Assembly (NCBI GenBank): GCA_030248065.1
Contig: JASAMV010008455.1
Span: 22,902 to 86,901, forward strand
Source: Rhynchonema sp. JSB1_4
Lineage: Eukaryota > Nematoda > Chromadorea > Monhysterida > Xyalidae
Reading direction: 5' to 3'
Length of the DNA: 64,000 bases
The notes under the pieces are model-generated. The model saw only the letters and a program-made list of their open reading frames with translations. It did not search any database and was not told where the DNA came from. Shown here one piece after another: positions 1 to 64,000 of this stretch (positions within the stretch are counted from its first letter, which is position 1; every line of letters begins with the position of its first letter). Made by a program: the position numbers and the translations under genes.

Positions 1-491
1 CACCCAAAATGTTTATATCGCATATGGGGTTTTGGTATGGGCAATCCATCGGCTCATGGCACTTTTTATACACACAGCGCATGCAGCAGCACATGCTATT
101 TTCTAAACAAATTGTACATTTTGAGCGAGTGTCATACTTCGATGACCGCTTTTAATTTATCCGGTTTTTATTTGCTGCTTGCCATAGCACTTTTCTGCAC
201 TGTTGCAAAATTTGGGAATGTTTCAACTGATAACTGCAGAGAATCGATGCATTCATTGACGGCAGTAATGCAGCATGCAGCCTGTGTGTGTTGAGTGCCA
301 TGAGCTGGCGGATTGACTATACTCGAGGTTTCATACACGGTAACCACGAATTTCTTATTTCCGACTTCATATGCCCACGTCTGAGACCGATTCCAGACCA
401 TGACCAGGACCTTTGTGCAGAGAATGTGCTTCCTGGTACAATGCTTCGACGAAAAATTGGTTTTTAGTCAGTTTCTTTCAAAAAAATAATG

Positions 492-687
492 TAAAGGCAA
501 ACTACGCCAACACGAGCCCGATTTCGCAGCTGGCAGAATGGTGAAACATTCATACGTGGCTGCTGATTTGGGAACTGTCACACGTTGAAGAATACAAAGT
601 TGAGCATGAGGGTTTTCTCTTTCTATTCGTTTTGCAAGCACACCACCACCTCTGAAATCGGGCTCGTGTTGGTGTAGTTTGCCTTTA
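492..687. mobile_element. 196-bp MITE, copy 1 (TAAAGGCA termini)
   Basis: The ends are inverted repeats of about 34 bp: TAAAGGCAAACTACGCC on the left and its near-perfect reverse complement ending GTAGTTTGCCTTTA on the right. The TA at each edge suggests TA-target insertion of the Tc1/mariner type. No coding capacity. A diverged second copy with the same internal sequence lies at 15378-15565, so this is a family and not a chance hairpin. It contains a degenerate form of the TGATGTTTCA motif described in the findings. Confidence 0.85.
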
Positions 688-808
688 TCTAATTAGTTTG
701 ATATGTTCAACACAAAAACAACATCTACCAGGATTTTCACGCACACAACAACGTATAACACACTCAGCCAGCCAGTAACACACGTTGACTGCATTGGCTG
801 ACTGATGT

Positions 809-1891
809 TTAAAGTGACTCTACAATTGATCGTTGACCGCGTTTGTTTGCAGTCATTTTTTCAGAAAATGAAGACTAGGTCTCAGAAACCCAGATTTAGG
901 AAATAGATTTTCAAGTCGTTGCTTTGTGGTATTTCACGGAGCCCACACATTTTTACAGGAGGAGAAAAAATGAAAAAAGTTTGAGGCAGGCCTGTGCGAA
1001 ACACAAGGTAATCCAATAGAAGATATTTTCAGCGTTTTATACTCAGACGTTTTTCTGTTAAACGAGATATAAAGCATTGTGCGAAACGCCATGTGTGATA
1101 AATAATAAACGAAACACTCCAAAAAATCAAGCCATTTTAAACCACCCTTTTACTCTAGCATAATTTTAAGCATCTGTGGTGAATGAAATAAGTTGTCAAT
1201 TAGAAATAAAAATCGTCTAATTCTCTAGTATTTAGGATGTGCTTTTCGTTTTTCAAAACCCTACACAGCTCACACAATGTTTACCACAACATGCGCAAGG
1301 CACCCATTCCCACAGCGCACACACACAAAGCTGAAACATTATCCCCGGCCGGCTGTGTGTTGTCGTTGTGTATACGCTGTGCGTGGTCTGAATGGCTGCC
1401 TTGCGCATGTTGTGGTAAACATTGTGTGAGCTGTGTAGGGTTTTGAAAAACGAAAAGCACATCCTGAATACCAGATAATTAGACGATTTTTATTTCTAAT
1501 TGACAGCTTATTTCATTCACCACAGATGCTTAAAATTATGCCAGAGTAAAAGGGTGCTTTAAAAAGGCTTGATTTTTTTGGAGTGTTTCGTTTATTATTT
1601 ATCACACATGGCGTTTCGCACAATGCTTTATATCTCGTTTAACAGAAAAACATCTGAGTATAAAACGCTGAAAATATCTTCTATTGGATTACCTTGTGTT
1701 TCGCACAGGCCTGCCTCAAACTTTTTTCATTTTTTCTCCTTCTGTAAAAATGTGTGGGCTCCGTGAAACATCACAAAGCAAAGACTTGAAAATCTATTTC
1801 CTAAATCTGGGTTTCTGATACCTGGTCTTCATTTTCTGAAAAAATGACTGCAAACAAACGCGGTCAACGATCAATTGTAGAGTCACTTTAA
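809..1891. mobile_element. 1.08-kb foldback element with TTAA target
   Basis: The two halves are inverted copies of each other for nearly their whole length, meeting near 1350. The edges read TTAA-AGTGACTC on the left and GAGTCACT-TTAA on the right, so a TTAA target duplication (piggyBac-like non-autonomous element) is the simplest reading. The mirror-image open frames in it are products of the palindrome and not genes. The right arm keeps an intact GTGAAACATCAC where the left arm has a two-base-changed copy, so the arms have begun to diverge. Confidence 0.85.
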
Positions 1892-1961
1892 GCGCGGAAT
1901 GACACTCCAGCTGGTGCGTTCTCTGTTTATCTATGCGGTTTAATTCAAAGAGCGCACCAAG

Positions 1962-2480
1962 CAGCGTTCTGCGGGACAGAAGGCAGCACCAAAAACACTA
2001 TCTTTCAGATAAAACATATATAACTGGAGGAATGCTTTGCCTTATGTAGTCTGCGTAAAACATCAACTTGTGTTCTGCATGAGAGCAACCCAAGCACAAA
2101 CATACAATGTACTTTGGCATGTTTTGACGTTGTAAACGCCAAAAGCAGCATACTGCGGGGCAGGATACTACGCCAAAAATAGTGTCTTTCATATAAACAT
2201 ACGCGCCCAGTTAACTAGGCCAATAATATAGCCTCGATAAAACATCAGCATGTTTCTATGCGTTTAGCGTTGTTGCATTGAACATACTCTGGCCAAAAAG
2301 CGCTGACTACGGTTAACTTGGATTCCTTTCGGATTTTTCGCACCCAGCACAACCAGTATTCTGCGAGGCAGTATACTGTGCCAAAAACAGGATACGTAAG
2401 CTATCTTTAATTTCCCTCTGAGTCGGCGCTGTTAAATAGTCTTGGTAAAACATCAGCACGTGGTATATCTATCTGTGCAC
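1962..2480. repeat. Degenerate tandem repeat, about 180-206 bp period
   Basis: Three diverged units begin near 1962, 2143 and 2349. Each opens with a block like CTGCGGGGCAG, continues with a CCAAAAA block and ends at a TAAAACATCA block. Similarity is patchy, so this is an old array. A weaker fourth unit may follow up to about 2640. Confidence 0.6.
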
Positions 2481-2741
2481 AATGAAAATGCTGTGACAAA
2501 AAAGTGTTTACTGCGATGCATTTCGATTGTGATGTTTCACACAGGGAGTGGCATCCTGCGGGTCGCAGAATCCCAGTTCAAAATATACATAGGAATAAAC
2601 ACCGGACCACAAATAGTTTGTGAGCCCAAACAGGAATCTGTTATTGCTTGCAGAACCTCCGGATCGGCCTTGGTGGCGCTGTATATAGCAGCAGTGAATC
2701 ATCAGATTTTTTTAAGATCAGGAAAATGCTGCGGTGGTGGA

Positions 2742-2742
<1 letters not shown>

Positions 2743-2793
<51 letters not shown>
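2743..2793. repeat. (CA)n microsatellite
   Basis: About 51 bp of uninterrupted CA dinucleotide. Open frames running through it encode only His-Thr repeats and are not genes. Confidence 0.98.
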
Positions 2794-2795
<2 letters not shown>

Positions 2796-3116
2796 ATTTA
2801 TGTCTCTTGCACTTAAATGTTGCAGCGTTTCACATGCACTCAACGCAGTAAAAACTGTACATTCATGCCCGGGTAGGCTATTATTTCTGCCTATTTACAG
2901 GTTGGTAGCAGCAGATCATGAGGCCCAAAACTTCAGATTTAGGATGTGTATGATGCACATGCGCGCATGCAGTTTGTACCTTGCGGTCCAAGATTTGTGG
3001 TGTCGTGGGAAAACCAGGGGTGCTCATCATCAACAAAAACCACGTATTTGGTTTCATACATTTTTGTTCTTTTGCGTTTTTCAAACATGACGAAAATGCT
3101 TCGCCCACACACTAAC

Positions 3117-3202
3117 CCTGTACGAGTATTTCGGGTCGCGATGGTAGGATTCCCAGTAGCTGAGGTACATGAACACGGCGACCAGTGACATGGCGATGGT
3201 GG
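3117..3202 (-). CDS. Orphan membrane-protein exon
   Basis: An 86-nt exon on the minus strand with a CAG acceptor just above 3202 and a GTTAGT donor just below 3117. It encodes a hydrophobic stretch followed by a polar tail: about 12 hydrophobic residues (ending VAVFMYLSYW), then ESYHRDPKYSYR. That is one likely transmembrane helix with a charged cytoplasmic or lumenal end. I do not recognise the family. Its phase (two leading bases) does not join directly to the minus exon at 7014-7057, and the scramblase gene lies between, so it may belong to another gene or to one whose intron encloses the scramblase. Confidence 0.45.
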
Positions 3203-4156
3203 CTGAAGGAAAATGTGTAAAACTTGAAAATAATTGACACAAATAATTTTAAGAAGTTATTTCGGTCAACGGAAATCATCCATTTTGCTCTCTTTACCTT
3301 GAAAAGAGAGGTTTTTGGCAAGCGGATGAGACGAAACTGTGTCACTATTCATTCTACTGATTCTGACGCAACAAAAAAAATAATAATTCCGAAGCGGATC
3401 TCATTGATTTCATCATAACTACATCCTGCAAACTAATTTAGTTGGGAAAAGCCAACATTATTTCTGCTCTTTTCTGATGTACGTGTGAAACATCACCTGA
3501 TCTTCTACATATTATCAACTAAACATCAAAATATGAAATCGAACCCTGATGTCGTACAAACACAACCCGAAACCTCAAACAAGCAATATGTATGGATGAA
3601 GTCACTGACAGGTTGTTCAAAAATATTTTTTGATTTAATTTTTGTAAGTTATAATTTTTCAGAATCGATTCCCGGACTTGAACCCTTAACGGAGCTTGAC
3701 ACAATTCTGGCATGTCAGGTAAGACCACTGTTTATTTACCTTGACCCGAGATGTAGAGGGAAGTGCAAAAGTGTCTTTCCATTATATCTGACCTGCTGCT
3801 GGCTGCCTGGGATTATACAGAAGACATTTATTGTGCTTCAAAAATGTGTTATTCGGAACAAGCTAGCAACACAACAAGAAATGAACAAATATTTTATGTC
3901 TCGATAAACGACAACGAAACCCTTTTAAATTGTGGAACTAATAGCAGCTATTGGTCGCACAATGACTTTATAAGAATTGGTCAAATTATTTTCCTGAATC
4001 GTAAAGCACAAAAGTGACGGGGCAATGACGTTGCGTTGCGTGATCGCACACAAAGCATGTAGTAAAGAGAATGTTTCAGACCTGCGGCAACGTGGTTGAT
4101 CTGCTAGATTTTTTTCAGCTGAAAATGTTTTGTGAGAATCGCAAATATCACAGTGG

Positions 4157-4724
4157 TTAAAGGGGGCCTGCCGCTATTGTTTTTTGGGTTTTGGACCTCG
4201 GTTTTTTTTATATTAATCGTTAGTTGGCACTGAGATGAAGAACATTAACCTTCAAGAACTTCACCAAACTGACGTTTACCCACCGAAATCGATCAACCAA
4301 CATGGCCGCACGGGAACAAATTATCCCAATATTGATGCACTATGTGTGCATGGAAATCAGGATTTCCAAAGTAAATTCAAATCACAGAGGTGTGGTATAG
4401 GCGGCGCGTTACGGTAGGTTGACAAAACATTTGTTATTTACAAAAGAGCTAATGTTTTATCGGGCTACCGTAACCCGCCGCCTATATCAGGCCACAGTGA
4501 TTTTGAATTTCTCTTGTCATTCCTGATCATCATGTGCAAAAGTGCATCAATATCGGACAGTTTTGTTCCCGATAGACCATCTTGGCGGATCGATTTCGGT
4601 GGGTAATCGCCATTTTGGTGAAGTTCGCCAAAACTAATGTTCTTGATCTCGGTGCCAACAAACGATATAAGTGAAAAAACCGAGGTCGAAAACCAAAAAA
4701 ACAATAGCGGCGGGGCCGCTTTAA
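4157..4724. mobile_element. 0.57-kb foldback element with TTAA target
   Basis: Long inverted repeat. The left edge reads TTAA-AGGGGGCCTGCCGCTATTG and the right edge is the inverse of TTAA-AGCGGCCCCGCCGCTATTG. The TTAA at both edges groups it with the elements at 809-1891 and 17908-18447. It ends about 100 bp upstream of the first recognised scramblase exon and may separate it from its promoter or first exon. Confidence 0.8.
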
Positions 4725-4826
4725 GAGTGACTGAACGTGAAAATCAGGATTGACTTGATAAATTCTTATATGGTCATTGTGCGACCAATACATTATCTTT
4801 GCAACGTCCTGTATTTCCGATTCCAG

Positions 4827-6302
4827 CATCTGCAACTAATGTTTCAAAGGGCTTTGAATTGCAGCAACACTCGCTGCCCGACTCATTCGACGGCTGGCAA
4901 AATGCCAAACAGTTTGTGCTGTGCAACACACACGGCGAACAATGCTACTACGTGATTGAAACATCATCCAGATGCTGTGACGCGTGTTGTGGCGAAGACA
5001 CGGCGCTCACGTTGCACATTGTCGACAAGAACAATCGAGTAAATCAGTCAATCACCAGTTGCGATTCATGCCATCAACTAATGAATCTAATTTGACACGC
5101 ACACAGGAAGTCATTCGCATTCGTCGACCATTCAAATGCCACAAATCTCCCTGCTGCGCATTGTTGTGCCGCACGCCGTGCTGCACCAGCTGTTCGAAAT
5201 GCAGCCAGTGTTGTGTCGCATGTTGTTGTTCGTGTGGCGACCACACAATCGTCGAAACACCGCCAGGTTGGTAGCGGAATCCATTTTTCAAGAGAAAATC
5301 GCAATTTCGGTTGATACCATACCCTGAACCAGTCCATCCTCTTTCTTGTGAGTTCAACGGGTTGCCAGAAACCACTCAGGAATGTGTAACACAAATAGAG
5401 CCCGTTGTGCTCTGTTTGGAAAACAACTGTGGGAGAGGGTCGCAAAAGAGATTGTTAATTTAAAAAGGGCACTATCAAGGTGATAGAGTACCAAGAGAGC
5501 AGACCACCATCTGGTATTATACAAGCAGGCACGCCAATCGGTCGTATCCGACAAAGCGGCACGCGATCCACGCTCACGCTCCAAGTGCTACAAGTCGAAC
5601 AGCAATCGATCGCGCCAAAACCACAATTCAAAATCGACGGGCCGCTCTGGGCGTTCGGCTTCAATGGCAATGTCGAATTCAAGGTGGCTGGCTGATGTTT
5701 CACACCCGGTTTTTAGGCCAGCGGCCAACTCGTTGATTTGTTCGGCCAGAGTCGGACACCGGTGGTCCTGTTGTGTTGATGATATTCAAAACTTCGAGAT
5801 TCACAAATGTCGCGCTGACTTCAACAAGCGTGAAAGTTCTTAATTTTCAAGCTGTCTGAGATCGACGCGTAGAGCTTGTTTCGTGGCATTAGCAAATATC
5901 GAATACTGGAACATAACGTGCCCAAGTGACAGGACCGTCGATCCCTAAGCTTGATGGCGAACACAGTCAGACACTTTACAGATATTCTCCTCCACCGAAT
6001 CCAAACAAATTGGTTCGGTCATCAAGAAATGGAAAGGTACTGATGACGACCTATTCGCTCTGACATGTTTGTGATGTTTCATGAGTATATTTTCTCTCGA
6101 TGTGTACTTTTTGGTGAATGTGTGATGTTTCAGTTCCGAAAGATCTGGACGTTCGCATGAAGGCGACACTCATTGGCTCAATGTTCCTGATTGTTAGTTT
6201 AATTCTTTCATATCTTTATGCTTTATCTCTTTAAAATTATTCGCATGTATGTGCACCGTTCTCCATTTTCAGAACTTCTTAGCATTTGAACAAAACGAAT
6301 GA
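4827..6302 (+). CDS. Phospholipid scramblase (5' end not found)
   Basis: Family role: calcium-dependent bidirectional movement of phospholipids across membranes, by a single C-terminal membrane helix. Exons read as 4827-5038, 5107-5266, 5529-5683, 5982-6066, 6134-6192, 6273-6302; phase closes throughout and the stop is TGA at 6300-6302. Family landmarks in order: a conserved block around CDACCGEDTALTLHI, the Cys-rich core (exon 2 has about 17 Cys, including runs CCC), the FKIDGP block, then IGSVIKKWKGT. Next comes the acidic calcium-loop region ending in PKDLDVRMKAT and the helix LIGSMFLINFLAF. About 230 residues are visible; a Pro-rich N-terminus and start codon were not recognised, so 4827 is an acceptor and not a start. 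The protein ends only a few residues after the helix, normal for the family. The intron 6067-6133 is 67 nt and carries TGATGTTTCA at both ends; the intron 5684-5981 has it 9 nt after its donor. Confidence 0.88.
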
Positions 6303-7013
6303 ACTATCAGCGAAACTTGAAGAAAAATTCCATGAAAAATTAAAGTTAGAATGCGACAATAATACCTATACATAAGACATCAAGTGACAGTTACGTACGC
6401 AAGAAGAGGTGGGCTGATGTTTCATGCGCTGTTTGTATTCTCCGTCATTAACCAAATCCATGCCATTATAGATAGCAAATAAAACTAGTTTCGTATGGCA
6501 TGCTGGTCACGCTCTCTATTTTGAGAACCGGACGACACTAATAACCAAACGCACCGATATTGATGCCGATCAAAGCCAAGGTTTCGCCAGTGAAGTTCAC
6601 GTGAAAAATCTGGATCTCATCTCCATCATCGCATTCGTCGATTAGTGTTTGCGCTGATAGCCTGTAGCATAGTGGAGTGTGGTAGGAACACAAGGGTTAT
6701 TCTGGCGGGTTCGACACCACTCGGTGACAACCGACCAATACGGTGGCTGATGAAATTTTGCAACGACTATTGGCTACCGTACATTTATTTAGGTACCAAA
6801 CAACAGCTTCACCACACCAAATGTTGAAAATTATTTTGGAAGGGTTTTTATGATATGAAGGGCGACTGTAAGTGATTCTAACGTACATTGCCTGTACTCA
6901 AAACATCAAAGTGCCGCACTCACGTCAACGGGAAGGTGATGCAAATGTCCTGTTGTTTCAGCGAAGTTCGTTTGTGTTTGTGATGTTCGCATTTCATAGT
7001 CACACTCGCGCAC

Positions 7014-7522
7014 TTTCTGTCGGTAAACAGCGCGAGGATGGACAGCACAGACACGGTCTGAAACATTAGGTTGGTCAAAGGTTGAAACGTCGCATGAACA
7101 AATGGATCAACGGAAAAACACAAAAAGCAAGGCCGTTTTTACAATTTGTTGATAAAGAGGGTGCACTTCGCACTGACGATGACTACCGTGAGGGACACTT
7201 CCTAACGGTGAATGGCTTTTCACCCGTTTTCTTTTGAAATTCAACTGCTGCTGACACAAAAGCACATACGACGGCACATTGGATATGTAATCTGCACATG
7301 CTGTAGCGGGCCTTTCAGCTTTTTCTTCACTTTTGTTTTAAAGTGTGTAGTTCATAAAAATGCAAGAACAGTCACAAAACTTACTCCGACCACGAGCCTG
7401 ATGAATACAAACTTGTTCCTCAGCAATGAATAGTTCATGTTGTTGAGATTAATGTTGCGAAAGTTTGGCATCTTGAAGTGCTTGACTTGATACGAATTAA
7501 CGTCGGAGAGGTGTCTGTAGAT
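7014..7522 (-). CDS. Two exons of an unrecognised membrane protein
   Basis: Exon 7385-7522 (46 codons, phase 0 at both ends, TTTTCAG acceptor, GTAAGT donor) encodes a polar stretch with NFRNINLNNMNYS followed by the basic-hydrophobic run LLRNKFVFIRLVVG. Exon 7014-7057, entered after an AATGTTTCAG acceptor, continues it with TVSVLSILALFTDRK. Together they make a plausible signal-anchor or transmembrane helix ending in charged residues. Phase joins cleanly. I do not recognise the family; further exons to the left are not clear. Could share a gene with the exon at 3117-3202, but the phase requires at least one unseen exon. Confidence 0.5.
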
Positions 7523-8620
7523 CTGAAAAGGTGATCAGGAATTTGTACAGTACGTTGTAAAATATCCAGCTCTTTCAGAAAAAATTGAGGAGCCGTCTAT
7601 TTGATCTCAATTTCATTGCAACACCGCCGAAAAATGCGCAACCATGCTTGGGCGCGGCAGCAGTGTAAGCCAAAAATACCCAGACCACTATTCTGACACA
7701 AACATATACAGCTAGCGTCGAAAAACACAACTTTACGAATGCAAACGTTCCTTTTGCAGTCAGCGAGCAACAGCATGCAAACTGTAATAAGGTGCAGACC
7801 GAAACACGCCCTTTTCAACATTTTAACAGCCGGAGACAAGCGTCAGAATATTTTTACACAACAAAATCGCACTAAGTTTTTGGAAGTGTGATCAATTTGC
7901 GTTTCGTATACTAAGCCACAGAACTCCCCGCATTTAGAATGAGAATTTTTAACGTATAACTGTTTCGTGCAAGCAGTATGTGACAAAACTGTGCTGAAAA
8001 CTTTCATTTCATATGCTGTGCACTGTAAACTTCAACATAGGCATCTCCTAAAAAACAGAAACTGGTATTATGCACACGCACAAGCTCAATTCAAGACGGT
8101 CTTGGTTAACCCTGTTTGTTGCGTTTGTACTGGCAACGCGCATGCGTTTTGACACGGTGAACGGTTCGTTACCATGCCACAAAACATGGCATAAAGTTAA
8201 AGAAAATTGATGTGGTGCAAGCTAAGTTTGAAAACGTGTAGGTGGAACTGGGCGCGTTATCATGAAATGAAATCAAAGTTACTTTGTTTGCACAAATACA
8301 GTGGGATGTGACTTAGCTTGACTTGAGGTCTGCGTCAAGGCAGAAAAAACCAATCAAATAGTGAAACGATAGGTGCTGTGGGGGTGCTGCACAGTGCATT
8401 GTTGTTCGATCGAATTTAGGGATCCACAAAAGGCTTTTCTGCCTCACTATATATTATTTATATCAATTTTGTATGTTCTGCATGCAACATATGAATAGGA
8501 ATCTTTGTTGAATCGCAAAAAAATATCAATGTAATAAGGCAAATATCGCTAAAGAAGCTGGGTAGGCAATGAACAAATGCACAAAAATGCATAAAAAACA
8601 GACTTCGAAAAGAACACAGT

Positions 8621-11600
8621 TCATAAATTCATATGATTCTCATCCTCAACCATCACAACCGTGGTACTACCACTTTTGACCCACCCTGTAGCATCGTTGC
8701 TATACTGCTGGTCCTCAATTGGTTTGGGACTCGTTGGTACAGGGGGTGGCGTTATGATTTCTTGCGACAGAAAATCATTCGTGAAACTCAGTGGTATTCG
8801 GGCTGATGGTCGAAGTCCCTGCTGGTGGTCAGCTGATGGAATTGGATCCGGAGCAGGAATCGGAACTTGAACCGGAAACTGTTGACGCAAGTTGGGATCG
8901 GTGAATCTCGGTTCATGGATTGGCAGAAATTCGGTGACCGACAGTTTCGGCACGATTGATGCTTGCTCATCAACTATTGTCTCGTGCTCAGCCCCGGTAT
9001 AAGTCGGGACTACAATATTTTCAGGCTGATTATTAATCACGTTCGTGATCTGAGTCGGGTCGGGGCTGGTCTCGGTCGGGGAGTCCATTGGCGAGCCCAA
9101 TGTGAACGAAGGCTGCAAGGTTCTCGTCAGTGTGGTCAATGAAGTGGATTTATGCAGCTGTTGCCTGCCTGATAAATGCGAGATCAGGCTCATATCAATG
9201 TTGTCCGGTCTGAGACCAGGATCTGCGGCATTCGATAAATGACGGCGGTCCTTCATGTAGAGCTCGATGAATGAGTCCAGCTTCTGTTCGATCGAGCCCA
9301 TCTGGAATTCTTTTGTTTTCTCTTCTTTCCTTTACTGCAATATTGTTCTTGTTTTCACCTTTCACTGTTGAAACAAGCTTTACATACGCAGCCCATCGTG
9401 ATGTAAATAGATTGAGATCAATAGCTGTTTAGCCGGTGTTTCTCACTCACTCACTGTGTAAAGAATAAAGTCGGCCTCAACCACGGTTTTTCAATATGAT
9501 GCAGGTTGTGGAAAAAAACGTAAATGACACGACAAATGTTTTGACGAACAAATCGGTACAGGTACCGATCGCACCCAAGCAGAGGCCAACAACAAAAAGT
9601 ATCCAAAGTTCCTACCTTATTCTCAATGCGCATCACTCTGTTGGTCAATGTTTGTCGCGGTTTCGAATCGGTCTTGGGCTTGCCGTTGATCATTTCAAGA
9701 CTGAAACATCAGAAAATAAATTAGGCGGCTGCGTGAAAGATGTCAGGCTGTTACGTAGTTTTCATTTTGAGAGAAAAGTTCGCCATTGGACAATCATGTT
9801 CAAATTCAATCATCCTAGGGCAAAATAAACAATATTTTTGCTTGGACACACGACAGAGGTTACACTTATTATACCCATTGGTGTGTGGCGTGTCTAAGCA
9901 CGTTGAAATGTTCATGCACCTATACATACATATACAGTACATACAGATCTCCGAGTAAGTTTGGGGGTAGGGTCCCGCGAAAACCGAGTGCCCCGCGGGG
10001 CACGCGGGTGGTGCGGGTGACCTTTCTATAACACACGGGCATATGCCCCCCGCAGCGTCCGCGGGTCCCGCGCACCCACCCGCAGCACACGCGGGGCCCC
10101 CCGCGGGTGGCGCGGGGCCCGCACTCCCCCGCGCTGGCCGGCGCAGGCTGTTTTTAATGAATATTTGGTTTTTTAAGTGAAGCTTTACTGCTGAATGGGT
10201 GAAATAATAGCAGAGTTGAATTTATATGTTGTTTACCGTGATAAAAACGTGTGTTTAGCCCAGAGCTGGGATTTTTGGATTTGTAACAAAGTCATTATGG
10301 CAGCACAAAAAGACCAAAAGTGCGTCATTTGTTTATGTGTATTTGCTTTTAAATGCAATGTCAAAAGCAAAATCACCCTGAAACAAGAATTGCTGATGCA
10401 TTTTAGTCGAAGCCGGATACGGCATTAATTTCCAGTTAACCGCAGAACAAGTAATAGTTGTGAAACTCCACGGCAAAAACAGTGATCGGCTGTACATATT
10501 CATCCAGTATTCATGTACAGTACCGTCCATATTCATGATTCACTGGGTTCGCATTTTCAGCGATGTAGTTGCAGAGAGGTTGCAATTGTTGCTCGTTTGT
10601 GTTCTCATTGCCACTGTTGTATTGTGGTTGGGCATAGATTTTGAAGTTCATTGTGTTCTCGCTTGTTTCACGGTGTGGTTTAGGGGTTGAACTTTTCCAG
10701 TTTGCGTCGTGTCAAGCTTGTTTCGCACTGGTCCTTTTGGTACAGTACTTTATGTCTGGTGATTATGTGCCATTTGCTAATTGCAGCTAGCCTGTCGAAG
10801 ATTATCTATAGCTTCGAATTTGCTTTTTTTGAGCAGATTTTTGTATCATAAGTCTACATTTTATCGTCAGTTTTGGCCGTTTTAGTTTTTTGTGATTCAT
10901 GTTTCTGGTGCGTTTTAGTCAAAAAGTGCAAATTTTACGTCATGTTTCATGTGCAATTTATTCGTCAACCACAGGTTTTATCGATCAGTTATCATTTAGA
11001 TCATATAGTTTTGTTCAATATCGATACTTTAATGCCATCATTAACATTTATACTTGCGCGCAAATGAAGAAGTAAACCCTATTTTCCTGTATAATAACCT
11101 GCATTATTAGCTTTGATGTTTACTTTAGATGCAGAATTATGCTGCCAAAATGACTTTGTTACACGTCCAAAAATCCCAGCTCTGGGCTAAACACACGTTT
11201 TTATCTTCGACAGGCTAGCTGCAATTAACAAATGGCACATAATCACCAGACATAAAGTACTGTACCAAAAAGGACCAGTGCGAAACAAGCGAGACACAAA
11301 ATTAGGTACATCGCTGAAAATGCGAACCCAGTGAATCGTGAATATGCAGGGTACTGATCAACTGCTTATGTTGACTTAATTTTGATGGTCAAAGATGATG
11401 TTTCACCATTTGTTTCGCCACATACTTTTGCTGTTTAAATTACTGTTCAGCGCAAATTACTGTTTTTGGGGACAAATGTATCGTCATACCTATGTTTCTG
11501 TACTTTGGAATCTAGCAGCCGATCACTGTTTTTGCCGTGGAGTTTCACAACTATTACTTGTTCTGCGGTTAGCTGGAAATTAATGCCGTATCCGTCTTCG

Positions 11601-14600
11601 ACTAAAATGCATTAGCAATTCTTGTTTCAGGGTGATTTTACTTTTGACATTGCATTTACAAGCAAATACACATAAACAAATGACGCACTTTTGGTCTTTT
11701 TGTGCTGCCATAATGACTTTGTTACAAATCCAAAAATCCCAGCTCTGGGCTAAACACACGTTTTTATCACGGTAAACAACATATAAATTCAACTCTGCAT
11801 TTATTTCACCCATTCAGCAGTAAAGCTTCACTTAAAAAACCAAATATTCATTAAAAACAGCCTGCGCCGGCCAGCGCGGGGGAGTGCGGGCCCCGCGTGT
11901 GCTGCGGGTGGGTGCGGGGGACCCGCGGACGCTGCGGGGGGCATATGCCCGTGTGTTGTAGAAAGGTCACCCGCACCACCCGCGTGCCCCGCGGGGCACT
12001 CGGTTTTCGCGGGCCCCTACCCCCAAACTTACTCGGAGATCTGTAGGTATGAATGAGATGTCAAAACCAGGTCATCACGTACAGTACTTTCATGAAACAT
12101 CACCCACTTTGCCTGCATGGATTTCACGCGTGACACCAAGTCCACATGGCCGGCACTGTATTGTTCGATCACATCTTTCACATCGTATGGTTTGAGCGCC
12201 TCTTTGAATTTTCGTCTATTCACCATCAATTTTATGCGTTGCATTGCCTAAATCCAACTTCTTGAGGTTTCAAAATGAAAAACAACCGAATGATCGTAAC
12301 CGGTTCAAATTTGTCATACCATGATTACACTTGCTGCATGTCTTTGCTAATTTCTAAGCAGACGTAGTTTTTCAGAAACCGTTGTCACATCTACATAATG
12401 CTTATTCAGGAAGCAGTTCCTTCTATCGAACACAGCATGAAGCTATGTACACAGTAGACCTATCACACTGGTATCGAAGAAATTTGATTTAAAAACGCAG
12501 AAGCATACATACATATGTACGTAGTCAAAAATTTTTGGGGATAAATTCCAAGAATCTCTCAACTGACTTGGATAGCGACGCGCCATCTCTTCGGGAATTG
12601 TTCTGGTGAAGCAAATGTGATGAGTACTTCGGGCGGTTCTTCGTCTGTAAAATGAATTTTCACTGTTTGTTGATTTCAACTGTTTTGTTTGCGCAACGCC
12701 GCTTCCCTGTTGTATGTACCTCTGTTTCAACATCTATCGCCGCTTCGTTTCGGCTGTTCCGAAAAATTCACGCATTTTCACGTGCTCAGCCATGCTCACA
12801 AGAACGAGCTCTGTACATCTAAACGCTTGATTTGTGTAAAACCCCAAAACCGGCTACCGGTTTTGAAATACACAAACACGTCAAAAAATAAGTGTCACTA
12901 TGTGTGGGTTATCGATTGGTGAAAACAGACAAGCGTAGACATAGATGGCAGGCTGGCTGATGTCCCGCTTTTGACATAAAGGTCTTGCAATGCAGCTGCT
13001 TCAGGGTATGGTATGACCGTTCGACGCAGTCAATGCAAAAACTATGAGTTCTCACAAAACAATGTGATCTCTAAAGAAGCACGGATTTTCCTAATACTTA
13101 TACGAGTTTCAAATCGGAAAGAATCCCACCGTATAATTCAACCAATTCATCTTCATTGCGCCGTTTTGCTTTTTGCTCCAGCTGTTTGGCGAAAACTGCG
13201 GCGAAGGATATTGAGGCACCCGTGTTTGTGGCTGAAAATCGTTTTCTTCATGCGTGGTGTGTGTTTTATTACTGTGATTTCTTTTTTGCCCCAAACTAAA
13301 ATCTTCTATATATGTACTTGCACTCGCATAAATCGCACGGCACAAAATCTCACAAGAAACCGATAACCAGCATTCGCAAAAATAATCGAAAAGGCGTGGC
13401 AAACAAATGAAATCAAAATTTCAAAGCATGTCGTTGCAAACCATCGTTCTCCAACTGGGCACAACTGTCCGGTGACATGTACTGCAGGGGGACGCTATAT
13501 TCTTGACCGAGCACACGTCGCAATTTGTTGGCTTGCTGCGTCTGACGTCGGAAGCTCAATCGACGAATCGTGTTATGCAACGGGAGCAGCGGGCTCGAGG
13601 GGTTCTTAGGGATCGGACTGTGACTGTTGCGCTCTGGCACTGCTGAAACACTATTGTATACGGCACACTGGCGGTTGTGGGAAACCGGGGGGGGTACAAT
13701 GCTGAGGGTATCACAAAGGAAATGGGGGTTTCATTCAACTGTGCGGGCGACAGGAACGTTTGCCTTGATTCCATAAATAAGAGAGATTTCCTCTGTGGAA
13801 TATGATCCATTCAGATTTAAGTGTCCGATGCTCCCCTCAGATGTTTCAAATGTGAAGTGCACTGTTCATATGCCTACAAGTACACCGCTACCGCTGCTTT
13901 TTTACCGAACAAAAAGTTGGAATAAAATAAATGGGGACACACCGCAAGCTTGGCTATGTAGGAAAACAAACCGCACACTCGAACTTTCTAGATAATAATC
14001 AATTTGTCACACAAAAACACTAACCAGGTTCATGTGTGTTACCATCACTGTCTTTGTTCTGTTTCTTGTTCTTATCTGATGCTCCATTCGTGTAATCGGG
14101 CGGAGTCATCATTGTGCCTAGCGTAGAGCTCAGCAGACCAGATCTAAAAGGAGAAGGAAATTATGAAATAGCTGTACTGTAGCTGCATCAGTGTTTTGTG
14201 GGAGACGGGACTGTTCTAGCCGTACAAAAAGGTTTTCGTCATTCCCACTCTGGCGCAACCACACAGATTTGGCTGGCACATGTTTCAGAAAATGGTTACA
14301 CAAAACAGCCTCCCCAACCTGAAGTGTTCAGCACAGAGATCATGCAATGACGGTGCTTTCTTCATTGTGCCACTTTCACTCCGTCGCACCAATCGTGTGA
14401 TGAAATTGCCGTTTTTTGCTGTGGAGAATCTGAAATTTGGTGATGTTTTAAAATAACATTGGAATATATAAGCATGCATAATTGATGGAGAAAACGAATA
14501 GTGAGTGACATTAAAAATTTGGCTGTGCTGAAGCCCTGAAGATTGCAGTTTGATTTCTTCTGAAGATTAAAAGTTCTGATTAGAACACAGGAAAGTTTGG

Positions 14601-17600
14601 AAATATCCAAAGCCACAACCAAACTTTTTACCAGCCAAAATTTCGACTGCACGATCTGAAAATTATGCTTTCTTTCGTTTGTAAACCAAGCTTCATGCAC
14701 CAAAGACGACATTACAAATCGGTCAGGATAACGTCTGGGACAACATTTATCCGGATCGTACGAGGAAAGGAGGAATAGAGCACATTTTACCGATTCTTTA
14801 TCCTGGTGACCGTGCTCAGTTTCGGGATTGATGAATTTGGCTGTAGACTTTGTTCATCGTCCGGTCGCACGTGGTTTTCGCCTTTGTGCTTGTTTTTGCG
14901 GCTGACAAATGAAGAGCAAAAGGATAGAAACAGGGGGACAGTGGACAGATTTGACAAATTGATACATAGTTTCATGGTCGATTCGGTTGTGACCACTGCA
15001 GAGTTGGTCGTTTGCACGCACACCCGTGGTGCGAGTGAACAATGACAAATGATATGCTAGGTCCGGAGCTGATTGATTCGCGATCACCTAACCGATGAAC
15101 AACTTGAATTTGCGTTCACTTTTTACAACAACAGGGAATTGCGAAAGATGTCAACACAATAGGACACTTGGAAGACAGAGATTGGTTGACTAAAGCTATG
15201 CAGAGACTGACAGAGTACTAGAGTTGCATATGCATGCGAATACGTATGATTCTTTCACCTGTCACTTGGCATAATTTGTCGTTCATTGCTGGAATAAAAG
15301 TATTAAACGTTATTCTCAGCAGTGCAAACCAACCGTTTTATTACCTCATACCGAAGTTATCCATCCATATACAGTATAGTAACACTACGCCAACGCGAGC
15401 CTGATTTCGGGGGTGGTTGATCGGTAAAACATTCAGACTTGGCTGATGTTTTGGGAAACGTTACACGTTGAAGAATACAAAGTGGAGCATGATGATTTTC
15501 TCTTTCTATTCGTTTTGAGTACACTCCACATTCGAAATCGGGCTTGTTGGCGTAGTTTGTCTTTACACTGTAGATCCTCTCGCATAGAGCCCCAAAGGCT
15601 CTAGAGCCTCAGGGGGTCTTTGCGGTAAAAAAGGGTCCAAATCGGCCTCACAATGGTCGACATTTATACTCACTTTCTGTATCGAAAAAAAACAGAAGAG
15701 CAAGTTGGCTCACTCAGTTTTCGGCGACTTTATACAGTACACCTTCCAGGTAGCGTGACATCTGGGGTTGGTTGATGAATAAGCACGCCACAGGGATTGT
15801 ATGTACAGAGCTGCCGGTACACGACGGCGATTCAGATGCTTCTGACGTTGATGCTGCTGCACTTTCAGCGCGAATCCCGAACCGAGAATACCCTGCAGTT
15901 GGAGGGGGTGTTTGAGCAACTATACATCACTTTTTTGAGCCGCTCACTCTATTTCTATAATATTCGCATTGGCACAGTTGTGGTGGACATGATAACAAGA
16001 ACGCTAGCTATCAGCTAGGCCTGCTTGGATGGAATTGGAGAGTTCTTGTTCATCCCTCTGCTGACCAATACAAAATGTAGGAATACGAAGGCCTGAGTTT
16101 GGAAAATGCACATGGACATGTTATTACACGGCTATTTCTGGTGCTGGTGTTCCCCACTTAAAGCCCCCTCGGGTGCTCTAAGTGGACAACTTACCACTTG
16201 AAACCCCGGACATTCTAATTGCATAAATTTTTTGACTACAAATTTTTAACACGTTTTTCAGTTGTTTTACCACGAGATGAAGATCCTCACTATATCAGGT
16301 TCAAATATGCCATCAGAATGTCAAGATACCGCACTAAAGTGCCCTTTAACAATGCTGGAAACACCCAGATTTCCGCTGAAAGCCGCCGATGGAAACGTTT
16401 CCACTTCAGTCCTCCGGGGACCTATTAGACTACTTTTTTTGTTGGAGGGCCCATTTATTATCAATTTTCGCTTGGAACCATTGCACAGTACCAGCTGCAA
16501 CTTTGGGTGAATTCTGCCCGTACGCGTGCAGCACGCGTGCGTACGCATGCACGCCTTTGACGCCTGCGGGCACAATGTATAACCACCCAGCGGTGCGCAG
16601 TGCACGCATACGCACGCGTGCGTACCGGTGCACCGCGTGCACGCCTTTGACCTTTTCAGCACTGTGCACGCGGTGCATGTGGTGCATTCGACCTCCTATA
16701 CTTTTGTGTGTGCAGGCGTCAAACGCGTGCATGCGTACGCACGCGTGCTGCACGCGCAAAGGCAGAATTCACCTAGAGTTGCAGCGCGTACTGTATGTCT
16801 GTGTTTACTTCAGCGCCATCCGCTGCGCGCACAATATCATGTTCTATAGCTGAACCAGAAGCTGTATTGTCAATCACGCACACCCGGACGTGGCGCCATC
16901 AACATTAGTCGTTCATTGTGTTCTAATGAAACAGATGACCATAAACGATGACCGACGATCAAAATTCACAACAACTAAAACTCACGGCCGGCAATGCAAA
17001 GAACGATATGCCCAACAGTGAACATACAGAAGCGATCATTTTGCCACCCCACGAGCTCGGTATCTTATCGCCATAACCGATTGTGGTCAGTGTGGTCTGA
17101 ATGCAATGGTTCAATGGCTTGACACACGTTCATGGAAGCGGGCGATTTTCGATTTTTTGACATTGGCAAGCGATGTTTTCTGCGCCATTGGCATGATAAC
17201 AAAGGTGGCTGACATACATAGCATTTCTTGCTTATGCGCAACTTGGATATCATGCCCTCTTTCTTGTCGAAGTCGTAGACGTCAATGGTCCAATGGGCAT
17301 GATAACAAACAAGACCGCGAAGGAGTCCCATTGATCCCATTATCGCACTCCTGTATTTCTTATGTCTGATACGAAACTTCATCTCACGGAGGCGCAACGG
17401 TAGATTTGTGCATGATCCAGTTGCCGATGTTTCACAACGGCTATAAAAGCGCAAACTCACCACACCCCACCACAGTGCGTCAGCGAACGTATCGAATTGA
17501 TCGTTGTATCCCTTCTCCATGACGTACACCAAAAACGATGCCATAACCAGACCGATGATGCCGATATAGAAAGTGGTCACCAATTCCTGTAGATGGCGAA

Positions 17601-19339
17601 ATCGGAATGACAGAGGGTTACAAATCTGTTGATTTTGTTGAAATGGTAATTCCCGTCTGCTTGGCTGTGAGTTCAGTTCAGCACACGAAGCTGTTCATGC
17701 AAATACATCGAACAAAACAAAGGACTAAATTCTTCGCACACAATACATACCTGTCTGTGCGCATACACGACCGATCCCAGTAGTTTCCATGTGCCAGCCC
17801 TGCGATCGATTCGGAGCATGCGCAATATTTGGAAGAATCGGAGACCTCGAATCGCTGATGTGGCAAACACCTGATGCAAAGTATAATGTTGGTGCCAAGC
17901 GCATTAAAGGGTGTGTCTAACGTCTCTTAACCCCATGTTTTATGAGGTGCAATCGAAAGATGACCTCGACAGGCTCGCGTGTGCAAGAAACCGCGTCTTG
18001 TAGCTCGCTAAATCGCGAAATCTTGAGGGTTACTTTTCGAATTAAATCAATTTCCGGACACAAAACTCCAGGCGCTTTTGAGTGGGCGCCACTCACGTTT
18101 GGCGTTTTTCTGCTGAAACATTGCATGTTTAAGCGCGGCTCAGCCGCCTATACAATGCACGTAGACGCTCAACACACACCGCTCTGGCTGCTGGCTTGAC
18201 TGTGGACACAATGAATGTTTCATTTAACACATAGAAGCTGGTTTGTGTGTGTTTCGCATCGTAGCTTTTTTCCGTCAGCTCAGTCTGAATTTTGTGTCCG
18301 GAAATTGATTTTATTCGAAAAGCAACCCTCAAGATTTCGCGATTTAGCGAGTTAGAAGACGCGGTTGTTTTGCACACGGCGGCCTTTCGGGGGCATCTTT
18401 CAATTCCGCCCAAAAAACATGGGCTTAGGAGACGTTAGACACACCCTTTAAGAATTGTGAAATGTACCGTGTCATAAAATATGAGGGTCGAGCGCATAAA
18501 AAGAATGTGAGAACTTGACTGTACACGGTACCTGCCCAGTGGCGCCGACAACCAAGACAACGAAGGATGCACAAAGAACGAGGGCATCTGAAACATTGAA
18601 TGCAAGAATTAGCAAATATAGAGGTGCATTCGCACTGATGATGACCTGATGCACTGCTCGTCCGTGAAAACAGGTCGATTCGAGCAATCGGAATGCACTG
18701 CTATAGAAAAAATAAACATAAACACAAACATTAATTACCACATGAACATAAACACCGACCAATCAAACAATAGGGCGATGTAGCAAATCGTATTCGGCCT
18801 CTCCAACCCCGATACCTCGACCGACAGCCGCACGACCAAATACGCAACACATACTCGACAGCCAGCCAGATTAGGAATACTAGTTCCTGTATTTGAAAGG
18901 GGAACGTCATCTCAGACGTGACTGATGGGCATGATAACAAACATTGATTACAAGAAGGTTTTTCCAAAACCGTGAATCTGTACAAATGGTGTGCAACAGC
19001 TTCAAACTTTGGTTTCTTGCTAAATGGACAGCAAAAAATAGTAATTTAAAAGCTCTTTAACGTACCACATGAAACAGTGTGACCGTAGCAACTTCAGCGT
19101 ATTCATCGATGGTTGACAATACGGACAGCGTCAGGCACAGACAGACCATAAGAAGGCTGCAAATTGTCTTTTATTTTTCTAAAACGTTGTTTTATGGACT
19201 TGGTTTGCAACTTAAAGGACTCACATGAACACGTGATAGGTTACTGATATAAAGCCCCGAGGTCGTTCCAGAAAATTGTAGACTTTCATTTGTCGCAGCC
19301 GCCATTGCTGCTCGGGGGAGAAACGCGAGTTGCTCATGC
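8621..19339 (-). CDS. kqt: KCNQ (Kv7) voltage-gated potassium channel
   Basis: Six-helix delayed-rectifier channel at the plasma membrane, PIP2- and calmodulin-dependent in known relatives. Exons, in gene order: 19225-19339 ([10 protein letters not shown] pre-S1), 19066-19156 (S1, [10 protein letters not shown]), 18760-18886 (S2, [17 protein letters not shown]), 18532-18587 (S3), 17751-17870 (S4, with [12 protein letters not shown]), 17461-17586 (S5, ending FADALWWGV), 16986-17096 (pore TTIGYGD and S6 start), 15743-15892 (S6 end, helix A with an IQ-like site), 14791-14901, 14025-14143, 13442-13642, 12568-12644, 12108-12247 (helix [14 protein letters not shown]), 9616-9700 (helix C), 8621-9301 (helix [12 protein letters not shown], then a Ser/Pro-rich tail and stop). 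Phase closes everywhere except between 15743 and 14901, where an exon of length 2 mod 3 is missing from my reading. The first exon here has an ATG two bases after an acceptor; the true start may be further upstream (see 20531-20671). Which nematode KQT paralogue it matches is not decidable by eye. Confidence 0.95.
9942..12045. mobile_element. 2.1-kb palindromic element with GC-rich ends
   Basis: Near-perfect inverted repeat whose edges read TACAGATCTCCGAGTAAG and its reverse complement. The outer about 170 bp of each arm are extremely G+C-rich (runs such as GCGGGTGG and CCCCGCGGGGC) and carry shorter palindromes inside. The inner part is AT-richer. It fills most of the KCNQ intron 9701-12107, ending about 60 bp from an exon. 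Mirror-image open frames (for example 10195-10428 on plus and 11580-11813 on minus) encode nearly identical peptides of 77 residues, as expected of the palindrome. No transposase was recognised. A target duplication could not be fixed; a TA is possible. Confidence 0.9.
15378..15565. mobile_element. MITE, copy 2 of the 492-687 family
   Basis: Aligns along its length with 492-687: same terminal CTACGCCAACRCGAGCC block, same internal ACACGTTGAAGAATACAAAG and TTTTCTCTTTCTATTCGTTT blocks, same inverted right end. The left terminus is eroded. It lies in a KCNQ intron. It contains GGCTGATGTTTT, a one-base variant of the dispersed motif. Confidence 0.8.
16492..16794. repeat. 0.3-kb inverted repeat rich in CG/TG alternation
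   Basis: Arms begin GCTGCAACT and share GGTGAATTCTGCC. The interior is dominated by alternating purine-pyrimidine tracts such as GTACGCACGCGTGC, which form both nested hairpins and potential Z-DNA. It lies in a KCNQ intron. The open frames it contains on both strands are produced by the repeat and are not genes. Confidence 0.75.
17908..18447. mobile_element. 0.54-kb MITE with TTAA target
   Basis: Inverted termini AGGGTGTGTCTAACGTCTC; TTAA flanks both sides (17904-17907 and 18448-18451). Further inside the arms match through a shared block ATCAATTTCCGGACACAAA. No coding capacity. It lies in the KCNQ intron between the S3 and S4 exons. Confidence 0.85.
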
Positions 19340-20530
19340 CTGAAACGTCAAGGGCTCGATAATACATGTATGTACTGTAGTTGATGGTCGGTCCAGTCCG
19401 CGCCGGTCTTACGTCAAGAAGTGAAACATCACAAAGCCAAAACGAACCTAGCAGTCGTAGACACCAGCCGGGCTTCGGGTGATTTTCGGCCTTTGTGAAA
19501 CGATCGGTTGGGATTTCAGGCTTAGGAGGCGACACTCCGCAACACTTTTCGAGAAACCAAAGCTGAAAATACTTTGTTTTTCATTTTTCCTTAATTTTGT
19601 GAAACCAGAGTTTGATGTCAAAGATGGGCATGATAACAACGATGACACGCACGACTATGAACTGCATAATGTGAAAAGCACTAAGAAATACAGTATTTTA
19701 ATCAACACAACAATAGTAATCTGCAAAAGCAAAAATTTTTTAAAAATATTCAAAAGATCGGTTGATATACAGCACCATAATCTGGTGGAGGTGGCCAAGT
19801 CACGGTTGGCAAAAGCATTGAAGCGTGCGAAAACAGCGGTAAACATTGACTTGTGGTTTTTTGTAGAAATCAGAGCGGTTACTTTTTATCAAGTTGTGCA
19901 GCAGGTGGAAAATCAGGATTTGCAGCTATGTATGTATGCGTGCGCATATGTATAGGTATAAGGTATGTATGTCAAAAGTCGGTCACAACCTAACGTCAAG
20001 AATAATCTGACAAACGCAAATACCTACATATGTATGCCACAGTTGATAAAATTGGAGCGGAAGAAGATTCGAATCGGGCCTGAGATACATACTGCAGACG
20101 CAAAAATTTAAAGTTACTGTCCTGATCCTTGGTGCACATTGCAGTGGTAAGCCGTGACAAAGTCAAAACCGTCGCTTGAATCATTGCCAGAAAATTTGCG
20201 ATTATACAATAGAACAAACGATAACATTGAACTGGAATCCGTTTGCATCTTGCAATAGATTGAGATTAAATCGGACAAATTTGCAAACAAACAAGCAAAC
20301 ATAACCAAGCGGATTTGTGTCAGAAAGTGCCAAAGACGACAAATACATAGTTACACTGTAGGTCAGTAAAGTTTTTCTGTAAAACACGAGCCGTGATTGT
20401 TTGCCATAACCATTAACTAGACAGATTACCAAAAGTTTATGTGTGCCTATACTTATGTATATGCAGGTGCAGAAAAAAGTCTAAAAATGTATTTCTCTCT
20501 ACACAAAATCAGGCCCAAACCAGAACCCAC

Positions 20531-20671
20531 CGTGCTGCAACAATCAGGGTGGTGGTTGTTTGCTGGATCATTCAGCAGCTGATCAGACACCACCCTTGTG
20601 GTCTGGTTTGTTCCTGGCGAAAGTCGATCCGATTCGGCAGTACCGAACAGAGCCGAAGTACGACGGAGCAT
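20531..20671 (-). CDS. Candidate 5' coding exon, possibly of KCNQ
   Basis: A minus-strand stretch starting with ATG at 20671 and ending at a strong GTGGGT donor. It encodes a soluble Ser/Thr/Asn-rich segment beginning MLRRTSALFGTAE and ending NNHHPDCCST. KCNQ N-termini are poorly conserved and soluble, so position and strand suit a first exon. It ends in phase 0, whereas the next recognised exon needs phase 1, so at least one exon would be missing in between or the exon belongs to something else. Confidence 0.35.
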
Positions 20672-20751
20672 CTGGCTCGACTGAAATTAGAAACACATAC
20701 ATACGTACATACATACATGGCATACAGTGTTCCCTTTTTATAGTGACATGA

Positions 20752-22541
20752 TCGGAACTGGTCATTTTTTCGGTCACCGCACATAAAAAATATACTAGAA
20801 TGATATGGTTAACCGAATGATATCATGAAAGTTCTAAAACAGCGTTATCTTGATGTATAAACACATGCGTAGAGGGATTATGTAATGGGTAGTACACTGT
20901 CGCATTATCCTTGTCAGAAAAATGTCTGGATTTTATCGGGTGCCGCTGCCAGGTTTGCGCAAAATCAGTTCAGTCCGTTAATGTCATATTAAATGCAAAC
21001 CGGCCTTTGTGAAAGCCGGGCTTTGAGCTGGCTGTTGGGTTTGCGAAACATGAACCCAACAACCCTCAAACTTACTGTGAGGAAGGAACCTGTTCAGCAG
21101 CGAAAACACGATAATTTGGGCACTGATTTACGAACTCATTTTCCATTCCTGACCATGCCACTTTTTAGCACCCAAAATGTTAGGATCTTGGCTCATGGCC
21201 TAAGAAACATCTGTACAGCAAAAAACTAAAAGATTACCGGTACCCCGACAGCAGCCAGGCTCAATGACTAGTACGTTTGTTGACAGAGTCGACTAAATTG
21301 ATCATTTTGGCACCCTGAGTCTCTCAAAATGAGTTTTTATAGGAATAAAATGTAAACACAAACCTGACGGTAGGATGACTGAGCGTTTTGAGCTGCATTT
21401 TTAGGATTTATTTATTTTGTGATCATGAACAGCTTTAGAAGCCCGTTGACTATTTTTTTAGTTCTGCTTTGACTAGACAAAGGCAAGCTTGAACGTGGGT
21501 GTGTTGCGTTCGCAAGTTTCAAAAACCCATTTCTTGAAGACACTCAAACTAACTTTCGGTGTTTGTTTTGCACGTCAGAACATGAGAACAGGCCACTTTG
21601 AGCTGGGTTCTTGACGTAACCGCCGAATTTTCATCCATGGGCCCAGAAGCTTCACATGATATGGAGCATTTTATCAGAAGAACCCAAATAACAAAGCGGT
21701 ATCATGTCACAATGGGGTTCGCTTGGACTACATATTGTCTTCAGCAGAGCAGCAGTGGTTTTTTCAAGTTTGAGGACAAATGTCACGACTATTTATGTGG
21801 ACCCATAACACTCACTCAACTACAGTATGTTTGACAACTTCGCAGTAAGAAGTTAAAAATGTTCTTCTAGAGTCAGACCAACAGGTTCCAAATTCCAGAT
21901 CTCTGTTTGCGGCAAATTTGCATTTTTTGGTCAAATACATGCCATTTAACTCAAACCTTCAAGTGGTTTGTAGTTGAACCCAAGTTTATCAGGCCACTTT
22001 AAACGTGTGTGAAAAAGCGTGGGCCGAAGACAAAAGACAAAACTGTCCTGAATTCATAATTCATGATCATGTACAGAAAGAATACGGATAAAAATGGATT
22101 TTACCTCAGGGGTTGTTCAAAAGACCTTTTAGCTGAAAGTGGTTCCACTGCAGTGCTTAAAAGTGTGGTGGTGGAGCATAAAATAGGTTCGGTTGTGTGT
22201 GTTACTTGGTTTCGAAGTGAAGAAACAGGTTTCTTCTTCCAGAGCGTCTGGGGCTCCCAGCCGGAATGGGTCGACTTCAAACCAAGCAGGCTGTCAACGT
22301 ATATAATCCGGTCTTGCCATAATCCTCCTATTGGTGACTTGCAGTTGCAATGACTGGGTATGTGCCAACTGCGGGCACCCCAAATAATTACTGAAAATTC
22401 ACACGCTGTTTTGTCCCTTGTCTAATGGGATCGACTCAAGACCAAGCCTACCTTCTGAAGGTGATGTTTTACGTTCTCACTCTAATCCTAATTTTTAAGT
22501 CCAGGTCATAAAGACACTCCCAAAGCACGCACCTTCCTCAC
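20752..22541. other. No recognisable gene
   Basis: Apart from ACATACAT-type short tandem repeats just to the left, I see no exon with matching splice signals and protein character. A 96-residue open frame at 22063-22353 on plus has no recognised similarity and no clear acceptor. Confidence 0.5.
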
Positions 22542-22708
22542 CGTCACCAGTCCACCCCCATCGACCTCTTTGCCTTTCAAAGCCGATGTTTCACTGTCAC
22601 TATCTGAGTCGCTACTCAGCACTGCGATCCAGCTCGACTTTCGTTGTCCCACTTTTCGAGCGCCGCCCGGATTTGGCGCCGATAATCGACACTGCCAATT
22701 ACCATCGG
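22542..22708 (-). CDS. Orphan internal exon, Ser/Asp-rich
   Basis: A 167-nt exon: acceptor TTGACAG above 22708, donor GTGAGG below 22542, ending in phase 0 after two leading bases. It encodes a Gly/Arg/Lys-rich segment, then an acidic run with the sequence SSDSDSDSETSAL. The composition suggests a disordered regulatory segment. Family not recognised; it could be an upstream exon of the KCNQ gene or of another minus-strand gene. Confidence 0.4.
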
Positions 22709-22815
22709 CTGTCAACATTGTGGCTGGGATGATGTACTGTATTTCAGTAAATTATATTGTGCTGAAAGTGTGGTCTTCAGCATTTTCTCTTGGCCCGGCC
22801 ACTGAAAATGTATGA

Positions 22816-24740
22816 AATGGCCTCTCATTGAACAACAGACACACAACAGCGCAAATTCGATAGCGGTGCGCTCGTTTGAAACAAAGTCGTAATCAATTAA
22901 GGAATGCCGAAAATTATAGAGAACATGAGTGTTTACTTGGGATAGTGGAATCATAACATGTACGATGTGCCAAAAACAACACATGGCGCACAGTTGCTCA
23001 CACTGGTGTTTCACTGGTCTGGCCAGGCACGCACCAACCAACCCCTGATAGCAACTGGACGAAACGTTCATGATCATACATATATATGTGACCCACAATT
23101 AGTATTCATCAGACCGTTTTTTGTGTTTACCGCTTTCTTCAGCAGCTGATCCGTAGCCACGGACAACAACGCATGAGTATTGACACAGTGAATGAAAAAA
23201 CAACTCTCGTCAAGATTTCGTGCACAGGAACGGCCTCATACCGGACTGCACTGGTCTACTATAGAAACAGCAATAAACACGCCCATATCATACGACAGTC
23301 AGAAAATTTAAACGCCGGTCCTACGTCAATCGTTGTGCGCTTCAATGTGAGTACCAAAGCGTACCCAGTACCCAAGTTCACATGCGGATGCCGATGGCCT
23401 ATAAGTATGGCCATATACTTTCGCAAGTGCGGATCCCAAGTGCGGGAGTGAAGTTTTTATGAACACACAACAAGCGCGCACTCACGCACTACACAGAACA
23501 GGACAAATGGGCCGTTGGTGGTTGTAATCATGCGTACAAATTTTACCCAACAAATTTTTCCAAACGTTTTCAAAAAAGTTACCAAAACTTAACATCAGAT
23601 TTCTGAAAAGCTGAACAGGTCAATGTCGGAGATGAGCCCGAAGTTAATCGCAGTACTTTCGTATTTCGCTTTTCTACCTGTACCAATGGACAGAGAGTAA
23701 CGCCAAAATGGGGGGGAGCAGACATGAAAGTTATGAAGGGACAGCAGCATGCTTTGGGTCGTGCGTGCCTGCTATTGTTGTGTACCACAAACAACCCCAG
23801 CCACAGGTGGGGCCATGAGCTCATAAAAATGCGGGCACGCGTCGTTCAGAAATCAATACGTCAGCCACACTGTACTGCAAATTAATCGGTCGGACAGGTA
23901 CACCTGTGCTGTGCACGTGTTTGTTATTGTAAATGTGACCAGTTGTGCCAGGTGTGTGTCGGAGCACAGGGTTCGCAATAAAGGGCAAAATTGGCGATGT
24001 TTTTGTAGGTGCCACTGCAACAAAGCCACTAACCTGATGATTGCCAACGATAAAATAATATGACGGCATCATTAACTGTCATCACCATCAATTTATTGAC
24101 CATATGTCAGTTGTCTGCCACAGTAGACTTTTGAGAGTGCGAATGAGGACGAGTCATTGCATTCGGAACAGTGATCGTTCCTGTTTTTCTGCTTCGATGC
24201 ATCCAGCGCACAAAGCAACCATAATAAAAAGCACATGAAATATAATTTGAATTGAACTCACCTGATGGACTACATGCATACATTAGTACCTAAGCCATGA
24301 TCTGACAAGGTGGCCCGAAAACGTTCCAATCTTTCGTTGACAAATCGAGAATAATGTGACCACACGTATTATACATACTACATAACCTTGACATGAATCC
24401 AACAAAAGGCGGACAAATGAAAACGAATGTGCCGCAAAATAAAGTTTCACAAAGAGTTTCAGAATTATAATACATCTCGTACGAGGGGAAGAATTGCCTC
24501 AGTTCACAAACGCATCTGATTTTCACTCAAACTTCAATTTTTCGACCCAGCCACAGCCAAACTTCATCTCTCTCCAATCAAGCTTCTGCAACTTTGGCCA
24601 GCAAAATCAGTAACGGTTTGGACCCAAGCATAGCAATTATTCATATCTCGTGGTTAGATGACATTCTATAACAAAATATTTTTTTAAAAACATCGATGTT
24701 CATTTGACAAGATGAGCAATTTCTCTCATCATATTAAGTG
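22816..24740. other. No convincing gene
   Basis: Several open frames of 60-130 codons occur on both strands, but none with clear paired splice sites or recognisable motifs. The plus frame at 23173-23451 is the most protein-like; I cannot support it further. Confidence 0.4.
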
Positions 24741-24779
24741 AATGTGAAACATCACCCAGCCCATTACCAGGTCGCAGTG

Positions 24780-25175
24780 ATGGTATCCCCCGAGACCCTC
24801 CTATCCATACTATTGGTGCTGTGCACCTGGCTGGCCACAAGTGCCCTGGCCATTTACTCAATCACTGGATGTGGCAAGAAAAACAAAACGGTTCGAATTG
24901 ATTTCGCGAAAGATTTCTTTCATTTCGCACACTGATTTTTTCAATTACTAACTTGCTGTTTCAGACCAATGTACAATCGCAAGACAAGGATAAAGCCGGA
25001 CCGCAATTCAAGGTCTGCTTTTTTCACAATGATATTTGTTGCTCAGAATGCGCAATGTGGCGCATTGTTGTGCAAAATTGGTTGAAAGTCCGCAACATTT
25101 TTTCAGGAAGCCGACGACCCAATGTACGACACGATGCACGACCTCGACGACAAAGTTTTTGAAAAGAAACAATAA
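24780..25175 (+). CDS. Small membrane protein, tandem paralogue A
   Basis: 75 residues in three exons: 24780-24890, 24965-25012, 25107-25175. A CAG acceptor at 24768-24770 is followed by GTCGCAGTG and then the ATG, so there is either a 5'UTR intron or a trans-splice acceptor. Residues 5-30 form one helix (ETLLSILLVLCTWLATSALA), followed by a GCGKKNKT basic turn, a charged middle and the C-terminal block DPMYDTMHDLDDKVFE. The layout (one helix, GCGKKxK, then a DPxYxT...F end) resembles small proteins I associate with nematodes; function unknown. Paralogue B lies 3.4 kb downstream with the same intron positions. Confidence 0.8.
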
Positions 25176-25877
25176 ATCGGACCACCAACAAGCACATATA
25201 CCTAACAACATCGACAAATAATACAAATCAAAACGCACTCTCAGTGTTGCCTAGACCATTAAAACCGACAAAACAACATGAAAAAAATTTCAAAGTGCAT
25301 TAAAGTTTGTTTTTGAGCCCTCGCTTGGTATGGTTTTCTAAATCAATAATCGCTGCGGGCTAAAAATAATCTTTTCAACCTTGGCGATTTATGAAACATC
25401 ACACGATGTAAACACGTGCGTGATCATATAAATGGTTCCTGAAAAGCTGTGTATGATTTTGAGCAGAAAATTAATGAGATTCATCAACAACCAATAAAAG
25501 CAACTGATGTATAAAGAAAACTGTGTATTTATTCAATTATGTTGTTTTTAAGAGCGTGGGGTGGTAAGAATCGCAAACTACGGTTCACAAAACTGAAATT
25601 TTGGATATGGTTTTTTTGATGGGAAATCAATGCCACAACATATTTAGGAATGCTCACCAAGTTTGGCATTCCAAATTTAAGTATACTTTCAGTAATTTCA
25701 ATTTAAAGGTGCTCCGTTTGTATTTTTTGGGAAATTTTAAAAATGAAAAATGCTGAAAAAATAAATGTCAATCCAATTGGATCTCGGCCGATAAACTACA
25801 TTCGGTGCTGAAATTTGCAAACTCATAGCAGTTTTTTGTCCGCTTTTCAGCTGCGCAAAAATAGTTGCATGATATTG

Positions 25878-27107
25878 GATGTTTTCTCTTCCATTGCATT
25901 TTTTTAAAAAAATGTCAAAAAAACGAGTGCTTCTCAGAAACACCCAATTTTAAAAAAGTCCTCACCGACGAATTCTTTCTATTGGGTCTCAAAATTTGCG
26001 CCATAAAATTCTGGTATTGGCGTACAAATCTGGTTTGTGACAAATTTGAATATTGTCGGCAATTTATGTTAGTATGAAGCAAAAAAAATTTCGTCGTTTT
26101 ATTTTCTTTCTTGTTGTATCGTGGTACGCAGCTCAATTGAATGATGGAATATGTAAAAATTGATGTATGTGATTGCCAAATATTAGTTCTGATGTGTATG
26201 CTGCTGAAACCTACATATGTGTTTCTTAACCGTAAATACCACGAGAGTGCTTTCAATTTATGTGCTTTTCAAGGCAACCGTTTGTTAGGAAAATGCAGCA
26301 AATCTGTGAATGGCTATTCGTTTTGTTTCAACTCTTGCCTATTTCTAAATGTTTTTGCATTGCATCAAGTTACGAAATAAAAAGTAATAATGGTAAAACG
26401 TTCACCCAAAACCCGCGACGCAAAAAAACACACGCTACAGGGTTTGAACCTGCGCGACAGACACACGCACGCATGCTCAATGCTGCGCCTAACCGATTGC
26501 GCTATGCAATCCAACCGCTGGCTTGCCTTAATGTGTTACATAAATGTAATTGCGCGTGCGCATGTGTGTTCTGCCGTTTACATAAAACGTGTTGTGTTGC
26601 AGCTATAATGTGTGTGTTGACTGCTTGTATAATGTGTGTTGTTGTTGCTTGTTGCTCACCTCGTGTGATGCACAGCGAATTGTCGGCCACTTGAAAAATC
26701 ATTATTGCCAATCACGGCCGGTGCCCAATAGCTTGCATTTCTGAACTTGTATCCATTTTGATAGCTTGTCATGTGTCATGAACAAGCTGTTTACTTTCAA
26801 ACTACATTGACAAGCATCTTGTTGCCGTTCGTGACACCCACATCGGTCGTTTCTCCAATGTGAATCCGTGCAAAGAAAAAGACAAAAAAGCGAGAAAAAA
26901 AACAAAAAAATGTTCTTTATCTAAACTTTTCAGGAGATATTCAAATTTGTCACAAACCAGATTTATAAACCAATATCAGAATTTTATGGCGCACATTTTG
27001 AGACCAAATAGAAAGAATTCGTCGGTGAGGACTTTTTTAAAATTGGTTGTTTTTGATATGCATTAAATTTCAGAGCTGATTTTTGAAAAATTCAACGGAA
27101 GAGAAAA
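25878..27107. mobile_element. 1.2-kb foldback element
   Basis: The outer arms, about 25930-26075 and 26935-27055, are inverted copies sharing for example GACAAATTTGAATATT and the block GTCCTCACCGACGAATTCTT. The central part is not palindromic and holds a tRNA-like sequence at 26431-26513. It sits between the two tandem small-protein genes and may have arrived after the duplication. No coding capacity recognised. Confidence 0.8.
26431..26513 (-). tRNA. tRNA-like sequence, probably a pseudogene or SINE head
   Basis: On the minus strand: a D-arm GCGC-AATCGGTTAG-GCGC, an anticodon-like loop TTGAGCA (would read GAG, Leu), a long variable region and a perfect T-arm GCAGG-TTCAAAC-CCTGT. These correspond to Pol III A and B boxes, and a run of T follows. 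The two acceptor halves do not pair, and the anticodon stem is only partly paired. A functional class II tRNA is therefore unlikely; a decayed tRNA or a tRNA-derived SINE fits better. Confidence 0.5.
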
Positions 27108-27545
27108 TTCAGCGAATTTTTGCCTTTATTTTTACATGGTTGAAAAGTAGATAACAAATTGACTATTATGTGTGATTTTCATTAAATAGCACCCGATCTA
27201 AAACAAATGACAGCCTCATCAACATAAACTTGGTACATTTTTGGAATTTCAAGAAATCTTCGACCTGCCCACTTAAATGCGCCCATAACTATTTAATGCT
27301 TTGGATTTTGGAACCAAAATTTTGTATGTGTCTTAGTAAGTGTAGTAGTCAACTTTTTGTGCAATACGAGCGAAATCCATTTTTTTCGATTTGTGAACCC
27401 TATTCCATTGACACCTATCTGTTACTATTCCCCCGCGCTCTTAAGAACAAACTATTCTCTTCAAAACGTTTTCGAGAAGGAGTATATTGACAACAACAAC
27501 GCCGCGGTGGATTACGTGATGGCGGAGGATGTCAATTTACAAATA

Positions 27546-27844
27546 TAAAGGCAGTCTACGGGAGGTTGTCACTCAGCCCCCGAATACCGTAACCCACCGT
27601 AATTTTGATCTGCAAGGATCGTGTCGAGACCATTTTGTTTTTTATCTATGTTTTGCGTGTTAGCGCCAACACCAACCAATATTTCGAAGTTTTGGTGATC
27701 GACGCGCACGATGACAATTTCCAGCTTGCTGCCGCTAATACACGTGTCGATAAGCAGCAATCAGCGTGGGTGTCGCAACGATCTCGCTTGCGGTGGGTTA
27801 CGGTATTCTGGGGCTGAGTGACAACCACCCGTAGACTGCCTTTA
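27546..27844. mobile_element. 0.3-kb MITE with TAAAGGCA termini
   Basis: Inverted termini read TAAAGGCAGTCTACGGG with about 30 further matching bases (TTGTCACTCAGCCCC). The terminal octamer is the same as in the 492-687 family but the body differs, so it is a sister family sharing transposase-recognition ends. TA at both edges. Confidence 0.85.
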
Positions 27845-28157
27845 CCTGACTTTCACCGAAACTTCACTTGCATCTTCTCGACTCAAACACCCAAGCCTCA
27901 TCCTTCCACTCGCGAATTGGGCAAATAATCAGCAACGTTCATTGGATTGACGCAATCAATTTATTTCTACGGTTAGAAAATTATTTTTGTCTATTGGCTT
28001 CATTTATTGTTTCTTTCAGAGTGCAATCACGACAATATTACGTATGTAATTTCCACAGCCGGATAGCCAACATTTTCACCCTCCGTTAATTCGAAAACTT
28101 GACATCTAAAATACGTCGAGCGTGAAACATTACCCGGCCTATTCACAGGTCGCAGTG

Positions 28158-28551
28158 ATGGTATTCCCTGAGACCCTCCTATCCATACTATTGGTGCTGT
28201 GCACCTGGCTGGCCACAAATGCCCTGGCCATTTATGCGATCATTGGCTGTGGCAAGAAAAACAAAACGGTTCGGGAGGAAGTACCGTATAACGTTTATTT
28301 CAAAATATTTATTTTCATATGTTTCAGACCAAAGATGTACAACCTGTAAACAAAGAGGCCGACGATAAACTAGGACCAAAATTCAAGGTAACGTGCAGCA
28401 GTGATTATTGCTTCACCGACCATTCGCCATTCAACGGCAATGTTGCGCAACAATGCCAAGGGATGCTTGAAGTGTTCAATATTGTTTGCAGGACCCCGAC
28501 GATCCAATGTACGACACAATGAATGGACTGGACGACAAAGTTTTCGAATAA
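28158..28551 (+). CDS. Small membrane protein, tandem paralogue B
   Basis: 76 residues in three exons, 28158-28268, 28328-28387, 28492-28551. Exon 1 is almost identical to paralogue A over all 37 codons, including mostly identical third bases. The middle exon has diverged (four residues longer, acidic/basic mix). The C-terminal block DPMYDTMNGLDDKVFE is conserved. Intron positions and phases are the same as in A. The sequence just before the ATG, with an acceptor followed by GTCGCAGTG, is also shared, so the duplication included the 5' end. A degenerate GTGAAACATTAC lies at the same place as the GTGAAACATCAC of copy A. Confidence 0.82.
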
Positions 28552-28994
28552 TGCAATGCAATCAAAATAGAAATCGATCAAAATTCGTACCAATAACATC
28601 TGACTAAGAAGCACAATGGAAAATGTACGGTACAAATGTGCGAAAACTTTTGAAATAAAGTGATCAGTACATAAAGTAAATATGATCTTTAGCTGGAACA
28701 AAACAATTCGCGAACTCGCGAAACTATTTGTAAAATCCTCAAGGTGAGATGCTGCGAAAAGAAACATCAACCGAATAATTGTGATCTGAATTGGTCAGGG
28801 AAATGATTAGGAAGGGAATAACATAAGAAATCAATTCAGTAAATACACATAATTGAATGAGTAGTTAACTGGTGAAGAAAGAGAAAAAAATCGTGATGGA
28901 ATTTAATTGAAAATTACTTGTGGAATTTAACGAATAAGTTAAAGTCAAAAACGTCTTCAAACACTGTTGGTAGTTTGGCCATTTCTAACCACAG

Positions 28995-29587
28995 CTGGGT
29001 TCATCGGTTCGCTTTCCTCAACTGACTTGCCTGAAAAGAGTCCTAAAAGTCAGTTACAATCATCACGAGACGGTTTAATTTGTTGGATTGCTCAACTTTT
29101 GGAAAACTGGAAAAAATCCAACCCAACCGGTTTGTGTGGAGCTGCGTTGACTCCGGTTCGCTCCATCGGTGAACGTGGTCATTTCGTGTGCCGATTGGCG
29201 TCGGTGACCGCGACGGAACGTAAAATCCAAAAGGGACTTTACGCTCTGACGGTATGGCGCGTAGATGGTTGTCGTGATCACGGGGTTGACAATCTGTGTT
29301 TGAGTAATGTTTCAATATTAGACTGGTTTTATTTTGACGGTAGAACAGCTAGCCACAATTATAAAGATTATAAACCTTTAGCAATTTATCAAAACCTTGG
29401 TGATATTGATCCGGTCTTGCTTCGGTCAAGTGATTGGTATTTTACGAGAGGTTTGCTAGGCTGGCCAAAACATGAGATCAGTCTCGAAATATCGTCAACA
29501 CACAATCAAGAGAACAGCACAGCACAGGACCATAGCGAGAGTCTCTCACCGGATTCAAACACAACAAGTAGAACAACGTCCAACTGA
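28995..29587 (+). CDS. C-terminal exon of an unrecognised protein
   Basis: A long open exon of about 197 codons following an AACCACAG acceptor and ending at TGA 29585-29587. The protein is well-mixed in composition with Trp/Tyr-rich blocks such as ALTVWRVDGC and DWFYFDGRT, and a Ser/Thr/Asn-rich tail. It reads like a folded secreted or cytosolic domain, but I cannot name it. No upstream exon was found between this and paralogue B, so it could also be single-exon with a non-obvious start, or a gene fragment. Confidence 0.5.
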
Positions 29588-29790
29588 GATAGAGAATCAA
29601 CAACGATTCTGAACTGCAATGGTTTTGTCGAATTGACGGCAATGAGTGTAATCTGCAAATGTGCTTTCTAGCAGGCAAAGGTATAATTTGTCAGTACATT
29701 TTTTCAAAATTATTTTTTGAAACGATATTAAGTTTACCAAAATTGTATGAAAACCACCATGCTACCAACATTATGATATGAAAGTTTTAC

Positions 29791-31784
29791 CTTGCCAAAT
29801 TGAAGAGTCTATATGGCACGAGGCTGACCAGTGTCCAAAACGTGGTGGCAAATATGAAAATGAACGACCTCAACTTGGTGCTGTAACTGTGCTGGATGGG
29901 CGGATCCGTTTGCGAAGAACGCTGCTGTACTCGGGTCAGGTGGAATAGATAGAGACTGAAACATTAGGGGTCCAAATGATACAATCGCATCTTGACTAAT
30001 ATTTTGGGTGTTGCGAAAGCAGTGGTCGCTGCTCGATAAACCTATCTCAGCTCAGAACCAAGTCAATACACAATTTGGAAACTGAAGATGGCTTTGCGCA
30101 CCGGTCACAGGTGTTTTCTTCTATGACAGGAAGACATGGCAAGCACTTACAACAGTGTGTGTGTGACCGATATGTGGTGCCAATTTCGCCAACCTGAGCA
30201 CAGCACTGGACACAATTGGTGTGACACACACGAACATCGTGTGAATCTCGTAGTATGGTGACGGCACAACCGAGTCAACGCACAATTCGGTCGGAATCCA
30301 TAAAACGTACACATGCACGTACAGCGCACTCACAACCCAGAGCACACCAACGGATTTCAGAGCTCGCTTCCGTGTAACCAGCGTGTCGTAATGTAATGGA
30401 CATCTGGAAATATAGAGAACCTGACGATGACTTGGTGCCAGTGGTGTCGTTGGGGGGGAAGGGGGGTTACCCCCCTAGTATCCGGTATCCGGTATCTTGA
30501 TTTTTTCACCCAGGGGTATCCGGTATCCTGACTTTTTGTCCAGGGGTATCCTACCCTAAAATTTTCCGAAAACCGTAAAAATCACCCATTTTTACCTCTA
30601 AAATGCTCAAAATCGCTTCCTGGCGCAAGCATAACCCCCAAAAATGACCGTTTTTGCGCTTCCAACACCAATTTTGCTCAATTTTCGTCTAAAAAAACTG
30701 ACCTTTTTTGAACAACCCCCCTGGGTATCCGAGATTTTTTATTTTGGGAGGCAACCCCCCCACTGGTATCCGAGATTTTTCATTTTGGGTATCCGGTATC
30801 CGAAAATTTTGGATTTTGGGTATCCGGTATCCTGACTTTTTGATTTCCCAACGACACCACTGCTTGGTGCACCAACTGTCTGTCTGTGAGGTGAATTAGT
30901 TTGTCATCATGCGCACTGTTGTCGATTATAATGGGTGCTCTGGTCATTTTTTTGCATTAATTTTTGCACATGAACCTATAAAAAAAGTTCCTGCGGATAA
31001 AAGTACCATGGCATTTAAACTGGCTCATGACGTGCATTTAAACTGGCTTACCGAAAATATATCAATTTGTCGACATTGAGGAACACGAGTGCCAGCCCGG
31101 ATACAGCAATGCCGAGCCACATGGCCAGTTTGTGTGGACACGCGATCCAGTCCTGAGCGCTGAACTGCGCGAAATGGGGGGACAGACGGGCCAGGTTGTC
31201 AAGGGGCATGGCGAAACCTGCACCAGGACATCATACGTGATCGGCATATGTAATCGAGTCTGTCTGTGACTTCATTGGATTGACAATAGTTAATAGTGCT
31301 AATGGGTAGAGGAGCAAGGATAAAGACGTATATACTATCACACTGGCAACTGAACGGCCCGCGTGGTCAAGTCCTGACTGTCCTGTCACATTGTCAGTCA
31401 TCATGCCCAACGATAACATAAGAGACACGGCCAATCCACTGTGGCACGGATGATCGGGACCTGTCATTTGCGGTCCCTAGTGGTAACACCTCGGCTGATC
31501 GGGGTTCAAAACACTATAAGGAGGGAGCACTGTACCCCTTGCCCACCTGTCAGTAACGTATCGGCGAGTGTCATTGTGCACACAAGTAGATGCACCGCAT
31601 CGGAATTGCGTTTGAACAACGACCAAGCGCGAAACACAATTGCCCCATTGAGCAGCGTGGCCAGTGCACTCAGAATCAGCACCACATAACCGCAAATGTC
31701 TTTTAGGGCAATTAGGTTTTGAATGTGGATTTTGCAACTTTCAGGTATGTCGGTGACATTATTGTTCACGGTTATGTTGGTCAT
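29791..31784 (-). CDS. Rhodopsin-like GPCR (last helix not found)
   Basis: Exons in gene order: 31547-31784 (ATG; Asn-rich N-terminus with NxT/S glycosylation sites, TM1 and TM2, ADTLLTG), 31052-31217 (Cys before TM3, then TM3 ending NVDKLIYFR in the DRY position), 30151-30403 (CPLHYDTLVT intracellular loop 2, TM4, a Cys-containing loop, TM5), 29791-29955 (loop 3 and TM6, FIFIFATTFWTLVSLVPYRLF). The DKL in place of DRY is notable. Phase shows that one exon is missing between 30151 and 29955, and no TM7 exon was recognised further left, so the gene is either incompletely read or truncated. Ligand cannot be inferred. A hAT-type MITE sits in the intron between TM3 and TM4. Confidence 0.8.
30439..30862. 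mobile_element. hAT-type MITE, 424 bp, intact 8-bp target duplication
   Basis: Termini CAGTGGTGTCGTTGGG and CCCAACGACACCACTG are perfect inverted repeats flanked by CTTGGTGC on both sides (30431-30438 and 30863-30870). The interior is built from repeated GGTATCCGGTATCC units. The CAGTG-like end and 8-bp duplication are hallmarks of hAT elements. Identity of the duplication suggests recent insertion into the GPCR intron. Confidence 0.95.
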
Positions 31785-32974
31785 CTGGAGACCAGTATTG
31801 TCTCTGGGAGCAGAAACAAGTTTTATGTCCTGAGAACTGCAAAAAATTTACACATGCCATAAACACGAAAACCCGCGTGTTTGAAAGATTGATAATTAGC
31901 TGTATTTTCGTGAACAAAAACATTGCTGCGTCATCAACAACAGGGTCATCCTGGCAATAATTTGTTTACTGTTTATTCGAAAACATGGAAAGCAGCTGAG
32001 CAAGTTCGAAGTTTCATAAATTGAAAAACTTTGAGAATAGCTTCCGTGTCAACTCACGCATGTTATTCAATCAAACATTTGAGTTTATCGTTGGATGTCA
32101 TTTGATACTTCTGTTATCGCACTGGCACGCAGGCGCAAGCCTCATCTCAGCTGGGGCTCGTCCGCAGTAATCCAAATAATTTTTGTGCGTGTTTTAGCAA
32201 CGATTTGACTAAAAGCTTGCGCGCGATAGTGCCTTTTGCCATGTTTAACATTTGTCAATTTTTCACCTTTTCTGTCTAATTCAGTAAGTCAAAAGATCGA
32301 ATTCCATGCGAGCCGAAACAAGAGATATTTGTGACTGTGTCCAGGTATTTTCATGACCTGTTGGAGCAATTGTGCGATTTATTTTCACCTCAAGTTTGAA
32401 ACTCAGTATATTCCAGTTCTGTTGCCTCAGTGGTAAGAAAATATACGTACATTTGCGTCCTCTGTTTAATTTTTCTGCTAAAATGTTTACAGGCTTTGTT
32501 ATGTTCCTCAGTACGTTTCAAGTGCCAACAGTCAACCCGTGCAGCTGATGTTTCACAATCGTCAAATACAGTAAAGTAACAAATCCGGTACGCATGGTAT
32601 AGTTCACACAGCTTGGTGTGTGGAGCAGCTGCCAATGATTTCAATTTAATGCCCGTTAAAAGATTTTATTTTAAAGCGATAGCGTGAAACATCACGCAAC
32701 TTGAGAGAAAGGAGCGGAATAAACTCAAACGGAGAGAAAGACACGCACACACACACATGGTACGTACAGTACATCTTGTGCTCACTTCATTCTCTCCGTG
32801 TGAGTTTTATCCGCTGCTTTCTTTCAAGTGCATTGATTTGAAATCATTGGCAGCTGCCCCACACACAAGGTATTGCTGCACGGGTTGACTGTTGGCGCAT
32901 TAAATGTGGTGATGAACATAATAAAGCCCGTGAATCATTTTACCCCGAAAATTAAACACAGCACAGGAGTATAG
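31785..32974. other. No gene recognised
   Basis: Region upstream of the GPCR. It holds two copies of the TGATGTTTCA motif (32546-32555 and, inverted, 32685-32694) and a purine-rich block with a loose inverted counterpart near 32710-32830. No supported exon. Confidence 0.5.
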
Positions 32975-33335
32975 TATAGTTCAACCACGAGCTCGTGAGA
33001 CGACTTTTTTAAAGCTTGCTTGGACAGATTCAAAAATGCTCCGGTTACACGGTTTCGAAAAGCAAAAGAAAGAGATTTGTCTGAGAGAGACGATGACAAG
33101 TTCGAGCTGGCTGACCTCAATTTGTTGCGTGCTTACGCGAACAGCAATGTTGTTCAACACACAAATGTTTTGGGAGTGAAAAGGGAATTTACGCACCGAG
33201 GTGGAGAGCGTATTTTTACTAAATACGTGCGTTTGTCTTTCTTTTGCTTCCGAAATACGTGGAACCGAAACATTTTTGGATCCGCACAAGCCAACTTCAA
33301 CAAAACTCGTCTCATGAGATCGTGGTTGGACTATA
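32975..33335. mobile_element. 0.36-kb MITE with TA edges
   Basis: Inverted repeat over its whole length; edges TATAGTTCAACCACGA and the inverse of TATAGTCCAACCACGA. TA at both edges suggests a Tc1/mariner-type target. The open frames on both strands are mirror products. Confidence 0.8.
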
Positions 33336-34356
33336 CGCGTAAGTTGCGTAGGTGATATTTTCTTATGTACCACCATATGCGTATTTCAGTGAATCGGGAA
33401 TCAACTGCGTGGAAACTTTATTTTTTTGGTGCGACTGAAAAGATGAGGGGGCATGTGCACAGGTATACAGCATGTGTACTATACAGCCAAATGAATTCAA
33501 AGAACCATTCACGCATTCAAATTTGCCATCGCTTCAGATATTTCTTCAGGTACTGTAGAGACCGCTTCGGGAGCAGAAAAATGACGTCTTGGCATGTACG
33601 CATATGCTGTTTGAAAACAAGGTGGTACCAAATTTGGCATATTATTTCCCAGCATCAATGATGTTCGCAGTAGGAGCCTGAAAGTGTTTGTTTCGACAAA
33701 ACGTTCAGGAAAACGCAATTTGGGTATTTACACGGTAGAACACGATCCTTTGCTTTTGATAAAATTATGCTCATTTGCGCGGCACTAAAATTCGGAATTT
33801 CGCGCAAAGACGAACTTTGAAAAAAATAAACGACCCACACACAATGTACCAAAGCTCCTTTGTCCTTGACCAGAGCGTCCTTGGTAACGGAGACAAAACC
33901 CTACAAGATCAAGCTTGCTGACCAAAAGTGTGCCACTACAACTTTAGGTGTACTGAAAAAAAGTTTAGTGGGTACACATGGCTTGTGGCTATGGTTCATG
34001 CGAAGAATACAAAGTTCTGGGACAAAAGAAAGGGCGACAACAATCATAACCCCGTGTTACACGAAACAATAACGTGCAGTTGGCCTGTTTTTTGTGTGCA
34101 TCCGTGAGCGTTTTCAGCGCATTTGGAATTCGAAGAAAAACGTGTTTTTATCATTCCATTTGTAAAAGCTGTGGTAAAAAAACGTGAACGCGCTTCGCTC
34201 GATCTTCGTTACAAAGAAATATACATACAGTAGTTACACAAATATACATACTGTATCTTCCCATATTCTTTAATACAGATATCAGTGTGTACCTGCCGAA
34301 GGGTGTTCCAGTGCTCTTCCGATTTGCCCCAACCCAAAAATTAACCACCACTGACG

Positions 34357-37300
34357 ATGCCTAGCCGCCTGGCCAACGACCCTGGACGGACTTCGAAACG
34401 AGTGCTGTTGTTTCGAAACGGTGACTCAAACTCCGAACCGATCGAGTACACCTACACGCGATATCGAACCCGAACTTATGATAAGTTATTGGAAGACATT
34501 GACAGGAAAGCACGACCACGGGCTACGAATTTCGGCGTCGGAGGTTGGGCGCTTTTATTTGTATTGTGGGTATTTATTTAAGTGTTGTTGTTGGGGTATA
34601 TTCGAAAAGCGTCATAACACGTGTTGTTTTGCAACTGACTGATTGTCATGAAGACGAAAAGTGTTTCGCTTATTTTGGTGGCATCAAAATAATGTATAAC
34701 TTTCAAACAAAGCAGGACAAATATCAATGCCGTAGTAAAATTCAGGCGACAGAAACAATAGCATTGAAAAATAGATCGCAATTTAGACCAACCACACAGG
34801 TTCGGGAGTAGCGAAGCTGTACACGGTAGACGGCAAGCGCGAATTAAAGACGTTGGAAGATTTCGAACAATATGAGGGCAATTATGTGGTGGTGGCCGGC
34901 AATGAGAAATACAAACCGATCGATGGCGGATACGAGAATTTGTTGAATGAATCGGAAGGTTGGCGTGTGTGATGTTTCACATATACTTTCTGCTGCAGCT
35001 GTCTTGACGATGGCCTGGTGCACCGTCAGGATCTGTAAAGTAGCAGGCAATTCTGTTTTCGGAGATTGTATTATTTTGATTGGAAAGTTTGAAATTTTCG
35101 CACAGGACAAAAGCCGTGGAAAGACCTGATCGGAGACGAAAAGTCGTACCTGGAATTGAATAAAAAGAAGGGCATTGCGCCAAATGACCCGACCAAAATC
35201 TGGGATCGAGGGCATAAAGCTGATATTCGGCGATTCACGGTCAAAAGAAATGGCGACCCGAGTTACAAGTTTGTTTTTCATGTTTCATTTTCTTGACTCA
35301 ATTAAAAAAATTCCAAACACTCAAATGTCGAAGTATAACATTTTGCAGACCCAAACTATACATTTGGCGTGTGAAGCAAACGCCGACGATGGAAACTGTT
35401 TTGAGGGACATGGAACGCCTGGCACCCCCTGTCGAAGGTTATTGTAGTGTTTATCCTTTTGCCACTGTTTGTTATGTGTGGGAGTCTCGACCAAAGCACG
35501 CGTGAAGAATAACTTGTTCAAAGGAAGCCGGCATGCGTTTTTTCGTCAATGGTTTCTGTGCCTTGTTGTAAGAATTCCTGCTCTCGAAACCCCGCCCGGG
35601 TCGCATACCCAAATGCTCAAACAAAGTAGACGTGACTAACAAAGAGAGTGGTACATGTATCAGGTGATCTGGCAAAGTTATACCCGTTGAAGTGCTACAA
35701 GAAAGACAACAGCGAGTTTCACGCCAAACTGAAACATCACATTTCATCGCTGCAGGTGGTCAAGTGCGATGCATGTGCCGGCAGAAAGACGGCAAGGTCG
35801 TTGAGGCGGTTGATGAGATTGAGGATGGTGAAACGTACGTGATCTGTGGACAGCAAATGTATCATCCGCCACCGTTAGTGATTTTTATATTTAAAATTTG
35901 TGCAAACCGTGCCATATTTATCCGTTGTGCCGCTCAGTCAACCCGAACGGCTTAAAATTAGATGTATTGCGCCATTCAGTTACCCCAAACAGCTTTTGAA
36001 AAAATTCAGGAGTTTTGACACGCGCCACGCTCGCAAGAACGAGCTCGTCTCATTTACCTTTGATTTATGGGTGAAAACCAAATATCGCAGTGTTCGAAAA
36101 AGTACTCTATAACAGCGCTGTATCATCAGCGTGCCTGCCGTCTGCGTCTATGCTTGTGTGCAACACACCACATCTGCGAAACACACGAGTGCACTGGCTG
36201 TGCGTTATCGATTGACGATAAAGTGAAAAAAAACCACAAAATGCCCTTTCCAGCCGTAGACCATGTGAAGATGAGCAGTTTATTTCGAAAACTTCGGTGG
36301 CGAAGAATACCGCGGGCCAATAATCTGCTTGGACGTATTCAATCTTGTTGAAATAAAATGTCCTTTAACATTCAGGGACCAGGCGGACCAACAATCGGAT
36401 GGGTATCCGGGTCGAGGTTATCGACCGGCTACTGATAGCAGCTACCCTGTGGCTGGAAGGCACGATGATTGGGGTCAGTCACCGTCTTCACATTTTTGTG
36501 TTTTCGTTTCACTTGTTTTTACGCCTCTAGTTGTGTTTTGTTAATTGAACAACTTTTTATCCTGTTCTAGACGACTATGACGACGAGTATTCGTTCTATC
36601 GCTCCGATCGCAGTCGCCACAGACGTCGGAGTAAGCAAGAAATGAATACGAGAAAAACAATACGCACAAAAACACACTCGCACATTTTGGTTTCACAAAA
36701 ATAATTGTAGAAAACTGGGCATTGCGATAAAGCCGTTATACACGCAGTAGATTTTTGATTTTTTTGGTGAATGTTGCAATATCCCAAACGGCTACTGTGC
36801 TCCATAGTCACACAAACACCCTGATTTTCAAGTCAATCGCTGACGAATATAATGTTTCAGACGATGGGCGTGCGCCGTGGGTGGATCCGAACCCGGAAGA
36901 ATCGATTGATTGGGAAGACGTGCAGGCAAAGGATAGACAACAGCTGGAGACGTACTACAGGTTTGGCTGGCTGATGTTTTATTGATGAAAAATATCCTGT
37001 CCTGAGCAAGAAATACGTTTACTGTTCATACGCGTGTGATCGAAAAAATCTTAAAACTTCTTGTTCAGCAAACGCGATCTTCGTGACGTGCCGGGTCGAG
37101 CGAGAATTGACGAGCGCAAAGATCAGATCTATCCTGGTGATATCAAATTGTTGTAAGTGTTCATTTTTATTGTGTTCAACTGAAAACCATAAAAAGCTCC
37201 GATTTTCAGCATTTTCCTGAACGGCAAAGGTCAGGATTTCAAGATTGTCGTGCTGACCAAAGCACAACAGAAACGAGGCATGAACTGGGTGATTGAACGT

Positions 37301-40300
37301 TGTGCAACCTCGTTTAGAGTGAACGGGAAAAAGTGGGTCGTTTCTGTTTGCCTTGTTGATTTAGGGTCATTCCACATCGAATTTGACTTGGATGGCAAAC
37401 AAATTGAATGATACAATGAGTTACAGTCACAGAACATGCCTATGTTATCATGCCCATCGAGGGCACACGTGACTGATCGTGGTGTTGAAATGCATGTTTG
37501 GGTACTAACACATTACACCTGGTGACATATGAGTACACATACCATGCCTGACGCAAAAAAACAACAACAGTAACTGAACAAAAATCATTCAGATTGGTGA
37601 CAATGGACGGTCGTAATGTGCGCAACGTTGATGAACTGATACATTTGGGGGCGTATATTGTCGTGCCATTGGGAGAACCTTTCAGGGACACTTGGTTAGT
37701 CAAATTCAGGGTTTGTCTTTTTTCACCCCGCTTTCGCAGGGCCGCAAAAATTCATAGAATACTCATAAATTGCTCCTTTGCACGGAAATCTTTAGTAAAA
37801 GGCGAAAGATTTTCTCGCGAATTGCAAAGGAACCAGAGCTGACCAGGCACACACACAGAGGGGTAGTCTATCGCGGGTGTAACATCCGATCGAAAAGAGG
37901 AATTACAATCCAGTGCTTTTTCATTGTGTTTGCTACCCTGCACTGGTTAGAGGCAGCTGCACGTGCGTGCACTGGTGGTATACATACCTCTGTCATGGTC
38001 TGATCTGGTAAAACAAATGCACCTATACTTGTACATCAAAATCAAGGTACTAGAACTGCACAATTTGTATGTCTATTAACAAGGCCAGTGATGCAAGAGG
38101 TCAGTGGCCAGTCTTTCACGAAAGCACACATCATTTTCAGGTATTACCTGCCCGAAATCGCTTTGGACACGGGAGCTGATGGACAGAATAATCCGCCTGT
38201 GCGCAGGGAAACACTGGCACCTGTGAACGTGCCATCTACTGGCTAGTTAGTGCACAGTATTTTGAAACATCATTCGTCAGCGCTGAGCGCGCTCAACAGA
38301 TATTGTTTCTTTTTTAAAATATCATATGTGTTATTTTTGAAATTTTCGTTATCAATAAACATTCCCAAAGCTAAGTTCCTTCAAAAGTCCCCATTTGACA
38401 GCACCTACCCTCGTCCGAGCTCCCTGGCCACCCCGAGGTCGCAAGCCGACATACGCCGATCGGACAGGGAGGCACGTGACCGACAACGATCCTATGGCTA
38501 CAACAGAGGCACCAGGCCCAGAACGTCGGGGGGCAGACGGTCCCACTCAGCTGGGGGATCGACACGGTAAATGGTCTTCTACCTAAGTCACTTTCTTTAT
38601 TATTTATTGTGGTTTTTGTTAATAATAGAACTTTGTAAATGAACACCAGAGGGCAAATTGGCACTATGATTTCATAGCACAGGACTTTGCTCATATTTTA
38701 TTTGTCATGTCATTTTTAGCAACTTTGCACATCTGGTCAAACCGCACGTAATTGACAGCATGTTCTGTTGAAAATCACATAGTAACCATTTCAGCCACTT
38801 TTTTATTTTCTATAATTTTGTTTCCACTCAGTTACGGTTACACACACCGAACGCGCAGCAGCTATGTGCGCAGTCCAACACGATATGGCAGCACAGCTCA
38901 ACACAGCGTTAGCGGGTTGGTTTCATTCGGTAAATTATTTTATGGACAAAATCACCTTGGTCTATAATTAAAGAAACAAGAATTTACTGCACCAGTAGTT
39001 CAATTACACAGAAATTTGTAGCTTTACTTTTTTGCACACTACTGTGAAATCACTCCACACTGCACACGTTTTATTGACAGATGTTTCACAGTGACCTCAA
39101 ATCATCAGACCGGAAACGCACTTCTCCTGAGAGTGTAGTCGGTACGTAATAGCGATGCAACTTCTCCAATGTCGAACTTGTTTCCACATACGAAAAGAGC
39201 ATAACTCCAGTTCTCCGTCCGGACTGCCCTGAGCCCCTTTCTAATTCAGGCGCACGTACAGTCGTCGTCGCAGCACGTCTACGCCATTGAGCAGTCGGTC
39301 AGGCGGTGGGGGTGGTCATTACGTGTCACGTGACCATGCGTACAGCTATGGACAGAGGGGCGCCGGGGGACCACAAAGTGCACGACAACCTAAAACCGAA
39401 GAAAGGTGAAAATGAGGGATTCAACACTCAACCTTCTTCATAGCTGTCATTGGGACTCGCAGTCGTTTTCGGTCACCATAACGAATGGTCAGAGGTTAAC
39501 GCCAGAATGGAAACTGCACTATCGTGTCCAGAAGTTTTCACCAGCTTACAGTCGCAAAAAGAAGCTATACACCGTAGGCCTACCAGTGGCGGATCCACTT
39601 CAAAGGAGGGCGAAATTCGAAATGTCGCTTTTGTCTGGTGCTTGTTCCGTTTTTATCCATCGCTTGCTTGTTCTGGGACTATTAATCAAAAAATTATATC
39701 AACGTATGTAGGTAGGTATAGGCGCACTAAGCACGCGAAAACTTGACCCGATTTGCGAAGATCCGCCCTTGCACTGTGGTTGTCACGTTTCAAGTGCCAA
39801 GCTTCGATGCTTGTTATCATGCCTATTCATCATGAGTCAGGAGGGGTCGTTGAGCACAGAATGCCTACAAGCTGACACGTGAGCTTGATCTACTGTAGGT
39901 CATAGGTTTAGATAGATTTACATAGCATAGATTTAACATAGATTTACGCTGTCACTTGACAAACCATACGCTGGCTGATGTTTCACAGGCAAAGTCGTCG
40001 ACGCGATTCGTTGCATCCAGAGAGACGTCGCAGTGGTTCTGTCTCTTTCCAGCTGCCAAAGTTGGTTTCGATCGTTGAATAATATTGTTCTGTATAGGCT
40101 GTACTGTTCTTATTGTTTGCGTGACCAAAAAGAAAGAGAAACGGTGTGTCTTCCTTTTTGGTTGGGCTGCGTTGTTGATCCAGTTTTATTCAATAGCTGG
40201 CAGTTCTCCAAACTACTGTGAAGGTACATAGGTAACTTTACAGCAAAATGTTCTGAATGTTCTCTCAAAGCCACTCAGGCAATCGTTTCGTAGTTTGCTG

Positions 40301-40523
40301 AAACCCTATGAAGCGCAGGGTACGGCCAATCATTTGTGGAACAAAGCTGGTCCATGAGTCCTTGCAACCCCTAGGCCCAACCTCCCCTTTCAGTGACCAG
40401 CCCCGTCGACGTGACAGTTGGGGTGAACCGACGCGTGAACCTTCAAGTCTGAGTCGGGCAAACAAGCAGGGAGACGGGCCGATGCGTTACAGCAACGATA
40501 ATTACAAACAATACGTTAGTTGA
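34357..40523 (+). CDS. Doublecortin-domain protein with three DCX-like modules
   Basis: Doublecortin domains bind and stabilise microtubules. Seventeen exons: 34357-34543, 34800-34958, 35106-35268, 35349-35437, 35756-35873, 36376-36473, 36571-36630, 36861-36960, 37069-37152, 37210-37332, 37593-37694, 38141-38222, 38388-38566, 38832-38915, 39250-39405, 39989-40035, 40375-40523. They total 1980 nt (659 residues plus TGA) with phase closing at each join. Module 1: KRVLLFRNGD to KLYTVDGKREL and YVVVAGNEKY. Module 2: RRFTVKRNGDPSYK to QKDGKVVEAVDEI and ETYVICG. A Gly/Asp/Tyr/Arg linker follows. Module 3: IKLFIFLNGKG to LVTMDGRNVRNVDEL and AYIVVPLGE. The tail is Arg/Ser/Gly-rich (RRRDS, SRSGGGGG), basic and probably disordered. 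The donor at 38222 (CCT-GTGAAC) is my least certain join. No kinase domain follows, unlike ZYG-8/DCLK. Confidence 0.88.
37764..37834 (+). other. Imperfect hairpin in a doublecortin intron
   Basis: CTCCTTTGCA pairs with TGCAAAGGAAC and, inside it, GGAAATCTTT with AAAGATTTTC, giving a two-part stem of roughly 60-70 nt with a small loop. Size and shape would suit a small-RNA precursor, but a MITE remnant is equally possible. Confidence 0.35.
39584..39776. mobile_element. Probable hAT-type MITE, decayed
   Basis: Left end CAGTGGCGGATCC, right end GGGCGGATC inverted and closing in GCACTG. The left terminal sequence matches the right terminus of the element at 43777-44139. No matching 8-bp duplication was found, so the ends are uncertain. 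It lies in a doublecortin intron. Confidence 0.5.
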
Positions 40524-41036
40524 AATGGGATCCGCGCCAGAGTCTCTCGGCATTGTTTTATTTGTACCGCTTATCACATTGAAAGCAGTCTGATGTCCTT
40601 GCTTTACCACGACGAGGGCTGCGCCGAGTTAATGAAGTCTTTTGAGCCACAATCGCTGGATATCAATGTGGGAAGACAAATACTGTAGTTGCACTCATAT
40701 TGTGATCATGCTCATGGTGCATAACCCCTGAAGATTCAAACAAACTTAAATCATGAATAAAACCAGCTCTAATATTGCAGTTGGAGCGTCAACACAGCGA
40801 ATACGAGGTTCGACCAAAGAAACAACCCAATAAGAAAGTGTTTAAAGGAAGAGAGAACTGGAAACACTATTAAATGAATATCTGAACTTTATTCTTGTCT
40901 TCGCCCATAATTTTTGCATGATTTGAGTTTTGCTGGAAACGTCTATCTCACCGTATTTTTTATGTGAAACCCCGGAGCATTCTTTGGTGAAGTTCTCAAA
41001 GCGACAGTTCCCCAGATCACTATCCTGTACGGGCAT

Positions 41037-41544
41037 TGTAAAGAACACGAGCGGGTCTTTATGGGTATCTCGTAGTGTGGCGGTTGAATGAGGGAATGTC
41101 AGTCTTTGATTATTACAGTAAATCAGTGCACGAGGACCACGGTTACGGTATTGTTGATTTATTATGATATGGCAATACGTTATGGTAATCAATACAATAC
41201 GGGGTTACGGTAACACACGGGTGGCTTGATGGCTATACGGTATATGACGATGTTGGGTGATATGGCTTTGGGTATACGATCAACCTTGAGCCATGACGGG
41301 CGGCTCCTTTTATAGGGACACTGTCACATGATCACCTGTCTGTGATTAGTCACTGATGTTTGGGTTATCTCTCCTCCCACGCTAGAATAATTACATGGGA
41401 ACCATATCCGATGAGTCACTATGACATCATTGTGTGGGTGGCCACGTGACTACCACGTCATTGATGACTAAGCAAATCTGTCTGGAACAGATTCACATCA
41501 GATGACATCAGTCGTGGGCGTGTCACCCACGCTACATCTTTACA
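41037..41544 (+). mobile_element. Solo LTR, 508 bp
   Basis: Begins TTGTAAAG and ends CTTTACA, with the short inverted ends typical of LTRs. It is flanked by GCAT on both sides (41033-41036, 41545-41548) as a target duplication. Inside there is a TATA-like CCTTTTATAGGG near 41310, suggesting transcription on the plus strand, preceded by ATACGGT-rich degenerate repeats. No internal retroelement region lies beside it, so it looks like the product of recombination between two LTRs. Confidence 0.65.
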
Positions 41545-42020
41545 GCATGGTGGGCTATGTGAAACAATAATGGTGTACCAACATCGTCTCCCCAACTGCA
41601 ACGGCTCACTGTATAACTGTATATGTATGTAAATTAAATGCTTCGTCCTCTCCGATCACAACGTTTGTTCTGATATATTTGATTATTTCCAGTCGGGTCC
41701 TGCATATAGGGGGTACGGTACCAGCTGCATTGACAACCAGCTGCTGGTGAACTTGAATTTGCATACTTATTTGATTGTGTGATCTGCTCCGTGGTTTACA
41801 AATGCATTTGATATGGTTTTGACGATAGCACGTATGTTTAATTATGCATTGTATGTACATACATATGTAGCTAATTTCATTGCAGCATTGTATTTTTTCT
41901 CTCTCTCGCTCACTCTGCAAGTGAACTTACAGTCCCTGACAAGTCATGTTGCATCAGCAATGTCCCACTCAAGCGTTTTTGATAAATGGCCTATTTGATA
42001 AGTGTGTTTTCACACCACAG

Positions 42021-42140
42021 ACGGTAGAGACGCAGCGGAACATTAACCCCGGCCACGTTACCACACAGTTCGTGACCGAATGTGCAAAGTGCAACAACAG
42101 CACGATCACAAACCTCAGTGTGCAACAGTTGTGGGGTTAG
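42021..42140 (+). CDS. Possible exon or decayed gene fragment, Cys-x2-Cys
   Basis: After a CACACCACAG acceptor an open stretch encodes 39 residues with VTECAKCNNSTI and stops at TAG 42138-42140. Immediately after, in another frame, the sequence continues as protein-like SMDDLEKTIDRCKRC up to 42216, giving a second Cys-x2-Cys. This looks like a coding unit broken by a frameshift, or a small two-finger protein with a splice that I misread. Not recognised. Confidence 0.3.
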   Translation, partial: TVETQRNINPGHVTTQFVTECAKCNNSTITNLSVQQLWG

Positions 42141-42219
42141 AAAGCATGGACGACTTGGAAAAGACCATCGATCGCTGCAAACGATGCCGTACGATTGACT
42201 TGCGCGGTGGTGACTGAGG

Positions 42220-43776
42220 CGAACAATGGCTCAATGCCGATGAGTGACTCATTTTACTCGAGCAATAAGATCTTTTTGGGTCCTTTTTGGAGGTAAATTG
42301 GCCAGAGGTGTTCGCATCGACGAGACCTGGCACCTCGTCCGTCTGTGAAAACAGGCCGAAATGGGCAAAACTCACTGCTGTTACATTATTGGTTTATAGA
42401 TACAGCACGTAATACTGCAGACCAGGAGCAGGTTGCAGAGAGCCCAGTGACCAAATGTACAACCACGGGGTTCTGAACTGCAAAACTTGAGCGAATTTTG
42501 CTATACATTGTCCACCCAATGCGTGCACGCACAGTAGTATTGTTGCTTTATTAACACTCATTTGGATTCAAAAGTCGACGAGCTTTACTTTTATGAAACT
42601 AGTTCATAAAGTATATCCTATCATGTCCTGTTTGCTACAGGTATTGTACTACCTATGCCCTATGCGTGTTTTTTCATTCGTTCCCGTGCACGGGCAAATC
42701 AAGTTCCGACACTAAACGCAATAGTGAAAGTTCTAGCGTTATCATAAGTACGGGTCCATGTACCGGTTTTGGTATTCCAGATTTTTGTGCGTGGTCATGT
42801 CATGGGTTTCCGTGCCAGGTACAGTTGTTCCTGAAAGTGGACCCACCACGATGCATGATGCATAACAGGCACCTGGTCGTTTTATCTCACGGAACGCCAG
42901 GCTGCGAGCATGAAGCTGCCTCTTGTAGATATTTTGAAGTTGAATCAGACAACTAACGTCTACATCCATCACGCAAGCAAGAAACGTTACATTAGGCCAG
43001 TTGCTGCTTCACTTGTCGAGTTTGATGTCACGTGCGCACAATCTCCCTCATGGATTTTGTATCGGTGTCATACTTTTGGTTTCGGACTGCTGTCAAAGAT
43101 TCTTCTTTCGTGTTTGGTGTTCTGCCAAAAATTGACTTTGATGCAAACCAAAGACATGTGTCGTGGTGTGATATGTGACTTGTTGTGCTTTGTCTTATCA
43201 TAATATGCAAAGGTTGTATCCATTCGGACAATTCCATTGGTCAACTATAATGTAATCATTCAGTTACAAAGTGATTTCATAAACGTTCTGGGGTAGTATG
43301 AGCGTATGCGTTTGGTTTCTTTTCCTATACGTTCCATTTGACTAAGGTACAGACGTGATGATGAGAATAAGTTCGTAACACCTGTGGATGGGTGTGTACA
43401 TCCCTTCACTGACGGACTGTAGGTGATAATGGGTCTGTGAACGACATCGTAAGTGGGTACCTTGATAAAGTTTCAATCCCTAATTGCTGCGAACTACTTC
43501 CGTTGCGATAAATTACAATCTTTAGGAGCTCCTCGCAACAAAACAGCCTACCGCCGGATATGAATCTCAAACTCGTTTCATGCGAAACCACATGTGTATG
43601 TTTTGATAGTGCAGGTAAACTTCATACAGTTTGCTTTGGTGGCATGATGCAAACACAAATGACCACTGCGTTAATGGGACGAAAACAGCTGATAGTATTT
43701 AGAGCCACTGAGCGTGGTGTAATTCCGCAGTCATTAATCTTGCGCAATCCAAACAATGTAGTGGTAGTGCTTAGAC
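42220..43776. other. No gene recognised
   Basis: Only short unconnected open frames. No repeats with clear edges found. Confidence 0.5.
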
Positions 43777-44139
43777 CAAGGGCGGATTCAAGGGGGCACA
43801 GGGGCCGTGCCCCCCACCCTTTGGTCCATTTGGCCACTGAAGGGGGCACCGTTTCGGAAGGAGGAAGGAAACAGGACCCCCAAATAGCAGGATTTTCACT
43901 CTCATGCACTTCAAAAGTCCAAAAAATCGCGCGCTTCGCGCGTCAGATATGTACACCAATTTTCAATGAAGTTTGGCTTTCGCGCGCGTAAAAACTGCCA
44001 AAATTTCGCGCGGCTTCACGCGCATTGTCACATTTTATATAATATTTGGTGTAAACGCGCGGAATTCTAAACAAGCACTAGATGAAAATGACTTTTTGGA
44101 TTTGGCCCCTCCCTTGGCCAAAAGCTGGATCCGCCACTG
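43777..44139. mobile_element. hAT-type MITE, 363 bp
   Basis: Left end CAAGGGCGGATTC and right end inverse of CAGTGGCGGATCC. Flanks GCTTAGAC and GCTTAGCT match at 6 of 8 positions, an ageing 8-bp target duplication. The interior has palindromic CGCGCGC blocks. Confidence 0.8.
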
Positions 44140-47100
44140 GCTTAGCTAATGACCTGCCCTCTGTCCCATACTGAATAAGCTTTAGTACCCTTTTTTATTT
44201 TTATTTGGGCGTTTGTTATGCTCACGTTTGAATTAGGCATGTCTTAGCTTCAGCTATTATGCAGGTCCTTCGACCAATACGACTATTGTTTGACATTTAA
44301 ACGAGCTACGTAGATTTGAATTTGCGCTTGATCTTATCTGGTGTGTTGTACCCGCTCTGCATTGGAGTGTCCAATCCCACAACAGCTACATATTGTACGA
44401 TGAAAGTGCCTCTCCTCAGTTTTCGAATTAAGCCACTGTTTGCGAAAGTAGAATATTCCCATCCTATAGTTTCCAATAACACGACTGGTATCCCTGGTAT
44501 ATCTCAAAACACAGACGATAACCATGCGTAATGTAGGTGGGTACCGCATGTGTACTTCAAGTGACAGCGTCGCACGCACTTGTGCCGTTGTTGCTAAGTT
44601 ACCAAGTACACTTTGCACACGTTTAGACAAGTGAAGCAATGCAGCAATGGGGAAAGTGAATTATGTACGTTATGTTACCTGCTTTCTGTTGAGGCGTTTC
44701 GATGTTTTCGCATTTTTTTCGTTAACTCTTTTGACTTCTGTGTACCTTGTTGGGTAATTCTGTCATTTCCTATAAGTTATGGAAGCTTTTCTACCCATAA
44801 CTGGAGCTGTCTACACACATACTGTACATAGATTGTCCAGCTCAGAAAAACAGCAACAATGTTGTTTTCACTGACGAAGAACGTAAGACAACACTTTAGC
44901 TTCAATATTCTGTTTTTCTGTTTCACATGTTTTCCGAACGCCAACCAAACCACAGCAGCTGGTTGGCTGACCAAATTGCCAAGTCGCATGGAATCAAGCG
45001 TTCCTCTATTGTTTTCTGACTGGAAAATTCCGACAATTTGTCCACAGTGTCTGTTTTTAAGTAACTTTCGGCTGAACAAAGGACAAAAATGTATGTGTTT
45101 GTTTTCCGTCACTTGAAAGACAACGGGCTCGTGGTTCTTGAATTTAAAAGTGCTGTGTTGCCTTTTCTGCTGTCATGTTGCCTTGTCGCATCTATCGCTA
45201 CAAATTTACTCTTTGCTAATTGTTATGGAGATTTTCTATGAACCCTAACCCGAATTTCCCCAATCCAATCAAAGACTTCGAAGAACACGCACCCGAACAC
45301 CAATTTGTTTTCCTTCAGTTCTCTGCAAAAGCAACTTTGTGTGGGGGATGCTACCAATCTGTTTGAAGCCAAAGTACGTAAGTAAAGGCTTTTAGTTTTC
45401 ATTTGTTGGGCATCCTGTGTTCTCCCCTCTTTTGAAACATTATTTTACAGCATCCCCGACAATTTTACTGCGTATTGCTGCACTCAGTCAATACAAAGTG
45501 CATTAACACCACTGGGTCCCGTGTGCTCGTGCTCATGTTATGCACCACGCGTACTGAATCCATGTGCTATAAACCAGTTCAGTTGCGGTCGCGATTTCAA
45601 TTTCAGCACATTGTTTCGTAACTTTAACTGCATCACTGTTGGTTCAGCAAGGAACCGTGTCCCATCTGGAATTAGGTGGCTAGCTCTGTGCTCATTTGCA
45701 GCTTGCAGCTTAGGGTGCAAATCTGGCGTTCGATATTCTTTCTCGCGGTTATACTTTTTACCGTTAGAAAGTTCAAAAATTGCGCACGATTAACATTTGA
45801 AAGATTCCTCACCGATACCAGATGTGAACAGCGTGGCTTCATCCTTAAAAACCAGTAAAATACACAAGCACATGTGTTTTCACCCGTAAATTCTACCCTT
45901 GAACAAACTTGTTGCGGCTGTGGGCGTTATGTGCATAGTGCATCAGTCTTTCAAAGGTCATGGTTCGTGGTGGCAACAATATGACATACATATACAGTGT
46001 GTTCACATTTTTTCCGCAACAATATCTGAAACAGATGTTTTGACTGACGATGGTTCTTTCTAATTTCGACGCAAATACCAAGTCAGGGATCAAAACCTAA
46101 AGTGTACTTAAAGTTGCAACAATCGCTGTATGTGAAATGTACAAGGAAGGAATGCACGCAGGGCATACCTTGCTCTATATAGTGCATACTAGATAGCTTT
46201 CAGCGAGTGGGAGACCAAACTAATTAGCTCAGAACTGTCCCAGCCATAACCTTCTTTCCATTTTGCGCGTGTCGTTACGAGCATGGTGCTTCAGAGAACA
46301 CATGACGAGCCATAACATTCTCTACTGTATATTTATGAGCCACGCAATAACGTTATGGGATCCCAAAATAACCATGGGTATTTTTGTTATCATGCCCAAA
46401 GGTGGTACATGGACTGACAAGCATGAACGTTGAACCCGTTAACTTGACAGGTGGGTTATGCTTCAAATGGCTCAAGTTTCACTCAGCTGTGTCTCGCACG
46501 CGCTGGCCCACTTGAGAGGAAGCCGGAGTCCATTTTTTCTCATATTTTCACGGTTTGTCGCTTAGGTGTTCGATTTTTCGGGTTTCGCGCGCTGGGTTCG
46601 GGTTCAAGATGGGACAAAAAATTTCCATTGTGAAGTAGGATTGTAACCTTCATCGTACTCGTGGAATATGTGCATATACATATCTTTCATAACAGCTTAA
46701 AATGACACCTAATTCACATTTTTTACCCAAACAAACTGATTTTTGTCGCTGTCCAGTGTTACCTCTGTTCGTTGTGAAGCTCCAGCGAACTGTTCTATCT
46801 GCAATATAATTGGGTTCCGATGTTTTAGTTTTCATCCGAAAGATGTATACTCCTCACGGCCCACTCGCGGCTCGTTTTGTCAGTTCTTATGGGTAATGTC
46901 TGGTGCACCAGGTCATCATCAGTAGTACTCAATAAGCACCTTCGACTGTTATAGGCGTGTGGCCCATGGGACCACATGAGGTGCACATTGAGTTTGTCAA
47001 GTGACACACTAACACACCCAAAGTGCCACAGCTCTCTCTGGATATACCACATGCATCCATACATGTGCACCTGAACGAAACACAAAGTTGTCTTCAATTT

Positions 47101-48758
47101 CTTTTGTGAACCTGCTTTGTTGTCTCGTATACTCAGAATTTTAGCGCCACCCACGTAATGTTTGGGCTTTACACTCACACAAAGGTTTCTGCCATCTCCC
47201 AAGTTTTGCAGCTGGTAATAGTTTGGCGGGCACATCCCACAAAGCTTTCTAATAAAACAGTACAAAGCTATAAAACTGATACAGCGTGTTATGTATACTG
47301 TACCTGAAGACACCAATACTTGACATATTTTGAAGCTTAACTGTGCCCCACATACTGTACCGTCGGTTCTGTCCCGAATACCCCGAGATTCGCACATGGA
47401 ACCATACCATGTGTCGAAAATGTTCCACCAGGCTGAAAAATCGAGAAACCAGCAGCCCAGCAAGGTGGGTGGTGTCTAATTCATGACCAAGGATTAATTT
47501 TGCGCCAATGCCCGCTTCGCGCGGCTTGTCGCTAGGTTAGTTTTTTAGTCTTTCAAAGTATCGTCTTTCTTTCGAGGATTTTCCTTTGATCTTGTGGTCT
47601 TTCTTTTGAATGAAAGCTGACTGACGTGGAGCTGGCCGGTGGTGTCCTACACAAGCGATCGGTTTGACAATGTTTCTGGCATAGTTCCTTTCGCGCTGAG
47701 CTCGAAGATATATGTAATGTTTCAAACATGCTCTTAACCTTACAAATTTGAACTTCCGGCTTTCACACATATCAAACTGATCGTTTAAAAAACATCGTCC
47801 CAAAAGTATACGGTTTCAGATCGTTTTTTTGCATTTGAGAAGGCTTCTCTCCAACCAAAAACCCAAACGTCACGCTATAGGTATAGCTGGTGCAAAGTGT
47901 GTTACTGCGCAACCTACAAAACGCACCTTATCCGCTGTTTTATGGGCCAAACGGGACTTTGGTTTTGAGCAAAACTGACACAAAACATTGCGTTTATGTG
48001 GTACCAAATATTTTCAGACATTTTTTAAACAATTGTACCCCAAAATCTCGTTCGGATAACTTAATTTTAGATTTACCTTTTTAGTTAGCAAATAGAAGGC
48101 GTGCGCTCTCGCGTCTAAACTGGGACCCCACATGTGTACATATGCGCGTTTCGGCGGTTTTCAAGCTGCCAATTTTAGTCAAGCTCAAACACCGAAATGA
48201 GGACAAGGCGGCATGGGTAACAGAGCAGAACACTCTTTCCATGTTGAGCCTGCCCCTGCTTGTTTGTGTTGTTTTTGTTGTTGGCTTTTGCTGTCTGAGC
48301 GTTGGATCCGCCCAATCACATTTTACATTATGGCTTTTTTTCGGCTGAGACATGTTTTGGTATAGCCATTTTTTGTCGTACCAAGCACCGGTTGTGTTTT
48401 GGTTGGAGACGATATCGGGAACACAAATTGTTTAAACTTTGAGCAACCGTAAAAACCTAAATACAGCCCCCAACGGAATAGAGCCCCCTAAATGAAATCC
48501 CCTGTATAGTAGTGTATTAAGGCTTCATAGTTATGCACAGGTACATTTATGCACGTTTGTTATTCGTTTTCAGAGCATAATACGCTTCTTATTGATGAAT
48601 AGACACGAATAAGTGCGATTATAAGCGAAAAACACCCCTTCAAGCCCCTTTTTAGGGGTATTTCTGGGAACAATTTATCAGATTCGGGGCAGTGAATTAA
48701 TGGAGCCCCCCAGAATAGGGTCCCCATGGTAGAGACCCCAAAACGGAGCTTATAGTAA
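44140..48758. other. Gene-poor stretch
   Basis: No exon I can support. The longest open frame is 46825-47463 on the minus strand (212 codons), Cys/Trp-rich, with no family resemblance. It runs through a copy of the dispersed GATGACCTGGTGCACC motif, so it is more likely fortuitous than real. One copy of the GCATGATAACAA motif (inverted) lies at 46384-46395. Confidence 0.45.
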
Positions 48759-48873
48759 TGTCGTCAAATCCTGTTTTCAAATTTTGTCGTCAAACACATG
48801 TATTATTTTCGCGCTCATTTGGGGCTCATGTGTTCGACGACTTTACTTTGACGACACGATTTGACGACAAAAC
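48759..48873. repeat. Local inverted repeat, TGTCGTCAAA arms
   Basis: TGTCGTCAAATC near the left edge and GATTTGACGACA near the right, with CACATG/CATGTG inside. Probably the remnant of a small MITE. Confidence 0.55.
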
Positions 48874-48962
48874 CATTAACCCAAATTGGTGTCAGTGAAT
48901 TAATAGAGTCCCTCTTGTATTCAGGTTTTTGCGGTGCCTTATATAGTTTCTGTATTTGTGTG

Positions 48963-49336
48963 CAGTGCTCCAATGGGATCCCGATCCCGATTCGGAGATT
49001 TTGAGTCCCGACAAGATCCCGATCCGGCATTCTTGTAGGGATTACGAAGCTGCAAAAAGTTAGTTGTATCACATTTGTGTGACACAAAAGCAAGCATGGC
49101 ACCAGAAATGTGAAAAAATGGTCGCGTTTGGCACCATTTGGCTTCACTGTTACTGCGGGTGTTTTGTAGCCCGACAACGGGGTGCAAAAATAAAACATTT
49201 TCGGTAATGTGAGTAATATTGTACCAAAAACTGTAATGCCGACCCCGATCCGGAAAATTTCAATCCCGTTAAGAAATCCCTATTCCGATTAAAATTCCGG
49301 ATCCCGATTCCAATAAACAAACCCGTTCGAGCACTG
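48963..49336. mobile_element. hAT-type MITE, 374 bp, perfect 8-bp target duplication
   Basis: Termini CAGTGCTCCAATGGG and its imperfect inverse CCCGTTCGAGCACTG, flanked on both sides by TTTGTGTG (48955-48962 and 49337-49344). The interior has repeated GATCCCGATTC-like units near both ends. No coding capacity. Confidence 0.95.
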
Positions 49337-49344
49337 TTTGTGTG

Positions 49345-50715
49345 GTAATGCTTTTGGATAAGCATCATGCGTCCGACAGAACGCATGAACCACCGGTCAG
49401 TATAGAGCTCCGCTGGGCCTCTGGTACCCAGCAACTTTGATGTCAGAAGTCAGCTAATGGAAGGGGCGTGACTCAGCTGAGTCAGACACGTAGTCGTTGC
49501 CTAGGTATGAATTCTGGTAAACATCTGCTGAACAGAACTTCTTTGTACCTGCTGATTTTCTGCAATTCAGACTTTCTGGTCTGCGTTTCTCAAGCAAGTC
49601 GATCCAGCACTACCTGAAACTTTTGCCCGTGGGCAGAAAATTGAACTTGTGTGATGCAATCGCCTGGAACTCTGCAGAACTTCCAGGAGCATTTTTAACC
49701 TGTAAGGTGTTCTGTGTACATCTGGCTAGCACAAACAACACTGCATTGTAGTACAAATCGTAACCTGTGTACAAGCGAAAACGTTTTCCAGTTATCGAAC
49801 AACAGGCACACCAGAAAATGTTTCTGGCCTGTAAATTTGTCAAAAATATGCATACGGGAAAGGAGAATACAGCACAGCAAAGTGCATGACCATCTGTGCT
49901 GGACACGTTGTTTCCAGACACATTTTGTTGTTCCAAATTTTGAATTATGTCATATACGAAACACAGTTTTTGTTCTGTCCATTATTTTGGTCTACCATCA
50001 TGTTTACTGGAATTTATATGGGCAAAATATCCTAATCGCCACCTACTCGGTCCTGCTGTGTGTACACACGTATGTATGTATACATACCTATACCTAAGCG
50101 TCACATCACATGTTTACATACGCCGTAGGAGGAGAATCAAATGTCTATCTGCAGGAATACAAATTTTAGATTTTGCACTGATGTCCAAATGGCAGGATCC
50201 TCAAATTTTCTGACCTTGTTTCAATATTATAAACTGGAAGGAACGGTGTTCCTCCGCTGTGCAGAGTGCTACCACGTGCGCACACAGGGCTTTTATTTAG
50301 TCTGAGTGCAACCTTATGTGTGACTCAGCGGGTCGTGTTATTCTGTGCATTATGATGTCGCAGTCACAAGGTTGTTCTGGTTGAGTTCCGGTTCCTGCAC
50401 GAATGCTTGGTACTGAAACACATGCGCACACGTAGGACCCTTTTTGGAGGATATATTTATTTTATATTTTATAGTTGATGAATTTGTACATACTACCCGC
50501 ATCTTCGTTGTGCATTGTGAAATACACATCATCTGCTGAATATTATTTGGTATTTTTGTTTTTTCAAATTCTTGAACTTTTTCAATCAAAATGCCACCTT
50601 GATAACGAATTCCAGTGTTATCCCACAATTAAAATGTTTGTAAAATTGCAAAGCATTTTCAGATGGCCATTGTTTATCTCAAAACGTCAAAATAAATCAA
50701 AAATAAACCACGAAA
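49345..50715. other. No gene recognised
   Basis: Region upstream of the TTLL gene. Overlapping open frames on both strands at 49610-50213 lack splice signals and family resemblance. Confidence 0.5.
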
Positions 50716-53700
50716 ATGTCAGTGATGACTGCCAAACGTCCTGTTCAATCAGCAAGCACTGGCAATGCTTGGACAAGTAAACAAGTAGAACCTATGAAAC
50801 ATCAGTCAGCCACGCAAACGCCAGTGGACCCAGATCTACAGGACGCAAAATACATGAATGGAAACAGCACGGCTCAGAGAGAGGTAGAAATTCAGGTTCG
50901 TGGTTTATATGGCCCAACAAATCGGGCTGCACTGTAATAACGTGGATTTTTGCCTCAGTAATTTGTTCACCGGTCTCAAACTTTCGCACTGACCGGTGGT
51001 GCATCAGGTCGTAGTCAGTGCACCAAACGCTAATTCGCCTGTTTCCACTTCTACACGTGACGTTTTGCATCTTGATCATCTGGATACAGCTTGAGAAAAA
51101 AGTTTCAGTTTCAATTAAGTTAGTCAGTCAGCATTAGTGGGGAACACACACGAATATTTTTCGCATTGGTGAGAAAAAAACGCTAATTTCGTGTTCGCGG
51201 GAGGAGTGATAATATCAGCGGTGTCTGCGCTGTGTCTTAACAGGTTTCATCAGTGTTAACACAGTCTGACAGCACAGTTCCGCCCACAAAGTTTGTTATC
51301 TGCTGCTGAGCCTGGTAACGCAGCCTGCAGCAAGTTTAGTGATTTCATAGGAAGTCACAGACAGATCAGCATAGGCAGGAATCAAAAGTTTTAGGCAATG
51401 TTCCTAGGCAATTAGGCAAACTTCGAATTGTCGTTATGTGAGTGCTTTACTCAAACAGCGCCAATTATTTCCATAACCATTCAGATGCCCAACATGCCAC
51501 AACCGTGTGCGCCCGCTCCAAGCAAGTCCGCCTCAATCGCCGGGGTATCGGATTTGTCGGACACCGCTGGATCCGGCTCGGATTCCGATTTTGAGTCCGA
51601 CCCAAGTGCTCCTACTCATTATTCACCTGCACCAGTTCGCACACAGAATGTGTTCGGGGCCACCAAACGACCCGCTACCACCGTTGCTGTCTTCAATGAA
51701 AACAGGGTGCAGGTATGGCTCCACGAGGGCTTCCTTCGTTTTTTCTAAAGGGACTTTTTCCTTTTGCTATATCCGGTATCCACGCTTGATAAAATCGGTT
51801 CTGGCTTCATTGGACGTGGCTTTTTTTCAAAGCAAAATTTTTGAACCGAACCGACGAGCAAATTGGTTTTGAAATACGGTGTTGCTCAGGGATCCCGCAT
51901 GAATTGATCTTTTATGCGGACCTCGATCGCAGGCTCTCTCGTGTCTTGTCATGGAAGGCACATAATTTCAAGTCAAGCATTAGTGGCCTGCGATAAATCA
52001 CATGTCAGAATCTGGGCCAACAAGGTCCATAGCTGGTGAAATAAATCCTGGTGTGGTCCATTGTTCTGGGCAGCAGGCACAGTGCCGCACTGCACAACTG
52101 AAACTGGCCTTGAACTGCAGGCTCTGGTCCATAATTGCCTACGTAAGGCGCAACAGGGTTTTACCAAATAAGGGTAAATGGGTAACCCACAATTATGCAG
52201 TTGGGGCGTTGGGGGGCATGGGGTAATACTTCCCAACTGCTGGGTATACATACAGTAGCTTTCTTGCTCCAAAACCGATGCCCCAAACTGGCTTGCTAGC
52301 TCCGGTCATCAAGTCAGAAATGTGTTGATTTTAGTACCAAAAATAGCCATTTTATGGTCCAAAATGGCCAAATCCGTTCAAATTTTCTCAGACGTGCACA
52401 AAAATACGCATTTTAAGGATTATTTTAGCATAATTTCGACCAATATCTATACCCCTGTTTTTGACTCCTAGACTATTAGCCCCAAATCGGAGTACCCGCT
52501 AGCTATGTAGCTAGCTTTCTTGCGGCGGACCCCTCCAGCTAGCTATTGAATAGCATTCTTGCACGTACCAGCTATGTATGTACATCACTGGTAAACGCAT
52601 GTTTACCTACTGCCAGATCTGACCCTTTTAGGTGTCCATAGGATGAAACTGAACATCCCCTTATAATCCTGCAGGTGCCCCGTTCTTTCACGCGCAATTT
52701 GTCGAACAGCCCCAGTCCGCAAGTGCCTAATCGTAGTCGTCGCGTGATAAGCGGTCGTGGCAATCCACGCACAAGTCACTCACCACACACACGGCTGCCA
52801 CAACCTTTGGTCGGATCACCAGGTGATGTTTCAATGTTTGGTCAGGGCGAATTTGGAATTTTGTCTCAAGGTGTCCCGCATATGACACCTTGATCAATGA
52901 AAACCAACCATTCAACCAACACTGAGAATGAACCTGGTAATATACAGCGAGTCGGGTACACATTTGCTCATACCCGTTGTATAATAACGTGTAGTGTACA
53001 GTATACACGTTTGTAGTTTGAACTTTTGTACATATACCAATTGGTCTTCAATCACTTGTATAGTGGCTGTGTCCGTTATACGGAACACACCCACTGTATT
53101 GATAGCAATGTATGGAGCTTTAGAACAAATATAATCTGGGATCAGAGATGTGCCAGCTTGAGTAATCACATTTTTTTATCTGATGAACTGCTATTCTGCC
53201 TCCACACATCCGCAAGCAGGTGTTCCAACGCACACGTTGTTTGCACGAACGAAGTTCCGAATGTACATAGTTTCAAGTACCTGTTGTTTTTCTCACTTTA
53301 TCTCAGTCGTGTACTGTACCGCATAGTGGCTTGCTGCTGGCGGAACATGGTGGTGTTTCGAATTTTTTTCAAACTTCGTTGCATCAAAAGAAACCTTCAT
53401 CCGGATCGGACTTTGCAGCAGAGCTCATTCATTCGTGTTTGGCGTATTGTTAATCAGCACACTGTGATATTATTAGCATCCACGCATCAGAGAGCTGTCC
53501 ATTGAGATTCACTCCAAGAAATCACTGGAAGGGACATTCCAAGTCGAAGCCCCGGTCCACCGCTTCAAAAAGCATGCGACCCAGATCTTCTGGTTAGTAT
53601 TTTAAAGGACGAAATATTGGGAACAATTGTGTGAAGTTTTTTTTGTTCTGACAAAAGGTCCGCTTTTTTAGTTGCCCAATCTTTGAAAGCCAAACCGAAC

Positions 53701-56700
53701 GTCTATTCAAATTTCTGTGTCAGTCGATACCCGCGACTTTTGGTGACACCGACAAAGAGCGCCAAACACACTTTTTCCGTTACAAAAATTTGTGACGTTC
53801 GAAAAAACGGCACTCACCGCAAGTCTTTGGGTCTGTTGCCAGGTGGGCACATACAGTATACCCAAGTTGTTTTTCCATCAGACTCACATGTAGTGCCAGG
53901 CACCATGTTTCAGTGTGCTGCGCACAAACCATAATCACGCGTTCGCGTGGGCAAGTATCATTCATGATAATGCGAATATTTATGAACTCTGCGTTCGTTT
54001 TGCATATTGACTGCCGAGAGGTGTCCTGTGTGTCCATCATGCACAAATTGCCGATTCCTAATTTAAGTGTTCGACGAGTCAATTATGTTCCTTTATGCCA
54101 TAGCGATCAGAAAATTTTGAAAATAATGGCATAACGTTAGCTAACGGTACTTCCGGCATCCGGAGATTTTTTTAGTTGGCATGAAATATTGTGGTATACA
54201 TGGGTTTGAATGACTTTTTTAATTGCGCAAACCTTCTTTCTGCTTGACGACACTAGTCAAACAGTGAACTTTCGAAACAATAATAGACCTACACATGGTT
54301 CAGATCTACGCACTTTTCCAATTAAACCTTTGGCGCAATGGCCCAAGTGCACCCAAAGCAGGTGCCTAAAGTTCCAAAATTGCTTTGTCATTTGTCAGGA
54401 CAAAGCCCAGTTTTAACCTGTACGGGTAACTGTGCCACCAACCGGTCACAAACAGCACCCAAATGAGCAAAAAGTTTGCTGTGTGTGTATTATTGTCAAA
54501 TAAACCGAGCAGTAATGATTCATAGATAGATACATTACAGTTAGTTCTGTTGTTGTCAGGGAGCCTGGATCCCAAACAATCGATTTTGATGACAACTTTG
54601 TGGGTTTTGATCCGCTGAACCGAGATATGCGCGCATAAGGCGCAATCCAAGCAGCGAATTCTCTACTGGAAACAAAATAATTAGTACTCTTCCCATACCG
54701 CATTCGGCTGTAGCTTATTTCGTCGCATGAACCATTTTGTTTTTTTTTGGAATTTGTCTGGCCAATTCTGTTCGTCCAAGACCTGCCTATTAGTACTTTG
54801 TACAATAATTGCTGCAGCAAAAAGCTGTGCTAGGTTCCTTCCGTGTATCCGCTTTGGTTTCCGACACAATTTTACAATGGACTAAAGTGTGCAACTCGCA
54901 GTGTTGGATTTAGTACACCCCTACCTGAAGCAGAAGGAAAATGCAGTAGGTTCGTCGAAGTCGAAAATTTCCCTGGAAATCAGCGCAGGCAGCAAGTTCG
55001 AACATATTGTATGTGCGTATCTTAATGAGAAAATAGCCTCACACGTCGAACATGAACTAAGTCACGGAACGTGGCATTAAAAACGCCTGAGGAAAAGGTT
55101 TTTTCTTGCCATATTCCGCTTTGGTTGCCACAACAAAAGTGAGTAAAGCATCAGCAAGGTTTATGACTTCGAATTTCCCCGACCTTAATCTAATTCCAAG
55201 CCTCTTGGATTTGCATAAAACTCCTGAAGATCAGCTTCCATTTGTCCCGGACAATAACATAATCCCCGCTCCATGTTGAATAACTGGAGCATCAATTCGA
55301 GCTTTGCTCTCCTATTGCACCATGGTCATGGTTGAATTGAAAACCTGCCCGCGTGTATGTATTTTGTACACACATGCGTCTGTGTATATGAGAGTTTGTA
55401 CAGTATGTAGGTACGTACCTACACGTTTTGTTTTGCAGACACGTCAGGTTTCCAAGGGCTTTAGCAGTAATTAGGGATATTTTCCATCCACAAATAAGCC
55501 TCAAAGCTATACCTAGGAAATTATGGACACTATGTTTTCCCAATATCGATGCTAATGCCATACCATGTTATCAACTTTTAATCCCGGCTGGCTATGCTGG
55601 CACAAGCCTGTCTCTGTGCCTGTTTATGCACCCGTCCACCGATCCTTTTGTTATTGGACAAAAATGGGGTGTGTCTGTTCCTGCTTTGTTTATGTTTTTA
55701 TACAGGGCAACATGTGACTTTAAAATGTTTACGCTTATTGTATATGCAATAAACATAAAAGTTTCTTCTTCGTCGCTTTATCATAAGGCTTCCTACACTG
55801 CTGCGTTTTACGCATACGATTAAAGAATTCTATGTCAGCAGAAGGCTTGGTTCCAAAATTCTATGGTTCTTCGTTAAAATTCTGATATCAGAGCACAATC
55901 TCTTGAGCGCTGGCAAGGAATACGATCAGGCCAAATTTGTAGACCCCCGACTATTCACCAACACCACGACGGCTCGGCGTGCAGGACCACTTCAACCGGT
56001 CAGACCCCCAACAGGGGTCGCCTCACAGCAGGGGTTTGAGGCCAGACCGAGGACTCCACCTACGCCACAGAACACGCGACAGAATGATCCGGAACAGAGA
56101 TTGAATCATTTGAATAGGAGAAGGTATGTCATTGTTTATATATCCATTGTGAAACATCAGTCTGCCTGTATTGACGATTGATGTTTCACTGGTAGTTTTG
56201 CACCGTTGATTAGAAACGTCAACCAATCTGCTTCAGATTTGAATCCGTTGGCAGAGTGGTTACGGTGGACACGTCACGCGCAAAGAGCAATCGTGCGGCG
56301 GTGGCATATTGCTGTCAGAAATTGGGATGGAAAGAGGTTCGACATAACTTTTGTTGATAATGACATGGCCAGGAAGCAAAAAGTGCCTTTTGTGACCTAT
56401 CAGTTTTAACTACTTATCTTTCATTGCCTTGCCGAGCATTTATTTTTGAAAACGTCAAAGGGATTTTTTATGAAACTCCTTTCGCTTACAAATTTCATGC
56501 GTTTGTTTCAACATTGCAGTATCCCGAAGGGCGAGACGACAAGAAACTATGCCATGTCTATTGGCACAACGTCGTGTACCCAGACCTGCGTCAGATTCTC
56601 AAACCAGGCACAAAAGTCAATAAATTCCCTGGTGAGTGCAATTTTCTCAAAGTTGCGATGTTTCATTTTCTGACAAATGGAGAATTTAAAAGAATTCCCT

Positions 56701-59700
56701 TTATTCCTCAGGCATGAATGAGCTTGCCAAAAAAATCTCTCTAACACGCTGCCTTCGCACCATGCAACGTTTGTACCCTGTTGAATTCGACTTCTATCCC
56801 AGATCATGGGTCATTCCAGAACAGCTGGAGAGGTGAGAGATGCTTGACCTTGACAGATCAGGGTACTAGATTCTCAAAGCTGATTATGGACAGGTGACAT
56901 AAGCCATTGGTTGTCAGACGGTCAAGTTTCCTTTGTTATCATGCCCAACGATGTTCACCAGATGGAGACTATCCTTCAATTCAAACAACCAACTTCACTG
57001 TCACCGACCGGTGTTGGCATCAGCATCGTGTTTGATCGCAGCCCTCACCATGTGATCTCTTATGATAACATAATTCAGGGCATTTTTGTGAACTGCAAAT
57101 TGACCAGTCGTTCACATACACTATGGTAATTTTTAACAATAACAGCGTGATCGATTACTTGAAAGACCATTGTACCTATCAAACGTGCACGTGCGCCAAT
57201 GCAGGTTCTACGAAGATTTCGACGAGGCCCGTAAGCAGCGTAAGGAACCGGCACGTCACCGAGAGGAGGATGACGCAAGTAGTGCGTCCGGCTCAGAACA
57301 TGAACACCAACCCAGACCTCAATGGTTCATCGTAAAACCTGATGATGGTTAGACGTGAGATTGTGTTGTTCGAATTTTTTGCGTTTGTGTCGATTGTCAA
57401 TTATCACACAATCGCATGCCAGAACGACTTCTACAGTGAAGACCACTCAAGCCACTCATTGACTATGTGCTTTCAGGTGCACAAGGCGGAGGGATCTACT
57501 TGATTTCACATCCCAATCAACTAAAGGATCGTAAACAGCGCCAAGTCATTCAGGTACTAACGTTGAAAAGTATTAAAAAAGAGTCATCAGCAACGAGGTA
57601 TACGCATACCACATGCTGTACATGGTCCTCTCTCACAGGAGTACATCGCCTATCCGTACCTACTGAAGGACAACCTCAAATTCGACCTCAGGGTCTATGC
57701 AGTCATAAAGAGCCTGAATCCACTGAGCATTTACGTGTCGAAGGAGGGTATGGCCAGGTAATTTTGACTAATTTTAGTGTAGTTCACGCCCATTGTCTAT
57801 TTAGTTAGGATTGTGTTCTCAAAGTACTCAAAATGACACTTTATGTTCGGGAAACTGAAAAATGGGCGCAGGTTTTGACATTTGTGAATGAAGTGTACGC
57901 ATTGACAAGAGTGCGTGATGTTTCAAGCAACATACTTGTTGGGTAAACATGTCTCATTCCAGGTTCTGCACCGAGCGCTATTGCGAACCATCGGAGAGTA
58001 ATCAATACACTGCATTTATGCATTTGACCAATTATTCGCTGAATAAAGAAAACAAAGATTACGTCCATGCCACTGGCCTGCAGGAGAATGGCAATAAACG
58101 ACTGCTAAGCACCGTGTTCCATCAAATGGAAGCCAGGGGTAGGTGTTCTAGTGTGCGTGTAGCGCAAGCGGTTTTGGCTTGGATGGCGGACGCACGGATA
58201 CATGACTTGTGTGGGATGAAGTTTCACAAACCCTAAAAGTTTTGCTGGTTTTCGATTCGCATTGCAGCAAGAAACCCATATAGACGTGCTCAAAAAAGTT
58301 AGCGAAATGCAACACACAAACGTCGGAGCTGTGGGAAAGAAGCATCCCGACATTGAATGAGAGATCATATTTTCATGTTTGTAACCACGTCCTGTGGTAC
58401 CTATGGTTCACAGCACAGGTCACACGTTAGACACATAACTGAAATAATCAGCCCATTAATCTAGGCGTGAATACGCGAAAAATCTGGCACAAAATCAAAC
58501 TGCTCATCGTCAAGACCACGTTGGCAATGGTGCCAGAATTGATGTTGCACTATGAGCACATGTTCAGTGGGACGGTCGGGCCGGGATGCTTTCACGTGAG
58601 TGGCTGACTGTGTGGATTGATGAATTGTGTGCGTATTTGTGCATAAGCCTCTTCTTGACATACAGTACTTAGGCACATTGGTCATCGTCAGTGGGAAGTG
58701 AACACAGTGCCAAGGCACCGTTAGTGGTACACCGTTCTAAAGCAACCAGCTGATGTTTCACTTCGCTCCATGCAAATTCTCAGTTTCAAGACTCTCATCA
58801 ACGATGACAAGCGACCTCAATAAGGTCACACCAATTTCCCATTTTGCGTGTTTTCGCCCATCTTTAAATCATCGCCTGTGCATTCCATAACACCAAGCTA
58901 CACATGAAAATTCGGGACATGTAAAGTCATTCGTGACTGCCCAAAATCTAAACGTCGGCCAACCAGCTGGTGTTTCACACACACGTGCAGATTCTCGGTT
59001 TCGACATTCTCATCAACGACGACCTGCAACCGATGCTGTTGGAGATCAACGCGTGTCCAAGTCTGACCCTGGGCCACGAAGTGAAACATCACTCGACATT
59101 GTCGGACTCCCAGTCTGGGTCGGGTTCGGGCTCAGACTCAGACCCGGACCTGTCGGAGACCAGGACCGAACCCATTGTCTTGCACAGTGTGGTGGATGAA
59201 GCTATAAAGATACCACTTGTTAGGGACACGTTGCTGTTGGTGATGGATGAATTGGGACCGAGGCACAGGGCCGGGTTGGTGATGTTTCATAATTACGGAC
59301 ATGGTTTTGAGAGCTTAGATTTTTTGTGACAGGTAATTTATTATCCTAACCAGTGGGCATGATAACAAGTCGTGATGATACTGCACATGATCTCATCGTT
59401 GAGATATTGGTCCTCCTAACTGCTGCTAACCAAATCGACGAATAACATGAAGCTTTAAAAACATGTGAATTGTGCAGAAATAACCGCTAGCTGCCGTTTT
59501 CAGCTAATTCTTTGATGGGGGAAGTGTGCACCAGGACATCGTCAGTGCAACATTTATTTCTCCACTCACCGAACGCCTTTAATTCCCAGCTCGGCCATCG
59601 AGCGCAGCTCCACGTTCGGGTCGAGTCTGCACAGTTTGGACGACAACGGTTCCAGTATAAGTCGGGAATCGCAGAGTTGTCTGTTCGAGATATTCCCCGG

Positions 59701-60568
59701 CAAATACCAGAGCCTAACGGCGCACATGCTCGTCATTGACAAGGCTGCCTATTTGTTTATGCATTTCATCGACATCAAGAAAACACTCCACATCACTATG
59801 AATGGCTGCAGGAATTTCGCGAGGTGGGCGCTAGTGGTGGGCTTATCGTTTAAATGTTGAAAAAGTAAAGAAAATTACCTGGATAAACAACTTTTATTGT
59901 TTTCAGAAAATGTCGTCTGCTGAGCACACAGCACACGGGTGAAATTGATTCGCTTTACTGCGACTATCTGAGAGCTCAACAGAAACCGGAGATGAAAAAT
60001 GCGGGTTAGTGAACCCTTGGAGTGCACTTCTTTTGAGGAATTACAGTAAGGTTGAAAGCACTGAACTTATTGTACAGGCTTTGTGTGGTGGGTGGTTACA
60101 GTTGGTAAGTAATGAGATTGCGTGTGTTGCTAACATCGCATGCAGATACTAATCAATAAAAATCAACCAGAATTATTTTTTGCTGGTTGGACACCTAGAG
60201 TATGTGATTCCAACAGCAGTGATGTTTCATCAGAAGGCGTTGCAAAATACGTCATTCCGTTGGTTTCCGTTGGAATTCTATCTATATCATTGATTTAATA
60301 CCGATCCTGGGATCCAGGTTTCCCAAGATGATGTTTCATGCACACATTTTCCAAAAAATGGTCAATATTTTTGCGGATGGCAGGTATTCCATTCCACGGG
60401 TTCGTCGACATCCTGCTAGTGCTGGCGCGGCGACACTTTAGCCGAAACGGTAGTCACCCACTTTTGATGGCATTCAATCAGCTGATCGATCATTGTGTGT
60501 CCAAGTTGAGACATCATGGTGTCAGGAGTGCACGATTTAGGCACAAAGCCGTTAGTGAACAATTTTGA
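50716..60568 (+). CDS. Tubulin polyglutamylase, TTLL11-like
   Basis: TTLL enzymes are ATP-grasp ligases that add glutamate chains to tubulin tails; TTLL11 is an elongating polyglutamylase of cilia and spindle microtubules. Exons: 50716-50895, 51485-51712, 52675-52822, 53491-53592, 53672-53842, 55892-56123, 56196-56382, 56520-56631, 56712-56832, 57205-57347, 57477-57553, 57639-57757, 57963-58138, 58465-58595, 58991-59274, 59590-59823, 59907-60004, 60384-60568. They total 2928 nt (975 residues plus stop), phase closing throughout. The first about 400 residues are Ser/Pro-rich and disordered. The catalytic core runs CHVYWHNVVY, VNKFPGM, FYPRSWVIPEQ, WFIVKPDDG, GGGIYLISHPNQL, KFDLRVYAVIKSLNP, ARFCTERY, FMHLTNYSLN, ILGFDILINDD and LLEINACPSL, with the Lys, Asp and Glu/Asn ligands of the family present. 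The choice of TTLL11 over TTLL6/13 rests on KFPGM...ISLTRCLRTMQ and SLNPLSIYVSKEGMARFCTE. An Asp/Ser/Gly insert follows the core. The exon end 56382 and the first exons are the least certain parts. Confidence 0.88.
58742..58830 (+). pseudogene. Decayed partial copy of the next TTLL exon and its acceptor
   Basis: About 89 bp aligned at roughly 75% with 58956-59043, which covers the end of the intron and the first about 53 bases of exon 58991-59274. Shared blocks include CAACCAGCTGATGTTTCAC versus CAACCAGCTGGTGTTTCAC, and CTCATCAACGATGAC versus CTCATCAACGACGAC. In the copy the CAG acceptor has become CAA and the frame is broken by TAA. It is a tandem duplication inside the intron that lost its splice site. 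Confidence 0.75.
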
Positions 60569-60792
60569 GGCACGTTTTAAACATTGGTGCCATGCGTGGA
60601 AATGCGTCCGCCTGCATGATTCATTCGAGCCACACTAATCACCCGAATCAAGGTTCGGTTCACATTCCCTCAAGATTCGATAAAAAAAATATATCAGTTA
60701 AAACTGTGATAAAAGGCTAATACAAAATAAAGGAAACAAATATATCAGTTTCAAAGAATAGCATACGGACAATGAAATATGCTCATGCAGGT

Positions 60793-61131
60793 AATGATCG
60801 GTATCGACGGCAGCATCCAAAATGGATCGTCAAATGACCAGAACAACACCAATGCAAATGCCACGACACCGCACAACAGCAACAACAACACTTCTGAAAA
60901 CAACAATAATAACAACAACAGCGAGAATGAAATTCAAGAGATATACATGCTGCCACAACGTGCGCCACCCATTATTTGGAGACAATCTGCCGGCAGCACA
61001 CGCAAACGTCAACTACAGACGCTGTCCAAGTCCGCCACCACGCCCCATTTCGCCAACCACAGCAGCAGTGGTAGTCCGACGAGGCTGGGCAACCAGCCGG
61101 CTGAACACTTTCTGCCGAAAATCAGAATTTG
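60793..61131 (+). CDS. Asn-rich exon, possible alternative TTLL C-terminus
   Basis: Follows a CATGCAG acceptor and runs open for 112 codons to TGA. It encodes a Gly/Ser/Asn/Thr-rich low-complexity stretch (NNNNNNNS), then IQEIYMLPQRAPPIIW and a Ser/Pro/Arg tail. It could be joined in phase 0 to the last TTLL exon by a GTCAGG donor near 60522, replacing the terminal residues, or belong to an unread gene. Another frame across the same DNA is also open but of poorer composition. Confidence 0.4.
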
Positions 61132-61201
61132 ACAAGAATGTGAGTGCGTCGAAATGCCTGTTGATAATCTGGACTACATGTATTTATTTATCTTATTTAT
61201 T

Positions 61202-61555
61202 TACATACAGTACCTTTTTCTTCAACGGGGTTGCACGTTGCAGCAATCGAGTTTCAGTTACTTTCAGATCAAAACTGATTATCGTGATTGGGACACAAGT
61301 ATCGATATTCTTCTTTTGTAAGATATCGATTACATTCTGGCACTTATAGGTCGTAACTGTTGAAGCGCGCTTTTAATCTGAATTTAGATTAAAAGCGCGC
61401 ACCAACAATTACAACCTCAGGTACCAAACGAACACAAGAAAATTGTAATCGACTTTAATCCTAAAAATTACAAAGATTGATACTCGTGGTAATCAGTTTT
61501 AACCTGAAAGTAACTGAAACTCGATTGCTTTACCACGTTGAAGAACAAAATGTAA
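61202..61555. mobile_element. 0.35-kb foldback element
   Basis: Arms share TTCTTCAACG, GCAATCGAGTTTCAGTTAC and further blocks in inverse order. The centre has a perfect palindrome of GCGCGCTTTTAATCTGAAT type. Edges TACAT on the left and its inverse on the right; a TA target is possible. Confidence 0.75.
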
Positions 61556-62689
61556 TATAATAGTGGTTGTTGAAAATAGTGTTACATATGTAGAAATTGC
61601 GATCGCTTCAGGCGGCGATATGGTAATATTTTCAAACATTTTCGACAGAGTTCTTCGGGGCTTTAGTTAAAGTCTCATTGCTTACACTTTTACAGAGGTA
61701 TTACGTATCCTGGTTTTGACGGTTCCTACATGTGGGGCTCTGAGTCTGATTGTCTGGTTAGCTTTACTGTCGAATTATCTACAAATCCTTGTTATTTAGA
61801 TTCACATACAAATGTTGTTAGAAAGCAATTGTACCTATCGTGTCGCGCTTTTGCTGCTTCATGAGATCTGCTCAATATCAAAAGAAATACATGGTTTTTC
61901 GATGATTATGTTCATTGATATTTTATTGCTTCATGATTTTCTTGCGGGGTTTTTTTTCAAATGTACTCGTATGTAGCCAGGTGGTTTTACCCATGTAACA
62001 TGTGCATTTCTACTTGATGCGTTGATCTTGAACTTGCTCTGTGATTGTTAGACAAAAATATATGTTGTTCTGAGAGTTGTGCATCAGCACGCGCCTTCAA
62101 AACGGTTGCTCCACAAGCTGCAAACAGCTTAACTACATACAGTGATTTTTTGCGTTTTTGCCCAATTTATATTTGTAAAATAAAGCGTACAATTTCGTTC
62201 TAAGGAAGCATGATTTGTCACAGGGCAAGATTTATTCACAAAAAAAACAAAATTTATAAAATTTCAAACTATGTAAACCTCAAAATACTGCACATGCTTC
62301 GTGGCAGTCAGAAGAAATCACAATCACGAACAGAGGAATTTTTCGTATAAAAGGACACAAAAGAGTTGAAAACTTCATTGGCGCAAAAAAAATCAGACAC
62401 CGTATCCAGGGACTAAAACTACAAATTTGGAGTAAATTTTTATTTATAAAAATAGTCGCAATCGTAAAAGATGATCGTATGTAATCAAACTTCGCAGTCG
62501 GTCTGGTTTTCGTTGATCTTGCAGCGCAGTGTGAAACATGACGCATTCAGCCTACAGCAGCAGATTGGTATTGATGTTTCACGCACCACACAAGTGTATC
62601 ATAACTGATCCCAGACCGAGACGAACTTAGAGACAAGACGTGAAAGCACGATGACGTTTCACAATATTCGAAATTTAAAAAATAATTGA
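61556..62689. other. No gene recognised
   Basis: AT-rich stretch lying between the 3' end of a plus-strand exon and the 3' end of a minus-strand exon; presumably 3' untranslated and intergenic sequence. Two motif copies lie at its right end (62532 degenerate, 62572 exact). Confidence 0.5.
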
Positions 62690-62839
62690 TCAAAATTTTT
62701 CATCCGTATTCGCCTGTTGTTGCCTTTGTCTGTTGTTATTGCCATTTGAGTCGTCCGAATTTGATCCCGGCGATGGGGTACCGCTGCTCGGGGGTGGTGC
62801 GAACGTGTTCGCATCAAGCACGGGGCGACCACGGCTGAT
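62690..62839 (-). CDS. C-terminal exon of an unread minus-strand gene
   Basis: A 150-nt terminal exon: ATTCAG acceptor above 62839, then SRGRPVLDANTFAPPPSSG, a Ser/Pro/Asp/Asn-rich run, NNNRQRQQQ, and TGA at 62692-62690. Low complexity of this kind suits a disordered C-terminus. Upstream exons would be to the right; none was identified with confidence. Confidence 0.45.
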   Translation of the reverse strand: MSRGRPVLDANTFAPPPSSGTPSPGSNSDDSNGNNNRQRQQQANTDEKF

Positions 62840-63070
62840 CTGAATGGTTATAAGCGCTATGAATGATTGAAACATAAGCGCGCGGCAGAGAACTTTGTCG
62901 TAAAACGCAGTCTGATCCAACTACTGTATAATGCTGAAAAACTTCGCCATATCAAAGCATGATTCACAGTTGATGTGACCCATCGCCAACACTGCAGCGC
63001 ATGCTAAACCTAGAATTTTTATGCAACGTGTATCATATCTATTTTTGTTAAGCCATTGATGCAAACGATT

Positions 63071-63395
63071 GCAACGATGGGAATTCGACCCAAAGCGAGG
63101 TCAACTGAGAAAAATGATCAAGCTGCGTCATAACAAACGTGCGCAAAGGCAGATTCAGCAACAAAATGTTTATTTCAAAACTTGCGCCGTTGAGGAGGAG
63201 GAACTCCGTTTGAGGGAAGCTTTAGTCACCACATCAGGATCGCATGTTGCACAAAAATCTCGCCGTTTGGACTTGACCAGGCACAGTAAGCACTGTGGTG
63301 TGGCCTGACCCAGGATAATGTTTCAGCAATCTGTCAACTACCGTATAACCCAACCGGCTGTCCATTCCTTCGCGCGACAGTCATGTAGAATCCGA
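63071..63395 (+). CDS. Two candidate exons of a basic, charged protein
   Basis: A plus-strand open stretch from about 63071 encodes QRWEFDPKRGQLRKMIK and further Arg/Gln/Glu-rich sequence, coiled-coil in character, up to a GTAAGC donor at 63287. A 42-nt intron ending TAATGTTTCAG leads to 63329, where the phase-matched frame stops at TAG 63393-63395. A different frame, reached by a CAG acceptor at 63391, stays open to a GTAAGA donor at 63490. Which is used cannot be told. The opposite-strand exon at 62690-62839 is close by, so the two genes would converge or overlap. Family not recognised. Confidence 0.3.
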
Positions 63396-64000
63396 ATCTG
63401 CCCCGGGTCTGCACCCATTCCATACCACCGACTTTGGGACGCGGAATTTGGAATCGATTCGGCTCAAGCGCGCACAATCTTGGAAGTGGTAAGATTTGCA
63501 TTGTAATTTTATGTGATCAGAACACAGAACATTTTTCTTCACCTATTCTGTCAACGAATTTTACCAATATGTACAAACATATACGCAGGTACCGACAGCA
63601 AGAACTTTGCGTGTAAAACATAGCGGTCCGGTAGGCCTCCGATTGACCGGTAGTCAACCGCGGTTGCGCCAAAAATCCTGCGCCCGGTTACGCAACTTGC
63701 ACGGTAATCTGTACATAGCCCAATCCTTTACCCACACACACTGCTTCACAAATGGTTCAACTTCAGCGCACCAATTTTAGCTCAAAGTTCACCCTCCTAT
63801 ATAGGTATTTGTCACACATCCGTGTGTGAAACGTGAGTCGGCCAGACCACTCACCGATCACTGGTCCATTCGACTGTATTGGATGTGGGTGGTCGTTGTT
63901 AGGTGACGACCGGACTTAAAGGAACGATGATTCTGACTTGAAGCGTACATTTCGTGTTGAGTGATGTTTCACACACCAGGAAGTTTTACTTTGTTATATT

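Follow-up and report, generated by a model that had tools for sequence, protein, structure and literature searches.

A sharp 10-mer dispersed through a Rhynchonema genome resembles the promoter element of its U1, U2 and U5 genes and may be a piRNA upstream motif

The 64-kb window (the whole stretch of DNA analysed here) holds a scramblase-type gene, a TTLL11-type gene, a pair of tandem paralogues, a U5 snRNA gene (37725..37841, minus strand; Rfam RF00020, 87.2 bits) and 32 exact copies of the 10-mer TGATGTTTCA, 18 on the plus strand and 14 on the minus strand. In dinucleotide shuffles of the window, the 10-mer occurs 0.53 times on average, and 32 or more copies were reached in none of 100 shuffles. 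An earlier note on this DNA had likewise counted 32 exact copies, far beyond chance, and 31 of its 32 coordinates are right; the remaining inverted copy, which it placed at 4967, lies at 4957..4966 on the minus strand. The further one-base variants that it mentioned are also present, since 71 sites against 10.75 expected are found in the window when one mismatch is allowed.

Exact plus-strand matches lie at 2530..2539, 6415..6424, 32546..32555, 34970..34979, 52824..52833, 59280..59289, 60220..60229, 60329..60338, 62572..62581 and 63962..63971, and exact minus-strand matches at 3486..3495, 9702..9711, 12093..12102, 19422..19431, 25392..25401, 32685..32694, 35730..35739, 38263..38272 and 50795..50804. 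The copy at 5693..5702 (plus) is preceded by the 5' extension GGCTGGC, and that at 39976..39985 (plus) has the full extension GCTGGC. Some copies ride in repeat families: the copy at 1764..1773 (minus) lies within the foldback repeat family TTGCTTTG-TGATGTTTCAC-GGA, and that at 11396..11405 (plus) is in repeated DNA with a 91% identical copy in another fetched locus (L045). The copy at 24745..24754 (minus) stands at the start of a conserved block common to the tandem paralogue at 28122; strong conservation begins at the motif, past which most of the DNA has diverged. Upstream of the U5 gene, a PSE-like element, GGATGTTACAC, which is an snRNA form of the motif, occupies 37877..37887 (minus) and starts 46 nt from the gene. 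The remaining copies are placed in the two homology-read genes below.

In the whole genome (204 Mb), there are 37,556 copies of the 10-mer but 345 of the reversed word, a very large excess. The word TGATGTTTCAC occurs 17,175 times against 112, and the 17-mer GCTGGCTGATGTTTCAC 495 times against none reversed. The 10-mer is a sharp word: TTATGTTTCAC, one base off, is at background level (711 versus 887). On the 5' side, the dispersed copies have a weak consensus GCTGGC; the "usual extension" GGCTGATGTTTCAC of the earlier note is overstated, this 14-mer occurring only twice in the window. The 3' side is, as that note held, hardly conserved: the next base is C in 48 of 79 unselected copies, the second base leans to A, and only isolated weak columns are seen further on. 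The spacing of copies gave no signal (8 pairs no more than 200 nt apart, with 5.2 expected). A second word in excess, AATGTTTCAG, was set aside, being judged by eye to come partly from repeat families and partly from acceptor-like sites. In a literature search with the motif letters, the matches listed looked unrelated.

The placement of copies relative to introns and exons was read in the two genes by homology, which fixes 7 copies; the copy at 59280 is not counted, as the donor at that place is not settled by homology. Six of the 7 lie in introns. The scramblase-type gene has a 67-nt intron (6067..6133, plus strand; 37.5 bits to PF03803 when its exons are joined), whose start and end had been proposed earlier; one copy begins 5 nt into it (6072..6081, plus) and another ends one base short of its end (6123..6132, plus), so that both of its ends are abutted. 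In the TTLL11-type gene, the copies at 56150..56159 (minus) and 56179..56188 (plus) share one inferred intron in opposite orientations. The acceptor once suggested at 56195 is unsuitable, as an in-frame stop TAG (56211-56213) would follow in the TTLL11-matching frame; the frame-keeping acceptor of this intron probably ends at 56236. Of the other copies in this gene, 57916..57925 (plus) is in the intron 57758-57962, and 58751..58760 (plus) adjoins a duplicated exon piece (58771-58816, compare 58986-59031). These four TTLL11 copies are each at least 26 nt from the nearest inferred junction, and the seventh, 59082..59091 (minus), lies in an open frame immediately following a Pfam TTL match.

Only 2 of the 7 placed copies, both in one intron, are thus within 20 nt of a junction, and the concentration at intron ends claimed in the earlier note is not upheld on this sample. 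De novo gene prediction with a self-trained HMM was too weak for placing splice sites; by this weak exon predictor, exon-like DNA holds 26 of 79 copies against 22.7 expected, so no depletion from exons is seen. Parts of the motif resemble splice consensuses (GTGATG is donor-like, TTTCAG acceptor-like), which would pull junctions inferred by eye towards the copies. Such likeness, together with short introns such as that of 67 nt, can account for the impression of an intron-end element. Among 79 unselected copies, G directly follows the motif in only 11 (14%), below the 22% background, so that a role as acceptor would rarely even be possible.

A different context is provided by the snRNA genes. 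Among the U1, U2 and U5 genes above the Rfam cut-off, 23 of 25 have a match of at least 7/10 to the motif at -44 to -48 (7 of 9 U1, 8 of 8 U2 and 8 of 8 U5), whereas 5.4% of 1,189 background windows do; the two genes without it (L178 and L182) are both U1. The exact 10-mer is found at -45 in two U1 genes. U1 promoters mostly read TTATGTTTCAC, most U5 promoters have TGATGTTACAC, five U2 promoters have TGA(T/C)GTGACAG, and in the four upstream stretches of U6 that were read, TGATGCTACAG stands at about -56 instead. The dispersed motif shares the GTTTC(A) core of the genome's own snRNA proximal sequence element (PSE), the type of element that is bound by SNAPc in nematodes, and GGCTGG(A/C)TGA(T/C)GT in 5 of 8 U2 promoters repeats the 5' extension of the dispersed sites. 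The 10-mer is accordingly read as a SNAPc/PSE-type half-site, for which binding is predicted; the view of the earlier note that no named element matches is not supported. The two forms also differ. The snRNA promoters mostly carry TTATGTTTCAC, TGATGTTACAC or TGATGTGACAG, and most of them continue into a GACT element that the dispersed copies lack (GACTA at 2 of 216 against 3.4 expected). Since TTATGTTTCAC, used at several snRNA genes, is at background genome-wide, the dispersed copies do not represent PSEs in general.

Signals of transcription were sought downstream of 189 de-duplicated sites, 62 of which had been chosen for the 17-mer. At the snRNA-like distance (about 40-50 nt downstream), the initiator YRNT is not enriched in these 189 sites: each 5-nt window has it in 55-64 sites, with a mean of 62.9 and a standard deviation of 5.0 over all windows. 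By calculation, about 88 would be expected if a fifth of the copies were active and their start varied by no more than 5 nt. Downstream of the 62 strong sites the sequence is flat as well. The GC content, taken as a proxy for the low-melting pausing step that dispersed-type species have after the start, is flat in 10-nt bins to +121 at the 189 sites, and neither a fixed-offset initiator nor a T signal was found in 88, then 128, then 188-189 sites. An excess of YRNT with T at +62 (z 3.1) is not claimed because 45 offsets were tested. The lack of an initiator and of a GC step at these 189 sites makes it probable that the majority of copies are inactive as piRNA loci, and a small minority, of a few per cent, may be active.

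The genome has a PIWI-clade gene: an exon on contig C1663 scores 59.2 bits to Drosophila Piwi and 23.9 bits to Argonaute-2, and contigs C4595 and C3368 give matches with the same layout. Arrays of TTAGGC type, the nematode-type telomere repeat, are also present. The exact SL1 spliced leader, taken as a 22-mer, is absent, and the Rfam search for SL1 scored 50 of 52,251 candidates.

Based on the results presented above, we favour, with reasonable though far from full confidence, the reading that the 10-mer is a PSE-type half-site, a close form of which fronts U1, U2 and U5, spread genome-wide as an upstream motif of piRNAs of the Ruby type. The 10-mer would be the segment under strong constraint within a SNAPc-type PSE, and a SNAPc-containing complex (SNPC-4 and partners) is predicted to bind GCTGGC-TGATGTTTCAC. 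RNA polymerase II would then start about 45 nt downstream and, at dispersed copies, may give a very short capped RNA, which at an active minority of sites could be turned into a 21U-RNA and loaded onto PIWI; most dispersed copies are probably silent. Against this reading stand the flat downstream sequence, the lack of depletion from exon-like DNA by the weak predictor, the background count of TTATGTTTCAC, the 32 of 228 fetched sites in DNA that is repeated among these loci, and the weak 5' half of most random copies, which differs from the published Plectus motif.

The same likeness to the snRNA element, taken together with the flat downstream sequence, would suit half-sites used apart from piRNAs, whether for docking, for loading or as decoys, and themselves giving no transcript, and the commonest snRNA form does differ by one base. 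We regard this as unlikely, as the genome has a PIWI-clade gene and the pattern described for nematodes in PMC6436959 links such half-sites to piRNAs. A related and still rather doubtful proposal keeps the piRNA connection: some 37,500 half-sites, sharp to one base and distinct from the form found at most snRNA genes, might together be a genome-wide array for the docking of SNAPc through which piRNA production is fed or organised, the copies not being promoters themselves and mostly starting no transcripts. It is improbable that the copies are what remains of transposons bearing the word. About five kinds of repeated sequence do carry the motif, and it is intact in some despite differing flanks (L033 versus L068 and L069, 69-74% identity); yet among the fetched loci only 32 of 228 sites lie in repeated DNA with a homologous partner spanning the motif, so a transposon origin for most copies is not supported there.

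The length and sharpness of the site, its weak 5' extension and its tens of thousands of copies might also suit some unrelated protein, for instance a zinc-finger insulator protein or one for chromosome pairing, with a likeness to the PSE that arose by convergence. This seems quite improbable, because core, 5' extension and position would all have to resemble those of snRNA promoters by coincidence. An intron-end or splicing element, for which the 67-nt intron with a copy at each end speaks, is the least credible: 4 of the 7 placed copies are at least 26 nt from a junction, one is in an open coding frame, two face opposite ways within one intron, G seldom follows the motif, and the word also stands at a fixed distance in snRNA promoters. 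The earlier observation is confirmed in part, and its interpretation is partly supported.

If the reading as a piRNA upstream motif derived from the PSE is right, the published link between snRNA and piRNA promoters gains a genome in which the two forms are nearly the same word, separable by one base and directly countable. The case would also illustrate that a promoter half-site can be mistaken for a splicing feature when read by eye, because it resembles both splice consensuses.

Several published systems bear comparison. In C. elegans, the motif CTGTTTCA lies about 40 bp upstream of piRNAs (PMC4015492), and its core TGTTTCA recurs in the 10-mer. According to Beltran et al. 2019 (PMC6436959), this Ruby motif derived from the snRNA SNAPc motif, and dispersed piRNA loci sit in introns in both orientations. 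As with the Ruby motif of nematode type I piRNAs, including the dispersed P-type loci of Pristionchus pacificus, the sites here are dispersed at very high copy number, with a PIWI-clade gene in the genome. Introns hold 6 of the 7 placed copies, one intron having both orientations, but the weak exon predictor shows no depletion from exon-like DNA. They differ in that A replaces C before the core and a fixed TG stands further 5' (TGATGTTTCAC), in the weak 5' GCTGGC half, and in the downstream region, where no initiator or GC step was seen. In the same study, Plectus alone was found to have Piwi among nematodes outside Clade V; its motif, compared here by its description only, joins a SNAPc-like 5' part to GTTTC almost always together. 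In Plectus sambesii and P. murrayi, as here, an snRNA-like 5' half directly precedes GTTTC, although this half is weak in most copies here. The GC content given for P. murrayi in PMC8022722, 43.6%, is similar to the 44.1% of the unselected sample, and the 37,556 copies of the 10-mer here stand against the 3,082 motif sites reported for P. murrayi in PMC6436959.

The word TGATGTTTCA occurs 32 times on the two strands of the window, against 0.53 copies from dinucleotide shuffles. This is the count given in the earlier note, which also located 31 of the copies correctly; only the inverted copy placed at 4967 was wrong by ten, its true start being 4957. In the assembly searched (204 Mb, 5,747 contigs, with the window as the final 64 kb of contig C5182), the 10-mer is present in 37,556 copies, compared to 345 of the reversed word, and TGATGTTTCAC in 17,175, compared to 112 reversed. 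Its density is 1 per 2 kb in the window and 1 per 5.4 kb on average in the genome. The assembly also holds (TTAGGN)4 arrays (773 matches, 0 for the reversed pattern); among the matches listed, nearly all are TTAGGC, the nematode telomere repeat.

The motif is sharply defined. In an unselected 247.6-kb sample comprising the window and 19 further stretches, TGATGTTTCAC is found 48 times, versus 0 to 3 for every single-base variant at the first ten positions; TTATGTTTCAC, the only such variant counted genome-wide, lies at background (711 versus 887 reversed). A weaker consensus, GCTGGC, immediately precedes the motif in a set of 128 sites and again in one of 133; at sites selected for GCTGGC (n = 61) it extends further 5' as G.YT(G/A), and the exact 17-mer GCTGGCTGATGTTTCAC occurs 495 times genome-wide and never reversed. 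Correlation among the six upstream positions is a little above that of independent shuffles (in the 133-site set, 7 full matches versus 1.7), in part because of repeat families. Past the next two bases 3' of the motif, only isolated weak columns are seen. Some copies lie in repeated DNA: for 32 of 228 fetched sites, homology to another fetched locus extends across the motif.

The window contains other repeats. Long foldback elements lie at 809-1891 and 9938-12049, with arms of 333 and 413 nt that are 95-96% complementary; the former, which recurs elsewhere in the genome, carries the motif in one arm and an altered form in the other. A second dispersed word, TGTTATCATGCC / GGCATGATAACA, has 9 copies of the 12-mer, for example at 17187, 17293, 18925 and 19624 (plus strand) and at 31396, 37443, 46385 and 56934, and minisatellite-like GGTATCCGGTATCC repeats lie at 30484-30846 and 51756.

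The proposed concentration at intron ends did not hold for the seven copies that could be placed. Placement used the exons of a scramblase gene (PF03803) and of a gene of TTLL11 type, whose match to the PDB TTLL11 chain scores 198.9 bits and which has a later exon matching TTL. Two of the seven placed copies are at intron ends, both in one 67-nt intron; four are at least 26 nt from any inferred junction, and one is within the open frame after the TTL match. The copy at 59280 was excluded since its donor could not be fixed, and the acceptor proposed at 56195 is incompatible with the reading frame. The 67-nt intron (6067-6133) has a direct repeat, TGTGATGTTTCA, at each end. A TTLL11 exon piece is duplicated at 58771-58816 and 58986-59031 (80% identical), and the motif-like words TGATGTTTCA and TGGTGTTTCA stand right before the two copies. 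In a single paralogue pair (24744, 28122), conservation is strong from the motif inwards and divergence is large beyond it, a pattern consistent with a constrained motif whose product would be unconstrained.

Small nuclear RNA promoters point to the identity of the word. The U5 snRNA gene at 37725-37841 (minus strand) has GGATGTTACAC 46 nt upstream. The genome was searched for U1, U2, U5 and U6, and 110 nt upstream were read for all matches over the cut-off for U1 (9), U2 (8) and U5 (8), and for four of the five U6 matches over the cut-off (two full, two partial). All 8 U2 genes, all 8 U5 genes and 7 of the 9 U1 genes carry, at -44 to -48, a match to TGATGTTTCA of at least 7/10; among 1,189 background segments drawn from the window, 5.4% reach that level. 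The exact 10-mer is at -45 in two U1 genes; the U1 copies L178 and L182 have no such match at -44 to -48, and neither do the four U6 stretches, which carry TGATGCTACAG at about -56 instead. Five of the eight U2 promoters (loci L070-L074) read GGC(T/A)GGCTGG(A/C)TGA(T/C)GTGACAG and so repeat the extension seen 5' of the dispersed copies; the other three (L075-L077) lack it. A GACT element comes next in most U1, U2 and U5 promoters, and dispersed copies are without it (GACTA in 2 of 216, 3.4 expected). The dispersed word therefore looks like one half of an element that would be expected to bind SNAPc. The snRNA form TTATGTTTCAC also occurs in about 20 copies, spaced roughly 260 bp apart on one strand, in contig C614 (1528-7509), perhaps a satellite or a tandem array of genes for small RNAs (spliced leaders, for instance).

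Were one copy in five active, with its start confined to five bases, the number of sites with YRNT, the downstream initiator used as a proxy for piRNA starts, would by simple arithmetic climb from about 63 to nearly 90 of 189. It is not raised at the snRNA-like distance (55 to 64 sites; all-window mean 62.9, sd 5.0), the highest window being 76 at +104; 62 strong sites are equally flat (16 to 21, mean 20.5), and no GC step was found downstream of the motif. Consequently, membership among active piRNA loci is not demonstrated, and the proxy fails for most copies. The assignment of the motif to the family of the snRNA proximal sequence element (PSE) and the Ruby motif of nematode piRNAs stands. 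A PIWI-clade exon lies on contig C1663 (59.2 bits to Drosophila Piwi versus 23.9 bits to Argonaute-2), and matches on C4595 and C3368 share its layout, which alone was compared. Among the other Piwi-domain pieces read, the one compared is Argonaute-like, and several more look so by eye.

The 10-mer is best read as a nematode promoter half-site of snRNA type, scattered through the genome in tens of thousands of copies, and is most likely a piRNA upstream motif of the Ruby type. This is a kind of element already known, and were the genome that of a Plectus, the motif might be one that has been published before. In C. elegans, CTGTTTCA is described some 40 bp upstream of type I piRNAs (PMC4015492). 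Beltran et al. 2019 (PMC6436959) derive the Ruby motif from the snRNA SNAPc motif, report Piwi outside Clade V in Plectus only, and describe the Ruby motif of Plectus as joined to a SNAPc-like 5' motif; for P. pacificus they describe dispersed piRNA loci that lie within introns in either orientation, and 21U-RNAs from about 20% of the motifs located in active domains.
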